A stretch of 64,000 nucleotides of DNA from an uncultured Roseobacter sp. Lineage in GTDB: Bacteria > Pseudomonadota > Alphaproteobacteria > Rhodobacterales > Rhodobacteraceae. Of the stretch, positions 1-64,000 are shown piece by piece. Numbering within the stretch: position 1 is the first letter of the stretch; the number at the start of each line of letters is the position of its first letter. Where the stretch lies: contig NZ_CANMNK010000005.1 in the NCBI RefSeq assembly GCF_947499265.1, positions 62,001-126,000 on the forward strand, written 5' to 3'. The position numbers and the translations under genes were made by a program. The notes beneath the pieces were generated by a model. The model was not told where the DNA came from. It saw only the letters and a list, made by a program, of their open reading frames with translations, and did no database searches.

Positions 1-1
1 T

Positions 2-367
2 TACAAGTTGCTGGGCCTAGAAGAGACCCGGCGGATGGACAGCGAGGGCGGTCGTTTTACGCTGGTGTTCCTTGCGCCGCCTGGCCAGGAGGAGTGCCCT
101 GTTGAGCTGACATACAACTGGGATGGCGACGAGGGGTTGCCGAGTGACAGCCGTCATTTTGGGCATCTGGCCTACCGCGTCGGCAATATCTACGACGTGT
201 GTCAGCACCTGATGGACAATGGCGTGACGATCAACAGACCGCCACGTGATGGCCATATGGCCTTTGTAAGATCGCCCGACAACGTCTCAATTGAGCTGTT
301 GCAAGAGGGTGACCATCTGGCACCGGCAGAACCCTGGGCCAGCATGGAAAACACCGGGCATTGGTGA
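2..367 (+). CDS. gloA: VOC-family glyoxalase I (lactoylglutathione lyase), 5' end outside window
   Basis: The C-terminal part of a glyoxalase I, which isomerises the methylglyoxal-glutathione hemithioacetal to S-lactoylglutathione in the cytoplasm. The reading frame is already open at the window edge and begins with Tyr-Lys before LGLEETRR, so the true start lies upstream; the TTG at position 8 is not the start. Visible family features are GRFTLVFLAPPG, the metal-binding His-Leu-Ala-Tyr after FGHLAYRV, and SPDNVSIELLQEG near the C-terminus. The metal-ligand Glu is in IELLQ. The stop overlaps the next gene by GTGA, suggesting co-transcription. Confidence 0.85.
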   Translation, partial: YKLLGLEETRRMDSEGGRFTLVFLAPPGQEECPVELTYNWDGDEGLPSDSRHFGHLAYRVGNIYDVCQHLMDNGVTINRPPRDGHMAFVRSPDNVSIELLQEGDHLAPAEPWASMENTGHW

Positions 368-1077
368 TCCGTGCCGGCATCGTCGGGCTGACGCTCTTTG
401 CCAGCGGGGCGGGGGCGGCTGAGTGCCGCCTGGCCTTGGTGTTGGCGTTGGACGTGTCCAGTTCGGTTGATGATACCGAGGATAGGCTACAGCGGGGCGG
501 CCTCGTGTCCGCCCTGACGGCACCGGAAGTAAGTGCTGCTTTTTTTGCGACGGATCAGCCCGTTGCCCTTGCGGTATTTGAGTGGTCGGGGCGGTATAAT
601 CAGGAGATCCTGCTGGATTGGACCCTGATCGAAGGGCCCGCGGAACTGATCGGCGCCGCGGAAGCGATTGCCGCCAGCAAAAGAAGTCACAACGATTTTC
701 CGACGGCGATGGGGTATGCTTTGGGGTATGGGGCGGGTCTGCTGCAACGCGCGCCCCAATGTCTGTACAAAACTTTGGATATGGCAGGTGATGGCCAGAA
801 CAATGAAGGTTTCGGCCCCGCCGCGGCTTATGCTGAGTTCCCATTTGAAGGTGTCACGGTGAACGGGCTTGTGGTGAACGGCGCGGACTACGAGGCGGAA
901 ACTGGCTTGATCGCATTCTACAAGAGCCAGGTGCTGCATGGGCCAGGTGCATTTATCGAAATCGCACAAGGATTCGAAGACTACGAGCGCGCGATGCGCC
1001 GCAAACTTGAACGTGAGCTGACACCGCCCGTGATCGGAATGGATGGTGCGCGCCCTGAACTGCGACCAAAGGGGTGA
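364..1077 (+). CDS. DUF1194 family secreted VWA-like protein, copy 1
   Basis: An exported protein of the DUF1194 family, which has a von Willebrand factor A-like fold; no biochemical role is established. The N-terminus is a signal peptide ending near GAGAAE, followed by a MIDAS-like metal motif LALDVSSSVD. A second family block, KTLDMAGDGQNN, lies mid-protein, and the C-terminus has FIEIAQGFEDYERAMRRKLERE. GTG at 364 is preferred as start because it overlaps the upstream TGA as GTGA; a TTG at 361 is the alternative. The next gene is a paralogue beginning one base after this stop. Confidence 0.85.
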   Translation: MIRAGIVGLTLFASGAGAAECRLALVLALDVSSSVDDTEDRLQRGGLVSALTAPEVSAAFFATDQPVALAVFEWSGRYNQEILLDWTLIEGPAELIGAAEAIAASKRSHNDFPTAMGYALGYGAGLLQRAPQCLYKTLDMAGDGQNNEGFGPAAAYAEFPFEGVTVNGLVVNGADYEAETGLIAFYKSQVLHGPGAFIEIAQGFEDYERAMRRKLERELTPPVIGMDGARPELRPKG

Positions 1078-1078
1078 G

Positions 1079-1795
1079 ATGATGCGCAGTCTGCTAACCA
1101 GCCTGCTGGTCACATGCGCTCTCGCCCAATCGACGGCGGCAAATTGCAGACAGGCCCTCGCGTTGGGGCTGGATGTTTCCGGTTCGGTGGATCTTCGGGA
1201 GTACAGGCTGCAGCTGGACGGATTGGTGACAGCTTTGAATCACCCGGACGTTGTAAGTGCTTTGCTGGCATCGCCCGATGCGCCCGTGGCATTGATGGTG
1301 TTCGAGTGGAGCGGACCTGCCGATCAATCGGTCCTCGTGCCGTGGACGTCCATTTCTGATGCGCAAACTCTGGCGATTGTCAGTGAAACCCTGGCTGGCA
1401 CACAAAGACGCAACGCGACACCCGGAACGGCTTTGGGTGTGGCGATGACTCTAGGCGCGCAGTATCTTGATCAACAAAAAGATTGCTGGAAACGGACGCT
1501 CGATATCTCAGGAGATGGGCAATCAAATCTGGGTCCGCGTCCGCGAGACGTGAAACAGGCCATCGGCGCACGCGGGATAACGATCAATGCGCTGGTCATC
1601 GGCGCGGACGCTCCGGCAACAGGGGATCGCCAACAATCCGAAATTGGAGAGCTTTCCTCATACTTCCGCGCCGAAGTCATCACAGGCCCGGATGCGTTTG
1701 TGCAGACAGCTCTTGGTTTTGAAGCCTATGCAGAAGCCATGACCGCCAAGTTGAAACAGGAACTCGACGGCTTGGCTGTCAGCGCGCTTCAGTAG
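1079..1795 (+). CDS. DUF1194 family secreted VWA-like protein, copy 2
   Basis: The tandem paralogue of the preceding gene, again with an N-terminal signal peptide (MMRSLLTSLLVTCALAQ), the MIDAS-like LGLDVSGSVD, the block RTLDISGDGQSN and a C-terminal FVQTALGFEAYAEAM. The open frame extends upstream to 1043, but ATG at 1079 (or 1082) fits better because it follows an AAAGGGG ribosome site, sits one base after the previous stop and puts a signal peptide at the N-terminus. The two copies are probably a local duplication making partner or redundant periplasmic proteins. The 3' end overlaps the convergent MarR gene by seven bases. Confidence 0.85.
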   Translation: MMRSLLTSLLVTCALAQSTAANCRQALALGLDVSGSVDLREYRLQLDGLVTALNHPDVVSALLASPDAPVALMVFEWSGPADQSVLVPWTSISDAQTLAIVSETLAGTQRRNATPGTALGVAMTLGAQYLDQQKDCWKRTLDISGDGQSNLGPRPRDVKQAIGARGITINALVIGADAPATGDRQQSEIGELSSYFRAEVITGPDAFVQTALGFEAYAEAMTAKLKQELDGLAVSALQ

Positions 1796-2301
1796 ATGTA
1801 GCGGATCTGGTCGGACCAGTAACGCTCCATACGCTTCAGCGACCGGGTGATGTCATCGATCCCATCAGGTCCCAGGACACCTTTGGCCTCCAGCCCATCC
1901 GCGTGACGGGAGAACAACTCTGACACCACTTCTCGGATTTTTTGACCTTTTTCCGTCAGCTTGACACGCACGGACCGGCGATCAATTTCACAACGCTGAT
2001 GATGCATGTAGCCCATATCCACCAGCTTTTTCAGATTGTAGCTGACGTTGCTGCCCTGGTAATACCCTCGGCTCTTCAGTTCACCCGCGGTGACCTCGTT
2101 GTCGCCAATGTTGAACAGCAACAGGGCCTGGACTGCGTTGATCTCCAGAACGCCAACTCTTTCGAATTCGTCTTTGATCACATCCAGCAACAAGCGGTGC
2201 AAACGCTCCACCAGCGAGAGTGCCTCAAGGTAGTTGACCATGAAGCCCTGCGTGCGGCTCATTGCAGAGGTTTCTGAAGGGATTTGATCTTGAATGCTCA
2301 T
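1789..2301 (-). CDS. MarR-type winged-helix transcriptional regulator (LdtR-like)
   Basis: A 170-residue DNA-binding regulator. The winged helix is visible as VQALLLFNIGDNEVTAGELKSR, then GSNVSYNLKKLVDMGY for the recognition helix, then DRRSVRVKLTEKGQKI for the wing. The sequence resembles the alphaproteobacterial LdtR subgroup of MarR proteins, which in rhizobia and Liberibacter control cell-wall and osmotic-stress genes; this subgroup call is from memory of the family and is less sure than the MarR call. The upstream 94 bases to sdhE are AT-rich and probably hold its promoter. Confidence 0.8.
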   Translation of the reverse strand: MSIQDQIPSETSAMSRTQGFMVNYLEALSLVERLHRLLLDVIKDEFERVGVLEINAVQALLLFNIGDNEVTAGELKSRGYYQGSNVSYNLKKLVDMGYMHHQRCEIDRRSVRVKLTEKGQKIREVVSELFSRHADGLEAKGVLGPDGIDDITRSLKRMERYWSDQIRYIY

Positions 2302-2395
2302 CTACGCGCTCCGACTCGTTCTAATTTGGTCAGAATTTGCGTGGGAAAAGCCAATAATTCGTTAAAAGCGTGAAAAGAAGCCGTTCGCTGCGTTT

Positions 2396-2662
2396 TCAGG
2401 CCGAGGTTTTGGGCAACTGCTCGACAATGCGACCGATCAGATCAGCGTAGGTATCGGGCGGCGTTACCTGCCCGCTAACCCATTGATATAAGTCGTGATC
2501 ATTCTCACTGAGCATTGCGTCATAGAGGCTGAGGCCCGCGTCATCCATCGCATCGAGATTGGCTTCGGCGAAGCGTTGCAGGATCAGGTCCATCTCCTTG
2601 ATCCCGCGCCGCATCGACCGCATTTTCAGCCGCTTGACGCGGTGATCATGCGGCTCTTTCAT
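2396..2662 (-). CDS. sdhE: Succinate dehydrogenase FAD assembly factor SdhE
   Basis: A small soluble protein (88 residues) of the SdhE/DUF339 family, which helps attach FAD covalently to the flavoprotein subunit of succinate dehydrogenase. The signature RRGIKEMDLILQRFAE is present near residue 19 and contains the conserved Arg-Gly needed for FAD transfer. Length matches the family. Its start overlaps the 3' end of the upstream XRE gene by 17 bases, so the two are probably translated from one message. Confidence 0.92.
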   Translation of the reverse strand: MKEPHDHRVKRLKMRSMRRGIKEMDLILQRFAEANLDAMDDAGLSLYDAMLSENDHDLYQWVSGQVTPPDTYADLIGRIVEQLPKTSA

Positions 2663-3053
2663 GCGCTTCTTCTTTCAGTGCCGTCCGCAATTTCTTCTCC
2701 AGACGGCCCATTTGTTCCACGCGGGCGATCATATCTGTCCTCAGATCGCGTAGCTCGTTCAAAATGTCATTCGCTGATGTCGGCAAGGTCGCTTCTTCAA
2801 GAGGCGCGTCCAGCCCTTCCCCCTGCCCGTTGATCAACCACATCATGGAAACGTTCAACAACCCCGCCATCATCGACAGACGGTTGGCGCGCGGCTCACT
2901 CAGGTCATCCTCCCAGGCGCGCAAGGTACTGATGCGCACGCCCAGGCGCCGCGCCAGTTGAGACTGTGACATGTCCGCCATTTCACGCGCCGCTGCGACC
3001 CGGTCGCCGAATGTTGCGGTCTCGGGGCCATACCAATCTTGTGTCTCGTGCAT
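2646..3053 (-). CDS. XRE-family helix-turn-helix regulator
   Basis: A 135-residue regulator with a Cro/C1-type helix-turn-helix at about residues 15-70 (FGDRVAAAREMADMSQSQLA, then RRLGVRISTLRAWEDDLSEP). The C-terminal half, from about residue 95, is rich in Glu, Lys and Leu and looks like a short coiled coil suited to dimerisation. It is conserved next to sdhE in related genomes as far as I recall. The gene diverges from the aminotransferase at 3142 across an 88-base gap that probably holds both promoters. Target genes are not evident. Confidence 0.82.
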   Translation of the reverse strand: MHETQDWYGPETATFGDRVAAAREMADMSQSQLARRLGVRISTLRAWEDDLSEPRANRLSMMAGLLNVSMMWLINGQGEGLDAPLEEATLPTSANDILNELRDLRTDMIARVEQMGRLEKKLRTALKEEAHERAA

Positions 3054-3120
3054 GCTGTGATTTCCTTTGCGATGATCGCGCTTGAATGGCGGCGGGACGC
3101 CCCCTATGAGTCGGCCTTAG

Positions 3121-4344
<1,224 letters not shown>

Positions 4345-4357
4345 CAAGGGGCACCAC

Positions 4358-4765
4358 ATGGCGGGCGAGCTGCCGGAATACTATTTCCGCGTGCGTGAGA
4401 ACGGCGCTGCCGTTTTTCGCGTGGACACCGAAAACCGTCAGCGCCGGATCGAGATGGATCAGATTGCGGTGGTGAATATTCGCAATGGTGAGATCAAACC
4501 CCAGGGCAATCGCCAGCTGTCAGAGAACGATCTCGGGGTCATTCGGGATTGGATGTCAGAACGTAAGGCGCTTCTTGCGACACGCGACATGGATGACATC
4601 CACCGCGCCATCGACCACCTGAACCTTACGACACAATGGGCGCAGTCGCGTGCGACAACGGCACAGTTGGAAGATGTGACTGACGACCTGCTGCTCGCCA
4701 TGCATGATTTGCGCTCGGTTCTGGTGCGCAAGAAAGCGGACCGCCTGATGAAGGAAGACACATGA
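4358..4765 (+). CDS. Conserved hypothetical protein
   Basis: A 135-residue protein I do not recognise by domain. It is soluble, with no signal peptide or membrane span. The N-terminal third is beta-rich (YYFRVRENGAAVFRVDTENR) and the rest is helical and charged, ending in LVRKKADRLMKED. It lies 13 bases after aspC and is probably in the same transcript. Its last codons overlap an eight-codon frame (ATGA junction) described in the findings. Its coding status is supported by frame length, coupling to aspC and codon use like its neighbours. Confidence 0.7.
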   Translation: MAGELPEYYFRVRENGAAVFRVDTENRQRRIEMDQIAVVNIRNGEIKPQGNRQLSENDLGVIRDWMSERKALLATRDMDDIHRAIDHLNLTTQWAQSRATTAQLEDVTDDLLLAMHDLRSVLVRKKADRLMKEDT

Positions 4766-4929
4766 CGGATCAGCCGCCCTTTTGGTAAGGCTGTGCCATC
4801 TGCGCGCCCCATCTTGACGGTAGAAAGAGCGCCGCCTGCCCCCGTGATGCCCTGAAATAAGCGAAACCATCCCAATGCCTGCTGGGCGATCTTGGCAAAA
4901 CGCGCCCGCTTCGCCGACCTGCGTGCCGC

Positions 4930-6027
4930 TTATGTATTGAACAGAAAATGAAGCACGTCACCGTCCTTGACGATGTAGGCCTTGCCCTCGGCGCGCATCT
5001 TGCCGGCTTCCTTGGCGGGACCCTCTCCACCCAGAGACACAAAATCGTCGTAGGCAATGGTTTCGGCGCGGATAAATCCCTTTTCAAAATCGCCGTGGAT
5101 CACGCCAGCAGCTTTCGGTGCGCTGGTGCCATTGCGAATGGTCCAGGCACGCGCCTCCTTCGGACCAACGGTGAAATAGGTTTCCAGGTGCAACAGCGCA
5201 TAGCCCGCCTGGATCAGCCGGTCGAGACCCGCCTCAGACAATCCCATTTCATCCAGAAACATTGACGCTTCGTCGGGTTCGAGCTGACTAATTTCCTCTT
5301 CGATCTGCGCAGAGATTACCACATGCGCATTGCCCTGCTTTGCAGCCATCTCCGCGACTTTGGCGGAATGCGCATTGCCAGAAGCGGCCTCCGCTTCACC
5401 AACGTTACAAACGTAAAGCACCGGCTTTGTGGTCAAAAGCTGCAAAAGCGACCAGGCGCGCGCATCCTCGTCATCCACCTCAACAACGCGGGCGGGCTGG
5501 CCCTCTTCCAACGCCGCCAACGCGGCGCGCATCAACCGTTCCTGTTGCACCGCTTCCTTGTCGCCACCGCGCACTTTGCGCACGATGTTTTGCAGGCGTT
5601 TCTCGATGCTTTCGATGTCGGCAAGCATCAATTCGGTCTCGATGGTCTCCGCGTCCGCAACCGGGTCCACCCGGCCCTCGACATGGGTCACATCACCATC
5701 TTCGAAACACCGCAGCACATGGGCGATCGCATCGACCTCGCGGATATTGGCCAGGAACTGGTTTCCCAGACCCTCGCCTTTCGACGCCCCTTTGACCAAC
5801 CCGGCGATGTCTACAAAAGTCATGCGGGTCGGAATGATCTGCTTCGATTTGGCGATGTCGGCAAGACGGTCCAATCGCGCGTCAGGAACCGCAACCTCAC
5901 CCACGTTGGGCTCAATGGTGCAGAAGGGGAAATTCGCCGCCTGTGCCGCCGCCGTGCGCGTCAACGCGTTGAACAATGTGGATTTACCGACATTCGGCAA
6001 CCCCACGATACCCATTTTGAAACCCAT
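4930..6027 (-). CDS. ychF: Ribosome-associated ATPase YchF (OLA1 family)
   Basis: A 365-residue Obg-like P-loop ATPase that binds ribosomes and is linked to translation and stress responses. The Walker A loop [14 protein letters not shown] is at about residue 8, switch [17 protein letters not shown] follows, and the G4 element is NVGE rather than NKxD, which explains the ATP preference of the family. The C-terminal TGS-like domain ends in [16 protein letters not shown], the usual end. The gene is monocistronic or followed by nothing recognisable downstream. Confidence 0.96.
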
Positions 6028-6073
6028 GTCCGCGTCCTTTTTTGCTGGCGCTTGTCCTAGGGTGTCTCAGGCG

Positions 6074-6277
6074 TCAAGACAAGTCCCTGCGCTGGCGTCT
6101 GTCCTCACGGGCGTGGAAGATCAAAAACCAGGCCAGCAATATGAACATCGGATGGGTCAGCCCGCCTGATAAGAACAGCGCGGGAATCCAGATCAGAAAC
6201 ACCAGCACCGCCAGGATCGGGCGCCCCGTCAGCAGGATGGAGAGCGGGGGCAGAAGGATGGCAAGAATGTAGTTCAT
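6074..6277 (-). CDS. Small membrane protein, YqaE/Pmp3-like
   Basis: A 67-residue protein with two predicted membrane helices, about residues 3-23 and 27-55, separated by GRP. The start [16 protein letters not shown] resembles the Pmp3/YqaE family signature [11 protein letters not shown], though the middle differs from classical members. The C-terminus is charged and cytoplasmic ([11 protein letters not shown]). It lies 46 bases upstream of ychF on the same strand. Family placement is tentative. Confidence 0.65.
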
Positions 6278-6436
6278 GACCTCAACCTAGGTGCCAATGT
6301 CGAAAACGTAAGGGGGAAAATGAAATTCTACCCCTCATGCGCTGCCCGCACAGCTCCGGCGCGCGGATGTCCAAGGTGCATTGATTTCCCTGCGCGTTTT
6401 GGGCATTGCGGGGCAAGTAGAAGAAAGGCACGCCCC

Positions 6437-7228
6437 ATGACCCGCATCGACGCCAAATTTGCAGAGCTTTCCAAGGCCGGAAAGAAGGCTTTCGTTTCCT
6501 ACATAATGGCAGGCGATCCGGATTTTGAAACCTCTTTGGAAATCGTGCGCGGCCTGCCGGGCGCTGGCGTCGATGTCATCGAATTGGGTCTGCCGTTTAC
6601 CGATCCAATGGCGGACGGTCCGACCATCCAACTGGCGGGCCAACGCGCGCTCGAAGGCGGCATGACCTTGCAGAAGACGCTGCAGCTTGCCCGCGCCTTT
6701 CGCGAAACCGACCAGACGACACCGATTGTCCTGATGGGATACTACAACCCGATCTACAGTCGCGGCGTGGACAGCTTTTTGGCAGAAGCCAAGGCGGCGG
6801 GTATCGATGGTTTGATTGTTGTCGATCTGCCCCCCGAAGAAGACAGCGAATTGTGCCTGCCCGCGCAGGCAGCAGGGTTGAATTTCATCCGGCTGGCCAC
6901 CCCGACCACGGATGCAAAGCGCCTGCCCCGCGTTTTGCAAAACACTTCCGGCTTTGTCTACTATGTGTCGATCACCGGCATCACCGGGGCGGCCGAAGCG
7001 CAGGCAGGCGATGTGGGCCCGGAGGTTGCACGGATCAAAGGCGAGAGCGGCCTGCCCGTCATCGTCGGCTTTGGGGTGAACACCCCCGAAAAGTCGCGCG
7101 CCATCGCAAGTGTCGCGGACGGCGTCGTGGTCGGCTCAGCGATCGTTGGCAAGATCGGTGCGGGCGCGCCGGTATCGGAGGTTCTGACTTTCGTGAAGTC
7201 GCTCTCGGATGGGGCGCATTCAGCCTGA
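6437..7228 (+). CDS. trpA: Tryptophan synthase alpha chain
   Basis: The alpha subunit, which cleaves indole-3-glycerol phosphate to indole and glyceraldehyde 3-phosphate and passes indole to TrpB. The protein has 263 residues. Catalytic Glu is in [17 protein letters not shown] together with the catalytic Asp of the family, and the phosphate-binding region is [12 protein letters not shown] and GVVVGSAIV. The frame is open upstream to 6320, but ATG 6437 starts the family-typical [19 protein letters not shown]. trpA stands alone here, about 9 kb from trpB and trpF and on the opposite strand. Its 3' end overlaps the convergent MarR gene. Confidence 0.96.
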
Positions 7229-7684
7229 TTGCGCGGTGCCATTGCGGTCTTCATCCAGGAAAGCCCGCAGATCTTTCAGAACCGGCAGGATGTTCAGCAA
7301 CCGGTCCGTATCGAACCCCTGGGCCAGTCGTTTGAAATCCGGGCCGAGGTCTGCAATCGCCTGATCCCGCATTTGACGCCCTTTTTCTGTAAGCCACACA
7401 AGTTTTGAACGGCCATCTTCCGGGTTTGGGCGCACATCCACCAGGTCATGCGCCTCCAGTCCCTTGATGGTATGAGTCATGGTTGTTTTAGGCACCTGAA
7501 ACGCGCGCGCCATGTCGATGGGGGCCCGCCCATCCCCCAGCCGGATCAGATGGTTGATCACGGCAAAGTGCGGCGCAATCAACCCTCCTGGCAACCGCGC
7601 TTCCAGCAAAGCGCGACTGAGTTGTTCGATAATACCGATCTCATTGAAAACGTCGAAATAGAGGGCTGCACGTTTATCAGGCAT
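7220..7684 (-). CDS. MarR-family transcriptional regulator
   Basis: A 154-residue winged-helix regulator. Recognition-helix region [20 protein letters not shown] and wing [20 protein letters not shown] are clear. It is the distal gene of a two-gene operon with the nitroreductase-like gene, whose stop it overlaps by eight bases. The likely target is the pair of palindromes at 8807-8844 in the promoter region shared by that operon and lldD, which would make it an autoregulator. The effector is unknown. Confidence 0.85.
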
Positions 7685-8783
7685 TCATCAACTTTGCTTC
7701 AAGGGGCCAGCGCGGCGTGCGCGGCGTCATGGGACCGTACCCCAATCGTCCGAGCATTTGAACCGTCTGACCCGGTGACGCCAGCACATCCTGCGCGCGG
7801 GTGTAAAGCTCGGCCATTTCGGGGTATTCCTGCAAACACTGGCTGACCGGGTGCAGCGCAACTCCCAGGCCCGCGCATTTGAGGTTCAGGCGCACCCACC
7901 GGCGCCCCGCTTCAATCTGGTCGGCCCGCGTATTTCCAGCGGTGACCAAGGCGGCGTATGCGGGCGTTGCTTGCAGCATCTCCCGATAAATCTCGACACC
8001 CTGTTTGAAGCTCTGGCTTGTGGGATCGGCCTGCTCAGCGCGGGTTAGAACACCCGCCAGCATCAGGCTCTCCAGAAATGGCCCCCCAAGATCGATGCCA
8101 TCCGGGTTGGCGTTGATCTGCGCCTTGCCAAATCGCATCAGGTCCACCGATTCCTGCATCGTGCGCGGGGTCCGAGCCTCAACCTCCCAGGCGGCCCAGG
8201 TCAGCGCTTTCAGCGCCTCAACGGTCGGTGCGTCGGTGTAGACATCCGCAAAGAGCTCCAGCTCATTTGCATGTGCCGCGCTCAAAGCTCTGTTTTCGAA
8301 AGGTTCTTTGCACGAGCGACGGCGCATCACCTTATCAAAAAGCGGATCATGTGTACCGCCGGAGGCAAAGACCGCCCTTGCAATCGGGCCATTATCGCCC
8401 TCGGGATACAGCGTCAGATCAACGGCATATCCGGCAGCACCCGCGGCCAGAACCATCAGTTCGAGAAAACAGCCGAAGCCAATGATAATCTGTCGGTCAA
8501 AGGGGTCGGTTTCGGGCAAACGGCGCGATGCGTCATGATAAATCATCACGCGATCCTCCCCTTCCAACGCCACCTGCCAGGGCTGAAGATTGTGCGGATT
8601 TGGGGCCAGCAACGCAAAGCTGAGCGCATTCAGGCGCGGGTCGCCGTAGTCACCGGCCGCATCCCAGGGGGCCAGGGCATCATGGGGCGTGCGCGTGGTC
8701 AAAAAGGCGCCCGCGGAAGCGGAGGCAGCAAGGATCGTGCCCCCTCCGATCAATGTCAGTGTCTTGCGGCGTGTGATGGGCAT
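7677..8783 (-). CDS. Tat-exported nitroreductase-like protein (Acg-family type)
   Basis: A 368-residue protein with a twin-arginine type leader (MPITRRKTLTLIGGG) followed by a hydrophobic stretch and a tandem nitroreductase-like fold as in the Acg family. Supporting blocks are LNALSFALLAPNPHNLQPWQ near residue 50, typical of FMN-binding nitroreductases, and a second half with WVRLNLKCAGLGVALHPVSQ. Physiological substrate is unknown; family members have lost or altered the usual FMN reductase chemistry in some cases. It shares an operon with the MarR gene and a divergent promoter region with lldD. Confidence 0.78.
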   Translation of the reverse strand: MPITRRKTLTLIGGGTILAASASAGAFLTTRTPHDALAPWDAAGDYGDPRLNALSFALLAPNPHNLQPWQVALEGEDRVMIYHDASRRLPETDPFDRQIIIGFGCFLELMVLAAGAAGYAVDLTLYPEGDNGPIARAVFASGGTHDPLFDKVMRRRSCKEPFENRALSAAHANELELFADVYTDAPTVEALKALTWAAWEVEARTPRTMQESVDLMRFGKAQINANPDGIDLGGPFLESLMLAGVLTRAEQADPTSQSFKQGVEIYREMLQATPAYAALVTAGNTRADQIEAGRRWVRLNLKCAGLGVALHPVSQCLQEYPEMAELYTRAQDVLASPGQTVQMLGRLGYGPMTPRTPRWPLEAKLMNA

Positions 8784-8806
8784 TCCAGAATTCCTCCATA
8801 TATATA

Positions 8807-8844
8807 GTGCGATTTCGTACTTTATATATGGTACGATTTCGCAC
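8807..8844. promoter_or_regulatory. Twin palindromic operators, probable MarR binding sites
   Basis: Two near-identical 14-base palindromes, GTGCGATTTCGTAC at 8807-8820 and GTACGATTTCGCAC at 8831-8844, fit one consensus GTRCG-ATTT-CGYAC. Their centres are 24 bases apart, between the divergent nitroreductase/marR operon and lldD. The flanking DNA is AT-rich (TATATATA on one side). Assigning them to the MarR protein encoded in this operon is inference from symmetry and location. Confidence 0.75.
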
Positions 8845-8932
8845 TAATCAACTTGTTTTTTTACTTTCCTTTCTCCGATTGATCTTTCCGCCCTCAATTG
8901 GTAACTAAAATTGACCAATCCGAGGGGCCAGC

Positions 8933-10099
8933 ATGCCGATCATCACCACCATTCAAGACCTCAAAGACCTGCACAAACGCCGGACCCCGCGCATGTTCTA
9001 CGACTACACAGAGTCAGGCAGCTGGACCGAGCAGACCTTCCGCGAGAACACAACGGATTTTGAAAAAATCAGGCTGCGGCAACGCGTGGCCGTTGACATG
9101 ACTGGTCGGACAACGGCTAGCCAGATGATCGGGCAGGATGTCACCATGCCCGTGGCGCTCGCCCCCGTCGGCTCCACCGGAATGCAACACGCGGACGGCG
9201 AGATCCTGGCGGCGAAAGCGGCAGAGAAGTTCGGTGTGCCCTTCACGCTTTCCACCATGTCGATCTGTTCGATTGAGGATGTCGCCGAGAACACCAGCAA
9301 GCCGTTCTGGTTTCAGCTCTATGCGATGCGCGACAAAACATTCGTCAAAAACATCATCCAGCGCGCGAAGGATGCGAAATGCTCTGCGCTGGTGGTCACA
9401 TTGGACCTGCAAATCCTTGGGCAACGGCACAAGGACATCAAGAACGGCTTGAGCATTCCGATCAAACCAACGCTGCCGAATATCATCGATCTGGCCACGA
9501 AATGGCGCTGGATCGCGGGGATGGCCCAGACCAAGCGGCGTCAATTCGGGAATATTGTCGGCCATATCGACGGGATCAGCGATCTGTCGTCGCTGGCGGT
9601 CTGGGCTGCTGAAAGCTTTGATCCACAGCTGAATTGGGAAGAGGTCAAGGAAATCAAGAAGATGTGGGGCGGGCCGCTGATCCTGAAAGGCATCCTGGAT
9701 GCGGAAGATGCCAAAATGGCGTTGCAGGTGGGTGCCGATGCCATCGTGGTATCCAACCACGGCGGTCGACAATTGGACGGCGCGCTCTCCTCCATTCGCG
9801 CGCTGCCCGCGATCATGGATGCGGTGGGCGACAAGGTCGAAGTACATCTGGACAGTGGTATCCGCTCCGGTCAGGACGTCCTCAAGGCGCTCGCGATGGG
9901 GGCCAAGGGCACCTACATCGGCCGCGCCTTTGTGCATGGGTTGGGCGCGATGGGCGAGGCTGGCGTGACCAAAGCGCTGGAGGTGATCCACAAGGAACTC
10001 GACACCACCATGGCGCTCTGCGGCGACACCAAGGTCACGGATCTGGGGCGCCACAACCTCTTGATACCAGAGGATTTCGAAGGGCGCTGGCAGCCCTGA
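8933..10099 (+). CDS. lldD: FMN-dependent L-lactate dehydrogenase / alpha-hydroxy acid oxidase
   Basis: A 388-residue member of the FMN alpha-hydroxy acid dehydrogenase family that oxidises L-lactate to pyruvate, probably feeding electrons to the respiratory chain at the membrane. FMN-binding APVGSTGMQHADGE, TLSTMSICSIED, and the substrate/flavin block AIVVSNHGGRQLDGALSS with catalytic His are all present, as is LDSGIRSGQDVLKALAMGAKG. No cytochrome domain is present. Glycolate or another 2-hydroxy acid is possible as substrate. The divergent MarR operator pair suggests shared regulation with the nitroreductase operon. Confidence 0.9.
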   Translation: MPIITTIQDLKDLHKRRTPRMFYDYTESGSWTEQTFRENTTDFEKIRLRQRVAVDMTGRTTASQMIGQDVTMPVALAPVGSTGMQHADGEILAAKAAEKFGVPFTLSTMSICSIEDVAENTSKPFWFQLYAMRDKTFVKNIIQRAKDAKCSALVVTLDLQILGQRHKDIKNGLSIPIKPTLPNIIDLATKWRWIAGMAQTKRRQFGNIVGHIDGISDLSSLAVWAAESFDPQLNWEEVKEIKKMWGGPLILKGILDAEDAKMALQVGADAIVVSNHGGRQLDGALSSIRALPAIMDAVGDKVEVHLDSGIRSGQDVLKALAMGAKGTYIGRAFVHGLGAMGEAGVTKALEVIHKELDTTMALCGDTKVTDLGRHNLLIPEDFEGRWQP

Positions 10100-10117
10100 C
10101 CCGAAGCTGAGCTGCGC

Positions 10118-11281
10118 TCAGACGGCCAGTTCGTTCCGCCGGACCCCACGTGCCAGTGCGGGTACGATGGTGGCGCAGGCAATGATCAGAACTGCGGCGA
10201 TGACAAAAAACGCGGCACGCAGGCCAAAGAGTTCGGAGGTGAAGCCCATCAGCGGCGGTCCCAGAAAAAACGCACCATAGCCCAGTACAGACGCGCGACT
10301 AATGGCGGCCAGCCGCGCCTTGGGCGGGACAATCCGCCCTACAAGCGCGAGCGTCACAGGGGCCAAAACGGAAATGCCCAGGCCGCCCAGCCCAAACCCC
10401 AGGTAAGCGATGCCAAGCGTCGGCGCTGCCCCCGCCAGCGCCAGCCCGAAGCCCGACAGCAAGAGGGCGCAGATCATCATCACCGTATCGGTGACCCGAT
10501 GCGCGATGATGTGGCCCGCAAGCCGTCCGATCCCCATGGTGAGGCCCAATATGGCAGGACCCAGCGCCCCCTCGGCAGCGCCGCCCCCAAGCGTGCGTTC
10601 CAGATGCAGCGCGGACCACCCTTCGGCGGAGGCTTCGGACAGGAAAGCGACCATGACCAGCAGCCCGGCCAGCCAGACCAAACCGTGCGGCATCGCGGCA
10701 CCCTGGGGGATCTCCGTCTCCATCTCGGGCGGGGTGCGCGCTTCGAGCGTCATCCAGGCCAGAACCGCCACCACGGCGCCCAGTAGGGCAAAGACCTGTA
10801 ACGGCGTCCACCCCAATTCGCGAAACGCCCCGGTCGCCAGGGCGGCACCGGCGTAGGTGAACGAATAAAGCGCGTGATTGAGGTTCATCAGTTTGCGCCC
10901 GGTCCGGGCCTCGATCTCGGAGACACGCACATTGACCAGCACATCGACCACACCAGAGCCCGTAGCGGCGAGCAGCATGCCCAGCGTAAAGGCGATCACC
11001 TCGGTTGCCGCCCCGGCTCCGATCATGCCCGCGCCCACGGCACAGGCAAAAACCGGCATGGCCCACCGCCCCGCGACGCGGTCCGCAAAGGGGGCCAGCC
11101 ACATCGCCGCCAGCGCGCCCATCGAAGACACCAGAATCGCCGTGCCCAGAACCGCGTCAGACGCGCCGATCCCGGCCTTGATCGCAGGCATTTGGGCAAA
11201 ACAGGTCGCCCAGGCACAGCCGATGACCAGAAAGCCAGCCAGCGGTTTACGCGAGTGTTTGATGTCGTTTATCAGGCTCAT
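10118..11281 (-). CDS. MFS transporter
   Basis: A 387-residue hydrophobic protein with about 12 predicted membrane helices, consistent with the major facilitator superfamily. It starts with a short cytoplasmic tail ([13 protein letters not shown]), then alternating helices rich in Ala, Gly and Leu, with a cytoplasmic loop around [15 protein letters not shown] between the two six-helix halves and a C-terminal tail [10 protein letters not shown]. It resembles the poorly characterised YbjJ-like carriers. Substrate cannot be inferred from the neighbours. Confidence 0.82.
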
Positions 11282-11430
11282 GCTCGATGCGTGACACGGG
11301 GTCCGATCCCCCGCAAGAGACAGGGTGCGAAAAACTTCTTTTCATGCTGCGCAAACCGGTCTATACGCGCGACTTCACGCGGGTCTACAGCCTTGGAGGA
11401 GGCCCGCCCTTAACATATTGGAGACTAAAG

Positions 11431-12087
11431 ATGGCTGGAGCAATTCCGGATCTTGAAGCTCAGGAACGGACGGGGACAGGCAAGGGCGCCGCTCGTCAGG
11501 CACGCCGCGATGGCATGGTTCCTGGGATTGTATTTGGTGGCGACGTTGACCCGCTGCCGATCAACATTCCGTTCAACGTGCTGATCAAGAAGCTGCGCGC
11601 AGGACGGTTCAAGTCGACCCTGTTCAACATGAAAGTAGACGGCCACGACGACGTGCGTGTGATCTGCCGTGATGTGCAGCGCCACGTGGTCAAGGACCTG
11701 CCAACGCATATCGATTTCATGCGCCTGCGCCGCACCACCAAGATCAACCTCTTCATCGCGGTTGAAGTGGAAGGCGAAGATGTAGCGCCCGGCCTGAAGA
11801 AAGGCGGCGTGCTGACGCTGATCCGTCCGGAAGTTGAGCTGATCGTGACCGCGGGTGACATCCCCGATCACGTCACCATCGACATTTCCGAGATGGAGAT
11901 TGGCGACAACATCACGATTTCCTCGGTGACGCTGCCGGAAGGCGCCAAGCCGACGATCGACCGTGATTTCGTGATTGCGCAGCTGTCCGCACCTGCGGGT
12001 CTGGCCTCGTCTGACGACGAAGATGAAGACGATGCAGCCGAGGGTGAAGATGCACCAGAGGCAGAAGCAGAAGCCACTGAAGAATAA
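11431..12087 (+). CDS. rplY: 50S ribosomal protein L25/general stress protein Ctc
   Basis: A 218-residue bL25 of the long (Ctc/TL5) type that binds 5S rRNA. The L25 domain covers the N-terminal half ([20 protein letters not shown], then [20 protein letters not shown]) and the TL5 C-terminal domain follows ([12 protein letters not shown]). The tail after about residue 190 is very acidic. The open frame extends upstream to 11287, but ATG 11431 with GGAG upstream gives the family start. A rho-independent terminator follows, so pth has at least partly separate transcription. Confidence 0.95.
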
Positions 12088-12113
12088 GACAATCTCTTCG
12101 AATATGGTGAATG

Positions 12114-12146
12114 CGGGGCCCTTTGCGGCCCCGTATTTCGTTTCGG
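12114..12146 (+). terminator. Rho-independent terminator after rplY
   Basis: Inverted repeat CGGGGCC (12114-12120) and GGCCCCG (12127-12133) with a six-base loop, followed by the T-rich TATTTCGTTT. It lies 27 bases after the rplY stop. Confidence 0.75.
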
Positions 12147-12190
12147 GCAGGCCTTTGCTAGGCTGCATCGCAACATAAAGGAGCAACGCC

Positions 12191-12904
12191 ATGAAACTGA
12201 TCGTTGGCCTGGGCAATCCAGGCGCGAAATATGCCCGTCATCGGCATAACATCGGCTTTATGGCGCTGGACCGCATGGCCGACGACCACGGGTTTGGCCC
12301 CTGGAAAGGCAAGCATCAGGGCAGCATCACCGAAGGACGCTTTGGCTCGGACCGTGCGGTGCTGTTGAAGCCCGAGACCTTCATGAACAACTCCGGCCAG
12401 TCGGTGCAGGCGGCGATGCGATTCTACAAACTGGACCCCGAGGATGTGGTTGTCCTGCACGACGAGATCGATCTTGCGCCGGGCAAGGTGAAACACAAGG
12501 TGGGCGGCGGCCACGCGGGGCACAACGGGCTGCGGTCGGTGCATGCACATATCGGACCTGACTACGCACGGGTGCGGCTGGGCGTTGGCCACCCCGGGCA
12601 CAAGGATCGCGTGCCCGCCTATGTCTTGCATGATTTCGCCAAGACCGACGAGACCTGGCTGGAGGACGTTTTGCGCGGCGTCAGTGATGGCGCGCCTTTC
12701 CTGGCCGCAGGTGATCCGCCCAAATTCATGAATGCGGTCGCGCTGCGGGTGTCGCCGCCGCGGTCGGGAACCGGCCAGAAAGCCCCAAAGCCCAAGGCAT
12801 CAGCCGAAGCTGTCCCAAAAACCGCAGCTGCCACGCCGGAACCAGCGGAGGCCGTAACCGAGAGCAAGTCGGCGATCCAAAAGCTGCTGGAGCGCTTTCG
12901 ATGA
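12191..12904 (+). CDS. pth: Peptidyl-tRNA hydrolase
   Basis: A 237-residue Pth that releases tRNA from stalled peptidyl-tRNA. Catalytic His is in KYARHRHNIGFMALD near residue 19; LLKPETFMNNSGQSV, VLHDEIDLAPGKV and GGGHAGHNGLRS are the other signatures. The last 45 or so residues, after ALRVSPP, are a Pro/Ala/Glu/Lys-rich extension ending in a short helix (SAIQKLLERFR), longer than the 190-residue E. coli enzyme. The stop overlaps the next start as ATGA. Confidence 0.96.
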   Translation: MKLIVGLGNPGAKYARHRHNIGFMALDRMADDHGFGPWKGKHQGSITEGRFGSDRAVLLKPETFMNNSGQSVQAAMRFYKLDPEDVVVLHDEIDLAPGKVKHKVGGGHAGHNGLRSVHAHIGPDYARVRLGVGHPGHKDRVPAYVLHDFAKTDETWLEDVLRGVSDGAPFLAAGDPPKFMNAVALRVSPPRSGTGQKAPKPKASAEAVPKTAAATPEPAEAVTESKSAIQKLLERFR

Positions 12905-13956
12905 ACCTGCCTTTGGCCTTTCGGGAACAGGCGATCAGCTGCGAAAGACTGGGCTCGCCTTTCATGGCGCAATTGCTGCGGCTGCTGGCGGAACACTGGC
13001 CGCGTGACAGCAAACTGGACGCTGCGCTCGCGCGTTTTACCGGTGACATTGGTCCTGCTGGGGCATCCCTGCCTCTGCGCACGGCCGGTGGGCTTCACGC
13101 TTTGGTTCTGACCGGGCAGGCCCCGGAGCTCGCCGCCGTCTACCCGCCACAGAAAGTGTCCGATCAGGCGTTGTGGCAAGCGGTGCAGGCGGCGATGATC
13201 GCGCATGAAGATTTCATGCTCGACTGGGTCACCAGCCCGCCGCAGACAAACGAAGTGCGCCGGTCTGCGGCCCTGATGGCAGGCGCCGGCGTCGCTGCCG
13301 AGCGTTTCGATCTGCCGTTTGTGATCTCGGAACTGGGGGCAAGCGGTGGCCTGAACCTGATGTGGGATCACTACGCGCTGTCGCTGCCGAAGCTGCAGAT
13401 CGCCCCACAAAACCCCGCGCTGACCCTGTCGCCCGATTGGACAGGGCCCATGCCGCCGGTCACACGCCCCAAGATCGCAGCGCGCGCGGGCGTCGACCTG
13501 AACCCGCTCGATCCTGCCAACGCCACGGATCTGTTGCGGCTGATCGCCTACCTCTGGCCGGACCAGCCCCATCGGCTCGCCCTAACCCGCGCCGCAGCCT
13601 CGGTGATGACCGCTGAAATCGTGCAGGGCGATGCAATCGATTGGCTGGACACACGATTAAACGAAGCGCCCGAAGGCCATGTGCATCTGATCCAACACAC
13701 CGTTGCCTGGCAATATTTTCCACCCGATGCGCAAGAACGTGGCAGGTCCCTGATCGAAGCTGCGGGGCAACGGGCCACTGAAACCCGACCGCTGGCGTGG
13801 TTGTCCATGGAGAGCGATGGCGACACAACCGGTGCTGTTGGTGCGGCGATCACCCTGCGCCTGTGGCCAGGCGATGTGACGCTACACCTTGGCCGCGGTG
13901 ACTTCCACGGTCGGTGGGTGAAATGGGTCGGCGCGACCGGGCAGGATCAGACCTGA
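12901..13956 (+). CDS. DUF2332 family protein
   Basis: A 351-residue soluble protein that matches the DUF2332 family in its start (LAFREQAISCERLGSPFMAQLLRLLAEHW), ELGASGGLNLMWDHYAL and the C-terminal WLSMESDGDT and LRLWPGD blocks. ELGASGGLNL resembles a methyltransferase motif I, but activity is not established. Overlap with pth (ATGA) and one-base spacing to the next gene suggest an operon pth-DUF2332-beta-lactamase fold-DUF2237. Confidence 0.85.
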   Translation: MNLPLAFREQAISCERLGSPFMAQLLRLLAEHWPRDSKLDAALARFTGDIGPAGASLPLRTAGGLHALVLTGQAPELAAVYPPQKVSDQALWQAVQAAMIAHEDFMLDWVTSPPQTNEVRRSAALMAGAGVAAERFDLPFVISELGASGGLNLMWDHYALSLPKLQIAPQNPALTLSPDWTGPMPPVTRPKIAARAGVDLNPLDPANATDLLRLIAYLWPDQPHRLALTRAAASVMTAEIVQGDAIDWLDTRLNEAPEGHVHLIQHTVAWQYFPPDAQERGRSLIEAAGQRATETRPLAWLSMESDGDTTGAVGAAITLRLWPGDVTLHLGRGDFHGRWVKWVGATGQDQT

Positions 13957-13957
13957 C

Positions 13958-15145
13958 ATGCACAGCATTTTGAAATGGGTTGTGCGGCTCGTGGTCGCGC
14001 TGATGCTCGCAGGCCTGGTCATGGGCTATTGGAAACGCGAAGAACTCTTTCGGCTGATCGCTGTGAACAGCCTCTTTCTTCCAGATCAGATCGTCGAAAA
14101 CTTCAACCATATGGATCGGGCGTTTCTGAATGCCCCGATCCCACGCGGGGATGGCCCTGCATCCCCCCTGCCCGGAGGCGCTGAAGCCTCCCTGCCCGAT
14201 GGGTTTGAACAATTTGCGCAAGACCGAAACGTGACGTCGGTTGTCGTGCTCAAGGATGGTGCCATCGTCTACGAGCGCTACCTGCAGGGGACGCAGCCGG
14301 ATGATCTGCGCGTCAGTTGGTCGATGGCCAAAAGCTATCTCTCCGCCCTGATGGGCGTTGTTCTGGCAGAGGGCAGCATCAACAGTTTGGATGACCGGGT
14401 CATCGACTATGTGCCGGCGCTGCGCGACGGGGCCTACCACAAGGCGACCATTCGAAACGTGCTCAACATGGCCACTGGTGTGACTTTCGACGAGGACTAT
14501 CTGGACCAGAAATCCGACATCAACCGCATGGGGCGCATTCTGGCCCTGGGCGGCGAAATGGATGCCTTTGCGGCGGGCCTGACCGATACCTTTGCCGCGC
14601 CCGGCACCGATTGGAAATATGTCTCCATCGACACCCATGTTCTGGGCATGGTGATCCGCGCGGCCACCGGGCGGTCGATCATTGATCTGATGGGCGACAG
14701 GATCATCACGCCGCTGGGCGTTGAGCGTACACCCTATTATCTGACCGATGGCACGGGCGTGGCCTTTGTTCTGGGCGGGCTCAACAGCACGACGCGCGAC
14801 TATGCCCGGTTTGGGCAGATGTATCTGCAGCAAGGGCTGTGGAACGGCAAGCAAATCGTGCCGCGCGACTGGGTGATCGCCTCGACCACACCGTCGGCAC
14901 CGACAGATGCGGATCAGATGGGCTATGGCTACCAATGGTGGATGCCCCGTGACGCGCGACCGCGCGAATACATGGGACGTGGCATTTACGGACAATACCT
15001 CTACATCAATGAAGAGGCGGGCGTCGTGATCGCCCTGACCGCCGCTGATTTGCAATTTCGCGATAAAACAGTGCAGCGGCAGAACGTTGCGATGTTCCGG
15101 GACATTGCAGACAGCCTGCAAGGAGGCGCCGATGGAGAAAGATGA
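13958..15145 (+). CDS. Serine hydrolase of the beta-lactamase/penicillin-binding fold
   Basis: A 395-residue class C beta-lactamase-family protein. An N-terminal membrane anchor or uncleaved signal (about residues 5-24) places it outside the inner membrane. The active-site SxxK is SMAK at residues 122-125 (VSWSMAKSYL), the Tyr motif is YVSIDTHVLG, and the C-terminal GRGIYGQYL replaces the KTG of true beta-lactamases. This pattern is commonest in esterases and peptidases rather than resistance enzymes. Its end overlaps the following DUF2237 start by 14 bases. Confidence 0.85.
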   Translation: MHSILKWVVRLVVALMLAGLVMGYWKREELFRLIAVNSLFLPDQIVENFNHMDRAFLNAPIPRGDGPASPLPGGAEASLPDGFEQFAQDRNVTSVVVLKDGAIVYERYLQGTQPDDLRVSWSMAKSYLSALMGVVLAEGSINSLDDRVIDYVPALRDGAYHKATIRNVLNMATGVTFDEDYLDQKSDINRMGRILALGGEMDAFAAGLTDTFAAPGTDWKYVSIDTHVLGMVIRAATGRSIIDLMGDRIITPLGVERTPYYLTDGTGVAFVLGGLNSTTRDYARFGQMYLQQGLWNGKQIVPRDWVIASTTPSAPTDADQMGYGYQWWMPRDARPREYMGRGIYGQYLYINEEAGVVIALTAADLQFRDKTVQRQNVAMFRDIADSLQGGADGER

Positions 15146-15506
15146 GAGCATAAATGTATTAGGCCAGGCGCTCGCCGTCTGTGGCACCGATCCTGTGACT
15201 GGTTTTTTTCGCGATGGTCAATGCAATACCTGCGCCGCCGATCAGGGCAGCCATACCGTGTGTGCCGTGATGACCGACGAATTCCTGGCCTATTCGAAAT
15301 ACGTCGGCAATGATCTGAGCACGCCACGGCCTGAGTTTGGCTTTGCTGGCCTCAAATCCGGCGATCCCTGGTGCCTCTGCGCGGGCCGGTTTCTGCAGGC
15401 CCATGACGAGGGCTGTGCGCCCAAGGTACATCTTGCCGCTACGCACCGGCGGGCGCTGGAAATCGTGCCGTTAAAGGTGCTGCAGGCGCACGCTTTGCCC
15501 GCGTGA
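15132..15506 (+). CDS. DUF2237 family protein
   Basis: A 124-residue Cys- and Gly-rich protein of the DUF2237 family, whose function is unknown. It has the family signature NVLGQALAVCGTDPVTGFFR, then a pair of Cys in GQCNTCAADQGSHTVCAVMT, and GDPWCLCAGRFLQA, so seven or so Cys that could bind metal. ATG 15132 is chosen because AAGGAGG sits eight bases upstream; the frame is open further 5' inside the upstream gene. Confidence 0.85.
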   Translation: MEKDESINVLGQALAVCGTDPVTGFFRDGQCNTCAADQGSHTVCAVMTDEFLAYSKYVGNDLSTPRPEFGFAGLKSGDPWCLCAGRFLQAHDEGCAPKVHLAATHRRALEIVPLKVLQAHALPA

Positions 15507-15529
15507 TGCCACCAAGCCAGAAGTTCTGA

Positions 15530-15874
15530 TCAGATTGCGCTGAGATTTCTTGCGGGCACCCAGCCTTCCGCTCCGTTTTGTGCCCTGCATAGTATCCAGC
15601 CGTGCGTCTCGCTGAGGGCGAGCAGTTCTTCGCCTCGGTGAGACGTCAGCTCGACCGCAGAAAAATCTGCATTCGCATAGGTCTTACCGACACGACTTTG
15701 AACCAGCGTGTCGGGTATCCAGCCCTCTTTGCCCCTTTGATTTCGCGCCCAGACCCAGACATGTCCGTCCCACATGTCTGACTTTCCGGTCAACCAGAGT
15801 TCTTCACCCGCGCTCAGAGCAATCGGATCAGGGTACGCCGCTTTCCAATCAGCCGTCACGCGATAGCGATCCAT
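15530..15874 (-). CDS. Tandem SH3-like domain protein
   Basis: A 114-residue cytoplasmic protein with two short SH3-type repeats: LSAGEELWLTGKSD to GWIPDTLVQ and HRGEELLALSETHG to GWVPARNL. No signal peptide is seen. The frame opens at 15904, but ATG 15874 has a GGGAG site eight bases upstream and starts just before the first repeat. It is convergent with the DUF2237 gene and lies 5' to nothing obviously related. Function unknown. Confidence 0.7.
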   Translation of the reverse strand: MDRYRVTADWKAAYPDPIALSAGEELWLTGKSDMWDGHVWVWARNQRGKEGWIPDTLVQSRVGKTYANADFSAVELTSHRGEELLALSETHGWILCRAQNGAEGWVPARNLSAI

Positions 15875-15961
15875 CACTCGTTCTCCCATTGCGATCGTGA
15901 CCATTGGGTCAAAAGCACTTCAAAATGACCAGGTAGGCCCGTCAGGGATTCTGCGACGGTT

Positions 15962-17194
15962 TTAAGCGAATTCACCCATCTCGAAGTCCAAGGCTTTGGC
16001 AACAGTGAAAATATCCTTATCGCCGCGCCCACACATATTCATGCAGATGATGTGATCTTTGGGCAGGTCCGGGGCGATTTTCATCACATGCGCCAGCGCA
16101 TGGCTGGGCTCCAGCGCGGGGATGATCCCTTCCAACTCGCAGCAAAGCTGGAACGCCGCCAAGGCTTCCTTATCCGTGATCGACACGTATTCGGCGCGGC
16201 CAATGTCGTGCAGCCAGGCGTGCTCGGGCCCGATGCCGGGGTAGTCGAGACCGGCGGAGATCGAGAAGCCTTCGAGGATCTGGCCATCATCATCCTGCAA
16301 CAGATAGGTGCGGTTGCCATGCAGCACACCCGGGCGACCACCGGTCAGGGACGCGCAATGTTCCATCTTGGCATTCACACCCTTGCCGCCAGCCTCAACG
16401 CCGATGATCCCCACTTCCTTGTCATCGAGGAACGGGTAGAACAGGCCCATCGCGTTTGACCCGCCACCAATCGCGGCAATCAGTGTATCCGGAAAACGCC
16501 CTTCCGCTGCGGTCATCTGCTCGCGGACTTCCTTGCCGATGATCGCCTGGAAATCGCGCACCATGGCCGGGTACGGGTGCGGGCCCGCAACCGTACCAAT
16601 GCAGTAGAAGGTATCGCGGACGTTCGTCACCCAGTCGCGCAACGCATCGTTCATCGCGTCCTTGAGCGTGCCGCGTCCGGAGGTCACCGGCACCACCTCG
16701 GCGCCGAGCAAACGCATGCGGAAGACGTTGGGCGCCTGACGCTCGACATCATGCGCGCCCATGTAGACCACGCATTTCAGCCCGAACTTGGCGCAGACGG
16801 TGGCCGTGGCCACACCATGCTGGCCTGCGCCGGTCTCCGCGATGATCCGGGTCTTACCCATGCGGCGCGCCAGGATGATCTGACCCAGCACGTTGTTGAT
16901 CTTATGCGCGCCGGTGTGGTTGAGCTCGTCGCGCTTCATGTAGACCTTGGCACCGCCCAGATGCTCGGTCAGCCGTTCGGCGTGATAGAGCGGGCTGGGT
17001 CGGCCCACATAATGGGTCCAGAGATGGTCCATCTCCGCCCAGAAGCTCTCGTCGGTCTTGGCCACCTCATATTGTTCTTCCAACTCCAGGATCAGCGGCA
17101 TCAACGTCTCGGAGACGAACCGCCCGCCAAAATTGCCAAATCGGCCATTCTCGTCCGGGCCGGTCATGAAAGAATTGAATAGATCGTTCGCCAT
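15962..17194 (-). CDS. trpB: Tryptophan synthase beta chain
   Basis: The beta subunit (410 residues), which joins indole and serine in the last step of tryptophan synthesis using PLP. The Schiff-base lysine lies in [16 protein letters not shown], the phosphate-binding loop is [10 protein letters not shown], and the C-terminal CGRGDKDI is typical. ATG 17194 (MANDLFNSF) is the family start rather than the upstream ATG at 17203. It follows the GNAT gene after 14 bases in the order trpF-GNAT-trpB. Confidence 0.97.
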
Positions 17195-17208
17195 CCCGCG
17201 CACTCCTG

Positions 17209-17658
17209 TCAGATCAGATTGCGTTTATACCCGATGTGCGAAGGGGTAAAGCCAAGGTCACCGTAGAACCGCGCCGTATCAGTGCGACTTTTGTTCATGG
17301 TCAGCTGCATCAGGCTGCACCCTGCGGCCTTTGAACGCACCACCGCATCCTCGATCATCAGGTGCCCGATGCCCTGGCCGCGCAAGTCGCTGGACACCCG
17401 AACGCTTTCAATCTGCGCCCGGCGCGCGGCGCGCAGGGAAAGCCCGGTGATGAAGGTCAGTTGATAAGTCGCGATCACGCGACCGTCCATCTCACCGACA
17501 ATCAACTGGTTGCCGCCTTCTTCAGCCATCCTGTCAAACGCGCTGAGATAAAGCTCCAGATCACTGCCCTCGCGGGTCGCGCCAAGCGCATCGTCCTGCA
17601 GCAGCGCGATGATGTCCGCGACCTCCTCGCGTTTTGCGGGGCGGAAGGTAACGTTCAT
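17209..17658 (-). CDS. GNAT-family N-acetyltransferase
   Basis: A 149-residue acetyltransferase using acetyl-CoA. The acyl-CoA loop is visible as [20 protein letters not shown] (R-x-x-G-x-G/A), and the end [20 protein letters not shown] matches the family C-terminus. ATG 17658 overlaps the trpF stop as ATGA; the longer frame to 17847 is just trpF read in another frame. The substrate is unknown. Its position between trpF and trpB is common in Rhodobacterales and probably makes it part of the trp transcript. Confidence 0.88.
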
Positions 17659-18299
17659 GCGTGGGCCGCCTTCACGAAAGCTTTGATCAGCTCCGGGTCT
17701 TTCTCTCCGGGTGCGTGCTCTACGCCCGAGGACACATCCACCTGTTTCGCACCTGTCATGGCAATGGCTTCGCCCACGTTTTCGGGCGTCAGCCCGCCCG
17801 CCAGCATCCACGGGATCGGCCACCGGCGTCCGGCGATCAGCCGCCAATCGAACGATAACCCATTGCCGCCCGGCAGCGCGGCATCCTTCGGCGGCTTGGC
17901 ATCGACCAGAATCTGATCGGCTACTTTCAGATAGCTTTCCAGCAGAGGTAAATCCGACGCATCAGCAACCCCCACCGCTTTCATGACCGGCAGGCCATAA
18001 CGTGCCTTGATCTCGGTAACACGCTTGGGAGTTTCATGCCCGTGCAACTGAAGCATATCCAGCGGCACCTGGGCGGTCACCGCATCAAGAAAGGCGTCAT
18101 CCGCATCGACGATCAACGCAACCTTGGCGAGCCCCAGCGGCGCGTCGAGGGCCAAGGCACGCGCTGTGGTCAGCGACAGGTTGCGCGGAGATTTATCGAA
18201 AAAGACAAAGCCGCAGTAGGCAGCCCCCGCTTCAGCAGCCGCTGACAGGTCTTTCGCTGTGCTCAATCCACAGATTTTTACAGAGGTGTCCTCAGGCAT
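17655..18299 (-). CDS. trpF: Phosphoribosylanthranilate isomerase
   Basis: A 214-residue TIM-barrel enzyme catalysing the Amadori rearrangement of phosphoribosylanthranilate in tryptophan synthesis. Catalytic Cys is in [11 protein letters not shown] near the start, the catalytic Asp lies in ALIVDADDA to LLVDAKPP region, and the phosphate site is [10 protein letters not shown] with [15 protein letters not shown] at the end. It lies 45 bases after lapA and overlaps the GNAT gene by four bases. Confidence 0.96.
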
Positions 18300-18344
18300 G
18301 GCCGGGTTTGATCACGGTCCCCGCGCCAATGCAAGATACTCAGG

Positions 18345-18695
18345 TCAACTCGCTTCATCCAGAAGCGCCAGAACCTCATCCTTGCCTTCGTGTTTTTCGC
18401 CCTTGAGCTTAGCGATCTCACGTTCCAGCCGACGCATCTCGCGGGCCTGGCGGGCCGCTTCGGCGCGCTGGTTGTGCTCACGCACCCACTCCCAGACGAA
18501 CCCGACCAGAAGCCCGACAACAATCCCGCCGAAAATCACGATGAAGAGCGGCAGATCGATGCCAGGGTTCATATGAAACCATCCGGCCACTTCCGAAGGG
18601 ATCAGTTGCAGCGAAACCATCTGACGATTGGCAATTGCCACAGAGATCAAAGCAGCCGCAAAGGTCGCAATGCAGGCGTAGCGGATGTAGCGCAT
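18345..18695 (-). CDS. lapA: LapA-domain membrane protein
   Basis: A 116-residue protein of the LapA family, linked in E. coli to lipopolysaccharide assembly and LpxC turnover. Two membrane helices are visible (about residues 4-22 and 48-68), followed by a cytoplasmic coiled-coil tail rich in Arg, Glu and Lys (EWVREHNQRAEAARQAREM). It overlaps the ihfB stop by one base, a conserved ihfB-lapA arrangement. Confidence 0.85.
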   Translation of the reverse strand: MRYIRYACIATFAAALISVAIANRQMVSLQLIPSEVAGWFHMNPGIDLPLFIVIFGGIVVGLLVGFVWEWVREHNQRAEAARQAREMRRLEREIAKLKGEKHEGKDEVLALLDEAS

Positions 18696-18979
18696 CAGGA
18701 TTTCCCGTTCAAACGATCACGCAGCAGTTTTCCGGTCTTGAAGAAGGGCACATGCTTTTCCTCGACGTGTACGGTTTCGCCGGTGCGCGGATTGCGACCT
18801 ACGCGCGCATCCCGTTTTTTCACCGAGAAGGCTCCAAAGCCACGAAGCTCAACCCGATCCCCGCGCGACATGGCCCCGGTGACCTCTTCGAAGATGGTGT
18901 TGACGATACGCTCGACGTCTCGCTGATAAAGATGTGGATTTTCATCTGCGATCTTTTGGATCAGCTCGGAACGGATCAT
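18695..18979 (-). CDS. ihfB: Integration host factor subunit beta
   Basis: A 94-residue DNA-bending HU/IHF-family subunit that pairs with IhfA. Signature [20 protein letters not shown] with the beta-arm Pro (GRNPRTGE) is present, and the start [23 protein letters not shown] is typical. It follows rpsA after a terminator and 410 bases, as in many proteobacteria, so it must have its own promoter between 18980 and about 19330. Confidence 0.96.
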
Positions 18980-19331
18980 GGCAGCACCCCTCTTTGGATT
19001 TTAGGGCGTATTTTCTCGCGCCCCTTTGACGAACTATAGAAAGAAAGCAGGCCTACGGAAAGTGAACCATTGCCCGCCTTTCACAGTTTTTTGCGTCGAA
19101 GGCGCTGTATTTGTGCGGCTTTTCGCGGGCTTACCGGCAATCTCGGTTTTTCGGGCCAGACCGCCCGCATTGCTGCGTCGCAGCATTCCCAAATGATTCG
19201 CGGCGCCCCGACATCCATCTGATCTTCAGCAAAAGAAGCGTATTTTGGTCTGACCGGGTGCTGTTGAAAGGCATTGGTAACAGCCCCGCTACCCAGATCG
19301 CCGCAGAAAAATACGCTCGCTGGTGCCGATG
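18980..19331. other. Non-coding interval between ihfB and rpsA
   Basis: About 350 bases with no frame I can support on either strand. It should hold the ihfB promoter, because the rpsA terminator lies just upstream of it in transcription order. I see no clear -35/-10 pair or small RNA. Confidence 0.6.
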
Positions 19332-19362
19332 AAAAAGGCCCCGCAGATTGCTCTGCGGGGCC
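19332..19362 (-). terminator. Rho-independent terminator after rpsA
   Basis: Eleven-base stem GGCCCCGCAGA (19337-19347) pairing with TCTGCGGGGCC (19352-19362), four-base loop, and on the minus strand a run of five T's (19336-19332). It lies 28 bases after the rpsA stop. Confidence 0.93.
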
Positions 19363-19389
19363 CTCGAATTTTCAGATCGAGCGAAGCGC

Positions 19390-21069
19390 TTATTCGTCGC
19401 CTTTGAGCGCCGCGCCGAGGATATCGCCCAAGGATGCGCCGGAGTCCGAAGACCCGTACTGTTCCACGGCTTCTTTTTCTTCGGCGATTTCGCGCGCTTT
19501 GATGGAGACGCCAAGACGACGGGTCTTGTTGTCCACATTTGTGATGCGCACGTCGACCTTGTCACCAACCGAGAAACGCTCAGGGCGCTGTTCGGCTCGG
19601 TCACGCGACAGATCGGAGCGACGGATGAAGGACTTCATGCCTTCGTATTCCACTTCGACACCACCGTCTTCGATGGCTGTCACGGTCACGGTCACGATCG
19701 AGCCGCGCTTCACGCCACCAACGGCTTCGGCGAACTTGTCGCCACCAACGGCCTTGATCGACAGGGAAATGCGCTCTTTCTCAACGTCCACCTCGGAGAC
19801 AACGGCATGCACCATGTCGCCTTTGCGGTAGTTCTGGATCGCATCCTCGCCCCGCTCGTCCCAGCTGAGGTCGGAGAGGTGCACCATGCCGTCGATGTCG
19901 CCGTCGAGGCCCACGAACAGACCAAACTCGGTGATGTTCTTGACTTCGCCTTCGACCTCTGTGCCCTCGGGGTGTGTTTCTGCAAACACTTCCCATGGGT
20001 TGCGCATGGTCTGTTTCAGGCCCAGAGACACGCGGCGCTTGGCACCGTCGATTTCCAGAACCATGACTTCGACTTCCTGGCTGGTGGAAACGATCTTGCC
20101 CGGATGCACGTTCTTCTTGGTCCAGGACATCTCGGAGACGTGCACAAGACCTTCAACACCGGCTTCGAGCTCAACAAAGGCACCGTAATCGGTGATGTTG
20201 GTCACGCGGCCTGTGTGCGTGGACTCCAGCGGATATTTCGCGGCCACCAGATCCCATGGATCTTCCTGCAGCTGCTTCATGCCGAGGGAGATACGGTGTG
20301 TATCTTTGTTGATCTTGATGACCTGCACCTTGATCGTCTCGCCAATCGCCAGAATTTCAGACGGGTGGTTGACCCGGCGCCATGCCATATCTGTGACGTG
20401 CAGCAGGCCGTCGACACCGCCAAGATCCACGAAGGCCCCGTATTCGGTGATGTTCTTGACCACACCGTCGACCGTTTGACCTTCGGTCAGGTTGCCGATC
20501 ACTTCGGCGCGCTGTTCGGCACGGGATTCTTCGAGGATCGCACGACGCGATACCACGATGTTGCCCCGGCGACGGTCCATTTTCAGGATCTGGAACGGCT
20601 GTTTCAGACCCATCAACGGGCCCGCGTCACGCACGGGACGCACATCAACCTGGGAGCCGGGCAGGAAGGCCACGGCACCGCCAAGGTCGACGGTAAAGCC
20701 GCCTTTGACACGACCGAAGATGGCGCCTTCAACGCGCTCTTCATCGGCATAGGCTTTTTCCAGACGATCCCAGGCTTCTTCACGGCGGGCCATTTCGCGG
20801 GAAATGACAGCTTCGCCACGCGAGCTTTCGACCTGGCGGAGGAAGACTTCAACCTCATCACCAACTTCGATTTTGGGCGCTTCGCCCGGATCTGCGAATT
20901 CTTTGAGTTCGACACGGCCTTCCATTTTGTAGCCGACGTCGATGATGGCTTGGCCCGCTTCGATTGCGATCACCTTGCCTTTGACAACAGACCCTTCTTC
21001 GGGTGTGTCCATTTCGAAGCTTTCTTCCAAAAGGGCTTCGAAGTCTTCCATAGTTGCGTTTTGCGCCAT
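19390..21069 (-). CDS. rpsA: 30S ribosomal protein S1
   Basis: A 559-residue S1 with repeated S1/OB-fold RNA-binding domains. Repeats are recognisable from VKGKVIAIEAGQAIIDVGYK onward, with later copies at VKNITEYGAFVDLGGVDGLL, VTNITDYGAFVELEAGVEGL and VKNITEFGLFVGLDGDIDGM. ATG 21069 (MAQNATMEDFEALLEESF) is the family start; the frame extends to 21171 without support. Upstream gap of 243 bases probably holds its promoter and leader. It normally follows cmk; here a secreted-protein gene lies between. Confidence 0.97.
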   Translation of the reverse strand: MAQNATMEDFEALLEESFEMDTPEEGSVVKGKVIAIEAGQAIIDVGYKMEGRVELKEFADPGEAPKIEVGDEVEVFLRQVESSRGEAVISREMARREEAWDRLEKAYADEERVEGAIFGRVKGGFTVDLGGAVAFLPGSQVDVRPVRDAGPLMGLKQPFQILKMDRRRGNIVVSRRAILEESRAEQRAEVIGNLTEGQTVDGVVKNITEYGAFVDLGGVDGLLHVTDMAWRRVNHPSEILAIGETIKVQVIKINKDTHRISLGMKQLQEDPWDLVAAKYPLESTHTGRVTNITDYGAFVELEAGVEGLVHVSEMSWTKKNVHPGKIVSTSQEVEVMVLEIDGAKRRVSLGLKQTMRNPWEVFAETHPEGTEVEGEVKNITEFGLFVGLDGDIDGMVHLSDLSWDERGEDAIQNYRKGDMVHAVVSEVDVEKERISLSIKAVGGDKFAEAVGGVKRGSIVTVTVTAIEDGGVEVEYEGMKSFIRRSDLSRDRAEQRPERFSVGDKVDVRITNVDNKTRRLGVSIKAREIAEEKEAVEQYGSSDSGASLGDILGAALKGDE

Positions 21070-21312
21070 GTAGCGTGTGTTCCTTTGTACGTTTGTTTCT
21101 GGCCGTGCGGTTGTCTCCGCCGGTCTTTGGATTTGATCTGCCGATACGCGCGGAACCAATGCATTTAACAAACGAAGGGCCGGTTTGCACCGACCCTGCT
21201 CGTTTGCTCAGCTGCAAAGGCTGTTCCCGCCTTGTCAACGCTCGCGCGTATAGAGGGGTTTTTGTCCGGGATCAACCCATCTGCGCATTTTGCCTGCTGT
21301 CAGACATTTGTG

Positions 21313-21858
21313 CTAGAGGGCCTGTCCCTTGCGCAATTCATCCAGCAGGTCCTGATAAATGCCGTTGCTGTCCCCACCGCCGAAGACTTGCGCGCCGCCG
21401 GAATAGGTCTGCCCATAGGTCCGCGCGACGTTAATCGTCTGCGCGATGGCGGAGAGGAATTGCTCGTGTTGCAGCGGTGACAGTGGGTGGATGAAAACCC
21501 CCCATAGCCTGCCCTGGGCCACGGCGTAGCGGGCGTCCAAGGCGCTATCAAAATTGGCCTGCATCAGGCGCATCAATTCTTCTGCGTTCAGGCCTTCCGC
21601 CGATCTGATCGGCACCATCGCCCGCATGCGATCCGCGCGCGGATCGGCAATGACAACCACCGGAATGTCCTGCACCGTGAATTCAATGGCTGCACCGCGC
21701 AGCTGTGCTTCGGCATCGATGACCAGAATAATCTCTGCGAGGCGTTCCAGTGTCATCGGTGGCTCAACCGCGGGCGCGCCCTCTGTTGTATCGTTTTCCT
21801 GTGCCAAACTGAGAGATCCCCAAAAAACCAGGACCAACGTGATGAGAAGTCGTGCCAT
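21313..21858 (-). CDS. Secreted hypothetical protein, YbjN/type III chaperone-like fold possible
   Basis: A 181-residue protein with a cleavable signal peptide (cut near SLAQ-EN at residue 20). The mature part has an alternating alpha/beta pattern, LVIDAEAQLRGAAIEFTVQD, then IPVVVIADPRADRMRAMVPI, then LMRLMQANFDSALDARYAVA, reminiscent of the YbjN/CesT chaperone fold. That is a weak resemblance. It sits between rpsA and cmk on the same strand but with 243- and 233-base gaps, so it is probably transcribed on its own. Confidence 0.72.
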   Translation of the reverse strand: MARLLITLVLVFWGSLSLAQENDTTEGAPAVEPPMTLERLAEIILVIDAEAQLRGAAIEFTVQDIPVVVIADPRADRMRAMVPIRSAEGLNAEELMRLMQANFDSALDARYAVAQGRLWGVFIHPLSPLQHEQFLSAIAQTINVARTYGQTYSGGAQVFGGGDSNGIYQDLLDELRKGQAL

Positions 21859-22091
21859 TGAAATGCCTTTCGCCGTCGTTATGCGGTTAGGCTAGCCGCG
21901 CGGGGCATCAAACACCAAGCACCCTTTGGTGATCAGTTTGCAACATCGCGGGCGCGCGCCGGAAGCAAATTCAATCGATAAGGACCCACGGCCCCTGTAA
22001 TCGCCGCCAAATCGAAACAGGCCGTTTTAGCGGAACCAGCCGGAGTTTGTGCAAAGCGTCGCGGGTCACAGACACCACCGGTGATTCCGGC

Positions 22092-22709
22092 CTAGCCCGC
22101 CCGCTTCGCCTCAATCACTGCGATTGCGGCCTCGATCGCGGCCTCGATCTTCATCTCCGAGGTGTCGATCTCAACCGCATCTTCTGCAGGCTTCAGGGGG
22201 GCTTCGGCGCGGTCCCGATCCCGGGCATCGCGTTCTTTAACATCGGCGAGCACCTGGGCGCGGCTGATCGCGGCACCTGATGCGGCCAGTTCGGCAAAAC
22301 GCCTGTCCGCGCGCACCTCTGCACTGGCGGTCACAAAGAGCTTGGCCTCAGCATTGGGGCAAATGACCGTGCCAATGTCCCGCCCATCCAAGACAGCACC
22401 GCCTGCCCGACGGGCGAAACTGCGCTGAAAATCAAGCAAAGCGGCGCGCACTTCAGCAATCACGGCCACTTTACTCGCGGCCTGTGCCACCTCGGGGCTG
22501 CGCAAATCATCTGCCTCTAGGTCTTCGGCGGTCAGCGTCTGCGCCGCCATGATCGGCTCCATACCCAAAAGCAGTTTTGCGCCCACGGCGCGGTACAGCA
22601 GCCCGGTATCCAGATGCGCAAAGCCGAAATGCGCCGCGACCGCCTTGGAGATCGTCCCCTTGCCCGCCGCAGCAGGGCCATCAACCGCGATTGTGAAGGT
22701 TTTGGCCAT
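22092..22709 (-). CDS. cmk: Cytidylate kinase
   Basis: A 205-residue (d)CMP kinase that makes (d)CDP from ATP and (d)CMP. The P-loop [20 protein letters not shown] is at the N-terminus, with [12 protein letters not shown] and [18 protein letters not shown] further on. It starts six bases after the aroA stop, so the two are co-transcribed. The 233 bases after it, to the secreted-protein gene, show nothing I can name. Confidence 0.96.
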
Positions 22710-22715
22710 AGCGTG

Positions 22716-24068
22716 TCACTGATTGTTGCGCACCAATTGCGCGCCCAGGGCAGACATAAGTGGCTCAAAGATCGGAAAGGAGGTGGCAATCGGCCCGCCA
22801 TCATCCACGCTCACCGGGTTTTGCGTGGCCATCCCGAGGATCAGAAATGACATGGCAATCCGGTGATCCAGATGGCTGGCGCAGGTTGCACCGCCCGGCA
22901 CGTTCCCATGCCCAAGGCCCGTCACCGTCCACCAATCCGGGCCCTCGTCCACGGTAATGCCATTGGCACGCAGACCCACCGCCATCGCATCGATACGGTC
23001 GCTTTCCTTGACCCGCAGTTCCTTGACGCCGCGCATCACGGTCTGGCCTTGTGCGAAGGCCGCAACCACGGAGAGCACCGGGTATTCATCGATCATGCTG
23101 GCGGCACGCTCGGGCGGCACCTCGATGCCTTTGAGGTCCGGTGAGAACCGCGCGCGCAAATCAGCCACAGGCTCCCCGCCCTCGGTGCGTTCGTTCTCAT
23201 AGGTCAGATCCGCGCCCATCTCGCGCAGCGTGGTGTAGAGCCCGGCGCGCGTCGGGTTCAACCCGATGCCGGGCACCAGCACATCCGAGCCCGGCACGAT
23301 CAGCGCTGCACAGACCGGGAAAGCCGCCGACGACGGATCACGTGGCACGTCGATCTTCTGCGGCTTCAGCTCTGGCTGCCCGGTCAGGGTGATGACGCGG
23401 CCCGCCTCCGTTTCCTCGACGGTGATCTCCGCGCCAAAGCCTGCCAGCATACGTTCGGTGTGATCGCGCGTGGCTTCGGCCTCGATCACGATCGTCTTGC
23501 CCGGTGCGTTCAACCCGGCCAGCAACACCGCCGACTTCACCTGTGCCGACGGCACTGGCACCGTGTATTCAACGGGTACAGGGTCAACGGCCCCCACGAT
23601 GGTCATGGGCAAACGCCCCCCGGCCCGTCCGTACGCCTGCGTGCCGAAGAGCGCCAAAGGATCGGTCACCCGTGCCATCGGGCGCCCGTTGAGCGATGCG
23701 TCCCCGGTAAAGGTCGCGCTGATCGGGGAGGTGGCCATGGCGCCCATGATCAACCGAACACCGGTGCCGGAGTTCCCACAATCGATCACGTTCTCAGGCT
23801 CCGCAAAGCCACCGACACCTACGCCGAAGACCGACCAATCGCCATTGCCATGGTCGGTGACCTCCGCGCCAAAAGCCCGCATCGCATCAGCCGTATCGAG
23901 CACGTCCTGCCCTTCAAGCAATCCGGTGATCTCGGTTTTGCCGACGCTGAGCGCCCCAAGGATCAGTGAACGGTGAGAAATGGATTTGTCACCCGGCACC
24001 CGCGCTTCGCCTGTGAGAGGGCCGCAGGGGCGTGAGGTCATGGGAATGGGCGCGCCGTGGCTGGACAT
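22716..24068 (-). CDS. aroA: EPSP synthase, class II (CP4-like)
   Basis: 3-phosphoshikimate 1-carboxyvinyltransferase (450 residues), the sixth shikimate-pathway step. Signature blocks are [66 protein letters not shown] and [13 protein letters not shown]. Overall it follows the Agrobacterium CP4 class II enzyme more closely than the E. coli class I enzyme. Where CP4 has NAATG (Ala100, tied to glyphosate insensitivity) this protein has NSGTG, so Gly as in sensitive enzymes. An alternative start is Met10. cmk follows immediately. Confidence 0.95.
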
Positions 24069-24150
24069 GGTATTTCTCGGTTAAGTCTGATGTTGCGCGA
24101 GGCTTAACGGCTGCGCCCCGGAGGGTCCAGCCCCCATGGCTCCGCCTGGG

Positions 24151-24852
24151 TCAGCTCTTTTGGAACGTCAGATAGTGGGGGGTGCGCCCCTCACGCAGGG
24201 CCTTTTGTTCATATCGCGTGGAAATCCAGTCGTCCCAAGGCTGCCGCCAGTCTCGCGGTCGCTCGGCTAACCACTCAAACCCATGCTTTGGCACCTCTTC
24301 CAGGGTCTGCCGCACATAGTCTTCGATATCCGTTGCGACACGAAAGATCGCGCCGGGTTTCAGGGCCTTGGCCAGCGGTTGCAGATGTTCCGGCGTGACA
24401 AACCGACGACGATGGTGGCGCGCTTTCGGCCAAGGATCCGGGTAGAGCAAGAAGGCGCGGTCTATCGTGTTTTCCGGCAAAACGTCGAAAAGGTCACGCA
24501 CATCACCGGGATGCACCGCGAGATTGTCAACACCGGCGCGTCTGATTTTCCCCAGAAGCATCGCGACACCGTTGATGTAGGGTTCTGCCCCGATCAGGCC
24601 GACCTCAGGGTTGTTGCTGGCCTGGTGCACCATGTGCTCTCCCCCGCCAAATCCGATCTCGAGCCAAACCGGTTTGCCACCAAACAGCCCAGGCAGATCA
24701 AGTGGTATGCGGTCTGGATTGTCTTCCCAAGAGACCAGGCCAGCCGACAAAGCGCCCAGATCCTCATCCAAATATACCTTCTGTGATCGCTTGAGGCTCT
24801 TGCCTTTCAAACGTCCATAGAAGTTTCTGCGGGGGCGGGATTTCTGCGACAT
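24151..24852 (-). CDS. trmB: tRNA (guanine-N7)-methyltransferase
   Basis: A 233-residue SAM-dependent enzyme that methylates G46 of tRNA. The SAM motif is WLEIGFGGGEHMVHQA and the family block is AFLLYPDPWPKARHHRRRFV, followed by TDIEDYVRQTLE. The Arg/Lys-rich N-terminus (SRPRRNFYGRLKGKSLKRS) is typical. It diverges from the response regulator gene. Confidence 0.96.
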   Translation of the reverse strand: MSQKSRPRRNFYGRLKGKSLKRSQKVYLDEDLGALSAGLVSWEDNPDRIPLDLPGLFGGKPVWLEIGFGGGEHMVHQASNNPEVGLIGAEPYINGVAMLLGKIRRAGVDNLAVHPGDVRDLFDVLPENTIDRAFLLYPDPWPKARHHRRRFVTPEHLQPLAKALKPGAIFRVATDIEDYVRQTLEEVPKHGFEWLAERPRDWRQPWDDWISTRYEQKALREGRTPHYLTFQKS

Positions 24853-24985
24853 GCGAGGCCTTTAGCTTGGACCAGCCGCTACCGCAATGTCATCTGCTCA
24901 ATGGCCTTCACTGTTTCATCAAGAATTAAGAAGGCGCTGCTACAGAGAGTGCCAGATAGGTATTGCTCCAGAGGGAGGCAGATCA

Positions 24986-25876
24986 TTGAGCCAGATGGGA
25001 AAAATACACGCAAAGCTTGCGCCCAGCGTGACCGCCCTACCCAAGTTCGCGAGTATCTTGATCGTCGATGACCAACGCTTTGACCGGGCGCGGCTGTTGC
25101 GTCTGATCGATGAGTTGGAATTTGACACCCATGTGGTTCAGGCGGATTGTCTTGAAACGATGGGGGCAAAACTCCAGAGCGACAAGTTCGATTTGATCTT
25201 CGTGGACTATAACCTGCCCGATGGTAACGGGTTGCAAGCTCTGGATGCCATTCGCCTTGATCCGCACAACCGCCAGGCTGCGATCATCATGGTCGCCGGT
25301 GATGGCCAGAATGAGATCGCGATTGAGGCCCTGAAACGCGGGTGCAGCGATTACATTACCAAGGATGACATCTCCGCCTCTTCCTTCAGGCGCGCTTCGA
25401 TCAATGCACTGCAGAAATCGCACCTGGCCATTGGCATGGAAACCCAGGACGGCAAGCGCAAACAGATGGAAGAAGTGCTGGAACGGTTCTCAACCGAATG
25501 CGCCAATGAAATCAAACCTGTTGTTAGCCGTGTCATGCGGCAATTACGCGATTTGCGCGAAGCCCCGGCGCTGAGTGCCGACCAGCTTGCGGATCGGTAT
25601 GATCGGATCGAAAGATCCTGCATGCGCCTGTGGGAGTTTCTGGACGACCTTGGACGGTATCAGGGGACGGACATCTCGGAGGAGGCATTCGCCGCGCAGA
25701 ATTTTGTGAAATCGCTGGAACCGGGTGCCGTACCTGAGGCCGCTCCGATCAGCGATGCTGCCAAGGTGACCCCATCGAAACCGCGACGGCTGCAAGCGCC
25801 GCAGGAGGCACCGGCGTCCGTTCAGCGCAAAAGAAAACCGGTCAAGCCAAGCCTGTTCGGAAAATCAAAAAAGTAG
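24986..25876 (+). CDS. Response regulator with helical C-terminal domain
   Basis: A protein of about 296 residues whose N-terminal half is a CheY-like receiver: acidic pocket ILIVDDQRFDRARLL, phospho-acceptor Asp in LIFVDYNLPDGNGL, Ala-Gly-Asp-Gly in place of the usual Thr/Ser region (IIMVAGDGQ), and Lys in DYITKDD. No DNA-binding or enzymatic output domain follows; the second half is helical (MEEVLERFSTECANEIKPVV and on) and then Pro/Lys-rich to the end. TTG 24986 has GGGAGG seven bases upstream; ATG 24995 is the alternative. It may act in a phosphorelay. Confidence 0.8.
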   Translation: MSQMGKIHAKLAPSVTALPKFASILIVDDQRFDRARLLRLIDELEFDTHVVQADCLETMGAKLQSDKFDLIFVDYNLPDGNGLQALDAIRLDPHNRQAAIIMVAGDGQNEIAIEALKRGCSDYITKDDISASSFRRASINALQKSHLAIGMETQDGKRKQMEEVLERFSTECANEIKPVVSRVMRQLRDLREAPALSADQLADRYDRIERSCMRLWEFLDDLGRYQGTDISEEAFAAQNFVKSLEPGAVPEAAPISDAAKVTPSKPRRLQAPQEAPASVQRKRKPVKPSLFGKSKK

Positions 25877-25972
25877 TGGCACACGATATCTTGCTATCAG
25901 ACAGGCATCATAGTCATGCGTGCCTTGGTTCAGAGGCAAATGCCCAACGCCGAATTCAGCGAGCAGAGACCA

Positions 25973-27154
25973 TTAGACAGCGGCTTTCAATGCATCGACC
26001 AAGTCTGTTTTTTCCCAGCTGAAGCCACCATCAGCCTCTGGCGCACGTCCGAAATGGCCATAAGCGGCGGTGCGGGCATAGATCGGTCGGTTGAGACTGA
26101 GATGTTCGCGGATACCGCGTGGTGTCAGGTCAATGATCTGACCAATAGCCGCTTCGATCACGCTGTCATCCATCTCACCCGTGCCAAAGGTGTCACAATA
26201 GATCGACAGCGGTTTGCTCACACCAATCGCATAGCTCAGCTGAATGGTGCATTTGTCCGCAAGGCCTGAGGCCACCACGTTCTTCGCCAGATAGCGCGAC
26301 ACATAAGCAGCAGAACGGTCCACTTTCGTCGGGTCCTTGCCCGAGAACGCGCCGCCACCATGTGGCGCGGCACCACCATAGGTATCGACAATGATTTTCC
26401 GCCCCGTCAGGCCCGCGTCGCCATCCGGCCCGCCAATCACAAAAGTGCCGGTGGGATTCACCCACCATTCGGTGGCTTCGGTGATCCATCCCTCCGGCAG
26501 AACCTCACGAATATAGGGTTCAACAATCGCGCGGATGTCCTGTGAGGTCTGGTTTTCATCCGCATGTTGGGTCGACAGCACGATGGACGTAACACCAACC
26601 GGTTTCCCGTCCTCATACTGGACCGACAATTGGCTCTTGGCGTCCGGCCGCAATGTGGGCTCAGTACCATCCTTGCGCACTTCCGCCAAACGACGCAACA
26701 CGGCGTGGGCGTAGTGGATCGGGGCTGGCATCAATTCCGGTGTCTCATTGGTGGCAAACCCGAACATGATACCCTGATCGCCTGCGCCCTCATCCTTGTT
26801 CCCGCTGGCGTTCACGCCCTGGGCAATATGCGCCGACTGTTCGTGCAGCAGATTGGTGATTTCACATGTCGCGTGGTGAAACTTATCCTGCTCGTAACCG
26901 ATATCCTTGATGCAGGCGCGCGCGATCTCCTCGATACGGCCCATGTAATCCTTGAGCGCTTCTTTATCCGACAGCCCTACTTCGCCACCGATCACAACTC
27001 TATTTGTGGTCGCGAAGGTTTCCGCTGCGACGCGCGCTTCGGGTTCCGCGGCAAGAAAAGCGTCCAATACCGCGTCTGAAATACGGTCGCACACCTTATC
27101 AGGGTGCCCCTCCGAAACGGATTCCGAGGTGAATACATAATTTTTACGAGACAT
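25973..27154 (-). CDS. metK: S-adenosylmethionine synthetase
   Basis: Methionine adenosyltransferase (393 residues), making SAM from methionine and ATP. Family signatures [51 protein letters not shown] and the end [13 protein letters not shown] are present. ATG 27154 is set by the family start [12 protein letters not shown] and by the ribosome site that lies inside the SAM/SAH-type riboswitch just upstream (27159-27207), which would reduce translation when SAM is plentiful. Confidence 0.97.
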
Positions 27155-27158
27155 GAAT

Positions 27159-27207
27159 TGCTCCGATAAGACAAATACTGTGCCACGCCAGGAAGCCGTT
27201 GCGGCAC
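27159..27207 (-). promoter_or_regulatory. SAM/SAH riboswitch in metK leader
   Basis: On the minus strand the leader reads GTGCCGCAACGGCTTCCTGG then CGTGGCAC, a linker, then GGAGCA just before the metK ATG. P1 pairs GTGCC (27207-27203) with GGCAC (27184-27180), and the loop block AACGGCTTCCTGGCG matches the conserved core of the Rhodobacterales SAM/SAH riboswitch as I remember it, including the pseudoknot between the loop and the ribosome-binding GGAGC (27164-27160). Binding of SAM or SAH would hide the ribosome site. Confidence 0.92.
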
Positions 27208-27246
27208 GTTCGAGCGTGCTTACGTGGCCCGCCATCACCCGTCAAT

Positions 27247-28782
27247 CTAATTCTGCCGCCTTCTACCCAGCCGTGTGCACAGAAGACCCAATGCCAGCAA
27301 AACAATGATCGGCGTGTCGCCTGTTTGGCTGTAAAATGTTGGGGCCATCGGAGCGGGCAGGGGTACATCCAGAAATCCCGCGACGCCCATCGGCAAGCTC
27401 GCGAGGATACGGCCTTGTGGATCGATCATGGCCGAAATTCCAGTGTTCGCCGCACGCATCAACGGCAGGCCCTGTTCAATCGCGCGCATGCGGGCTTGCG
27501 CCAAATGCTGTTGCGGTCCGACATTTTGCCCGAACCAGGCGTCATTTGTAATTTGCAACAGAAAGTCCGGACGTTCTTCCACAGCGCCTACGCCGTGTGC
27601 AAAGACGGCTTCATAACAAATGAGCGGCAAACCCGACCCAAGGGCACCAAAATCGAGTACTTCAGCGCCGGGCCCGCTGGCAAACCCGGTCGATGATGTC
27701 TGAGCCAGGCCCATAATACCAAACCGGTTCAGCAGGTTGGCAAAAGGAATGTATTCGCCAAAGGGTACCAGGTGGTGTTTGTCATAGATCTGCGTTGGCG
27801 ACCCTGCGGCGTCTAAAAGGACCATGGCATTGTAAAGCGCATCCTCATCGCGGCGCAAAAGCCCGAGGGTGACTGGCTTTCCCTCTGCCGCTTCGGCGAT
27901 TTGGCGCAATGCCGGTCCCGCCGTTTCCAATGTCCAGAGAATCGCCGTCTCCGGCCAGACGGTCAGATCGGGCATTGGCTTACCTGCTTCTGGTGCCGCC
28001 GCCGTGAACGCCAACTGCCTGTCGAAAAATGTTTGCGTGTGATCGGATCGCCACTTCAGATGTTGTGCCGCATTGGGCTGGATCAGGCGCACGGTGTGAG
28101 GTGTGAGGGGTGCTGGCGGTGCAGAAGGCGGAAGATAGAAAAGCGCCGCTGTGCTGCACAGCAAAACCGCCTGCCCCGCGCGCATTACACCGCGTTTCCG
28201 GTAGACCGCGGGGAAAGACAGCGCCCAGGCGATTGACATCAGCCACAACGTCATGCCGTGCGGTCCCGCCCACGCAAGCCCCTGCCCGGCAGCCCCCCCC
28301 ACCAGCGCCTGCGCAGGACTGGCCCAGGGAAACCCGGTGAACAAATAGGCGCGCAGCACCTCTGCAGCGGTCCACGTTAGGATCAGCGGCCAGGTGCGTG
28401 ATGACAATAATCGCGCCAGCCAGAATGCCCCGCCCCAAAAAAGCGCGAGCCCCATGCTCATGAGCACCAAAGCAAAGGGCGCCATCCAGGCATGCCGGTC
28501 AGGATCAACCTGAAAGGGCTCCACGATCCAGGCCAGCGCGACAGCGAAATACCCAACACCAAAGGCCCAACCGATCAACGCGGCATTCCAGGGGCGCCTT
28601 TGACGGCGCAGGGTCAGAAACGCGAGTGAGAAGACCAGCAACATGACCAGCGGCTGGCCGTAAGGTGCCTGCCCCAAGGGCGCAATCGCCCCCAAGACCG
28701 CTGCGATTGCCATGCGGCCCAGACGCGGCAAGCGTGTGTACCACCCCCAAGGTTTGTTCTGTCTCGGGATGGTTTTGACCAT
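27247..28782 (-). CDS. lnt: Apolipoprotein N-acyltransferase
   Basis: Integral inner-membrane enzyme (511 residues) that adds the third acyl chain to lipoproteins. The N-terminal half has six to eight membrane helices; the periplasmic nitrilase-type domain carries the catalytic triad Glu in VWPETAILWTLE, Lys in YDKHHLVPFGEYIPFANLL and Cys in GLPLICYEAVFA. A last helix lies near the C-terminus. Start overlaps the corC stop by one base (TAATG). Confidence 0.95.
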   Translation of the reverse strand: MVKTIPRQNKPWGWYTRLPRLGRMAIAAVLGAIAPLGQAPYGQPLVMLLVFSLAFLTLRRQRRPWNAALIGWAFGVGYFAVALAWIVEPFQVDPDRHAWMAPFALVLMSMGLALFWGGAFWLARLLSSRTWPLILTWTAAEVLRAYLFTGFPWASPAQALVGGAAGQGLAWAGPHGMTLWLMSIAWALSFPAVYRKRGVMRAGQAVLLCSTAALFYLPPSAPPAPLTPHTVRLIQPNAAQHLKWRSDHTQTFFDRQLAFTAAAPEAGKPMPDLTVWPETAILWTLETAGPALRQIAEAAEGKPVTLGLLRRDEDALYNAMVLLDAAGSPTQIYDKHHLVPFGEYIPFANLLNRFGIMGLAQTSSTGFASGPGAEVLDFGALGSGLPLICYEAVFAHGVGAVEERPDFLLQITNDAWFGQNVGPQQHLAQARMRAIEQGLPLMRAANTGISAMIDPQGRILASLPMGVAGFLDVPLPAPMAPTFYSQTGDTPIIVLLALGLLCTRLGRRRQN

Positions 28783-29735
28783 TATGCGGCGTGCGTCCCG
28801 GTGCGTACACGCAATCGTTTGATGCGGCGCGGATCAGCGTCAAGAACCTCAAACTCCGGGCCGTCCGGGTGCACCACCACCTCCCCACGCGCCGGCACGC
28901 GGCCGGAGAGCATAAAGACTAGCCCACCCAAGGTGTCGATTTCTTCCTCGTCCACTTCGTCGTGTTCGGTCAGTGATTGTCCAATTTCGGCTTCAAAATC
29001 ATCCAGCGGGGTTTTGGCCAGCGCCAGATAACACCCCGGTTTTTCCTGCGTCCAATACAGCCCTTCGTCGACGTCATGCTCATCCTCAATCTCACCGATG
29101 ACCTGCTCGATCAAATCCTCAATGGTCACAAGGCCATCAACGCCGCCATATTCGTCAATGACCAGCGCCATATGACGGCGTTCGGCCTGCATTTTCGTCA
29201 GCAAGACACCGATGGTCATGGAGGGTGGCACAAAGAGCAACGGGCGCAGCATGGCCCGCATATCGAATTCATGACTGTCGCCATTGAATCCATGGGTCAG
29301 CGCAAGGTCCTTGAGGTGGAGCAATCCAATCGGCGTGTCCAGCGTGCCATCATAGGCAGGCAATCGCGTCAGACCACTTTCCTTGAAGATGGCGACGACT
29401 TCTTCCAGCGAGGCGGTCGCAGGGATCGCCGTGATATCCGCCTTGGGAATAGAAACATCCTCAACCCGCATGCGTCTGAGGTTGATCATCCCATGGGTCT
29501 GCGGACGTTCCTGAAGCGCCGCAGCCAAGGGCACTGCCGCCTCTGATTCCGATGGGCTCAAGGCCCCGATCACTCGGCTGAAAAAACCACCTGGCCTGGA
29601 AGGTTCAGGTTCTGAAGTTTTGTCTGTTTCGACATGCGCGCGTTGCGCTGCGTCAGACTGTCCGTCGTTGTCGCCCATTGGGTCCTGTTCAAGAATGGCT
29701 CGGCTCCGGGGCCGATCAGCGTTAATATGGGTCAT
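28782..29735 (-). CDS. CorC-type CBS-domain protein (hemolysin C family)
   Basis: A cytoplasmic protein of about 317 residues with two CBS domains (about residues 75-190; DITAIPATASLEEVVAIFKE and FVPPSMTIGVLLTKMQAERR) and a C-terminal CorC/HlyC domain (WTQEKPGCYLALAKTPLDDF). It lacks the N-terminal membrane DUF21 domain of CorB-type proteins. The start is uncertain: ATG 29735 overlaps ybeY by 14 bases, while ATG 29678 (MGDNDGQSDAAQ) resembles the start in relatives. Linked by conserved order to ybeY and lnt. Confidence 0.88.
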   Translation of the reverse strand: MTHINADRPRSRAILEQDPMGDNDGQSDAAQRAHVETDKTSEPEPSRPGGFFSRVIGALSPSESEAAVPLAAALQERPQTHGMINLRRMRVEDVSIPKADITAIPATASLEEVVAIFKESGLTRLPAYDGTLDTPIGLLHLKDLALTHGFNGDSHEFDMRAMLRPLLFVPPSMTIGVLLTKMQAERRHMALVIDEYGGVDGLVTIEDLIEQVIGEIEDEHDVDEGLYWTQEKPGCYLALAKTPLDDFEAEIGQSLTEHDEVDEEEIDTLGGLVFMLSGRVPARGEVVVHPDGPEFEVLDADPRRIKRLRVRTGTHAA

Positions 29736-30213
29736 CAACACCCATTTTGCCAAGTATTTCGGTTTCCAATGCCTGCATCAGCGTGGCATCGCGGTCACGG
29801 ACATGATCGTATCCCAAAAGATGTAACAGCCCGTGAACAATCAGATGGGTCGCGTGATCTTCCAGAGATTTTTGCAAGTCAACCGCTTCGCGCGCACAGG
29901 TTTCATAGGCGATTGCGATGTCGCCCAACTCGAAAGACCCATCAAAATCGGGCTTTGGCGGTGCCGGTGCGTGCCCCTCGATCCCGGCGGATAAATCAAC
30001 CGCCGGCCAGCTCAACACGTTTGTCGCAACCGGTTTGCCCCGAAACGCCTCGTTCAGCGTTACAATCCGCGCGTCATCACAGGCCAGCAAGGAGATATCC
30101 ACCTGTTCCACCGGTAAACTGACCTGCGCCAGCGTTTGCGAAATGGCCTGCTTGGCCAGTGCATCCACAGCGATTTCGCGCCAGCCGGACGCTTCAATCA
30201 GAATGTCCAACAT
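29722..30213 (-). CDS. ybeY: Endoribonuclease YbeY
   Basis: A 163-residue zinc metalloprotein needed for 16S rRNA 3' maturation and ribosome quality control. The zinc motif is LIVHGLLHLLGYDHVRDRDA, with the three His ligands, near residue 122. ILDIALAxx-type start and LNEAFRGKPVATNVLSWP match the family. It lies 37 bases after phoH and before corC. Confidence 0.95.
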   Translation of the reverse strand: MLDILIEASGWREIAVDALAKQAISQTLAQVSLPVEQVDISLLACDDARIVTLNEAFRGKPVATNVLSWPAVDLSAGIEGHAPAPPKPDFDGSFELGDIAIAYETCAREAVDLQKSLEDHATHLIVHGLLHLLGYDHVRDRDATLMQALETEILGKMGVDDPY

Positions 30214-30250
30214 GATTTATCCGATGTATCGCGCAGGCCCGGCATCGGCC

Positions 30251-31285
30251 TCACGCCGAGGGTGTCTCTGCTTCATAGGCCTCAATGATCGCCGCCACGA
30301 GCGGATGGCGCACAACATCTTTGGAAGTGAAGTAGTTGAAACTTATTTTGGGGATCGATTTCAGAAGCCGCTCCGCGTCAGCCAGACCTGACGAAACCCC
30401 GCGAGGCAGGTCGATCTGGGTTCTGTCACCGGTAATCACCATGCGCGATCCTTCGCCCAGCCGGGTCAAAAACATCTTCATCTGCATGGACGTCGCATTT
30501 TGCGCCTCATCCAGCACCACAAAGGCATTGGAAAGCGTACGACCGCGCATAAAGGCCAGGGGCGCGATTTCAATCTGCTTTTCTTCGATCAGCTTTGCCA
30601 GTTGCTTGCCGGGCAGGAAATCCCCAAGCGCATCATAAAGCGGCTGCATGTAGGGATCGACCTTGTCTTTCATATCCCCCGGCAAAAAGCCCAGGCGCTC
30701 ACCGGCTTCAACCGCGGGGCGCGACAGGATGATCTTATCCACCTGACCTGCAAGGAACATCGACACGCCCACAGCCACTGCAAGATAGGTTTTGCCGGTG
30801 CCCGCCGGGCCGATGCCGAAGGCCAGCTCATTGTCAAAGAGAGATTGGACATAGGCTTTTTGCGCTTCTGTGCGTGGCTCTACCCGTTTTTTACGGGTCT
30901 GAATTTCGATGCGATTGCCAATCGGCATTTCCAACTGGTCGCCATCCCGCGTGCCGGTCGCCTCCTCGAAGGGGCCCATCCGCAATTCACGATCCACATC
31001 ACCGGCCTCCACCGCGCGACCACTTTCAAGACGGGCGTAAAGCGCGTGCAGCACGCGAATGGCATCTGTCCGAGCCTCGGCATCCCCCAAAACGGCAAGC
31101 TCATTGCCCCGGCGCACAATCTGAACGCCCAGCGCCTTTTCGATTTGCGCAAGATTGGCATCATATGCGCCGCACAAATCGATCAATAAACGATTATCAG
31201 GGAAATCAATTGTACCGCCGGGCGCGGCAATCAACGTTTCTGTTGGACTCGGATCGCTGGGGGCCAATCGCTGTTCCTCAAGCAT
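30251..31285 (-). CDS. phoH: PhoH-family ATPase (PhoL/YbeZ)
   Basis: A 344-residue protein with an N-terminal KH-like region and a C-terminal PhoH P-loop ATPase. Walker A is AFGIGPAGTGKTYLAVAVG, Walker B is NAFVVLDEAQNATSMQMKMF, and sensor-type GSRMVITGDRTQIDLP follows. Its usual partner is YbeY in rRNA maturation, and ybeY follows directly. Confidence 0.93.
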   Translation of the reverse strand: MLEEQRLAPSDPSPTETLIAAPGGTIDFPDNRLLIDLCGAYDANLAQIEKALGVQIVRRGNELAVLGDAEARTDAIRVLHALYARLESGRAVEAGDVDRELRMGPFEEATGTRDGDQLEMPIGNRIEIQTRKKRVEPRTEAQKAYVQSLFDNELAFGIGPAGTGKTYLAVAVGVSMFLAGQVDKIILSRPAVEAGERLGFLPGDMKDKVDPYMQPLYDALGDFLPGKQLAKLIEEKQIEIAPLAFMRGRTLSNAFVVLDEAQNATSMQMKMFLTRLGEGSRMVITGDRTQIDLPRGVSSGLADAERLLKSIPKISFNYFTSKDVVRHPLVAAIIEAYEAETPSA

Positions 31286-31372
31286 GGGGTTACAAATGAC
31301 GGTGCCAATTACATGCGCTCAACACAAGCGCAACCGCGTGGAAATCACAACATTGAAACATTCGCCGGACCG

Positions 31373-31403
31373 AAAAAAGGCGCGCCGGTGATACCAGCGC
31401 GCC
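31373..31403 (-). terminator. Rho-independent terminator after the lipoprotein gene
   Basis: On the minus strand GGCGCGC pairs with GCGCGCC, with an inner GGT/ACC extension and ATC loop, followed by six T's (31378-31373). It lies 24 bases beyond the lipoprotein stop and separates this pair from phoH. Confidence 0.9.
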
Positions 31404-31427
31404 CAGAATGGTCATGACTGCGCAAGA

Positions 31428-31736
31428 TCAGAAAATATCGCCGATGATCGTCGTCGCGCCACCTTTGAATTCACCGGTGGTTTGCGTCGGTGCGGCGATG
31501 CCCGAACACACCGGTTTGCCGGTTTTGCGATCAAGTCGTGCAGACAGATAGCCTTCCAACCCATCATCGATAATCCAATGATCACAGCCATTGGGATCGA
31601 CCCATATGCCGGCCTGCAACTCCAGCAACTCTTTGGAGTCGATACCCCGGTCAGAGGTTTTGTTGGCACTCAATTCGCCACATCCGGTCATCGCGACGGC
31701 ACAGGCAACGAGTAAAATCGATTTATTATGTATCAT
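31428..31736 (-). CDS. Small lipoprotein with a WVDPxGCxHW domain
   Basis: A 102-residue lipoprotein: hydrophobic leader ILLVACAVAM with lipobox MTGC (Cys19). The mature part contains IWVDPNGCDHWIIDDGLEGY to GKPVC, which is shared with the OmpA-family protein encoded 12 bases upstream. Function unknown. Low-G+C start and the position inside the miaB-phoH block suggest an insertion. Export to the outer membrane is likely because Asp is absent at +2 (Gly). Confidence 0.82.
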   Translation of the reverse strand: MIHNKSILLVACAVAMTGCGELSANKTSDRGIDSKELLELQAGIWVDPNGCDHWIIDDGLEGYLSARLDRKTGKPVCSGIAAPTQTTGEFKGGATTIIGDIF

Positions 31737-31748
31737 CTGCAGGCCCCT

Positions 31749-32390
31749 TCAGCGTACGCACGTGACTTCAACACGGCGGTTCTGAGCCCGGCCAGATGCT
31801 GTATCATTGGATGCCTTTGGCTGGCGTTCACCCAAACCACGAATGTCCGACACAACCGCACCCTGCGATCGGGCGACGTTTGCAACGGTGTTGGCCCGCG
31901 CCAGCGAAAGCCGCATGTTGGACGCATCCGATCCCTGGCTGTCTGTGTGCCCGGTGATCACAAAAGATCTGGCCTGTGTGGTTGCAAAGAATTCTTCGAG
32001 GCTGGCCCGCCCGCTCGCGCTGATCTCGGGACTGCCACTTGCAAAAAACGGATCAGAATTCAAAACGCCGCAGATATTTCCGTCTCGGCAAACCGGAATG
32101 CCGTTGCGATTGACATGCGGGGTCATGAACCCTTCCGCGCCGTCATCCATCACCCAATGTTCACAGCCATCCGGGTCCACCCAGATTGTGGGGATGTACT
32201 GCCCCTTGTCCAAACCACCCTGCGATGATTCCTGCGCAGCACTTGCCCCGCCCTGCAGCGAAACGGTCAGGCTCAGCGCCAAGCACGCCAGCCTTTGTCC
32301 GGCATCGGAAATATTGAAACCCAAAGCCCTGTCCCTCACTTTAAACCCAAAACCGATCCTCAACGCCAAAATGCACGCGAGGAAATACAA
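31749..32390 (-). CDS. OmpA-family peptidoglycan-binding protein with a WVDPxGCxHW domain
   Basis: A protein of up to 213 residues with an N-terminal signal region, then IWVDPDGCEHWVMDDGAEGF (shared with the downstream lipoprotein) and a C-terminal OmpA domain: SFVITGHTDSQGSDASNMRL, then LSLARANTVANVARSQGAV, then NRRVEV at the end. The OmpA domain would bind peptidoglycan. ATG 32390 gives the longest frame; GTG 32339 gives a cleaner signal peptide ending at GGASA. The 124-base AT-rich region upstream probably holds the promoter. Confidence 0.85.
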   Translation of the reverse strand: MYFLACILALRIGFGFKVRDRALGFNISDAGQRLACLALSLTVSLQGGASAAQESSQGGLDKGQYIPTIWVDPDGCEHWVMDDGAEGFMTPHVNRNGIPVCRDGNICGVLNSDPFFASGSPEISASGRASLEEFFATTQARSFVITGHTDSQGSDASNMRLSLARANTVANVARSQGAVVSDIRGLGERQPKASNDTASGRAQNRRVEVTCVR

Positions 32391-32514
32391 TTTATCAACA
32401 CGTTATTTAAAATCTAACTATCATCAGGCGCAAGAACTTGCACGTATTGTCTACGCTTTGGCATCACTGCAGTGTCAAAAAGGGCATTGCTGACGACATG
32501 TGCGAGATTAACTC

Positions 32515-33840
32515 TTAATTTCGCCTTATTGCTGCCAAGGAGTTTCGCTTGGCCTCAGTGATTCTCACCGGCACGATATCGCCGACCGCCGCGTCCGAAT
32601 TCTCGATGTGCACGGCATGCAGATATTCCGACTTGCCCACCATCTGACCAGGGTTGCGCCCCGGCTTTTCGACCAGCACATGCAAATCCCGACCCACCAT
32701 GGCGTTTTGAATTTCCTGTTGCTGGCGCGTGATCAGCGCCTGAATACGCTGCAGCCGCTCATCCGCCACATCCGCGTCAACCTGGGCGCGCTCGGCCGCC
32801 GGTGTCCCGGGACGGGTCGAATACTTGAAGGAATAGGCGTAGCCGTACCGCACGTTTTCGATCAGATCGAGGGTCGCCTGAAAGTCCTCTTCGGTCTCTT
32901 CAGGAAAGCCGACAATGAAATCGCCTGACATCAGGATATCGGGGCGTGCGGCCCGGATACGCTCGATCACCCGCAGATAGCTTTCAGCAGTATGGCTGCG
33001 GTTCATGCGTTTGAGAATGCGGTCTGACCCGGATTGCACCGGAAGATGCAGGTAGGGCATCAGCTTGTCGCAACTGCCATGCGCCTCAATCAGGTCGTCG
33101 GTCATATCGTTCGGATGGGAGGTGGTGAACCTGATCCGCTCCAAACCATCAATGTCATTCAGGGCCCAGATCAGCTGCGCAAGGCTATGCTCTGCGCCGT
33201 CAGGCCCGGTGCCGTGATAGGCATTCACGTTCTGACCCAGCAAGGTGAGCTCACGCACACCGCGATCAACCAGCTCCCGCGCCTCGTCGAGAATGCGCGT
33301 CACTGGGCGACTGGCTTCCGCACCCCGCGTATAGGGCACCACGCAAAAGGCGCAAAACTTGTCGCATCCCTCCTGCACAGTCAAAAACGCCGAAGGCGCG
33401 CGAACCGCCTTGGTCCGCCCTTTGAGGGTTTCGAACTTGTCTTCTTCCGGGAAATCGGTGTCGAGCGCCGTCTGCCCTGCCCGCACCCGTGCTTCCATTT
33501 GCGGCAACCGGTGGTAGGACTGCGGCCCGACCACCAGATCAACAGCAGGCTGGCGGCGCATGATCTCCTCGCCCTCCGCCTGGGCGACACATCCTGTCAC
33601 GCCGATTTTCAGGTCCGGGTTTTCGGTCTTCAGCGCCTTGAGGCGGCCCAACTCGGAATAGACCTTCTCGGCGGCTTTCTCGCGGATATGGCATGTGTTC
33701 AGCAGGATCATATCCGCTTCTTCAGCGGTTCGCGTTTCCACATACCCCTGCCCGCCCAGCGATTCCGCCATGCGTTCGCTGTCATAGACGTTCATCTGGC
33801 AGCCATAGGTCTTGATGAATAGCTTTTTAGGCGTGGTCAT
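32515..33840 (-). CDS. miaB: tRNA-2-methylthio-N6-isopentenyladenosine synthase
   Basis: Radical-SAM methylthiotransferase (441 residues) acting on A37 of tRNA. The N-terminal cluster Cys are in [24 protein letters not shown] and [11 protein letters not shown]; the radical-SAM CxxxCxxC is [17 protein letters not shown]; a C-terminal TRAM domain follows ([17 protein letters not shown]). ATG 33840 is the family start; the frame runs open to 34053. Confidence 0.96.
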
Positions 33841-33950
33841 GGGGTTTCCGGAACAAAGGAGGTTGGCGCGGTGCTTACCAGCCCCGGCAGAGGCTTGCAA
33901 TGAACGCTGAATTAACTGATTCTGCGTCATGCAGCCAAGCGGAGAGCCTG

Positions 33951-34820
33951 ATGCAATATAGAGATGTGACCGCGTTCCTGAAAGACGGCCAGACCGCCCT
34001 GACCAAGGGACCGGTCGCGATGATCTTTGTCGAAGACGATGTTGAGGTTGCAACTACACTGCGGCACCACGAACAAATGGGCTTTGCATCGGTGCTTGCC
34101 TTCATGCCAGCGGTTTTCGATCTGCCGCGCGATCTGCAAGAGACCGTGCACCGAATTGACTATGACGCCACGGCGGGGGGGGCGGTTGAGGCCGCGGTCA
34201 ATGCCGTCGCGGCAGCGGCTCCGGGCGTTTGGATGTTTTACTGCTACAACGCTGAATACCTGTTTTTCCCCTTCTGTGAGACACGCAGCATCAGCGAGTT
34301 GCTCGCTTTTCACACCGAAGAGCGGCGCGATGCCATGCTGACCTATGTGGTCGATCTATACGCGGATGACCTGTCGGAGCATCCGGATGCCGTGTCGCTG
34401 GACCGGGCGCATCTGGATCGGTCAGGCTACTATGCCCTGGCGCGCAAGGATGCCGAAAATGGCTACCAGCCCAAGGAACGCCAGTTGGACTTCTTTGGCG
34501 GGCTACGCTGGCGGTTTGAAGAACACGTGCCCTACACCCGACGCAAGATCGACAGGATCGCGCTCTTTCGGGCCCAAGCTGGTGTGGCGTTGCGGGCCGA
34601 TCACACGTTCTCGCAGGAAGAGTACAACACTTACGCCTGCCCCTGGCATCACAACATCACGGCGGCGCTCTGCTCGTTCCGCACTGCCAAGGCGCTGAAG
34701 CGCAATCCGGGCAGCACCCATGGCATTCACACGTTCAAATGGCACAACTCGGCGCCATTTGAATGGCATTCACGACAGTTGCTTGATTTGGGCCTGATGG
34801 AGCCCGGCCAGTGGTTCTGA
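33951..34820 (+). CDS. Conserved hypothetical protein, glycosyltransferase-2-like
   Basis: A 289-residue soluble protein. [20 protein letters not shown] and the [14 protein letters not shown] block recall the DUF/glycosyltransferase family 2 proteins of Rhodobacterales that have degenerate nucleotide-sugar sites, but I do not see a sure DxD pair. The C-terminal half is rich in Trp, His and Arg ([20 protein letters not shown]). ATG 33951 is chosen because GGAGAG lies five bases upstream; the frame is open from 33900. It stands alone, convergent with irr. Confidence 0.6.
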
Positions 34821-34861
34821 CCCCGTCAACGGGGCCACTCAGTCTGCGAAGTCAGAAAGCT

Positions 34862-35281
34862 TCAGGATTTGCGCCGCAGCCGGATGACCACATCAACCGA
34901 TGCAATCTCGGCCCCTTCCGGCGCGTCCGGAATCTGTGCAATCACCAATTGATCCGATGGTGCGTCTGTCAGCTTCGCATCATCTTCCCAGTAGAAATGC
35001 GGGTGATCGTGGGTGTTGGTGTCAAAGTAGCTCTTGGATCCATCCACGGTTACTTCCTGCATCAGACCCGCATCGCAAAAGGCACGTAACGTATTGTAGA
35101 CCGTCGCCAGTGACACCGGTTCGCCCTGCTCTTTTACGGAGGCAAAAAGGCTCTCTGCCGTGACATGCCGATGTTGACCATCACCGACCAGCAACGTTGC
35201 AAGCGTTACCCTCTGACGCGTCGGACGCAGCCCGGCCGTCGCCAGCCAGGAGGCTCCTATGTCTTGTTGCGCACGTGTCAT
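34862..35281 (-). CDS. irr: Fur-family iron response regulator Irr
   Basis: A 139-residue regulator of the Fur superfamily. Winged-helix part: GLRPTRQRVTLATLLVGDGQ to VSLATVYNTLRAFCDAGLMQ; metal/haem-binding His cluster: TNTHDHPHFYWEDDAKLTDA. These features and the C-terminal IASVDVVIRLRR fit Irr, which represses haem and iron-storage genes when iron is low in alphaproteobacteria. No GCPWH-type haem motif is seen, as in other Rhodobacterales. ATG 35281 gives MTRAQQDIGASWL; the longer frame to 35644 runs into fabA. Divergent from fabA. Confidence 0.92.
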   Translation of the reverse strand: MTRAQQDIGASWLATAGLRPTRQRVTLATLLVGDGQHRHVTAESLFASVKEQGEPVSLATVYNTLRAFCDAGLMQEVTVDGSKSYFDTNTHDHPHFYWEDDAKLTDAPSDQLVIAQIPDAPEGAEIASVDVVIRLRRKS

Positions 35282-35333
35282 GGCACCCTCTTGATCATGC
35301 TCGCCTATTATATAGGGCGCTTTGCGAGGCATT

Positions 35334-35343
35334 TTCAATTGAA
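35334..35343. promoter_or_regulatory. Palindrome TTCAATTGAA in the irr-fabA region
   Basis: A perfect 10-base palindrome in an AT-rich patch between irr and fabA, 52 bases upstream of irr. It could be a regulator site for either gene. It does not match an Irr box (ICE) clearly enough to name it. Confidence 0.4.
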
Positions 35344-35489
35344 TAAGCCGATTTTGTCTGCGCGCTTTGACGCGGCAAGGGGGCTGGATCGCGGGGCGCA
35401 TGGCCCGTTCCCGCACTTGCAGAGCCCGCAAACCCGATGCTAGAGGGGTTTGACCAACAAAAAAACTGCCGAGCAGGAGACGCGCCAGT

Positions 35490-35999
35490 ATGGCCCAATA
35501 CCCCACAAGCTTTGACAAAGATGCCCTGCTGAAATGCGCGCGCGGGGAGCTTTTTGGCCCCGGGAACGCGCAGTTGCCCGAACCGCCAATGCTGATGATG
35601 GACCGGATCACCGATATCTCAGGGGATGGTGGCGAGCACGGCAAGGGTCACGTTGTCGCTGAATTCGATATCCAGCCGGATTTGTGGTTTTTCGACTGTC
35701 ACTTTCCGGGAAACCCCATCATGCCCGGCTGCCTCGGGCTCGACGGGCTGTGGCAACTGACCGGTTTCAACCTCGGCTGGCGTGGCTGGCAGGGGCGTGG
35801 CTATGCGCTTGGCGTTGGTGAGGTCAAACTGACCGGCATGGTGCGTCCGGATCGCAAAATGCTGACCTATTACGTTGATTTTACAAAAGCCCTTCAGACC
35901 CGACGCTTGACAATGGGGGTTGCCAATGGCCGGGTGGAAGCAGACGGCGAAACCATCTATCAGGTAACTGACATGAAGGTCGCGCTGTCAGAAAGCTGA
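35490..35999 (+). CDS. fabA: 3-hydroxydecanoyl-ACP dehydratase/isomerase
   Basis: FabA (169 residues) makes trans-2- and cis-3-decenoyl-ACP, the branch point for unsaturated fatty acids. The hot-dog fold active site is [20 protein letters not shown] with catalytic His and Asp, followed by [14 protein letters not shown] ribosome site (GCAGGAGAC) lies upstream. First gene of fabA-fabB-fabI. Confidence 0.97.
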
Positions 36000-36036
36000 C
36001 GCCTGAACACGCATCGAAGGAATGAAGGAGAGCGCC

Positions 36037-37266
36037 ATGCGCCGCGTCGTCGTGACAGGATTGGGGATCGTCTCATCCATCGGGAACAATGCCGAAGAGG
36101 TTCTCGCCTCTCTCAAAGCGGGCAAGAGTGGCATCGTCGCCAGCCCGGAGATGGCAGAACACGGGTTCCGCAGCCGGGTCGCCGGCACGCTCAAGATCGA
36201 CGTATCCGAGCATATCGACAAACGCACATTGCGGTTCATGGGGCCGGGCGCTGCCTATGCCTACATCGCCATGGCCCAGGCGATTGAAGATGCCGGGCTG
36301 GGCGAAGATGTGGTTTCCCACCCGCGCACCGGTCTGGTGGCAGGCTCTGGCGGTCCCTCCACCAGTGCCATGCTGACCGCGCACAACGTCGTCAAAGATA
36401 CCGGTGCAACGAAACGTATTGGCCCTTTTGCGGTGCCCAAATGCATGTCCTCGACGGTCAGTGCCAACCTCAGCACGGCCTATAAGATCAAGGGCATCAA
36501 CTATTCGATCACCTCGGCCTGCTCGACATCGCTGCATTGCATCGGCAACGCAGCCGAGCAGATCATGCTCGGCAAGCAGGACGTGATGTTTGCCGGCGGC
36601 GGCGAAGAACTCGACTGGACGCTCTCCTGCCTCTTTGACGCGATGGGCGCGATGAGCAGCAAATACAATGAGGCACCCGACACGGCGAGCCGCGCCTTTG
36701 ACGCCAACAGGGATGGGTTCGTGATCTCCGGGGGCGGCGGGATTGTCGTGCTGGAGGATCTGGATCACGCACTTGCGCGGGGTGCTGATATCTACGCTGA
36801 AGTGACCGGCTATGCGGCCACATCGGACGGCCACGACATGGTGGCACCCTCTGGCGAAGGCGGCGGTCGCGCTATGCAGATCGCCCTTGAGACGTTACCA
36901 GCGGGCCGCAGTGTCAGCTATATCAACGCGCATGGCACCAGCACTCCTGCCGGTGATCAGCCGGAGATCGAAGCCGTGCGCCGCGCCTTTGAGGGCATGA
37001 ACCAGCCGCCTGTCAGTTCGACCAAATCGATGACCGGGCACAGCCAGGGGGCCGCGGGCGCGCAGGAAGCGATCTACTGCCTGCTGATGCTTAAGGAAGA
37101 TTTCATCGCGCCTTCGATCAATGTTGAGACCTTGGACCCGGCTTTCCAAGCTGATGAGATTGCCACGGAGCTTGTTGAAAATGCCGGGCTCGATTCCGTG
37201 ATGACCAACTCTTTCGGTTTTGGTGGCACCAACGGGTCCATGATCCTGTCCAAGTATCAGGAGTAA
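36037..37266 (+). CDS. fabB: 3-oxoacyl-ACP synthase I
   Basis: KAS I (409 residues) extends unsaturated acyl-ACP chains. Catalytic Cys is in [20 protein letters not shown], the two His are in [13 protein letters not shown] and [16 protein letters not shown], and the end [13 protein letters not shown] is typical. ATG 36037 follows AAGGAGAGCGCC; the frame opens at 36022. Thirty-seven bases after fabA. Confidence 0.97.
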
Positions 37267-37276
37267 GAGAGCACAT

Positions 37277-38068
37277 ATGTCTGGTCTACTGAACGGAAAA
37301 CGCGGCCTCGTCATGGGCGTGGCCAATGAACGCTCCATCGCCTGGGGCATTGCCAAAGCCATGGCCGAGGCGGGCGCAGAGCTGGCCTTCACCTATCAAG
37401 GCGACGCCTTTGGCTCCCGGCTGGCCCCTCTCGCGGCTTCGGTTGGTTCGGATTTCATGGTCGACGTGGACGTCACCGATGATGCCTCGCTGGACACCGC
37501 GTTTGAGCAACTGGCGGCGCGCTGGCCGACCATTGATTTCGTAGTGCATGCCATTGCTTTTTCCGACAAGAACGAGCTGACGGGGCGGTTCCTGAACACC
37601 ACCCGTGACAATTTCAAACAAACCATGGACATCAGCGCCTATTCCTTCATCGAGGTGGCCCGTCGCGCACATCCGATGATGGTGGAAAATGGCGGCACGC
37701 TGATGACGCTGACCTATCAGGGCAGCAACAGCGTTGTCCCCAACTACAATGTGATGGGCGTGGCCAAGGCGGCGCTGGAGAGTGCGACGCGCTATCTGGC
37801 CAACGATCTCGGCCCGGAGGGCATCCGGGTGAACGCGATCTCACCCGGCCCGATGAAGACGCTGGCGGGGGCCGCGATTGGTGGCGCGCGCAAGACCTAC
37901 AAACACACCGATCAGAACGCGCCTTTGCGCTCCAATGCAACGCTCGAAGCGGTGGGCGGCACGGCCGCATACCTTGCGTCAGACGCAGGCGCCTGCACCA
38001 CGGGAGAGGTCATTCGCGTTGATGGCGGCTACCACGTTCTGGGCATGCCGCAGGGTGAAAACCTCTGA
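37277..38068 (+). CDS. fabI: Enoyl-ACP reductase I (NADH)
   Basis: FabI (263 residues) completes each elongation cycle by reducing enoyl-ACP. NADH-binding GLVMGVANERSIAWGIAKAM and catalytic Tyr-x6-Lys in PNYNVMGVAKAALESATRYL are present. Ten bases after fabB. Together with fabA and fabB this supplies unsaturated fatty acids. Confidence 0.97.
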   Translation: MSGLLNGKRGLVMGVANERSIAWGIAKAMAEAGAELAFTYQGDAFGSRLAPLAASVGSDFMVDVDVTDDASLDTAFEQLAARWPTIDFVVHAIAFSDKNELTGRFLNTTRDNFKQTMDISAYSFIEVARRAHPMMVENGGTLMTLTYQGSNSVVPNYNVMGVAKAALESATRYLANDLGPEGIRVNAISPGPMKTLAGAAIGGARKTYKHTDQNAPLRSNATLEAVGGTAAYLASDAGACTTGEVIRVDGGYHVLGMPQGENL

Positions 38069-38144
38069 CAGGCTGACCCCAGAAGCCCACGCGGCGGCAC
38101 CGTGACGCCGCAGTCATGCCATATTCAACGCCTACGCTATCAGC

Positions 38145-38477
38145 ATGTATAGTTACGCTGATTCCCGTACCCTGCGCCAAGCGCGCTACATCAAACGCGC
38201 CAGTCGCGCCCGCCGTTTTGGCTGGCTGCTGATGCCGGTCACGGCCGCAACGTTTTCGGCGGCGCTATGGTCGGATCCGGCGATTCAGCCGAAACTCATG
38301 GATGGCCTTGAGGTGGTCAAACCGATGGTGACCGCCATGATCGACGGTGAGTTTTCGACGGACGAAGTGCGCGAACTGCAGGAAGCCGCCATGGAAAGGG
38401 CCGCAGAATTCAATGCGAAACTGGCTGGCCTTCCGGTATCCAGAACACCGGTGAACCGCCCCGAAGTCGACGGCTAA
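38145..38477 (+). CDS. Hypothetical membrane-anchored protein
   Basis: A 110-residue protein with a basic N-terminus (ARYIKRASRARRFG), one membrane span (about residues 26-43, WLLMPVTAATFSAALW) and a Glu-rich helical C-terminal part outside or inside the membrane. No family recognised. It lies 76 bases after fabI and may be expressed with it. Conserved-looking charge distribution supports coding. Confidence 0.6.
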   Translation: MYSYADSRTLRQARYIKRASRARRFGWLLMPVTAATFSAALWSDPAIQPKLMDGLEVVKPMVTAMIDGEFSTDEVRELQEAAMERAAEFNAKLAGLPVSRTPVNRPEVDG

Positions 38478-38607
38478 GCGTTTCGGGGAAACCTGAAGCG
38501 ACGAACATCATTTTCCGCGGTTGCGCCGAAGGCGAAAGGCGGCAAACAATGGATCTAGGCACTTGCCGGAACGCTAAAGGCTGCACCCCGACACGCCGGG
38601 ATCCCGA

Positions 38608-39036
38608 TCACTTGATCGACATCAGCTCGATATCGAATTTCAGGTCCTGACCAGCCAGCGGATGGTTGGCGTCGATGGTAACCGTCGCCTCATCCACTTC
38701 AACGACCATCACCTGCATGGCCTGACCATCCGGCGTTTGCACATTCAGCTGCGTGCCGATGTCCAGCGGCACATCTGCCGGAATGCCCTCACGCGGTACC
38801 GCCTGACGCATTTCCGGGTTCAGCGGCCCATAAGCCTGATCGCAGGGAATTTCGACCGTCTTTTTGTCGCCGACCGCCATGCCGGGCAGCGCCACATCCA
38901 GCCCTGGAATGATCTGCCCCGACCCGACCTCGAACTCCAGCGGCTCGCGCCCATCGGAGGTGTCGAATGGGGTGCCATCCAGCAACGTGCCCGTATAGTG
39001 AATGCCAACAGTATCGCCCGTTTTAACCTGGGTCAT
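38608..39036 (-). CDS. FKBP-type peptidyl-prolyl isomerase (SlyD-like)
   Basis: A 142-residue cytoplasmic isomerase. The FKBP core is VKTGDTVGIHYTGTLLDGTP and IIPGLDVALPGMAVGDKKTV, with an inserted IF chaperone domain (PLNPEMRQAVPREGIPADVP to VDEATVTIDANHPLAG) and the ending LKFDIELMSIK. ATG 39036 has GGAG five bases upstream; the frame runs open to 39348 inside the divergent region. The His-rich metal-binding tail of E. coli SlyD is absent. Confidence 0.92.
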   Translation of the reverse strand: MTQVKTGDTVGIHYTGTLLDGTPFDTSDGREPLEFEVGSGQIIPGLDVALPGMAVGDKKTVEIPCDQAYGPLNPEMRQAVPREGIPADVPLDIGTQLNVQTPDGQAMQVMVVEVDEATVTIDANHPLAGQDLKFDIELMSIK

Positions 39037-39219
39037 CAGTTCTCCGATCATATGTGAGAAGGGGTGTTGGAGGCCGCGTATCTGCGCAGGTTCTCCTGAG
39101 ATGCGGATAGCCTGCCCGTCCCTTTTGGCCGAGTAAACCCGAAATCCGCGCATTTGGGCCTTTTCGCGCAGGTCGCGCCGTGACAATCTGACCTTAAGCT
39201 TTGCAACAGGAGCGCACCC

Positions 39220-39906
39220 ATGCCGATCACGAATTGTGTTTTTGATGCCTATGGCACGCTCTTTGATGTCGCAGCCGCAGCGCGACAAGCGGCTTCTGAA
39301 CCCGAATTCGCACAGTTGTCGGATCGTTGGCCGGCACTGGCGGAACACTGGCGCCAGAAGCAGTTACAATATACCTGGCTGCGCGCGATCACGCAGGCGC
39401 ATTGCGATTTCTGGGACGTGACGCAAGAGGGTCTGGATTGGGCCTTGGAAAAAACTGGGCTGGAGGGCGACGCACCGCTGCGCGAGCGGCTTCTGGCGCT
39501 CTACTGGGAGCTACAGAGCTATCCCGAAGTGCCGCAAATGCTGCAGCGCCTGAAAGCACAGGGCATGGCGACCGCAATTCTGTCCAACGGGTCACCGGAT
39601 ATGCTGCGGGGTGCGGTGACCTCTGCCGGGATCGAAGCGGTGCTCGACGACACGCTGTCGGTTGAAAGCGTTGGTGTCTTCAAGCCGGACGCGCGTGTCT
39701 ATGATCTGGTGAGTAAAAGGTTTGGCTGCGCAAAAGATGAGGTTCTGTTCGTGTCATCCAACGGCTGGGATGCGGGTTGCGCGACGGGCTATGGCTTCAA
39801 GACGGTATGGGTCAACCGGGCCGGTGATCCGGTGGACCGCCTGCCCTGGCGGCCCGCACACATCTTGCAGGACCTGACGGGCATTCCGGAATTGGCAGGA
39901 CTTTGA
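39220..39906 (+). CDS. HAD-family L-2-haloacid dehalogenase-like protein
   Basis: A 228-residue haloacid dehalogenase type II. Catalytic Asp is in CVFDAYGTLFD (near residue 9), the Ser-Asn motif is AILSNGSPDMLRG, the Lys is in SVGVFKPDARVYDL and the last block is VLFVSSNGWDAGCATGYGFK. These match the L-2-haloacid dehalogenase group, which releases halide from 2-haloacids; phosphatase activity is possible. It starts a six-gene operon that also carries pcaD and pcaB. Confidence 0.85.
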   Translation: MPITNCVFDAYGTLFDVAAAARQAASEPEFAQLSDRWPALAEHWRQKQLQYTWLRAITQAHCDFWDVTQEGLDWALEKTGLEGDAPLRERLLALYWELQSYPEVPQMLQRLKAQGMATAILSNGSPDMLRGAVTSAGIEAVLDDTLSVESVGVFKPDARVYDLVSKRFGCAKDEVLFVSSNGWDAGCATGYGFKTVWVNRAGDPVDRLPWRPAHILQDLTGIPELAGL

Positions 39907-40730
39907 TGGCACATTTCAACTCCTCCGATGGGCTGTCATTGCACTACACCGACCAGGGTGATGGCCTGCCCGTTCTATGCCTTGCCGGGCTGACCCGCAC
40001 GACAGCCGATTTCGATTACGTCACCCCCTTTCTGGAGAACGTTCGCCTGATCAAGATGGACTACCGTGGGCGTGGCGCATCGGATTGGGACAGCAACTGG
40101 CAAAACTACGCACTGCCAATTGAATGCCGCGATGTGCTGGAATTGCTTGACCACCTCGCGCTTGAAAAGGTTGCCATTCTGGGCACATCCCGCGGCGGCC
40201 TCAATGCGATGGGGCTGGCTGCGGGTGCCAAGGAACGGTTGATCGGGGTGGCGCTGAACGACATCGGCCCGGTGCTTGAGCCCAAGGGCCTTGCCTTCAT
40301 TTCAGGCTATTTGGGGCGCAATCCGGGTGCCAAGAATTACGCCGATGCGGCGCAGGCGATGCAGCAGTCTTACAGCGGTTTTCAGGATGTTCCCCTGTCG
40401 CGCTGGATGGAGGAAGCACACAAGCATTTCCGCCAGATCGACGGTCGGTTGGAGATCACTTATGATCCACATTTGCGCGACGCGATTGAAGCCTTGGGCG
40501 CGCAGGCCGCGCCAGACCTCTGGCCCTATTTCGACGCGCTTGAGGGTCTGCCGATTGCCTGTATTCGCGGTGAAAACTCTGATCTACTGAGCCATGAGAC
40601 GCTGAGGGAAATGGAGCGCCGCCGACCGGATATGATCAGCGTGACCGTCCCGGGGCGCGGCCATATACCCTTTCTCGATGAGCCTGAGGCCGTTGCGGCC
40701 TTGCAAACATGGGTGAATGCACTGTCATGA
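39906..40730 (+). CDS. Alpha/beta hydrolase
   Basis: A 274-residue alpha/beta hydrolase. The nucleophile elbow is ILGTSRGGLNAMG with Ser; oxyanion region CLAGLTRTTADFD and the late His in GRGHIPFLDEPEAV are visible. Start ATG overlaps the upstream stop as TGATG. It is translationally coupled to the HAD gene and the dehydratase (ATGA). Substrate is unknown; esters or ring-cleavage products are possible. Confidence 0.85.
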   Translation: MAHFNSSDGLSLHYTDQGDGLPVLCLAGLTRTTADFDYVTPFLENVRLIKMDYRGRGASDWDSNWQNYALPIECRDVLELLDHLALEKVAILGTSRGGLNAMGLAAGAKERLIGVALNDIGPVLEPKGLAFISGYLGRNPGAKNYADAAQAMQQSYSGFQDVPLSRWMEEAHKHFRQIDGRLEITYDPHLRDAIEALGAQAAPDLWPYFDALEGLPIACIRGENSDLLSHETLREMERRRPDMISVTVPGRGHIPFLDEPEAVAALQTWVNALS

Positions 40731-41728
40731 ATATCGAAATGATCCGCGCCGCGGCTGAGCGGCTTAGAGGCCACGCAAGACGCACCCCCCTGCTGTCTTC
40801 GCCGTTCCTGGATGAAATTGCGGGGCGCCGCGTCTGGGTCAAACCGGAATGCCTGCAGCATACTGGCAGCTTCAAATTCCGTGGCGCTTGGTCGGCTGTC
40901 TCCGCCCTGACGGAAGACGCGCGGGCGCGAGGTGTGATCGCCTACTCCAGCGGCAACCACGCACAGGGCGTGGCGCTGGCCGCGGCCTCACATGGTGCGT
41001 CGGCTGTCATCGTGATGCCGCGCGACGCGCCGCAGGTCAAAATCGAGAATACGCGGGCATTGGGAGCCGAAGTTGTCCTCTATGATCGGGCAGCGGCCGA
41101 AGACCGCGACGCCATTGGTCGCGAGATTGCCGGTGCGCGCGGGCTGACGCTGATCAAGCCCTTTGACGAGCCGCAGGTGATCGCCGGTCAGGGCACGACA
41201 GGTCTGGAAATCGCGGCACAGGCTGCAGAGGTCGGTGTAAGCCAGGCGGATGTGATTGTCTGTTGTGGCGGTGGTGGGTTCTCCTCCGGCATCGCCCTGG
41301 CGCTGGAGGCAGACGCGCCCGGCCTGCGCATGCGCCCCGCCGAACCCGAAGGCTTCGATGATGTCGCCCGCTCCCTGCGGTCGGGCAAAATCGAACGCAA
41401 CGCCAGGGTGTCAGGCAGCCTTTGTGACGCGATCATCAGCCCGCAACCGGGCGACATCACCTTTCCGATCCTGAAACGACTGGCGGGTCCAGGGTTGGTG
41501 GTGACCGAAACGGAGGCACTCCGCGCGGTTGCGCAGGCGTTCAACCGGCTGAAAGTTGTGGCCGAACCCGGCGGCGCCGTGGCGCTCGCCGCAGCCCTTT
41601 TTCACGGCGACCAGATTGAGGGGGAAGACGTGATTGTCACGATCTCCGGCGGCAACGTGGACCCAGATGTTTTCCAGCAAGCGTTGAACCTTGGCGACGA
41701 GGCCGTGCCACAAGGAGACGCCGCATGA
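40727..41728 (+). CDS. Threonine/serine dehydratase (PLP-dependent)
   Basis: A 333-residue PLP enzyme of the threonine dehydratase group that makes 2-oxobutyrate or pyruvate plus ammonia. Schiff-base Lys is in LQHTGSFKFRGAW, the Ser/Asn region is YSSGNHAQGVAL and the glycine loop is IVCCGGGGFSSGIALALE. No ACT domain, so it is a catabolic short form. ATG 40727 overlaps the hydrolase stop as ATGA. The fit with aromatic degradation genes downstream is unclear. Confidence 0.87.
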   Translation: MNIEMIRAAAERLRGHARRTPLLSSPFLDEIAGRRVWVKPECLQHTGSFKFRGAWSAVSALTEDARARGVIAYSSGNHAQGVALAAASHGASAVIVMPRDAPQVKIENTRALGAEVVLYDRAAAEDRDAIGREIAGARGLTLIKPFDEPQVIAGQGTTGLEIAAQAAEVGVSQADVIVCCGGGGFSSGIALALEADAPGLRMRPAEPEGFDDVARSLRSGKIERNARVSGSLCDAIISPQPGDITFPILKRLAGPGLVVTETEALRAVAQAFNRLKVVAEPGGAVALAAALFHGDQIEGEDVIVTISGGNVDPDVFQQALNLGDEAVPQGDAA

Positions 41729-42513
41729 AACTGCTGGATCTCGGCGATGTCAGGCTGCATTACCGCGTGGACGGACCCGACGACGGGCCGCCCGTGGTCT
41801 TTGTCAATTCGCTGGGTACGGATCTGCGGCTGTGGGATCCGATCCTGCCGCATCTGCCGGACGGGCTGCGGATCATCCGTTTCGACAAACGCGGGCATGG
41901 GCTGTCGACCTGCCCACCAAGCCCCTATACGATGGGGGCGCTGGTCACTGATACCGAAAGGCTGCTGGATCATCTGGGCGTCCGGGACTGCGTCTTTGTC
42001 GGTCTGTCGATTGGCGGGATGATTGCGCAGGGTCTTGCGGTCAAACGGCTCGACATGATCCGCGCCATGGTTTTGTCGAACACAGCGGCCAAGATCGGCA
42101 ATCCGGAGCTTTGGGCGGAACGTATCGAAGGCGTGCAACAGGGCGGCATTGAAAGCCTTGCGGATGCTGTCATGGAGCGGTGGTTTTCCAAATCCTTCCA
42201 GGACAAGCCGGACCTGGAGCTTTGGCGTAACATGCTCACCCGTCAGGAAGACGAGGGATACATGGGGTGTTCTGCCGCGATTTCCGGCACGGATTTTTAC
42301 ACGACGACCGCCAGTCTGCGCTTGCCGACGCTGGGCATTGCGGGCGCGGAGGATGGCTCCACCCCGCCGGATCTGGTGCGCGAGACCACCGATCTTATCC
42401 CAGGCAGCCAGTTCCATGTGATCCGCAAGGCCGGGCATCTGCCTTGCGTCGAACAGCCCGAAGAATATGCCGCCGTCCTGACCCGTTTCCTGAAAGAGGT
42501 GGGACATGTTTGA
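41725..42513 (+). CDS. pcaD: 3-oxoadipate enol-lactonase
   Basis: PcaD (262 residues) hydrolyses 3-oxoadipate enol-lactone in the protocatechuate branch of the beta-ketoadipate pathway. Nucleophile Ser is in FVGLSIGGMIAQGLA, Asp in AGAEDGSTPP and His in KAGHLPCVEQPEEY. The oxyanion element is VFVNSLGTDLRLW. ATGA overlap with the dehydratase couples translation. Confidence 0.92.
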   Translation: MKLLDLGDVRLHYRVDGPDDGPPVVFVNSLGTDLRLWDPILPHLPDGLRIIRFDKRGHGLSTCPPSPYTMGALVTDTERLLDHLGVRDCVFVGLSIGGMIAQGLAVKRLDMIRAMVLSNTAAKIGNPELWAERIEGVQQGGIESLADAVMERWFSKSFQDKPDLELWRNMLTRQEDEGYMGCSAAISGTDFYTTTASLRLPTLGIAGAEDGSTPPDLVRETTDLIPGSQFHVIRKAGHLPCVEQPEEYAAVLTRFLKEVGHV

Positions 42514-42544
42514 CCGTCTCCCTGGGAACAGGGCCCCCTGATCC

Positions 42545-43870
42545 ATGGCGGCAAGCGTCTTTGACAGCCCGCTCTATGCGCGCCTCTTTCCGACCGGAGA
42601 CGCGGGCCGCCTTTTCTCCGACAGCGCGGCCCTGCGCGCGATGCTGCTGGTCGAGGGCGCATTGGCCAAGGCGCAGGGTGCCATGGGGATCATCCCTGAA
42701 CTCAGCGCCGCTGCCATCCACCGCGCCACGCTGGAAATCCAGATAGATCCCGGCGCTCTGGCGCAGGCGACCGGGCAAAACGGGGTCTGCCTACCGGGTC
42801 TGGTCGCCGCTTTTCGTGCGGAAATGAACGCGCCGGAGCATGCGCAATACCTGCATTGGGGGGCGACGTCGCAGGATATCATCGACACCGGTCTGATGTT
42901 GCGGCTGCGCCAGGCCCTCGCGCTGGCAGAGGCTGATTTACGGACCATCGTCGTGGCGCTGGCCGATCAGGCGGAAACCCATGATGATCTGCCGATGCCC
43001 GCACGCACCTATGGTCAACAGGCCACGCCCACCAGCTGGGGCGCGGTGCTGGCAAGCTGGGGCATGCCGCTGCTGGCCGCGCTGGAGGCGCTGCCCGACC
43101 TGCGGGAAAGATCGCTCTGGGTGTCGCTGTCTGGTGCCACGGGGACGTCCGCGGCGCTGGGGGACGAGGCTGCCGCACTCCGCAAAGCCTTGGCAGAGGG
43201 CTTGGGCCTGCATGACCCGGCACGCTCCTGGCACACCGACCGGGGGCCGATGTTGCGGATCGCCGGGTGGATAGCACAGGTGACGGCGACCTTGGGCAGC
43301 ATGGGGCAAACGCTGACGGCTCTTGCGGCGACAGAGGTGCAGGAGGTCACGACCGGCCCGGCCGGTGGGTCGTCAACCATGCCGCAAAAGCAAAACCCCG
43401 TGGGGGCGTCGGCGCTTGTCGCCCTGTCGCATCAAACCGCCGGCTTGCTGGCCGCTTTGCAATCTGCAGCCTCCCATCAACACCAGCGCGACGGGGCGTC
43501 ATGGTTCACCGAGTGGATGCTCATGCCGCAAATCGCGCTCAGCTGTGCATCGGCGCTGCAACACGCTGTTTCCCTGGCCCAGTCGATACAGCCGAACCCG
43601 GCGCAAATGGCGCGGGCCTTTGAGCAAGGACAGGGTTTGCTCCACGCCGAGGCCTTGAGCTTTGCCCTGGCTGCACAGATGCCCCGCCCTGATGCTCAAG
43701 CAGCCACAAAAGCGCTCTGCGCCGAGGTCGCGCAGACAGGCGTACCGCTGTCGGATCTCGCCCGCACGCAGTATCCGACCCTGCCTGCATCACTCTTCGA
43801 TCCCAAAGCGCAATTGGGTCAGGCCCCGGCTGAGGCACGTGCTTTTGCAGCACGTGCGCGAGCGCTCTGA
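42545..43870 (+). CDS. pcaB: 3-carboxy-cis,cis-muconate cycloisomerase
   Basis: PcaB (441 residues), of the fumarase/aspartase superfamily, makes 4-carboxymuconolactone. The superfamily signature GGSSTMPQKQNPVGASALVA and the active-site block LHWGATSQDIIDTGL are clear. 31 bases after pcaD. pcaC, pcaH and pcaG are not present in the window, so the pathway must be completed elsewhere. Confidence 0.9.
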   Translation: MAASVFDSPLYARLFPTGDAGRLFSDSAALRAMLLVEGALAKAQGAMGIIPELSAAAIHRATLEIQIDPGALAQATGQNGVCLPGLVAAFRAEMNAPEHAQYLHWGATSQDIIDTGLMLRLRQALALAEADLRTIVVALADQAETHDDLPMPARTYGQQATPTSWGAVLASWGMPLLAALEALPDLRERSLWVSLSGATGTSAALGDEAAALRKALAEGLGLHDPARSWHTDRGPMLRIAGWIAQVTATLGSMGQTLTALAATEVQEVTTGPAGGSSTMPQKQNPVGASALVALSHQTAGLLAALQSAASHQHQRDGASWFTEWMLMPQIALSCASALQHAVSLAQSIQPNPAQMARAFEQGQGLLHAEALSFALAAQMPRPDAQAATKALCAEVAQTGVPLSDLARTQYPTLPASLFDPKAQLGQAPAEARAFAARARAL

Positions 43871-43873
43871 CAC

Positions 43874-45088
43874 ATGCGCCCTGCCGTTCTGTTCATCCTG
43901 ATCACCGTGATGCTTGATTCCATGGGCATTGGGCTGATCGTCCCGGTGATGCCGGATCTCATTCAGGAAATCCAAGGCTCCGATCTGGGGACCGCGGCGC
44001 TTTGGGGCGGCATCCTGTCGACCACATTCGCCGTGATGCAGTTTCTCTTCGGTCCGGTGATCGGCGGCCTGTCTGACCGCTTTGGCCGACGCCCGGTACT
44101 GCTGATCTCGCTGGTCGTGATGGCATTGGATTATCTGGTGATGGCAGTTGCGGGCAGCATCGCGCTGTTGATGCTGGGCCGGATCGTCGGCGGCATCACT
44201 GCGGCAACGCAATCGACGGCCAATGCCTATATGGCCGACATCAGCCGTCCCGAAGACCGCGCCGCAAACTTCGGGTTGGTCGGCGCGGCCTTCGGATTGG
44301 GCTTCGTTCTGGGGCCGCTTTTGGGCGGTCTGCTCGCCGAATTCGGCACCCGCGCGCCGTTTTATGCCGCCGCCGCTCTCGCCGCCCTTAACGCGGTCTT
44401 CGGCTACGTCGTCCTGCGCGAAACGGTGACCGATGACATCCGCCGCCCGTTTCGATGGAAACGCGCCAACCCCTTGGGCAGTTTCCGCCAACTTGGCCGC
44501 TTGCCCGGGTTAGGGCCGTTGCTCATCGTCTTTTTCCTCTACCAACTGGCCTTCATGGTCTACCCTGCCGTCTGGGCCTATTTCGGCAAGGAGCGTTTTG
44601 GCTGGGAGCCTGCCACCATCGGGCTCAGCCTTGCGCTTTTCGGTATCATGCTGGCCATCGTCCAGGGCGGGTTGATCCGCTGGGTGCTGCGCCTGCTGGG
44701 CGAACGCGGCACAGTCGTCTACGGGCATCTCATTGATGTTGCGGCCTTTCTGGCCATCGCCTTCGTGACCAGCGGAACCATCGCCCTCATTTTGACCCCC
44801 ATAGCCGCCCTCGCCGCCGTGATCACTCCCGCCCTTCAGGGCATCATGTCAAAAGCGGTCGGCCCCGACGCGCAAGGCGAATTGCAGGGTGCGCTCACCT
44901 CCGTCACAGCGCTCGCAATGATCCTGTCCCCGATGATGATGACCAGCGCCTTCGCCGCTTTTACCGACACCAACGCCGCCGTTTACATGCCCGGCGCGCC
45001 CTTTGTCCTCTCCGCGGGGCTGATTGTGGTGGGGTTGGTCGTCTTCGTCTCCTTTCCTCCGCGCAAAACCGCCCCCGTGGAAGGATAA
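43874..45088 (+). CDS. MFS transporter, TCR/Tet subfamily
   Basis: A 404-residue 12-helix carrier. MFS motif A is [20 protein letters not shown], and the start [20 protein letters not shown] is typical of the TCR/Tet group. These include tetracycline exporters, but most homologues transport other compounds. It is the last gene of the pcaD-pcaB operon and begins three bases after pcaB, so import of an aromatic acid or export of an intermediate is possible. Confidence 0.85.
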
Positions 45089-45199
45089 CAACAACGACAC
45101 GGGCATGTCGCAATGTGTCTTGCGCGCAGGGCGCCATCGGGTCACCCTGAACGCTGACATCCAGCGCATTGGCGTGCGAAGCAGAAAGACAGTTCATCC

Positions 45200-46291
45200 A
45201 TGCAGACGATCAAAGCCGCTGTTTGCCACAAATTTGGTGCTCCCCTGAAAATCGAAGACATCCAATTGCGCGCGCCCGACCTGGGTGAAGTGGAGGTGAC
45301 ACTCGACGCCGTGGCGATCTGCCATTCGGATATTTCCTATGCCGATGGCGCCTGGGGCGGGTCCCTGCCCGCGGTCTACGGCCACGAGGCCGCGGGCATC
45401 GTCAGCGCAGTTGGTGAAGGTGTTCGAGGGTTGTCTGCGGGCGATAGCGTTGTGGTGACCCTGATCCGCGCCTGTGGCAGTTGTGGCAGTTGCGCCGGGG
45501 GTAAGCCGACCTTGTGTGAAACGCCCTATGATGGCGATCACGGCCCAATCAAAACCGCAGATGGTGGCAAATTGCATCAGGCGATGGCCACCGGCGCTTT
45601 TGCGGAAAAGGTCGTTGTCGATCAAAATCAAGTGGTGCGGATCAATGCCGATATGCCCAAGGACGCGGCGAGCCTGATTGCCTGCGGGGTGATTACCGGG
45701 GTCGGCGCCGTGGTCAATGCAGCCCAATTGCGCGCAGGTCAGGATGTGGTTGTCATCGGCGCCGGTGGCGTCGGTTTGAACGCGATCCAGGGCGCGCGCA
45801 TCGCAGGCGCACGCCGCATTGTGGCGGTTGATATGAGCGCGGAGAAGCTGGAGACCGCCAAGGAATTTGGCGCGACGGATGGTGTCTTGGCCACGCAAGA
45901 CAAACCCTGGAAAGCCGCCTTCAAGGCGCTCGGCGGAAAAGGTGCCGACGCTGTGATCGTCACCGTTGGGGCGATCCCGGCCTATGATCAGGCGCCGCGC
46001 TATCTGGGCATGGGCGGCAAGGTGATCATCGTGGGCATGCCGCATTCCGGGGCGCAATCCTCTTATGAACCGGTGATCCTGGCGGCGGTGGGTCAGGGCA
46101 TGATCGGATCCAAAATGGGCGATGTGGTGATCCAGCGTGACATCCCTTGGATGGTTGATCTCTACGCGCAGGGACGCTTGAAGCTTGATGAATTGATCTC
46201 AGGCCGCTGGCGGCTTGACCAGATCAATGAAGCCATTGCTGACACGAAATCCGGTGCCGCGCGGCGCAATGTGATCCTCTTTGACCGGTAA
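45200..46291 (+). CDS. Zinc-dependent alcohol dehydrogenase
   Basis: A 363-residue medium-chain dehydrogenase. Catalytic zinc: AICHSD and GHEAAGIVSAVGEGV; structural zinc: RACGSCGSCAGGKPTLC with the spacing C-x2-C-x2-C-x7-C; NAD site: VIGAGGVGLNAIQGARIA. The domain pattern is of the class III/mycothiol-like or general ADH group. The substrate could be an alcohol generated by the catabolic operon that follows on the opposite strand. Confidence 0.88.
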   Translation: MQTIKAAVCHKFGAPLKIEDIQLRAPDLGEVEVTLDAVAICHSDISYADGAWGGSLPAVYGHEAAGIVSAVGEGVRGLSAGDSVVVTLIRACGSCGSCAGGKPTLCETPYDGDHGPIKTADGGKLHQAMATGAFAEKVVVDQNQVVRINADMPKDAASLIACGVITGVGAVVNAAQLRAGQDVVVIGAGGVGLNAIQGARIAGARRIVAVDMSAEKLETAKEFGATDGVLATQDKPWKAAFKALGGKGADAVIVTVGAIPAYDQAPRYLGMGGKVIIVGMPHSGAQSSYEPVILAAVGQGMIGSKMGDVVIQRDIPWMVDLYAQGRLKLDELISGRWRLDQINEAIADTKSGAARRNVILFDR

Positions 46292-46347
46292 ACCCCTCAA
46301 ACAGACGCGTTAAGCTTAGGCCCACCATTTGGCAAAAGGACGCCGTG

Positions 46348-47580
46348 ATGAAACTGCAGGACCTCGACATCATCGTTACCGCGCCCCCGGCGCCGGGCTG
46401 GGGGGGACGCTATTGGATATTGGTGAAACTGACCACGGACAATGGTATCACAGGCTGGGGGGAGTGTTATGCGTCCTCTGTCGGACCTGACGCCATGCGT
46501 GCGGTGATCGAAGATGTCTTTGCACGGCACATGGCGGGCGAAAACCCCGAAAACATCGAACTGATGTTCCGCCGCGCCTATTCCTCAGGCTTTACCCAGC
46601 GGCCCGATCTGACGGTGATGGGGGCATTCTCCGGGCTGGAGATCGCCTGCTGGGACATCTTGGGCAAAGCACGTGAGCGCCCGGTCTGGGCGCTGCTGGG
46701 TGGCCGCATGAACGACCGTATCCGCGCCTACACCTATCTCTACCCGCTGCCGAAACAGGATATGACTGCCTTCTGGACCTCGCCCGAGATGGCAGCCGAA
46801 GCCGCTGCCGATTGTTTCGCCCGGGGCTATACGGCGGTTAAATTTGACCCGGCGGGCCCCTACACCCTGCGCGGGGGGCATATGCCCGCGATGAGCGACA
46901 TTTCCCAATCCGTGGCCTTCTGCAAAGCCATCCGGGAGGCGGTGGGCGACAAGGCCGATTTGCTTTTTGGCACCCATGGTCAGTTCACCACGGCGGGGGC
47001 CATCCGCCTCGGCCAGGCGCTGGAACCCTATTCGCCGCTCTGGTTCGAAGAGCCGATCCCGCCCGATGCCATCGACGAAATGGCCAAAATCGCGCGCGCC
47101 GTGCGCATTCCCGTGGCCACGGGCGAGCGCCTGACCACCAAGGCCGAATTCGCGCCCGTTCTGCGCGCCGGGGCGGCCAGCATCCTGCAGCCTGCCTTGG
47201 GCCGGGCCGGGGGCATCTGGGAAATGAAAAAAGTCGCCGCCCTCGCCGAGGTTTACAATGCTCAGATGGCGCCGCATCTCTATGCTGGCCCTGTGGAATG
47301 GGCCGCGAACATCCACCTTGCCGCTTCCATTCCCAACCTGCTGATGGCGGAAACCATTGAGACACCCTTTCACGACGCACTCATCAAGGGCAGCATCCAG
47401 GTGGAGGCGGGTTTTGTCACGCCGCCCGAAGCGCCCGGTCTGGGCATCGATGTGGACGAGGAACTGGCCCGCGCACATCCCTACACCGGCACCCGCCTGC
47501 ACCTGGAAATGCAGGAAGCGCCCTGCGACTACGTCAACGGCAATGCGTTTGAAGGCGGCGCACCTGCGCCAAAGGGATAG
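46348..47580 (+). CDS. Enolase-superfamily (mandelate racemase/muconate lactonizing) dehydratase-like enzyme
   Basis: A 410-residue protein. Capping-domain start LQDLDIIVTAPPAPGWGGRY is followed by the barrel: KFDPAGPYTLRGG, LLFGTHGQFT, PLWFEEPIPPDAIDE, VATGERLTT and APHLYAGPVEW. Two metal ligands (Glu in WFEEP and GERL) are clear; where sugar-acid dehydratases have Asp-Phe-His-Gly at the first ligand, this has Gly-Thr-His-Gly, so the first Asp ligand looks replaced while the catalytic His remains. It probably dehydrates a sugar acid. ATG 46348 follows AAAAGGACGCC. Convergent with the RraA-like gene. Confidence 0.85.
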   Translation: MKLQDLDIIVTAPPAPGWGGRYWILVKLTTDNGITGWGECYASSVGPDAMRAVIEDVFARHMAGENPENIELMFRRAYSSGFTQRPDLTVMGAFSGLEIACWDILGKARERPVWALLGGRMNDRIRAYTYLYPLPKQDMTAFWTSPEMAAEAAADCFARGYTAVKFDPAGPYTLRGGHMPAMSDISQSVAFCKAIREAVGDKADLLFGTHGQFTTAGAIRLGQALEPYSPLWFEEPIPPDAIDEMAKIARAVRIPVATGERLTTKAEFAPVLRAGAASILQPALGRAGGIWEMKKVAALAEVYNAQMAPHLYAGPVEWAANIHLAASIPNLLMAETIETPFHDALIKGSIQVEAGFVTPPEAPGLGIDVDEELARAHPYTGTRLHLEMQEAPCDYVNGNAFEGGAPAPKG

Positions 47581-47582
47581 CC

Positions 47583-48275
47583 TCAGGTCCGAGAGGCTTC
47601 AAACGCGGCCCAGGCGGCTTCAAACTCCGCAAAGCTGATCCGTTTGTCTTTGACCGCCTCGAAAACGATCTTTTCTGAGGCAAAGAGCTGCGCGATGGCC
47701 TCGGCGAGGCGCGGCACAATGTCATCCGGGATCACAACCCCGCCGTGACGGTCCGCGTGGATCAACGCGCCGGGGGCGACGGACATACCACAAATCTCCA
47801 CCTTGATATCGAAGTCGAGCACATGCACAAACCCGTGGCTTGGCCCGATGGAGCCTGCCACCACCGGGAAGCCATCCGGCAGGTCTCCCAGATCGCGCAT
47901 CACCCCGTCCGTCAGCGCCCCGGCAAGGCCAAAGGCCTTGTGAATATTGGTGTTGACCTCACCCCAATAGGCGCCAATAGCGTTCGGGACATCCATGTCC
48001 TGCACCACAGCCACGCCAGGGCGCGGGCCCTCGGCCATGTATTTGTAATAGGCCATGCGCCGGGCCTTGATGACCTCGGGCGGTTCGGATGGCGGGGTGA
48101 CGGCCTGAATGCGCGCGGTGCGCGCATAGCCTACCATTGCCTGCCCCGGTGCCGAGCATTGCATCGTGCCGCGGGTAAAATCGTTGAAGCCGCGCTTGCC
48201 CTGCGCCACTTCGATGGCGTTGCAGACGGTGGGCGTGTCGACGCTGCGCAGCAGGTCCAGTAGGGCCGCGTCCAT
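47583..48275 (-). CDS. RraA-family aldolase-like protein
   Basis: A 230-residue RraA/HMG-aldolase fold protein. The motif ALTDGVMRDLGDL gives the metal-binding Gly-x-x-x-Arg-Asp, with later IHADRHGGVVIP. Relatives include 4-hydroxy-4-methyl-2-oxoglutarate aldolase, so cleavage of a 2-oxo-4-hydroxy acid to pyruvate is the plausible role. ATG 48275 overlaps the upstream stop as TGATG. Last gene of the operon. Confidence 0.82.
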   Translation of the reverse strand: MDAALLDLLRSVDTPTVCNAIEVAQGKRGFNDFTRGTMQCSAPGQAMVGYARTARIQAVTPPSEPPEVIKARRMAYYKYMAEGPRPGVAVVQDMDVPNAIGAYWGEVNTNIHKAFGLAGALTDGVMRDLGDLPDGFPVVAGSIGPSHGFVHVLDFDIKVEICGMSVAPGALIHADRHGGVVIPDDIVPRLAEAIAQLFASEKIVFEAVKDKRISFAEFEAAWAAFEASRT

Positions 48276-49402
48276 CACCGTCTCTCCGCCAGTGCCGCAC
48301 CATCGCGCAGTGCTTCGAGTTTGGCGAAAGCGATATCGGGATCGACCGCGCCGAAACCCGCGAATGTGCCGAAGCCGCAGTCTGACCCGGCCACAACCCG
48401 GTCCGCGCCCACAATGCCTGCAAACCGTTCAATCCGCTGGGCGACCAGTTCGGGGTGTTCCACGAAGTTGGTTGTTGTATCCACAACGCCCGGCACCAGC
48501 ACCTTGTTGTCCGGGATATCTGCCTTGCGGTCGCGAAAGACGGTCCATTCATGCGCATGGCGGGGGTTCGAGGTTTCAAAGAGCAGGTAGCTCGCCTGCG
48601 TCGACATCAGCGTGTCAAAGACCTTCTCCATCCCGATGTCGCAGACATGCGGCCCTTCGTAATTGCCCCAGCAGATGTGCACGCGCACCTTGTCCTGCGG
48701 GATGCCTTCAAGCGCATGGTTCAACGCCTCCACATGGGCGCCCGCGATCTTGAGGAACTCATCATCCGACAGATCGTTGAAAAGCATGTGCCGCGACAGC
48801 GCGAGATCCGGACAATCGAGCTGCAGATCGAGCCCGGCGGCGACAATCGTCTGATACTCCTCGCGCATCGCATCGGCCAGCGCCGCGAGATAGGCGTCGC
48901 GGGTCTTGTAGTGGTCGTTTTGCAGGAAGAGCGAGATGACCCCGGGAGAGGCCGCATTCATGAAACCCCGCGCCGCGCCATGTTGCGCCATCGCCGTCTT
49001 GAGGTTGGCAATGTCTTTCTGCAACTCGCCCTGACCCTTGGATTTAACCTCACCCGTGCACATCGGCCGCGCGTATTTCGGGGTGCCGCCATCCTCGGCC
49101 AGACGTTTGAGAAAGCTGGGGAATTTCTTCAGATCCGCAGGCGCGTTGCGCGGGCTGTCGCCTGAAAACCCGGTGTAGCGGTCCTTGACGTAGGTGGCGT
49201 AAGAGATCTTGGAGGTCTCTCCATCGCTGACAATGCCCACGCCCGCAGCCACCTGTTTGGCGACGGTATCGGAGACGGCCCGCGTCATCGCCGCGTCAAA
49301 TTCTGCCGAGTCATAGGGCGTGCCGTGCTCGCGCGCGAAAATGAAATCGACGACCTCTTGGGTGCGGGGCAGCGAGCCTGCGTGCGTGGTCAGGATGGAC
49401 AT
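48275..49402 (-). CDS. Core MetE-like cobalamin-independent methionine synthase II family protein
   Basis: A 375-residue protein corresponding to only the C-terminal catalytic domain of MetE. Start LTTHAGSLPRTQEVVDFI is typical; zinc ligands appear as His-x-Cys in VRVHICWGNYEGPH, Glu in LLFETSNPRHAHE and Cys in VVAGSDCGFGTFAG. The folate-binding N-terminal half of MetE is absent, so another methyl donor is likely. ATG 49402 with GAGGAG upstream; the frame opens at 49468. It could take a methyl group from the operon substrate. Confidence 0.85.
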   Translation of the reverse strand: MSILTTHAGSLPRTQEVVDFIFAREHGTPYDSAEFDAAMTRAVSDTVAKQVAAGVGIVSDGETSKISYATYVKDRYTGFSGDSPRNAPADLKKFPSFLKRLAEDGGTPKYARPMCTGEVKSKGQGELQKDIANLKTAMAQHGAARGFMNAASPGVISLFLQNDHYKTRDAYLAALADAMREEYQTIVAAGLDLQLDCPDLALSRHMLFNDLSDDEFLKIAGAHVEALNHALEGIPQDKVRVHICWGNYEGPHVCDIGMEKVFDTLMSTQASYLLFETSNPRHAHEWTVFRDRKADIPDNKVLVPGVVDTTTNFVEHPELVAQRIERFAGIVGADRVVAGSDCGFGTFAGFGAVDPDIAFAKLEALRDGAALAERR

Positions 49403-49412
49403 GGCAATCTCC

Positions 49413-50015
49413 TCAGATCTTGCGCGCCATGAGCACGCTGTGTTTGTTGGTCTCCGGGTCCTCGGCAAGATACCCGGTCAGGCGAAGGCCGTTTTGCTCA
49501 AGACAGGTGGCGTATTGCGCCGGAGAGAGCGAGGCGTGATAGACGGGCTGGTCACCGACGGTGCCGGTCGCCTCACCGGCATCAGGTCCCACCGTCATCA
49601 AAAGCGACGCGCCGGAGGTCAGATGCGCAGCCATACGGGCGATACAGCCGCGCTGTTCGTCGGGCGTGAGGTGGAAGAAGCTGTCCCAGGCGATGATCCC
49701 ATCGAAGGTCTCGCCCAGATCGAAGCGGCGCATGTCACCCTGCCGCCAGTCACCCTGGGGCCAGCGACTGCGTGCGATCTCCAGCATGGCATCGGCGAAA
49801 TCGACACCCGTCACCTCGAAGCCTTCAGCAAGGAACCAACGCGCGATGGGCTCTCCCGTCCCGCACCCCAGGTCAAGAACGCGACCTCCCGTCGGCAGAC
49901 AAGCGGCAAACCGCGCGAGCCACCGCGCCTCGAAGAGCGCGCGGGAGCGTTGCGCATCGTAAAGCGCGGCCTGGGTTTCATAGACATCGCGGGTGTCGCC
50001 CGGATCTGCAGTCAT
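49413..50015 (-). CDS. SAM-dependent methyltransferase
   Basis: A 200-residue class I methyltransferase. Motif I is RVLDLGCGTGEPIARW, motif II-like GVDFADAMLEIARSR and D in RRFDLGETFDGIIAWDSFFH. Start overlaps the cupin stop as ATGA. The acceptor is unknown. It is adjacent to the core-MetE gene; the two could act in opposite directions on a methyl group. Confidence 0.87.
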   Translation of the reverse strand: MTADPGDTRDVYETQAALYDAQRSRALFEARWLARFAACLPTGGRVLDLGCGTGEPIARWFLAEGFEVTGVDFADAMLEIARSRWPQGDWRQGDMRRFDLGETFDGIIAWDSFFHLTPDEQRGCIARMAAHLTSGASLLMTVGPDAGEATGTVGDQPVYHASLSPAQYATCLEQNGLRLTGYLAEDPETNKHSVLMARKI

Positions 50016-50977
50016 CCCTGCCATGTGGCACCAGCCGGGTCATCCGTGCCCACGATGTGATAGAGGGCGGCATCGCCGGTCATCGATGGCACGGCGTTGT
50101 GCATCAGGTTTTCCGGCACCGACATCGTATCGCCAGGGGCCAGCGTCGCGGTGCCGCCTTCCCATGTGACTTTCCAGTGCCCGGTGACCGGCATGAGTAC
50201 CGAAGGCCGGTCATGCTGATGCATGTCTGTGCTGGCGGAGCCACGGGTCACCAGCGCCACCTCGAACCCCGGCTTGTCGCGCAGCATTGCCTCTGCGCCA
50301 ATGACACTTGCAGGTGTCTTGTCGGCCAGCGACACCATATCCCAATAGCGCGCGACGTAGCCCGGGATCACATCGGCTGTGGTCGGTTCGGGAAAGCTTT
50401 TGAGCGCGTCTTCGGTCAGGAGCGGCATCGGCTTCACACCCTCCGGCAGCGTATGGCCCTGTTTGCTGTCATAGAGCTTGCCCTCTTCCGACAGCACCAG
50501 CCCGTGATCTGCGGCGTCCTCGATCACCTGCGGCGCCCAGATCACGCCGCCGCCCGCGTCGTCGCCGCCAAGGATCGCCATGATCATACCGTAGTCATTG
50601 CCGATGTTCTCGAATCCACGGAAGATACCGGTGGGGATGTTGAAGATATCGCCCTCTTCCAGCACCACCTCGCCCGCATCACCCCAGCGGCCCCAGAAAA
50701 ACCGCCAGCGGCCTTTCAGCACAAAGAACACCTCTGCCGTGCGGTGGCTGTGCAGCGAATTGCGGCACTTGGGCGGCTGGCCCGCCGCGCCGATGTTGAA
50801 CCCATGCGGGATCGCGATATGCACATGCTGATCGGGGCTTTCCGACACACCGCCGCCGATGATCGTGAAGTTTTCCTTCTGATCGGAGCCGGGTGTGTGG
50901 GCGTCGATGAAGGCGGTCTTGCAAGGCATCAAATCGCCGTAGCGGACGATGCGGGTTTCCATCTCTTGTGGTGTCAT
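50012..50977 (-). CDS. Double cupin-domain protein
   Basis: A 321-residue bicupin. N-terminal cupin: LHSHRTAEVFFVLKGRWRFF with metal-binding His, Glu and later His region DIFNIPTGIFRGFENIG; C-terminal cupin: DMHQHDRPSVLMPVTGHWKV and LAPGDTMSVPENLMHN. Bicupins include ring-cleaving dioxygenases and isomerases; here the reaction is not known. It lies 40 bases after the small gene. Confidence 0.82.
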   Translation of the reverse strand: MTPQEMETRIVRYGDLMPCKTAFIDAHTPGSDQKENFTIIGGGVSESPDQHVHIAIPHGFNIGAAGQPPKCRNSLHSHRTAEVFFVLKGRWRFFWGRWGDAGEVVLEEGDIFNIPTGIFRGFENIGNDYGMIMAILGGDDAGGGVIWAPQVIEDAADHGLVLSEEGKLYDSKQGHTLPEGVKPMPLLTEDALKSFPEPTTADVIPGYVARYWDMVSLADKTPASVIGAEAMLRDKPGFEVALVTRGSASTDMHQHDRPSVLMPVTGHWKVTWEGGTATLAPGDTMSVPENLMHNAVPSMTGDAALYHIVGTDDPAGATWQG

Positions 50978-51017
50978 GTCTTTGGTCCTTGTCTGAATGG
51001 GAAGTAAGTGGGTGAGG

Positions 51018-51116
51018 TCACCCGTTCCCCGGTGGACGCAGGTTCAGACGGCGCGCGCGCAGCGACGCCCGCCAGAGGTGGTATCGGCGCAGATCTTCAT
51101 GGATCGCGCGGGGCAT
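51018..51116 (-). CDS. Putative 32-residue Arg-rich small protein
   Basis: A short open frame of 32 codons from ATG 51116 to TGA at 51018. ATG overlaps the upstream stop as TGATG, and an AGGAG site (51128-51124) sits seven bases before it. The product begins MPRAIHEDLRRYHLWRASLR and has 8 Arg among 32 residues; no family recognised. Conserved coupling supports it; length alone cannot. Without conservation data it may be a leader or artefact. Confidence 0.5.
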   Translation of the reverse strand: MPRAIHEDLRRYHLWRASLRARRLNLRPPGNG

Positions 51117-52090
51117 CAGAGCTCTCCTGTGTGCAGCAGGATCTGTTTCCAGATCGTGGTCTCATCAAAGATGACATATTCACGGCGCAGCCCCCAGGGG
51201 CCGAATTCTGCGTGGCTGATCCCCAAAAGGTAAACCTCCGCACCCGTCGGCGCCCCGAACCGCCCCCAGCCGGAGTGTTTGCCCTGCAATGACCAGCGCA
51301 GCGCTGCGCGGGGTGGCATCATCGGGTCGTCGCGTCCGATCTGGTGATCGATCTGGAAGGTGGCATCCGGGAAAGACGCCCGCAGCCCCATCCAGAATTG
51401 ATCAACGTCGCCGTGGCTATGTCCGGTCTGTCCGCCCGGGTATTCCACGTGGCAAGCACGGTCATATTCCACAGGGATTGCCGCCATATCCGCACCCATG
51501 ATCCGGGTGAGGATATCGGCGTATTTGGCCCCCCATGCGTTGTCATTCCCCCGACCTTTGTAGGGACCGGGCTGATCTGTCGCCGGGCTGAGCGGTTGGG
51601 TGCAGGCCTCTGGCCCGCCTTCGCGCGCGATCAGATCGGCGGCGTAGTCTTTCGGATCCATGCCCAGTTGGCGCACGATGGCGCCCTGATCCCGGATCAG
51701 CCATTCATCATTGATCTGATTGTTGATGGCGTGGCAGTCAGCCATGATCCGGTAGGTCAGTTTCTTGCCCGTCGCCTTGCCGTAAACCCCGTCATGCGCA
51801 TGGGTCGCCGTGCTGAGCAAACGGTGCGAGGACAGCATGCCCTCCTCCGGTGTGCCCGACCAGATCACATCCTCCCCCAACAGTGTCCGATCCGGGAATT
51901 CGGCCAGCGTGGCCATGGTCGCACCAATCACATTCTGGTTGCCAATGACCACCGAGGCCGGGGAGCGGACAACGATGTCGTCGGAATAATACTGATGCAG
52001 GGTCGCAATGCCGCGATCCTCCCAGATCTCCCTGGTGATCCCGATGATGTAATCGGGGAAATCCTTGAATTTGGGATCGAAGCCTTTCAT
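51116..52090 (-). CDS. Two-domain SnoaL/NTF2-like (ester cyclase) protein, copy A
   Basis: A 324-residue protein with two NTF2/SnoaL-like halves, the first with QYYSDDIVVRSPASVVIGNQ and the second with FWMGLRASFPDATFQIDHQI. SnoaL folds act as cyclases, isomerases or hydrolases on small polar compounds. It is a more distant relative of the other three SnoaL proteins in the cluster. ATG 52090 overlaps the lacI stop (ATGA). Confidence 0.8.
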   Translation of the reverse strand: MKGFDPKFKDFPDYIIGITREIWEDRGIATLHQYYSDDIVVRSPASVVIGNQNVIGATMATLAEFPDRTLLGEDVIWSGTPEEGMLSSHRLLSTATHAHDGVYGKATGKKLTYRIMADCHAINNQINDEWLIRDQGAIVRQLGMDPKDYAADLIAREGGPEACTQPLSPATDQPGPYKGRGNDNAWGAKYADILTRIMGADMAAIPVEYDRACHVEYPGGQTGHSHGDVDQFWMGLRASFPDATFQIDHQIGRDDPMMPPRAALRWSLQGKHSGWGRFGAPTGAEVYLLGISHAEFGPWGLRREYVIFDETTIWKQILLHTGEL

Positions 52091-53103
52091 AGCGTGCAAC
52101 TTTCAGGTTTGCGGGCAGAGCCGCGGATGATCAATGGGCCGTCGAGGGTGATGCGGCGGGGTGCTTCGTCTTCTTCGGAAAGGCGTGCCAACAGGGCCTC
52201 GACCGTGGCAGCCACCATGCGGTTGGCGGGCTGGCGCACGGTTGTGAGGTCGTAGCTGGGCCAATGTGAGAGCGTCACGTCATCATAGCCCACCACCGAA
52301 ACATCCTCCGGCACGCGCAGACCAAGTTCAAACCGCAGCACATCCATCACCGCAAAGGCCATGTGATCATTGGCGACAAACACCGCGTCGGGCCGTTCTT
52401 GCGCGCCAAACATCCGCCGCGCGGCGTTTTGGGCGGTCTCGAAGTTGAAATTCCCGATGCCACGGGCAACGAGCGAGACCCCTGCCTCTTTCAAGCCCGC
52501 CATGAACCCCGCCTCGCGGTCGATCTGGGTCGAGGCATCTTCCCAGCCTGCGATATGGGCAATCCGCTTATGACCGCCCGCAATCAGGAACTCCGCCAGC
52601 TTGCGCCCGCCTGCCACATTGTCCGACGTCACGCTGGTGAGCCGCTCGTCATACTGGTGCCGGTTGAATAGCACGATGGGGATACCGAGGCCTTCGCACC
52701 GTTTCGTCAGGTCGCTCGACAGGCCCACGGAGGCCGCGATGATCGCATCCACCTGGTAGTCAAGCAGCTCATCAATCACCGTCTGCGTGGCCGCGTGATC
52801 GTTCGACGCCATGAAGACCAGAACATGATAGCCTTCCGCCTGCAGCGCCTTTGACAGGCGTTCGATGGCTTCCGGGTAGAACTGGTTTTCAAGGTAGGCG
52901 ACGACCAGACCAATGATCCGGCTGCGCCCGGTGATCAGCGAACGCGCCAACACATTGGGCCGGTAGCCCAGCTGTGCTGCCGCCTTGCGCACTTTTTCGG
53001 CCGTGCTTTTGCTGACGGAGGCCCCGGGCGTAAACACGCGGCTGACCGCGGATCGGCTGACCCCGGCCCGCTCCGCCACTTCCACTGAAGTCACCTTACC
53101 CAT
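52087..53103 (-). CDS. LacI-family transcriptional regulator
   Basis: A 338-residue LacI/GalR regulator. Helix-turn-helix: TSVEVAERAGVSRSAVSRVF with hinge LGYRPNVLARSL; the periplasmic-binding-type sensor domain follows, RIIGLVVAYLENQFYPEAIE and on to VVGYDDVTLSHWPSYDLTTV. It lies in the middle of the catabolic operon and overlaps the next gene, so it is likely autoregulated. The perfect palindrome at 61688-61707 is its best candidate operator. The effector should be the operon substrate or a derivative. Confidence 0.93.
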   Translation of the reverse strand: MGKVTSVEVAERAGVSRSAVSRVFTPGASVSKSTAEKVRKAAAQLGYRPNVLARSLITGRSRIIGLVVAYLENQFYPEAIERLSKALQAEGYHVLVFMASNDHAATQTVIDELLDYQVDAIIAASVGLSSDLTKRCEGLGIPIVLFNRHQYDERLTSVTSDNVAGGRKLAEFLIAGGHKRIAHIAGWEDASTQIDREAGFMAGLKEAGVSLVARGIGNFNFETAQNAARRMFGAQERPDAVFVANDHMAFAVMDVLRFELGLRVPEDVSVVGYDDVTLSHWPSYDLTTVRQPANRMVAATVEALLARLSEEDEAPRRITLDGPLIIRGSARKPESCTL

Positions 53104-53121
53104 GTTGCCTGATCCCGATCC

Positions 53122-53880
53122 TCAACCTGCCGTCCAGCCGCCGTCGATCATCATCGAGGTGCCGGTGATCATGGCCGAGGCATCCGACGCCAGAAAAAGC
53201 GCGGCCCCCATGATGTCTTCCACTTCACCCACGCGGGGCAGTTTGATCTTGTCCATGATCCAGGCCAACCGTTCAGGATTGTCAAACGTCACCGCAGAAA
53301 GGGGCGTGCGAATGAACGTGGGGCAGATCGTATTGATGCGGATCCCCGACTTGCCCCATTCGATGGCCATGGCTTTCACCATCCCTTCGAGCCCGTGTTT
53401 TGACGCGCAATAGACGGCGCGGTCCACCCCGCCCACATGGCCCATCTGGCTTGAGATATGGATGATCGACCCCGGCAGCCCTGCGCCCATCAGCGCCTTG
53501 GCCGCCTGTGCAGACAAAAAATAAGCGCTGCGCAGGTTCACATGCATCACCGCATCATAGTCTTCGGGCGTGGTCTGGGTGGCGGGCCCATGACGCGCCA
53601 GCCCTGCTGAGTTGATCACGATGTCAAAGGGCTCTTCAAAAGCAGCCCGTAGCGCACCTAGATCACCTTGATCCAGCGGCATGGCTTCAGCGGACCAGCC
53701 CTGCCCCGCCATCGCATTCACCGATGCCTGCAAGACATCCGCGCGCCGGGCTGCACACACCACATGGGCGCCAGCCTCGGCAAGCGCCACGGCACACCCC
53801 AACCCGATGCCCGACGACGCACCGGTGACCAGTGCCCGCTTTCCCGACAGATCAAATGACGGCGTTTCTGGCAGTTCCAT
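53122..53880 (-). CDS. Short-chain dehydrogenase/reductase
   Basis: A 252-residue SDR. Cofactor motif ALVTGASSGIGLGCAVAL, NSAGLARHG, catalytic Ser-Tyr-Lys in HISSQMGHVGGVDRAVYCAS with K following (ASKHG), and C-terminal MIDGGWTAG. Likely oxidises or reduces a hydroxyl of the substrate. ATG 53880 overlaps the upstream stop (TGATG). Confidence 0.92.
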   Translation of the reverse strand: MELPETPSFDLSGKRALVTGASSGIGLGCAVALAEAGAHVVCAARRADVLQASVNAMAGQGWSAEAMPLDQGDLGALRAAFEEPFDIVINSAGLARHGPATQTTPEDYDAVMHVNLRSAYFLSAQAAKALMGAGLPGSIIHISSQMGHVGGVDRAVYCASKHGLEGMVKAMAIEWGKSGIRINTICPTFIRTPLSAVTFDNPERLAWIMDKIKLPRVGEVEDIMGAALFLASDASAMITGTSMMIDGGWTAG

Positions 53881-54926
53881 CAAAGTGCAGCCCCTGTTGC
53901 AGAATCAAACCCAACGCGAGCCTTGTTGAATTCCCGCATGCGCGCGAAAACATCGACCCCGATCTGATCATACATATGCAGCAGGTCCACCAATACCCAA
54001 TTTTCTCGAATCAAACCGTTTTCCACCCGCCAGAAATCCAGACTGCGCATTTCGATCTTCTTGCCCGTGGGCGCAATGCCTAGCCAACCGCCCTGCGAAA
54101 TCGACTGGTACATGTCGGGCCAGCCGGTCACCGCCGCGTAATTGCGGTCGCCAAAGAAATGATACTCGATCTCATCCACATATTGGCCGCGGTCCGGCAT
54201 GCCGTTGAGGAACGGGATCTGGTGCCACTTGCGGAACCCTTCGATCCCGCGCCCGGTGCCAATGCCGGAGGGACCATACCAGCTCATGCGCGGATGCCAG
54301 AAGCGCTCCATCTCCATAACCTCCGGCCCGCCCTGCGAGGGGTGGCGCTTGAGATATTCCAACATCTCCACGATGTGCCGACAGGTGGCGGCCCCCTGCG
54401 CCGCATCATACGGCCCCGGCACCAGCCCGTCACAGGTGGCAGGCCCGGGAATATGCCACTCGCGCCCCAGGCTCGGGCTCATCGGCCAGGCATCCGCCTG
54501 CATCATGACCTCTGGCAGATCCCAAAGCGCCTGCATCTCGGTAATCTTGCCGTCCTCGAACCGGTAGAATTCATGAAACCGCAGGTGCATCAGATGCCCG
54601 GTCGATGGAATATCCAGCCACGGCATGCAGAAGGTGCCGGTGTAAAACCCGCCGCAGCCAACCCAATCAGCCCCTTCAGCTGTGGGTCCCGCCATGACGA
54701 TGTGATCACGCCGTTCCAAATCCGGCACCGCCCGCACCAGCGGCGCATAGACCGCATCCACATAAGCGTCGACGCCGGTGATCGTCTCGAACGGATAGGC
54801 CAGGCGGAACAGCACATTGGGCGCACAGATCTCATGGAGCAAGCGCCGCAGAGCCGCCAGGTCAAAATCATACAGCGCCGCGCGCAGGGGCGCGAGTGTC
54901 TCTTTATTCCGTGAATGCGTATCCAT
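53880..54926 (-). CDS. Two-domain SnoaL/NTF2-like (ester cyclase) protein, copy B
   Basis: A 348-residue protein with two SnoaL-like halves. The first has LHEICAPNVLFRLAYPFETI, the second ends in GKKIEMRSLDFWRVENGLIR then ENWVLVDLLHMYDQIGVDVF, closely matching the divergent copy at 61737 and the one-domain copy at 56326. ATG 54926 is the chosen start; the frame is open to 55019 through a hairpin repeat. Activity unknown. Confidence 0.83.
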   Translation of the reverse strand: MDTHSRNKETLAPLRAALYDFDLAALRRLLHEICAPNVLFRLAYPFETITGVDAYVDAVYAPLVRAVPDLERRDHIVMAGPTAEGADWVGCGGFYTGTFCMPWLDIPSTGHLMHLRFHEFYRFEDGKITEMQALWDLPEVMMQADAWPMSPSLGREWHIPGPATCDGLVPGPYDAAQGAATCRHIVEMLEYLKRHPSQGGPEVMEMERFWHPRMSWYGPSGIGTGRGIEGFRKWHQIPFLNGMPDRGQYVDEIEYHFFGDRNYAAVTGWPDMYQSISQGGWLGIAPTGKKIEMRSLDFWRVENGLIRENWVLVDLLHMYDQIGVDVFARMREFNKARVGFDSATGAAL

Positions 54927-54943
54927 ATCTTCTTCTGGCTTGA

Positions 54944-54984
54944 AAATATCCCGGGGGTCCGGGGGCAGCGCCCCCGGCTGCTGC
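54944..54984 (-). repeat. G+C-rich hairpin element (Rhodobacterales intergenic repeat)
   Basis: Palindrome CCGGGGGC-AGC-GCCCCCGG (54959-54977) followed on the minus strand by GGACCCCCGGGATATTTT. From memory this looks like a common roseobacter intergenic repeat. It lies between the HpsN-like gene and the SnoaL copy B, so it could act as a partial terminator or stabilise upstream RNA. Confidence 0.65.
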
Positions 54985-56313
54985 TTATTCCGCCGCTTCG
55001 CGGGCCGGGGCACCCTCACCGTAGGGCACGTTCACCCCGCCATAGCGCCGGACCCGCAGATTGCATTGCTCTGCGTGCCCCACGAACCCCTCCAGCATGC
55101 ACAAACGCGAGCCATAGGCGCCAATTTCGGCGGCGGCCTCATCGGTGGTAACCTTCTGATAGCTATGAGTTTTCAGGAATTTTCCAACCCAGAGCCCACC
55201 GGTATAGCGCCCGGCCTTCTTGGTGGGCAACGTGTGGTTGGTGCCGATCACCTTGTCGCCATTGGCCACATTGGTGCGCGGTCCGAGAAAGAGCGCACCA
55301 TAGCAGGTCATGTGCTCCAGGAACCAATCGTCACGCTCCGTCATCACCTGCACATGTTCGCTGGCGACGTCATCCGCGACTTCCAGCATCTCTTCCCAGG
55401 TGTCACAAAGGATCACCTCGCCGTATTCCTCCCAACTGACCTTGGCAGTATCCGCTGTCGGCAGAATGGTCAGGATACGGTCGATTTCGGCCAGCGTCTC
55501 CTCGGCCAGTTTGCGTGAATTCGTGAGCAGGACTGCCGGGGAGTTGTACCCGTGTTCGGCCTGCCCCAACAGGTCGGTCGCGCACATTTCCGCGTCCACG
55601 GTCTCATCCGCGATCACCATGGTTTCGGTTGGCCCCGCAAAGAGATCGATGCCGACACGGCCGAAAAGCTGACGTTTGGCTTCGGCTACAAAAGCATTGC
55701 CCGGCCCCACGATCATATGCACGGGATCAATGGTGTCTGTACCAAGCGCCATGGCCCCCACCGCCTGAATGCCGCCCATGACGTAGATCTCATGCGCCCC
55801 ACCCAGATGCATTGCCGCGATCACACCTGGATTGGGCTTGCCCTTGAAAGGTGGTGTGCAGGCAATGATCCGCGGCACCTTCGCCACGCTCGCAGTGGCC
55901 ACCGACATATGCGCCGAAGCCACCATCGGGAACTTACCGCCCGGTACGTAACAGCCTACCGACTGCACAGGGATGTTCTTGTGCCCGAGGATCACGCCCG
56001 GCAGGGTTTCGACCTCGATGTCGAGCATGGAGTCCCGTTGGGCCTGCGCAAAGTTACGTACCTGTGCTTGCGCGAATTTAATATCTTCGAGCTCACGCGG
56101 GCTGAGTTGCGCGATCAGATCGTCGATCTCCTGCTGGCTCAAACGGAAGGAGGCCGGCGAATACCTATCGAACTTCTCGCTCAGTTCCCGCACGGCCACA
56201 TCTCCGCGCATCTCGATATCGGCCAGCGTGGTTTCGACGGCGACGCGGGTTTTTGCGTCATCATCTGCGCGTTCGGCCTCAGGCTTACCACGTTTCAAAT
56301 ACTCGATTGCCAT
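54985..56313 (-). CDS. HisD-family alcohol dehydrogenase, sulfopropanediol dehydrogenase (HpsN)-like
   Basis: A 442-residue protein of the histidinol dehydrogenase family. Zinc and catalytic residues are kept: [27 protein letters not shown] and [11 protein letters not shown]. Its insertion pattern and context (no his genes) fit the HpsN branch, which oxidises a primary alcohol twice to a carboxylate with NAD. Sulfopropanediol itself is only one possibility. Preceded by a SnoaL gene after 12 bases. Probably the main oxidation step of this pathway. Confidence 0.85.
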
Positions 56314-56325
56314 CCGTTGTACTCC

Positions 56326-56856
56326 TTACTCGCCCGGGCGCGGCGGGGCTTTCTCGCCGCGGTCGAAAGCCTCCCAGCCTTCGCCCTTGAACACATCCAC
56401 GCCCAATTGGGCCAACACATGCGGGAAATCGACCATCACCCAGTTGTCGGTGATGCGCCCCTCTTCCACTTTCCAGAAATCCATGTAGCGGATCTCGACC
56501 CGTTTGCCGGTCCGCGCCACGCCCATGAAGGCGCCGGAATGCGTGGCCTCCTGTCGGCCAAAGGCGGCGGCCCATTCGCCCATGTAAAGGCGGGCTTCAT
56601 CGACGCAGACCTTGTCGGAAAAAGCCGCCTGAAACGGGCGCTGCCAATTGTCCTGAAATTCCTGCAACCCGTTTTTGGTGCCGCACCCCAGGTTGCCCAT
56701 CCAGCGGAAGTTTTGCGCAAAGAAGGCCCCGATATCGTCAATTCGGTGGTCGTTCAGGCCATCGACCATGCCTTCAATCACGGCGCGGGTGTCTTCTGTC
56801 TTGCTCATATCCGTGTCGCGGCTGAGCACCGCTTGTTCGGGACGTGATCCTTTCAT
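56326..56856 (-). CDS. Single-domain SnoaL/NTF2-like protein
   Basis: A 176-residue protein equal to the second half of the two-domain SnoaL proteins: GAFMGVARTGKRVEIRYMDF then WKVEEGRITDNWVMVDFPHV. ATG 56856 has GGAG about five bases upstream; ATG 56808 (MSKTEDTRAVIEG) is possible and the frame opens at 56880. It lies between the permease and the HpsN-like gene. Confidence 0.8.
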   Translation of the reverse strand: MKGSRPEQAVLSRDTDMSKTEDTRAVIEGMVDGLNDHRIDDIGAFFAQNFRWMGNLGCGTKNGLQEFQDNWQRPFQAAFSDKVCVDEARLYMGEWAAAFGRQEATHSGAFMGVARTGKRVEIRYMDFWKVEEGRITDNWVMVDFPHVLAQLGVDVFKGEGWEAFDRGEKAPPRPGE

Positions 56857-56905
56857 CGCGGCTCCACCTCCGGCGGGCATGTCCGAGGAATAATGGAAGT
56901 CAGGG

Positions 56906-58063
56906 TCATCCTTTGACGGCTCCTGCGGTTAATCCGCTGACAATCTGGCGCTGGAAAACCATGACCAGAAGGAAGAGCGGCGCGGTGATGGAGACGGCCG
57001 CCGCCACGGCTTCGACCTGATCGGTGGTCGTGGTTTCGCGGTTGAAGTAACCCGCGATGGCCGGAACCATCGTCTGGTTCTGCGCGTCAAGGAGCAGCGA
57101 CGTCACAAGGAAGTCATTGTAGCCCAAGAGGAAGGAGAAGAGCCCGGTGGTGATGACACCGGGCCACATCACCGGCATGATCACCCGGCGGAACGCCTGG
57201 AAATGGCTGCAGCCATCGACGCGGGCGGCTTCGTCCAACTCGGCGGGGATGTTCTGGAAAAAGGAGCGCAGCATCCAGATGGTGAACGGCTGGTTGATGG
57301 ACACCAGCACGGCGATCACCGCCCAAGGCTGGCCGTAGAGCGTGGGGGCGCCTTCGCCGAAGATCGGTCGGAGGATTTCGGAGGAGTTGATGAAGACCGG
57401 TAGGTAGCCCGCGACCAGCACCGAGTGTGGCAACGCGCGGAAAACCAGCGCCAGGATCAGCAACCAGAACGCCAGATCGGAGCCGGACCGCGCGAGCCCA
57501 TAGCCCGCGAGTGTGCCGACGGTCAGCGAGATGGTGACCACGCCTGCGGTGACCAGCATGGAGTTGAGGAAGTTGCGATAGAATTCGTTTTCGGCCCAGA
57601 CAGCCACGTAGTGCTGGGTCGTGAGGCCCAGCACCGGGTTGCCCAACGGACCAAGGAGGCTGTTGAGCACGCCCAGCACCAGCGGCAGCACCCCGAAGAA
57701 GATAAGGACAAACAGGATGGCATAGGCCAGCGCGCCGATGATCCACCCCAGCACGAGCAACCCAGGCGGGCAGTATCTCTGCACCAGCCCCGGCAAGCGC
57801 GTGAAGGCCCAGCGGATGGCAAAATAGAGCACCGCCAGCCCCAAAGCGATGTCGATGATCGACAACCCATCGCCATTTGCGCGCGTGGCGGGGCCTGTGA
57901 TGACATCCCATGCGCTGTCGGCGAAGGCGTCGACGGGCGATTTGAAGCTCATGACCGCGATCCAGAAGATCGGGAAGGCGGCAAGCAAGCACCAGAAGGC
58001 GAGGAAGGCGCCGGAGGAGAAGCGCAGTGCAAAGGACTGCTGCATGGCTTTGGGGGTAGACAT
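56906..58063 (-). CDS. ABC transporter permease, sugar type (MalG-like)
   Basis: A 385-residue inner-membrane permease with about seven or more helices and the EAA loop DEAARVDGCSHFQAFRRVIM near residue 280. It is longer than typical MalG proteins because of extra helices at about residues 75-135. Start overlaps the upstream permease stop as TGATG. Pairs with the other permease and the ATPase. Confidence 0.9.
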   Translation of the reverse strand: MSTPKAMQQSFALRFSSGAFLAFWCLLAAFPIFWIAVMSFKSPVDAFADSAWDVITGPATRANGDGLSIIDIALGLAVLYFAIRWAFTRLPGLVQRYCPPGLLVLGWIIGALAYAILFVLIFFGVLPLVLGVLNSLLGPLGNPVLGLTTQHYVAVWAENEFYRNFLNSMLVTAGVVTISLTVGTLAGYGLARSGSDLAFWLLILALVFRALPHSVLVAGYLPVFINSSEILRPIFGEGAPTLYGQPWAVIAVLVSINQPFTIWMLRSFFQNIPAELDEAARVDGCSHFQAFRRVIMPVMWPGVITTGLFSFLLGYNDFLVTSLLLDAQNQTMVPAIAGYFNRETTTTDQVEAVAAAVSITAPLFLLVMVFQRQIVSGLTAGAVKG

Positions 58064-59088
58064 CAGTGCGCGCTCCCTTTGTGGTCACGCCAGGTGCGGC
58101 GCAGCGGCAGGATCAAGAGGAACACGATCCCGATCATGGTGAGCATGGCGGAGGCGGAGGCCCGCGAGATCGCGCGGTTGCCAGCGTCATCCGGCGTCAT
58201 GAAGTCATAGGTCAGCCATTGCAGCGAGATGACGTGCGCCTGGCTGCGGAAGCCGACGATTTCCTCGAAGACACGGTAGCAATCCATCAGATGGATGAGC
58301 GCGATAAAGACGATGAGCGGCATCAGGTGCGGAACGATCACATGGCGCAGACGTTCCCAGCGGCTGGCCCCATCGATCACGGCGGATTCCAGCGTGTCCA
58401 TATTCACCGTTTGCAGCCCAGCATAGAAGATCACGAAGGCAAAGGGCGCCACGTGCCAGACCCGGTAGAAATACATCAGCAACTCGATGGTCCAGGCCTG
58501 CGCGAACATGGAGATGTTGGTGCCGGTCCACCGCTCCATCATGGCGGTCAGGATGCCATCGCCCACGAAAAGCCAGTAGATCGACAACGAGCCGATCACC
58601 GGTGTGATAATGAACGGCAGGAGGGAGATGAAGATGATTGGCCCGCGGATCGAGCGGGTGGCGTTGTTGACTGCAAGCGCAATGGCCAGCCCGACGCCAA
58701 TCACCAGCGGCAGTGTCAGCAGGGTAAAGGACAGGGTAAATCGCAGCGCTTTCCAGAAATCGATCTGCATGATGTCATTCCAGCTGCCGTTGCCCACAGC
58801 CTCCCAAAACTTATCCATCTGCAAAACGTTGCGATAGCTTTGCAAACCGACCCACCGGGTTTCTGTCATGGTTTTGCCAGCGTCATCCAGTACCGGTACC
58901 GTCTTGGTTTCCGTCACACAGGTCTGGGTGAGAAATCCGGGCGTACAGGTTTCCACTTCGACCTGTTGCAATATGGGTTGCGTGACCTGAAAGCTCTGGA
59001 TGAAGACACTCACCAGGGGTGCCGCGATAAACAGAAGCATCATAAAGACGGATGGGCCAACAAAGGCGGCAAATGTCTTGAACTTCAT
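58063..59088 (-). CDS. ABC transporter permease, sugar type (MalF-like)
   Basis: A 341-residue permease with six or more helices; the EAA loop is LESAVIDGASRWERLRHVIV. A periplasmic loop with two Cys (VEVETCTPGFLTQTCVTETK) lies after the first helix. ATG 59088 with GAGGAG upstream is the start; the frame opens at 59166. Coupled to the second permease. Confidence 0.9.
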   Translation of the reverse strand: MKFKTFAAFVGPSVFMMLLFIAAPLVSVFIQSFQVTQPILQQVEVETCTPGFLTQTCVTETKTVPVLDDAGKTMTETRWVGLQSYRNVLQMDKFWEAVGNGSWNDIMQIDFWKALRFTLSFTLLTLPLVIGVGLAIALAVNNATRSIRGPIIFISLLPFIITPVIGSLSIYWLFVGDGILTAMMERWTGTNISMFAQAWTIELLMYFYRVWHVAPFAFVIFYAGLQTVNMDTLESAVIDGASRWERLRHVIVPHLMPLIVFIALIHLMDCYRVFEEIVGFRSQAHVISLQWLTYDFMTPDDAGNRAISRASASAMLTMIGIVFLLILPLRRTWRDHKGSAH

Positions 59089-59132
59089 GGCACTCTCCTC
59101 ACGGCAGCACAGATTGCGAATGTTTCTGGTGC

Positions 59133-59169
59133 GTTTTGCAAAGCCCCTTGTCGAAGCGCTCTGCAAAAC
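59133..59169. promoter_or_regulatory. Inverted TTTTGCA half-sites upstream of the permease genes
   Basis: GTTTTGCA (59133-59140) and TGCAAAAC (59162-59169) face each other across 21 bases. Both match the arms of the palindrome at 61688-61707, so this may be a spaced secondary LacI site; an RNA hairpin is the alternative. Confidence 0.4.
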
Positions 59170-59181
59170 ACGCCGTTGGTC

Positions 59182-59211
59182 GGGGCTGGCCGCACGAACG
59201 CCGCCAGCCCC
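59182..59211 (-). terminator. Stable hairpin after the binding-protein gene
   Basis: Nine-base stem GGGGCTGGC with GCCAGCCCC and a 12-base loop, seven bases after the stop. No T-run follows on the minus strand. It probably protects the binding-protein mRNA or attenuates read-through, giving more binding protein than permease. Confidence 0.6.
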
Positions 59212-59217
59212 AATAGA

Positions 59218-60438
59218 TTACTTGAGCACACCGGCCTCTTTGGCAGAGGTGGTATAGGCCTCTTCGATTGCCGTCAGCGTGGCTGCGGCGTCGCGATCAC
59301 CGGTCAGGAAAGCAGGAAGCTCATTGCCCAGCGCAGTGTGCAGCAGGCCCATCTGTGTCGTGGAAGGATAGGCGGGTGGTGCTGGTGCGGCGGTTGCGGT
59401 GGCAATCGCGCCCTCCGCGATCTCCGTTGGTACGTAGCCGTTCACAAGCCAAATCGCCGCATCATTGGCTCCCTGTACGGTCTCCGCGTCCAGACCTTCC
59501 ATCGCCAGCCGGAACGCCGCATCCGCCTCTTCATCAGAGATGTTCTTGGCAATCACGATGCCATCCCACCACAGGGTCGTGGCTGGTGCGCCATCGGCGA
59601 CCGCTTTGGGGGCAGCCGCCATCGCGACCTTGCCCACCACCTGGCTTTCCGCCGGATCGTTCATCGCGCCTGCGCGGCTCGACCAGAGGTTCGCCATCGC
59701 GATTTTGCCCTGTTGAAACTGCTGCTGCACGTAGGTGGAGTCGCTGACCAACACCTCTGGATCCGTGAAGGCCAGCGCCTTTTTCATCGTTTCCAATGCG
59801 GCCACACCAGCATCGGAATTCACTGCGGTGGTGTTATCATCGTTGAAGAACTGGCCGCCGTGTCCGGGGTACATGTTCACGAATTCCTGCGCCAGGTTCC
59901 AGCCGGATTTCATCGTGGCCCCCAAGGGGTAATCGACGACACCGGCTTCCTTGATCTTCTCGGCGGCGGCGTAAACTTCATCCCAAGTTGTGGGCGTTTC
60001 AATGCCCAGATCCGCCAGAATGTCCGATCGGTACATCAGGTGCTGGGTGTTCACCATCATCGCCACGGCCATGATCTTGCCGTTGATGCGGATCAGCTGG
60101 TTCGGGGTCAGGTTCTGACCATATTTGGCGACCAGATCGTCCAGGGGGCGAATTGTGCCCGCGTTGATCAGCGGCGTGATCGTCCCGTTGGAGACACCCC
60201 CGATCTGGTAGAGCGATGGATTGGCCTCAAAGGCAGCAGGCTGCTTTGTGCGGAATTCCTGATCCAGCTCGGCCTGAAAGTTTCCGCATTCCGCCATGGC
60301 GTCGGTGACGGCTTTCCAGGCTTCAAAACCAGCCGTCAGCGATTTGATCGGCGTTGTATTCTCGTAGGAACAGGCCGCAAAAGCAGCACTGCCCATCAAC
60401 GAGATCGCCCCCGCCAGTGCAATTTTCTTCAAAAACAT
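59218..60438 (-). CDS. ABC transporter substrate-binding protein, sugar type
   Basis: A 406-residue periplasmic protein of the MalE/UgpB type (cluster B). Signal peptide KKIALAGAISLMGSAAFA cuts at AFA-AC. The mature part has QIGGVSNGTITPLINAGTIR, MVNTQHLMYRSDILADLGIE and TPTTWDEVYAAAEKIKEAGV, typical of CUT1 binding proteins. ATG 60438 is used; the frame is open to 60480. Ligand is unknown but should be a sugar, polyol or sugar derivative. Confidence 0.9.
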   Translation of the reverse strand: MFLKKIALAGAISLMGSAAFAACSYENTTPIKSLTAGFEAWKAVTDAMAECGNFQAELDQEFRTKQPAAFEANPSLYQIGGVSNGTITPLINAGTIRPLDDLVAKYGQNLTPNQLIRINGKIMAVAMMVNTQHLMYRSDILADLGIETPTTWDEVYAAAEKIKEAGVVDYPLGATMKSGWNLAQEFVNMYPGHGGQFFNDDNTTAVNSDAGVAALETMKKALAFTDPEVLVSDSTYVQQQFQQGKIAMANLWSSRAGAMNDPAESQVVGKVAMAAAPKAVADGAPATTLWWDGIVIAKNISDEEADAAFRLAMEGLDAETVQGANDAAIWLVNGYVPTEIAEGAIATATAAPAPPAYPSTTQMGLLHTALGNELPAFLTGDRDAAATLTAIEEAYTTSAKEAGVLK

Positions 60439-60465
60439 ATGCAAACTCCCTGTTGCAGTTGGCTT

Positions 60466-60490
60466 GGGTGCATCTTGCAAGGCTGCACCC
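60466..60490 (-). other. Inverted repeat in the ATPase to binding-protein gap
   Basis: GGGTGCA (60466-60472) pairs with TGCACCC (60484-60490) over an 11-base loop in the 81-base gap. It could form an RNA hairpin that influences relative expression of the binding protein. Confidence 0.45.
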
Positions 60491-60519
60491 TTTGGTTGGC
60501 CCCTTCAGGGGCGTATTTA

Positions 60520-61608
60520 TCAAGCAACGCCGATGCGCGTCCCGCTGTCTTTGTTGCCCGCGTCGATGCGTGCCCCGGTGTCCTTGTCAAACAAATGGCA
60601 AATCGCTGTCGGGACATTGAACGAAACCATGTCCCCGATCTCCGCCCGGAATTCCTTGTGTGCCTTGACCGACACCAGCTGCCCCCCAGCCCGCACGGTC
60701 AGCATCGTGGCATCGCCCAGCAGTTCGATGGTGTAGATGGGCGCGGTGATCTGGCCACTGGCCCCTTCGGCCAGCGTGGCGTCTTCGGCGCGAAAGCCCA
60801 GCGTGACAGGGCCATCCGACCCGTTCAGGCCCGAAATCGACACGTTGTCACCTGCAAAGGTGCCACCGCGCATTTCGCCCTCCATCAGGTTCATTGCGGG
60901 GCTGCCGATGAAGCTGGCGACGAACGTATTGGCTGGATGGTCGTAGATGTCGGTCGGTGTGCCCACCTGCTGGACCTTGCCCTGCTTCATCACCACAACA
61001 CGGTCGGCGAGCGTCATCGCCTCGATCTGGTCATGCGTCACGTAGACTGTCGTCACTTTCAGCTCGTGACTGAGGTTCTTGATCTGCGCGCGGGTCGAGA
61101 CGCGCAGTTTCGCATCAAGGTTCGACAGCGGCTCATCCATCAGGAAGACGTTGGGCTCACGCACGATGGCGCGGGCCAGCGCCACGCGTTGGCGTTGCCC
61201 CCCCGAAAGTTCTGCCGGTTTGCGGTGCAGGAAATCGTCCAATTCGACCATCGCGGAGGCCCGACGGACACGCGTATCATGCTCCTCCTCGGGCACCTTA
61301 CGCACCTTCAGCGGAAAGCGGATGTTCTCGTAGACATTCATATTGGGATAAAGGCCGTAGGACTGGAACACCATCGCCACATCGCGATCTTTGGGGTCCA
61401 GATCATTCACCACCTTACCATCGATGATGATCTCGCCATCGGTTGCATCCTCAAGACCTGCGATCATGCGCATCGTGGTCGTCTTGCCGCACCCTGATGG
61501 GCCGAGCAGCACGAGGAATTCCTGGTCCGCAATCGTCAGGTCAAAGTTATCGACGCCAACGAAGCTGCCCCATCTTTTGTTGATGTTCCGCAGTTGAATT
61601 TCAGCCAT
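60520..61608 (-). CDS. ABC transporter ATP-binding protein (UgpC/MalK type)
   Basis: A 362-residue ATPase of CUT1 importers. Walker A LLGPSGCGKTTTMRMIAGLE, signature LSGGQRQRVALARAI, Walker B NVFLMDEPLSNLDAKLR and switch His in TVYVTHDQIEAM are in order. The C-terminal OB (TOBE) domain ends in GNKDSGTRIGVA. It is the first gene of the minus-strand catabolic operon. Divergent from the SnoaL gene at 61737. Confidence 0.95.
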   Translation of the reverse strand: MAEIQLRNINKRWGSFVGVDNFDLTIADQEFLVLLGPSGCGKTTTMRMIAGLEDATDGEIIIDGKVVNDLDPKDRDVAMVFQSYGLYPNMNVYENIRFPLKVRKVPEEEHDTRVRRASAMVELDDFLHRKPAELSGGQRQRVALARAIVREPNVFLMDEPLSNLDAKLRVSTRAQIKNLSHELKVTTVYVTHDQIEAMTLADRVVVMKQGKVQQVGTPTDIYDHPANTFVASFIGSPAMNLMEGEMRGGTFAGDNVSISGLNGSDGPVTLGFRAEDATLAEGASGQITAPIYTIELLGDATMLTVRAGGQLVSVKAHKEFRAEIGDMVSFNVPTAICHLFDKDTGARIDAGNKDSGTRIGVA

Positions 61609-61687
61609 GATGTCCCCGCTGTCGCAGACCTGCCTTTTGCAGGCTTTTATCGACGCTAGACATTCCCGCCCTCACTTGGCAAGAGTT

Positions 61688-61707
61688 TTTTGCACACGTG
61701 TGCAAAA
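61688..61707. promoter_or_regulatory. Perfect 20-bp palindrome, probable LacI-family operator
   Basis: TTTTGCACACGTGTGCAAAA, perfectly symmetric around CpG, as is usual for LacI/GalR operators. It lies in the 128-base divergent region, 30 bases before the SnoaL ATG at 61737 and 80 bases before the ATPase start. A possible minus-strand -35 (TTGCCA, 61682-61677) adjoins it. Recognition by the LacI protein at 52087-53103 is inferred. Confidence 0.85.
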
Positions 61708-61736
61708 CCGATTGAGCGCCGCTCAGGGATTCAGCA

Positions 61737-62744
61737 ATGCAAAACACCACACCCGAAATTCGCGATTTTTTAAACACCGTGATCCACGCGGATGATGCAG
61801 CCCTGCAACCGCTTTGTGCCCGGTTTCTGCATCCCGGCTGCGTCTTCGAAATCTCATATCCCTTTGAGCCCCTGCAAGGTCCGAAGGCCATAATCGATGG
61901 TTTCCTGAGACCTTTGCGCGCGGCGTTGCACCATACCCGGCGGCGTGACGAAATTTTCATCAGCGGTGCCAATCGACGCGACGAAGGCGGCGATTGGATC
62001 GCCTGCGTCACGCATTATCTGGGCACCTTCAGCGGCGCATTTATGGGCATCATACCATCGCAAAAACTGGCGTTTTTACGGTCAGGCGAATTCTACAGAA
62101 TCGAAAACGGCCAGATAACCCAGGCGCGAATCATCCTCGATTTACCAGATCTCATGCGTCAGGCGGGCCGTGATCCTTTTCGCGGCCAGCTTGGCCTGGA
62201 GACCCTGTTTCCGGGGCCGGCAACCCATGATGGGGTCTTGCCCGAAGGGTCGAATGGCGCCGCGAGCCTTGATCTGGTGGAGGCCATGCTGGGCGATCTG
62301 CACCACTATGACCCACACACTGGTGGCTCCGAAGGCCAGACCGGTCAGGATGGGTATTGGGCAGAGGACATGCTGTGGTACGGGCCCGGCGGCATCGGGT
62401 CGAATTACCGCTGGGAGGGGTTCGTCAGGGATCACCGCGCGCCGTTCCTGACGGCGTTCCCCGACCGAAAGGGCGGCAATCACTACTGCCGGATTGGCCA
62501 CGGCAACTATGCTGCGGTGTCGGGCTGGCCATCAATGACAATGACCCATCGCGGCGACTATCTGGGTATCGCGCCGACCGCTCGCGCCCTGACGCTGCGC
62601 GTCATGGATTTCTACCGATGTGCCGACGGTAAGATCGCGGAAAACTGGGTGCTGCTCGACTACATGCACCTGATGCACCAAATGGGCGTAGATCTGATTG
62701 CCCGCTCGAATGAGCTGGCATCCCCTGCGCAAGCGCCCCCCTAA
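61737..62744 (+). CDS. Two-domain SnoaL/NTF2-like (ester cyclase) protein, copy C
   Basis: A 335-residue protein with two SnoaL-like halves: HPGCVFEISYPFEPLQGPKA in the first, and GDYLGIAPTARALTLRVMDF then IAENWVLLDYMHLMHQMGVD in the second. It is closest to copy B by eye. It is the only cluster gene on the plus strand and shares the palindromic operator with the operon. Convergent with the acyl-CoA dehydrogenase gene, 10 bases apart. Confidence 0.83.
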   Translation: MQNTTPEIRDFLNTVIHADDAALQPLCARFLHPGCVFEISYPFEPLQGPKAIIDGFLRPLRAALHHTRRRDEIFISGANRRDEGGDWIACVTHYLGTFSGAFMGIIPSQKLAFLRSGEFYRIENGQITQARIILDLPDLMRQAGRDPFRGQLGLETLFPGPATHDGVLPEGSNGAASLDLVEAMLGDLHHYDPHTGGSEGQTGQDGYWAEDMLWYGPGGIGSNYRWEGFVRDHRAPFLTAFPDRKGGNHYCRIGHGNYAAVSGWPSMTMTHRGDYLGIAPTARALTLRVMDFYRCADGKIAENWVLLDYMHLMHQMGVDLIARSNELASPAQAPP

Positions 62745-62754
62745 ACCTGAACCA

Positions 62755-63978
62755 TCAGAAAAAGGCCTGAAGCCCGGTCTGCGCCCGCCCGAGGATCAAC
62801 GCGTGAATGTCATGGGTGCCCTCGTAAGTGTTCACCGTTTCCAGGTTCATCATGTGCCGGATCACCTGGAATTCGCCGCTGATGCCGTTACCGCCATGCA
62901 TGTCGCGGGACATGCGGGCAATATCCAGCGCCTTGCCACAATTGTTGCGCTTGACGATGCTTACCATCTCGGGCGCGGCCTTGGCCTGATCCATCAACCG
63001 CCCCACCTGCAACGCGCCTTGAAGGCCCAATGATATTTCGGTCATCATATCGGCAAGCTTCTTCTGGAAAAGCTGGGTACCCGCCAGCGGCTTGCCAAAC
63101 TGATGACGGTCCAGCCCGTATTGACGTGCCGCGTGCCAGCAGAATTCGGCAGCGCCCATCGCGCCCCAACTGATGCCATAGCGCGCCCGGTTCAAACACC
63201 CGAAGGGTCCTTTCAGCCCCTGAACATTTGGCAAAAGCGCCTCTTCGCTTACCTCAACGCCGTCCATCACGATCTCACCCGTGATCGACGCCCGCAGCGA
63301 GAGCTTATTGCCCACCTTGGGCGCGCTCAGACCCGCCATGCCCTTTTCCAACACAAACCCACGGATTTTCCCGCCATGGTCTTCGGATTTCGCCCAGATC
63401 ACAAAAACATCCGCAATCGGCGCGTTGGAAATCCACATTTTCGACCCGGTGATCTTATACCCTGTCGCCGTTTTTTCCGCCCGCGTCTTCATGCCTGCGG
63501 GGTCGGACCCGGCGTCAGGTTCGGTCAGGCCAAAACACCCGATCCACTCTCCGGAACAGAGCTTGGGCAGATATTTCTGGCGTTGTGCCTCTGACCCATA
63601 TGCGTAAATCGGATAGATCACGAGACTGGATTGCACTGACATCATTGACCGATAGCCGGAATCAACCCGCTCAACCTCACGCGCGACCAGACCGTAGGAC
63701 ACGTAGGAGCCACCCAACCCGCCGTATTCCTCCGGGCAGGTCACGCCGAGCAAGCCCATCTCCCCCATTTCGCGAAAAATGGATGGATCGGTGACTTCGT
63801 CGGCAAAGGCCTCAATGACGCGGGGTTGCAGTTTTTCCTGCGCATAGGCCTGCGCGGAGGCCTGGATCATACGCTCATCTTCCTGCAACTGCTCGGACAG
63901 GCGAAAGGGATCAGACCATTCAAAAGCGCCAAGATCGGGCGCGTCCTTGGCTTTCAGGATAGGGCTTTCAACGTTCAT
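62755..63978 (-). CDS. gcdH: Glutaryl-CoA dehydrogenase
   Basis: A 407-residue FAD enzyme oxidising and decarboxylating glutaryl-CoA to crotonyl-CoA in lysine and tryptophan degradation. Acyl-CoA dehydrogenase motifs [20 protein letters not shown] and [18 protein letters not shown] are present, and the catalytic Glu is in [20 protein letters not shown], characteristic of GcdH. Start [20 protein letters not shown]. Upstream regulator lies beyond the window. Confidence 0.93.
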
Positions 63979-64000
63979 GTGATGTCCTTTCGATGCGGCA

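Follow-up and report, generated by a model that had tools for sequence, protein, structure and literature searches.

Several described systems come close to parts of the locus reported here. RraA-family HMG/CHA aldolases (LigK/PcmE) use an Arg-Asp pair to serve pyruvate and the metal, and quercetinase-type cupin dioxygenases have a canonical metal site formed by His-His-Glu-His. Another related enzyme is HpsN, the R-DHPS 3-dehydrogenase of the HpsNOP pathway, whose motif is G-R-Y-A/S-H, with the last His recognising the sulfonate (PMC11382572). For Roseobacter litoralis, two proteins called histidinol dehydrogenase are reported (PMC4103551), and in Phaeobacter inhibens deletion of a core-MetE-like gene did not abolish the shortening of the lag phase (PMC12366255). 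The open-access PMC literature, searched for the gene set itself, for SnoaL together with HpsN, for mycosporine degradation and for core MetE, gave no described pathway with this set of genes, in agreement with an earlier note on this DNA, which knew of no characterised pathway of the kind.

The locus lies in a window of 64,000 nucleotides (the whole stretch of DNA that was analysed) from an uncultured Roseobacter sp. (contig NZ_CANMNK010000005.1, positions 62,001 to 126,000). Our preferred reading, to which we give an evenly balanced chance of being correct, is that of a LacI-repressed regulon by which the cell takes up a polyhydroxy compound with methyl and hydroxymethyl groups and cleaves it oxidatively. 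We favour a regulon devoted to one compound because of the co-occurrence of its parts, the conserved neighbourhoods, the operator, the retention of catalytic residues by the HisD-like protein, MetE and RraA, and the exchange of lyases between loci.

Gene content and layout

Based on ORF and Pfam analysis, the cluster at 47583-62744 is formed by 14 minus-strand genes and one divergent gene, instead of the 15 minus-strand genes counted in the earlier note (Table 1). The CUT1 ABC importer and the four SnoaL proteins which that note had described were both recovered by Pfam, the former as a UgpC-like ATPase, an SBP_bac_1 protein and two BPD_transp_1 proteins, and the latter as one single-domain and three tandem proteins (seven domains in total). 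The other families are HisD, SDR, LacI, bicupin, class I methyltransferase, the MetE catalytic domain and RraA. The enolase-superfamily gene that had entered the note's reasoning does exist, but it is on the plus strand, just outside the cluster as the note had drawn it. Taking the longest ORFs, consecutive minus-strand genes are spaced by -56 to +51 bp, with the single exception of 138 bp before the cupin gene, and some of the overlaps get smaller if the true start codons are later than these starts. An extra ORF (61601-62011), without Pfam match, overlaps the divergent SnoaL gene.

Table 1. Features of the cluster and of its surroundings, in window coordinates.
Feature	Position	Strand	Basis and remarks
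Zinc alcohol dehydrogenase, possible accessory	45200..46291	+	8/49 full-length loci
Enolase-superfamily protein, galactonate-dehydratase-like, possible accessory	46345..47580	+	Adjoins module in 9/49 full-length loci
RraA-family aldolase	47583..48278	-	Pfam
Core MetE	48275..49468	-	Pfam; start probably later than 49468
Class I SAM methyltransferase, accessory	49413..50024	-	Pfam; in 11/49 full-length loci
Bicupin	50012..50977	-	Pfam; invariant H76, H78, E82; Arg120 replaces fourth ligand
Sno3, tandem SnoaL-like protein	51116..52099	-	Pfam
LacI-family repressor, recognition helix AGVSRSAVSRVFT	52087..53103	-	Pfam
SDR oxidoreductase	53122..53883	-	Pfam
Sno2, tandem SnoaL-like protein	53880..55019	-	Pfam; start more likely near 54926
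HisD-family dehydrogenase, third subfamily, motif GKFPM	54985..56313	-	Pfam and motif alignment
Sno1, single-domain SnoaL-like protein	56326..56880	-	Pfam
ABC importer permease B	56906..58063	-	Pfam BPD_transp_1
ABC importer permease A	58063..59166	-	Pfam BPD_transp_1
Solute-binding protein, SBP_bac_1	59218..60480	-	Pfam
ABC importer ATPase, UgpC type	60520..61608	-	Pfam; UgpC model 452.8 bits, cut-off 432
Perfect 20-bp palindrome TTTTGCACACGTGTGCAAAA, predicted LacI operator	61688..61707	.	Conserved in related loci
Sno4, divergent tandem SnoaL-like protein	61737..62744	+	Pfam

Recurrence of the module and its predicted operator

Of the Rhodobacteraceae genomes sampled (295), this HisD subfamily is found in 143 and a strong tandem-SnoaL match in 98; frequencies like these suggest that some common compound is probably used by Rhodobacteraceae through a route which we did not find in the literature searched. 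The HisD-like gene is present in 94 of the 98, in 79 cases at no more than 2.5 kb, so that the parts do travel together, the opposite of what the earlier note had named as speaking against its proposal. Gene order and neighbourhoods are conserved across related loci, and the 15-gene set is found again in numerous bacteria from ocean and soil; one laboratory isolate that has all of it is Ruegeria sp. THAF33 (locus L034). Of the 49 full-length loci (chosen, like all loci behind the conservation counts, by similarity to window proteins and not as a random sample), 36 contain MetE and 30 RraA, counts which are low to some extent given that distal genes are undercounted in this set. The carriers (TRAP and TctC in some loci) and the C-C lyases vary, with RraA swapped for HpcH/HpaI or PEP-mutase-type lyases at other loci, which fits C-C cleavage as the last step. 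Some loci have SnoaL genes without HisD, and others have HisD and SDR without SnoaL within the stretch shown, and also without MetE or cupin. A PcaD-like hydrolase occurs in 22 of the 40 full-length loci that lack the enolase-superfamily gene versus none of the nine that have it (p = 0.0025); we do not claim that one replaces the other, since the HisD-like proteins of these nine loci are 88-95% identical to that of the window. As to copies of the HisD-like gene on viral contigs, 23 stretches fitted a pattern and none encoded a relative.

The palindrome separates the importer operon from the divergent SnoaL gene, and its 16-bp core has a single site in the genome at up to two mismatches. In related loci, the operator consensus gave 119 matches in 73 of 134 (118 of them outside module genes, and 111 at no more than 350 bp from the start of one), versus a mean of 1.9 for control palindromes. 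Additionally, an operator base covaries with a residue of the LacI recognition helix, and in two genomes the operator is found upstream of both the HisD-like and the SnoaL operons, which are there on different contigs. The operator type was not found in 6 of the 17 genomes having the HisD-like gene, and the operator was not found in 61 of the 134 loci, some of which merely end before the promoter. The scan of the promoter region gave two terminator-like stems near the operator and no sigma-70-like promoter. Genome G301 also uses operators of this type for a LacI regulon concerned with starch, and CCGATTATATAATCGG, a shuffled control palindrome, matched 41 times. The missing operators, the lack of a sigma-70-like promoter, the starch regulon and the control matches, together with the loci that lack MetE, RraA, SnoaL or HisD and the incomplete metal site of the bicupin (see below), speak against our preferred reading. 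With a conserved palindrome before the genes, accompanied by a repressor gene, the locus has the marks of a LacI regulon, and the cluster is apparently switched by its own LacI repressor via this site. Co-occurrence, neighbourhoods and the shared operator thus support what the earlier note had inferred, namely that import and breakdown of one compound form one unit.

These same data bear on whether chance simply brought unrelated genes together with a second histidinol dehydrogenase. Some parts are indeed found without the others, and the HisD-like protein exceeds the NCBIfam histidinol dehydrogenase model TIGR00069 (426.4 bits, cut-off 243.8), but such a gathering is very improbable in view of the co-occurrence, the conserved order and the operator common to different contigs, and another gene of the genome is nearer to HisD (PF00815, 560 bits versus 442 for the cluster protein).

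The dehydrogenase, core MetE and the remaining enzymes

The dehydrogenase had been called HpsN-like, a name that holds at the level of the superfamily and fails at the defining residue. Among solved structures, HpsN-type enzymes come closest (388 bits), the zinc ligands and the Glu-His catalytic pair are, as in HpsN, invariant over 19 aligned sequences, and there is almost no variation at the Lys which, in HpsN, makes a further contact with the sulfonate. However, the window protein has GKFPM, with Met in the place of the HpsN-defining His, and GK(F/Y)P(M/L) is found in 111 of 112 module-type sequences (the remaining one is unreadable). Judging from its sequence, the enzyme is not HpsN but belongs to a third subfamily within the HisD fold. 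Elsewhere, the same genome encodes a distinct HpsN-type protein that carries GRYSH. A pathway for DHPS or another sulfonate, with the HisD-like protein acting as HpsN and making sulfolactate, would suit the solved relatives and the conserved Lys; nevertheless, with the sulfonate-recognising His changed to Met or Leu, a sulfonate substrate is not supported, and this reading was rejected on the motif. The HpsN-type protein located elsewhere, and the finding of 0 sulfolyase genes annotated in the annotated plasmid neighbourhoods inspected, also count against it, and we regard it as highly improbable.

Methyl handling, also suggested in the earlier note, is supported by the core MetE, although some complete-looking loci are without it. 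Among 26 members, all those covering the site keep the four zinc ligands and the three residues that bind homocysteine, which makes demethylation of the substrate by this enzyme plausible. The protein is below the cut-offs of every NCBIfam methionine synthase model matched, and a MetE-like gene is found beside SnoaL genes in an archaeon as well. Alternatively, the pathway may act on a non-methylated sugar acid and end in aldarate-type cleavage, with MetE and the methyltransferase serving methionine or methyl metabolism instead. The loci without MetE and those with TRAP and TctC carriers are compatible with this, as are an HpcH aldolase (L082) resembling HpaI and GarL (135 and 132 bits) and an amidohydrolase adjoining the Ruegeria cluster and resembling L-fuconolactonase (112 bits), all under the model cut-offs. 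Still, MetE keeps all its zinc and homocysteine residues and lies within the operon in the 36 loci mentioned, besides its occurrence in the archaeon, and we consider the non-methylated substrate rather unlikely.

The SnoaL-like fold of Sno2 was confirmed, and an Asp near the C-terminal end of its C-terminal domain, which we take to be the catalytic residue, aligns with solved relatives; by motif, this Asp is present in all seven SnoaL domains, as in SnoaL-like cyclases and hydrolases. In the first domain of the bicupin, the two His and the Glu are invariant over 24 sequences and the fourth position is an equally invariant Arg, so that the full metal site of quercetinase-type dioxygenases is not present. 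The Arg-Asp pair of RraA (R128, D129) is kept in 20 of 20 sequences, as in HMG/CHA aldolases.

The ring of mycosporine-like amino acids and gadusol-type sunscreens has a tertiary carbinol with CH2OH and an O-methyl group, and a HisD-type enzyme needs a neighbour of the tertiary-carbinol/CH2OH kind. If these compounds were the substrate, conversion of CH2OH to COOH, demethylation and one cleavage of the enolone ring would lead to 4-carboxy-4-hydroxy-2-oxoadipate, an RraA-family aldolase substrate that splits into pyruvate and oxaloacetate. This chemistry (general knowledge and our own derivation) would suit the hydroxymethyl-carbinol, O-methyl and RraA steps, and sarcosine oxidase and GcvT-like genes are found near SnoaL genes in two organisms. 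Such a pathway is nonetheless quite unlikely, given that HisD-like and SDR genes also occur without SnoaL, MetE or cupin, that a recurrent amidase is not needed by this chemistry, and that the open-access literature on the compounds and their microbial degradation gave no gene cluster.

Proposed pathway and comparison with known systems

For the LacI-repressed regulon that we prefer, we infer the substrate, the reactions and their order as follows. The repressor would bind the palindrome (a step with computational support) and, as long as the inducer is absent, silence the divergent SnoaL gene along with the 14-gene operon. The compound brought in by the importer would be small, polyhydroxylated and methylated, probably a polyol, a cyclitol or a sugar acid, and the SnoaL-like enzymes may isomerise, hydrate or open it. 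Core MetE, in view of its conserved residues, could transfer the methyl group of the substrate to homocysteine. By family and residues, the third-type HisD enzyme would convert a terminal HO-C-CH2OH into a carboxylate with NAD+, and the SDR, by family, a secondary hydroxyl into a ketone. The bicupin, together with the PcaD-like hydrolase in other genomes, might finish the rearrangement or ring opening, and RraA, from its family and residues, would split the hydroxy-oxo acid so formed, yielding pyruvate or oxaloacetate and a smaller product.

This regulon provides a third HisD-fold subfamily for assay and a likely catabolic role for core MetE, and its operator, repressor and binding protein offer a handle for finding the compound. 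It also illustrates how a catabolic pathway can stay hidden behind automatic annotations like "histidinol dehydrogenase" and "methionine synthase".

Compared with HpsN, the cluster enzyme shares the HisD fold, the zinc ligands, the Glu-His pair and a neighbouring SDR, but lacks the sulfonate-recognising His and has other neighbours and another carrier. It scores above the curated hisD model, yet differs from histidinol dehydrogenase in its catabolic neighbours, in its GKFPM motif and in being 36% identical to the HisD-type protein of its own genome. The cluster MetE shares its conserved zinc and homocysteine residues with the core methionine synthases MesA-D (PMC7857596), but sits in a catabolic operon. 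RraA has the fold and the Arg-Asp pair of the HMG/CHA aldolases, and lies far under the LigK/PcmE model cut-off (29.1 bits versus 304.5). Finally, the importer, local LacI, palindromic operator, oxidoreductases and aldolase are those of LacI-controlled CUT1 sugar/polyol operons, from which the cluster differs by its four SnoaL-like proteins, HisD-type oxidation, core MetE and exchangeable carriers and lyases.

Gene content and conservation of the cluster

The window (G000:C5:62001-126000, in a genome of 5.2 Mb and 28 contigs) contains a cluster which, according to its Pfam gene set, is formed by 14 minus-strand genes and one divergent gene, the minus-strand count of 15 in an earlier note being one too many. 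Based on the longest ORFs, the intergenic gaps range from -56 to +51 bp (138 bp before the cupin gene being the exception), and the divergent starts are 128 bp apart. Given the PcaD- and PcaB-type genes, the left neighbours include a seemingly separate set, probably for protocatechuate.

Features of the cluster and its left neighbours (window positions)
Feature	Position	Strand	Content or basis
Left neighbours	39220-45088	+	HAD type II dehalogenase, two alpha/beta hydrolases (second = PcaD), threonine/hydroxyaspartate ammonia-lyase-like enzyme, PcaB-type protein, Tet-like MFS carrier
PcaD- and PcaB-type genes	41725-43870	+	PcaD above, PcaB below main model's cut-off
Minus-strand genes, in order	from 61608 downward	-	UgpC-type ATPase, SBP_bac_1 binding protein, two permeases, single SnoaL (Sno1), HisD-family protein, tandem SnoaL (Sno2), SDR, LacI, tandem SnoaL (Sno3), bicupin, class I methyltransferase, MetE catalytic domain, RraA (Pfam)
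HisD-like gene	54985-56313	-
Palindrome (predicted operator)	61688-61707		TTTTGCACACGTGTGCAAAA
Sno4 (fourth SnoaL, tandem)	61737-62744	+	Pfam

Among 295 Rhodobacteraceae genomes (the window's own included), the Sno2 protein was matched in 126 (E <= 0.001) and the HisD-like protein in 143 (E <= 1e-160). When Sno2 orthologues are defined as the listed matches with E <= 3e-101, which excludes weaker ones such as a partial match in genome G119, 98 genomes qualify, with the HisD-like gene present in 94 (Fisher p = 9e-35). The two genes are within 2.5 kb in 79 of the 98 and within 15 kb in one more, and are farther apart or on separate contigs in 14, the HisD-like gene being absent in the other 4. 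Neighbourhoods from named plasmids of Ruegeria, Paracoccus and Octadecabacter show a gene order much like the cluster's, and together with the counts they indicate that the parts travel together.

When GTDB genomes were scanned using the cupin alignment, at least 580 of at least 594 stretches were confirmed as relatives, and the best 80 were retained. In the 49 of these that are full-length loci (each at least 20.9 kb), and bearing in mind that distal genes are undercounted, since each locus has the cupin at its centre and extends 10 kb to either side of it, and that Sno1-4 labels denote the best match among paralogues, we found LacI in 46, Sno3 in 45, HisD-like in 43, SDR in 40, Sno2 and MetE in 36 each, PermA in 35, RraA in 30, Sno1 in 29, the ATPase in 28, a PcaD-like hydrolase in 22, the methyltransferase in 11 and Sno4 in 6.

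Predicted operator and LacI covariation

The perfect palindrome between the ATPase gene and the divergent SnoaL gene is the sole match to its own sequence in the window with up to 3 mismatches (0 in 100 shuffles), and its 16-bp core has one genome-wide location at up to 2 mismatches. In 134 loci (L034-L167), near-palindromic sites with up to 3 mismatches to the consensus TTGCATACGTATGCAA amount to 119 across 73 loci, compared with a mean of 1.9 for 200 palindromes with shuffled half-sites (top 41, second 25). Only one site falls within a called module gene (118 do not), and 111 of the 119 are within 350 bp of an estimated module gene start, mostly in the ATPase/SBP/Sno4 intergenic region or at the HisD-like gene. 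The consensus was not found in 61 of the 134 loci; part of these end before the ATPase promoter, and others, such as L036, L037 and L080-L086, have no hit in stretches of 21-25 kb. The top control palindrome, CCGATTATATAATCGG, has its 41 near-matches in 41 of these loci and is possibly another conserved sequence.

Seventeen genomes were selected because they carry the HisD-like gene, 3 from the family, 5 from the class and 9 from the phylum. In this set, the operator pattern with up to 1 mismatch occurs at 24 sites (reversed pattern, 3), and was not found in 6 of the genomes. Fifteen sites fall inside the HisD-like locus, two (G235, G596) accompany a SnoaL-cupin-ABC operon situated on a separate contig, one precedes an amidase (G487), two are in G542 and four belong to a starch regulon with a different LacI in G301. 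This starch-degradation set (L190, G301:C22:1-20000), with its own LacI and the same operator type, calls for caution in motif-only regulon calls, the motif alone being no proof. The evidence for a single pathway is strongest where HisD-like and SnoaL operons located on separate contigs have the predicted operator in common.

The LacI recognition helix reads AGVSRSAVSRVFT in the window and, in its commonest form elsewhere, AGVSQSAVSRVFT. In the loci where an operator is present and a single helix type can be read (7 with Arg, the window included, and 61 with Gln), the sixth half-site base is C in 13/14 half-sites of Arg-helix loci versus 12/220 of Gln-helix loci, the seven Arg loci being effectively two observations, since the operator is visible in two Arg lineages only (in L132 and L134 the sequence stops short of the promoter). 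In a tree of 114 LacI sequences, Arg requires at least three changes.

Conserved residues of the enzymes

The zinc-ligand positions and the Glu-His pair are preserved in the HisD-like protein, as seen in a 19-sequence alignment that also contains the HisD-type and HpsN-type proteins of this genome. In HpsN, according to an excerpt of PMC11382572, the sulfonate is recognised by a His, whereas the cluster's protein has Met130 at that position, and the motif GK(F/Y)P(M/L) is found in 111 of 112 module-type sequences (the remaining one being unreadable). Because Met130 and this motif replace the sulfonate-recognising His, we treat the protein, on sequence grounds, as a putative third subfamily, even though its score with the curated model for hisD, 426 bits, is above the cut-off of 243.8. 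HpsN-type (GRYSH) and HisD-type proteins are encoded elsewhere in the genome (G000:C4:596311-597531, L002; G000:C5:412526-413743, L001), so that three HisD-superfamily subtypes coexist. Eight loci have a second HisD paralogue (GRYPI or GRYPL), and six of them (L110, L129, L153, L154, L060 and L068) an amidase as well. The operator-preceded amidase of G487 (L191), on another contig, is a hint that the substrate may have a form containing an amide.

Core methionine synthases have four zinc ligands and three residues for homocysteine (as described in an excerpt of PMC7857596), all of which are kept in every site-covering one of 26 members of the MetE-like family; the window's protein is the only PF01717 match genome-wide, and the genome has four genes of another S-methyltransferase family. 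RraA retains Arg128-Asp129 in 20/20. The predicted structure of the bicupin (pLDDT 84) is similar to oxalate decarboxylase and quercetinase, although the TM-scores over the whole chain are just around 0.5. Because an invariant Arg replaces the fourth metal ligand, we do not label the protein a dioxygenase. Structural matches to the Sno2 model (pLDDT 91) include tandem polyether epoxide hydrolases, at TM 0.3-0.4 over the whole chain, and single SnoaL-like cyclases, at TM 0.6-0.86 by target length. By motif, all seven SnoaL domains of the cluster keep an Asp, and the one in the C-terminal domain of Sno2 can be aligned with solved relatives.

Apparent modularity, proposed pathway and known systems

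The HisD-like gene of some other proteobacterial families stands beside SDR, cupin, SnoaL, LacI and an HpcH/HpaI aldolase, with MFS (L060), TRAP (L066) or sodium symporter (L067, L070) carriers; protein comparison found no RraA in these four loci. The L063 set consists of HisD-like, SDR, LacI, a TctC receptor and a lyase of the PEP-mutase type, and elsewhere HisD-like and SDR accompany a TAXI-TRAP carrier and a citrate-lyase-type aldolase, SnoaL being absent within the 21 kb shown (one such neighbourhood also holds RraA). Rhizobium and Ancylobacter plasmids have the HisD-like gene without a neighbouring SDR, while SnoaL genes without HisD adjoin sarcosine oxidase genes in Vibrio pelagius and MetE-like and aminomethyltransferase-family genes in the archaeon Halobellus limi. 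Given these differing combinations, the system looks modular, its upper part comprising SnoaL, MetE, cupin and hydrolase and its lower part HisD-like, SDR and C-C lyase, and the TRAP and TctC uptake carriers of some genomes suggest an acidic substrate. The HisD-like/SDR genes of two plasmids (L085, L086) are followed downstream by nadA, L-aspartate oxidase and nadC.

In the pathway we propose, a methylated, hydroxymethyl-bearing polyhydroxy acid or polyol would be imported under repressor control, a SnoaL-type rearrangement would occur and the methyl would be moved to homocysteine, the HisD-like enzyme would oxidise a primary alcohol and the SDR a secondary one, and RraA cleavage would follow. 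Computational support covers the gene set, its co-occurrence, the shared predicted operator and the conserved residues; the substrate class, every reaction, the reaction order and the methylation are what we infer.

The earlier note knew of no characterised pathway with such a combination, and we likewise found no description of the gene combination and regulon in the open-access papers that our searches brought up. All protein families of the cluster are already known, and we file the cluster as a variant of a LacI-controlled catabolic regulon, rather than as a new kind of system.
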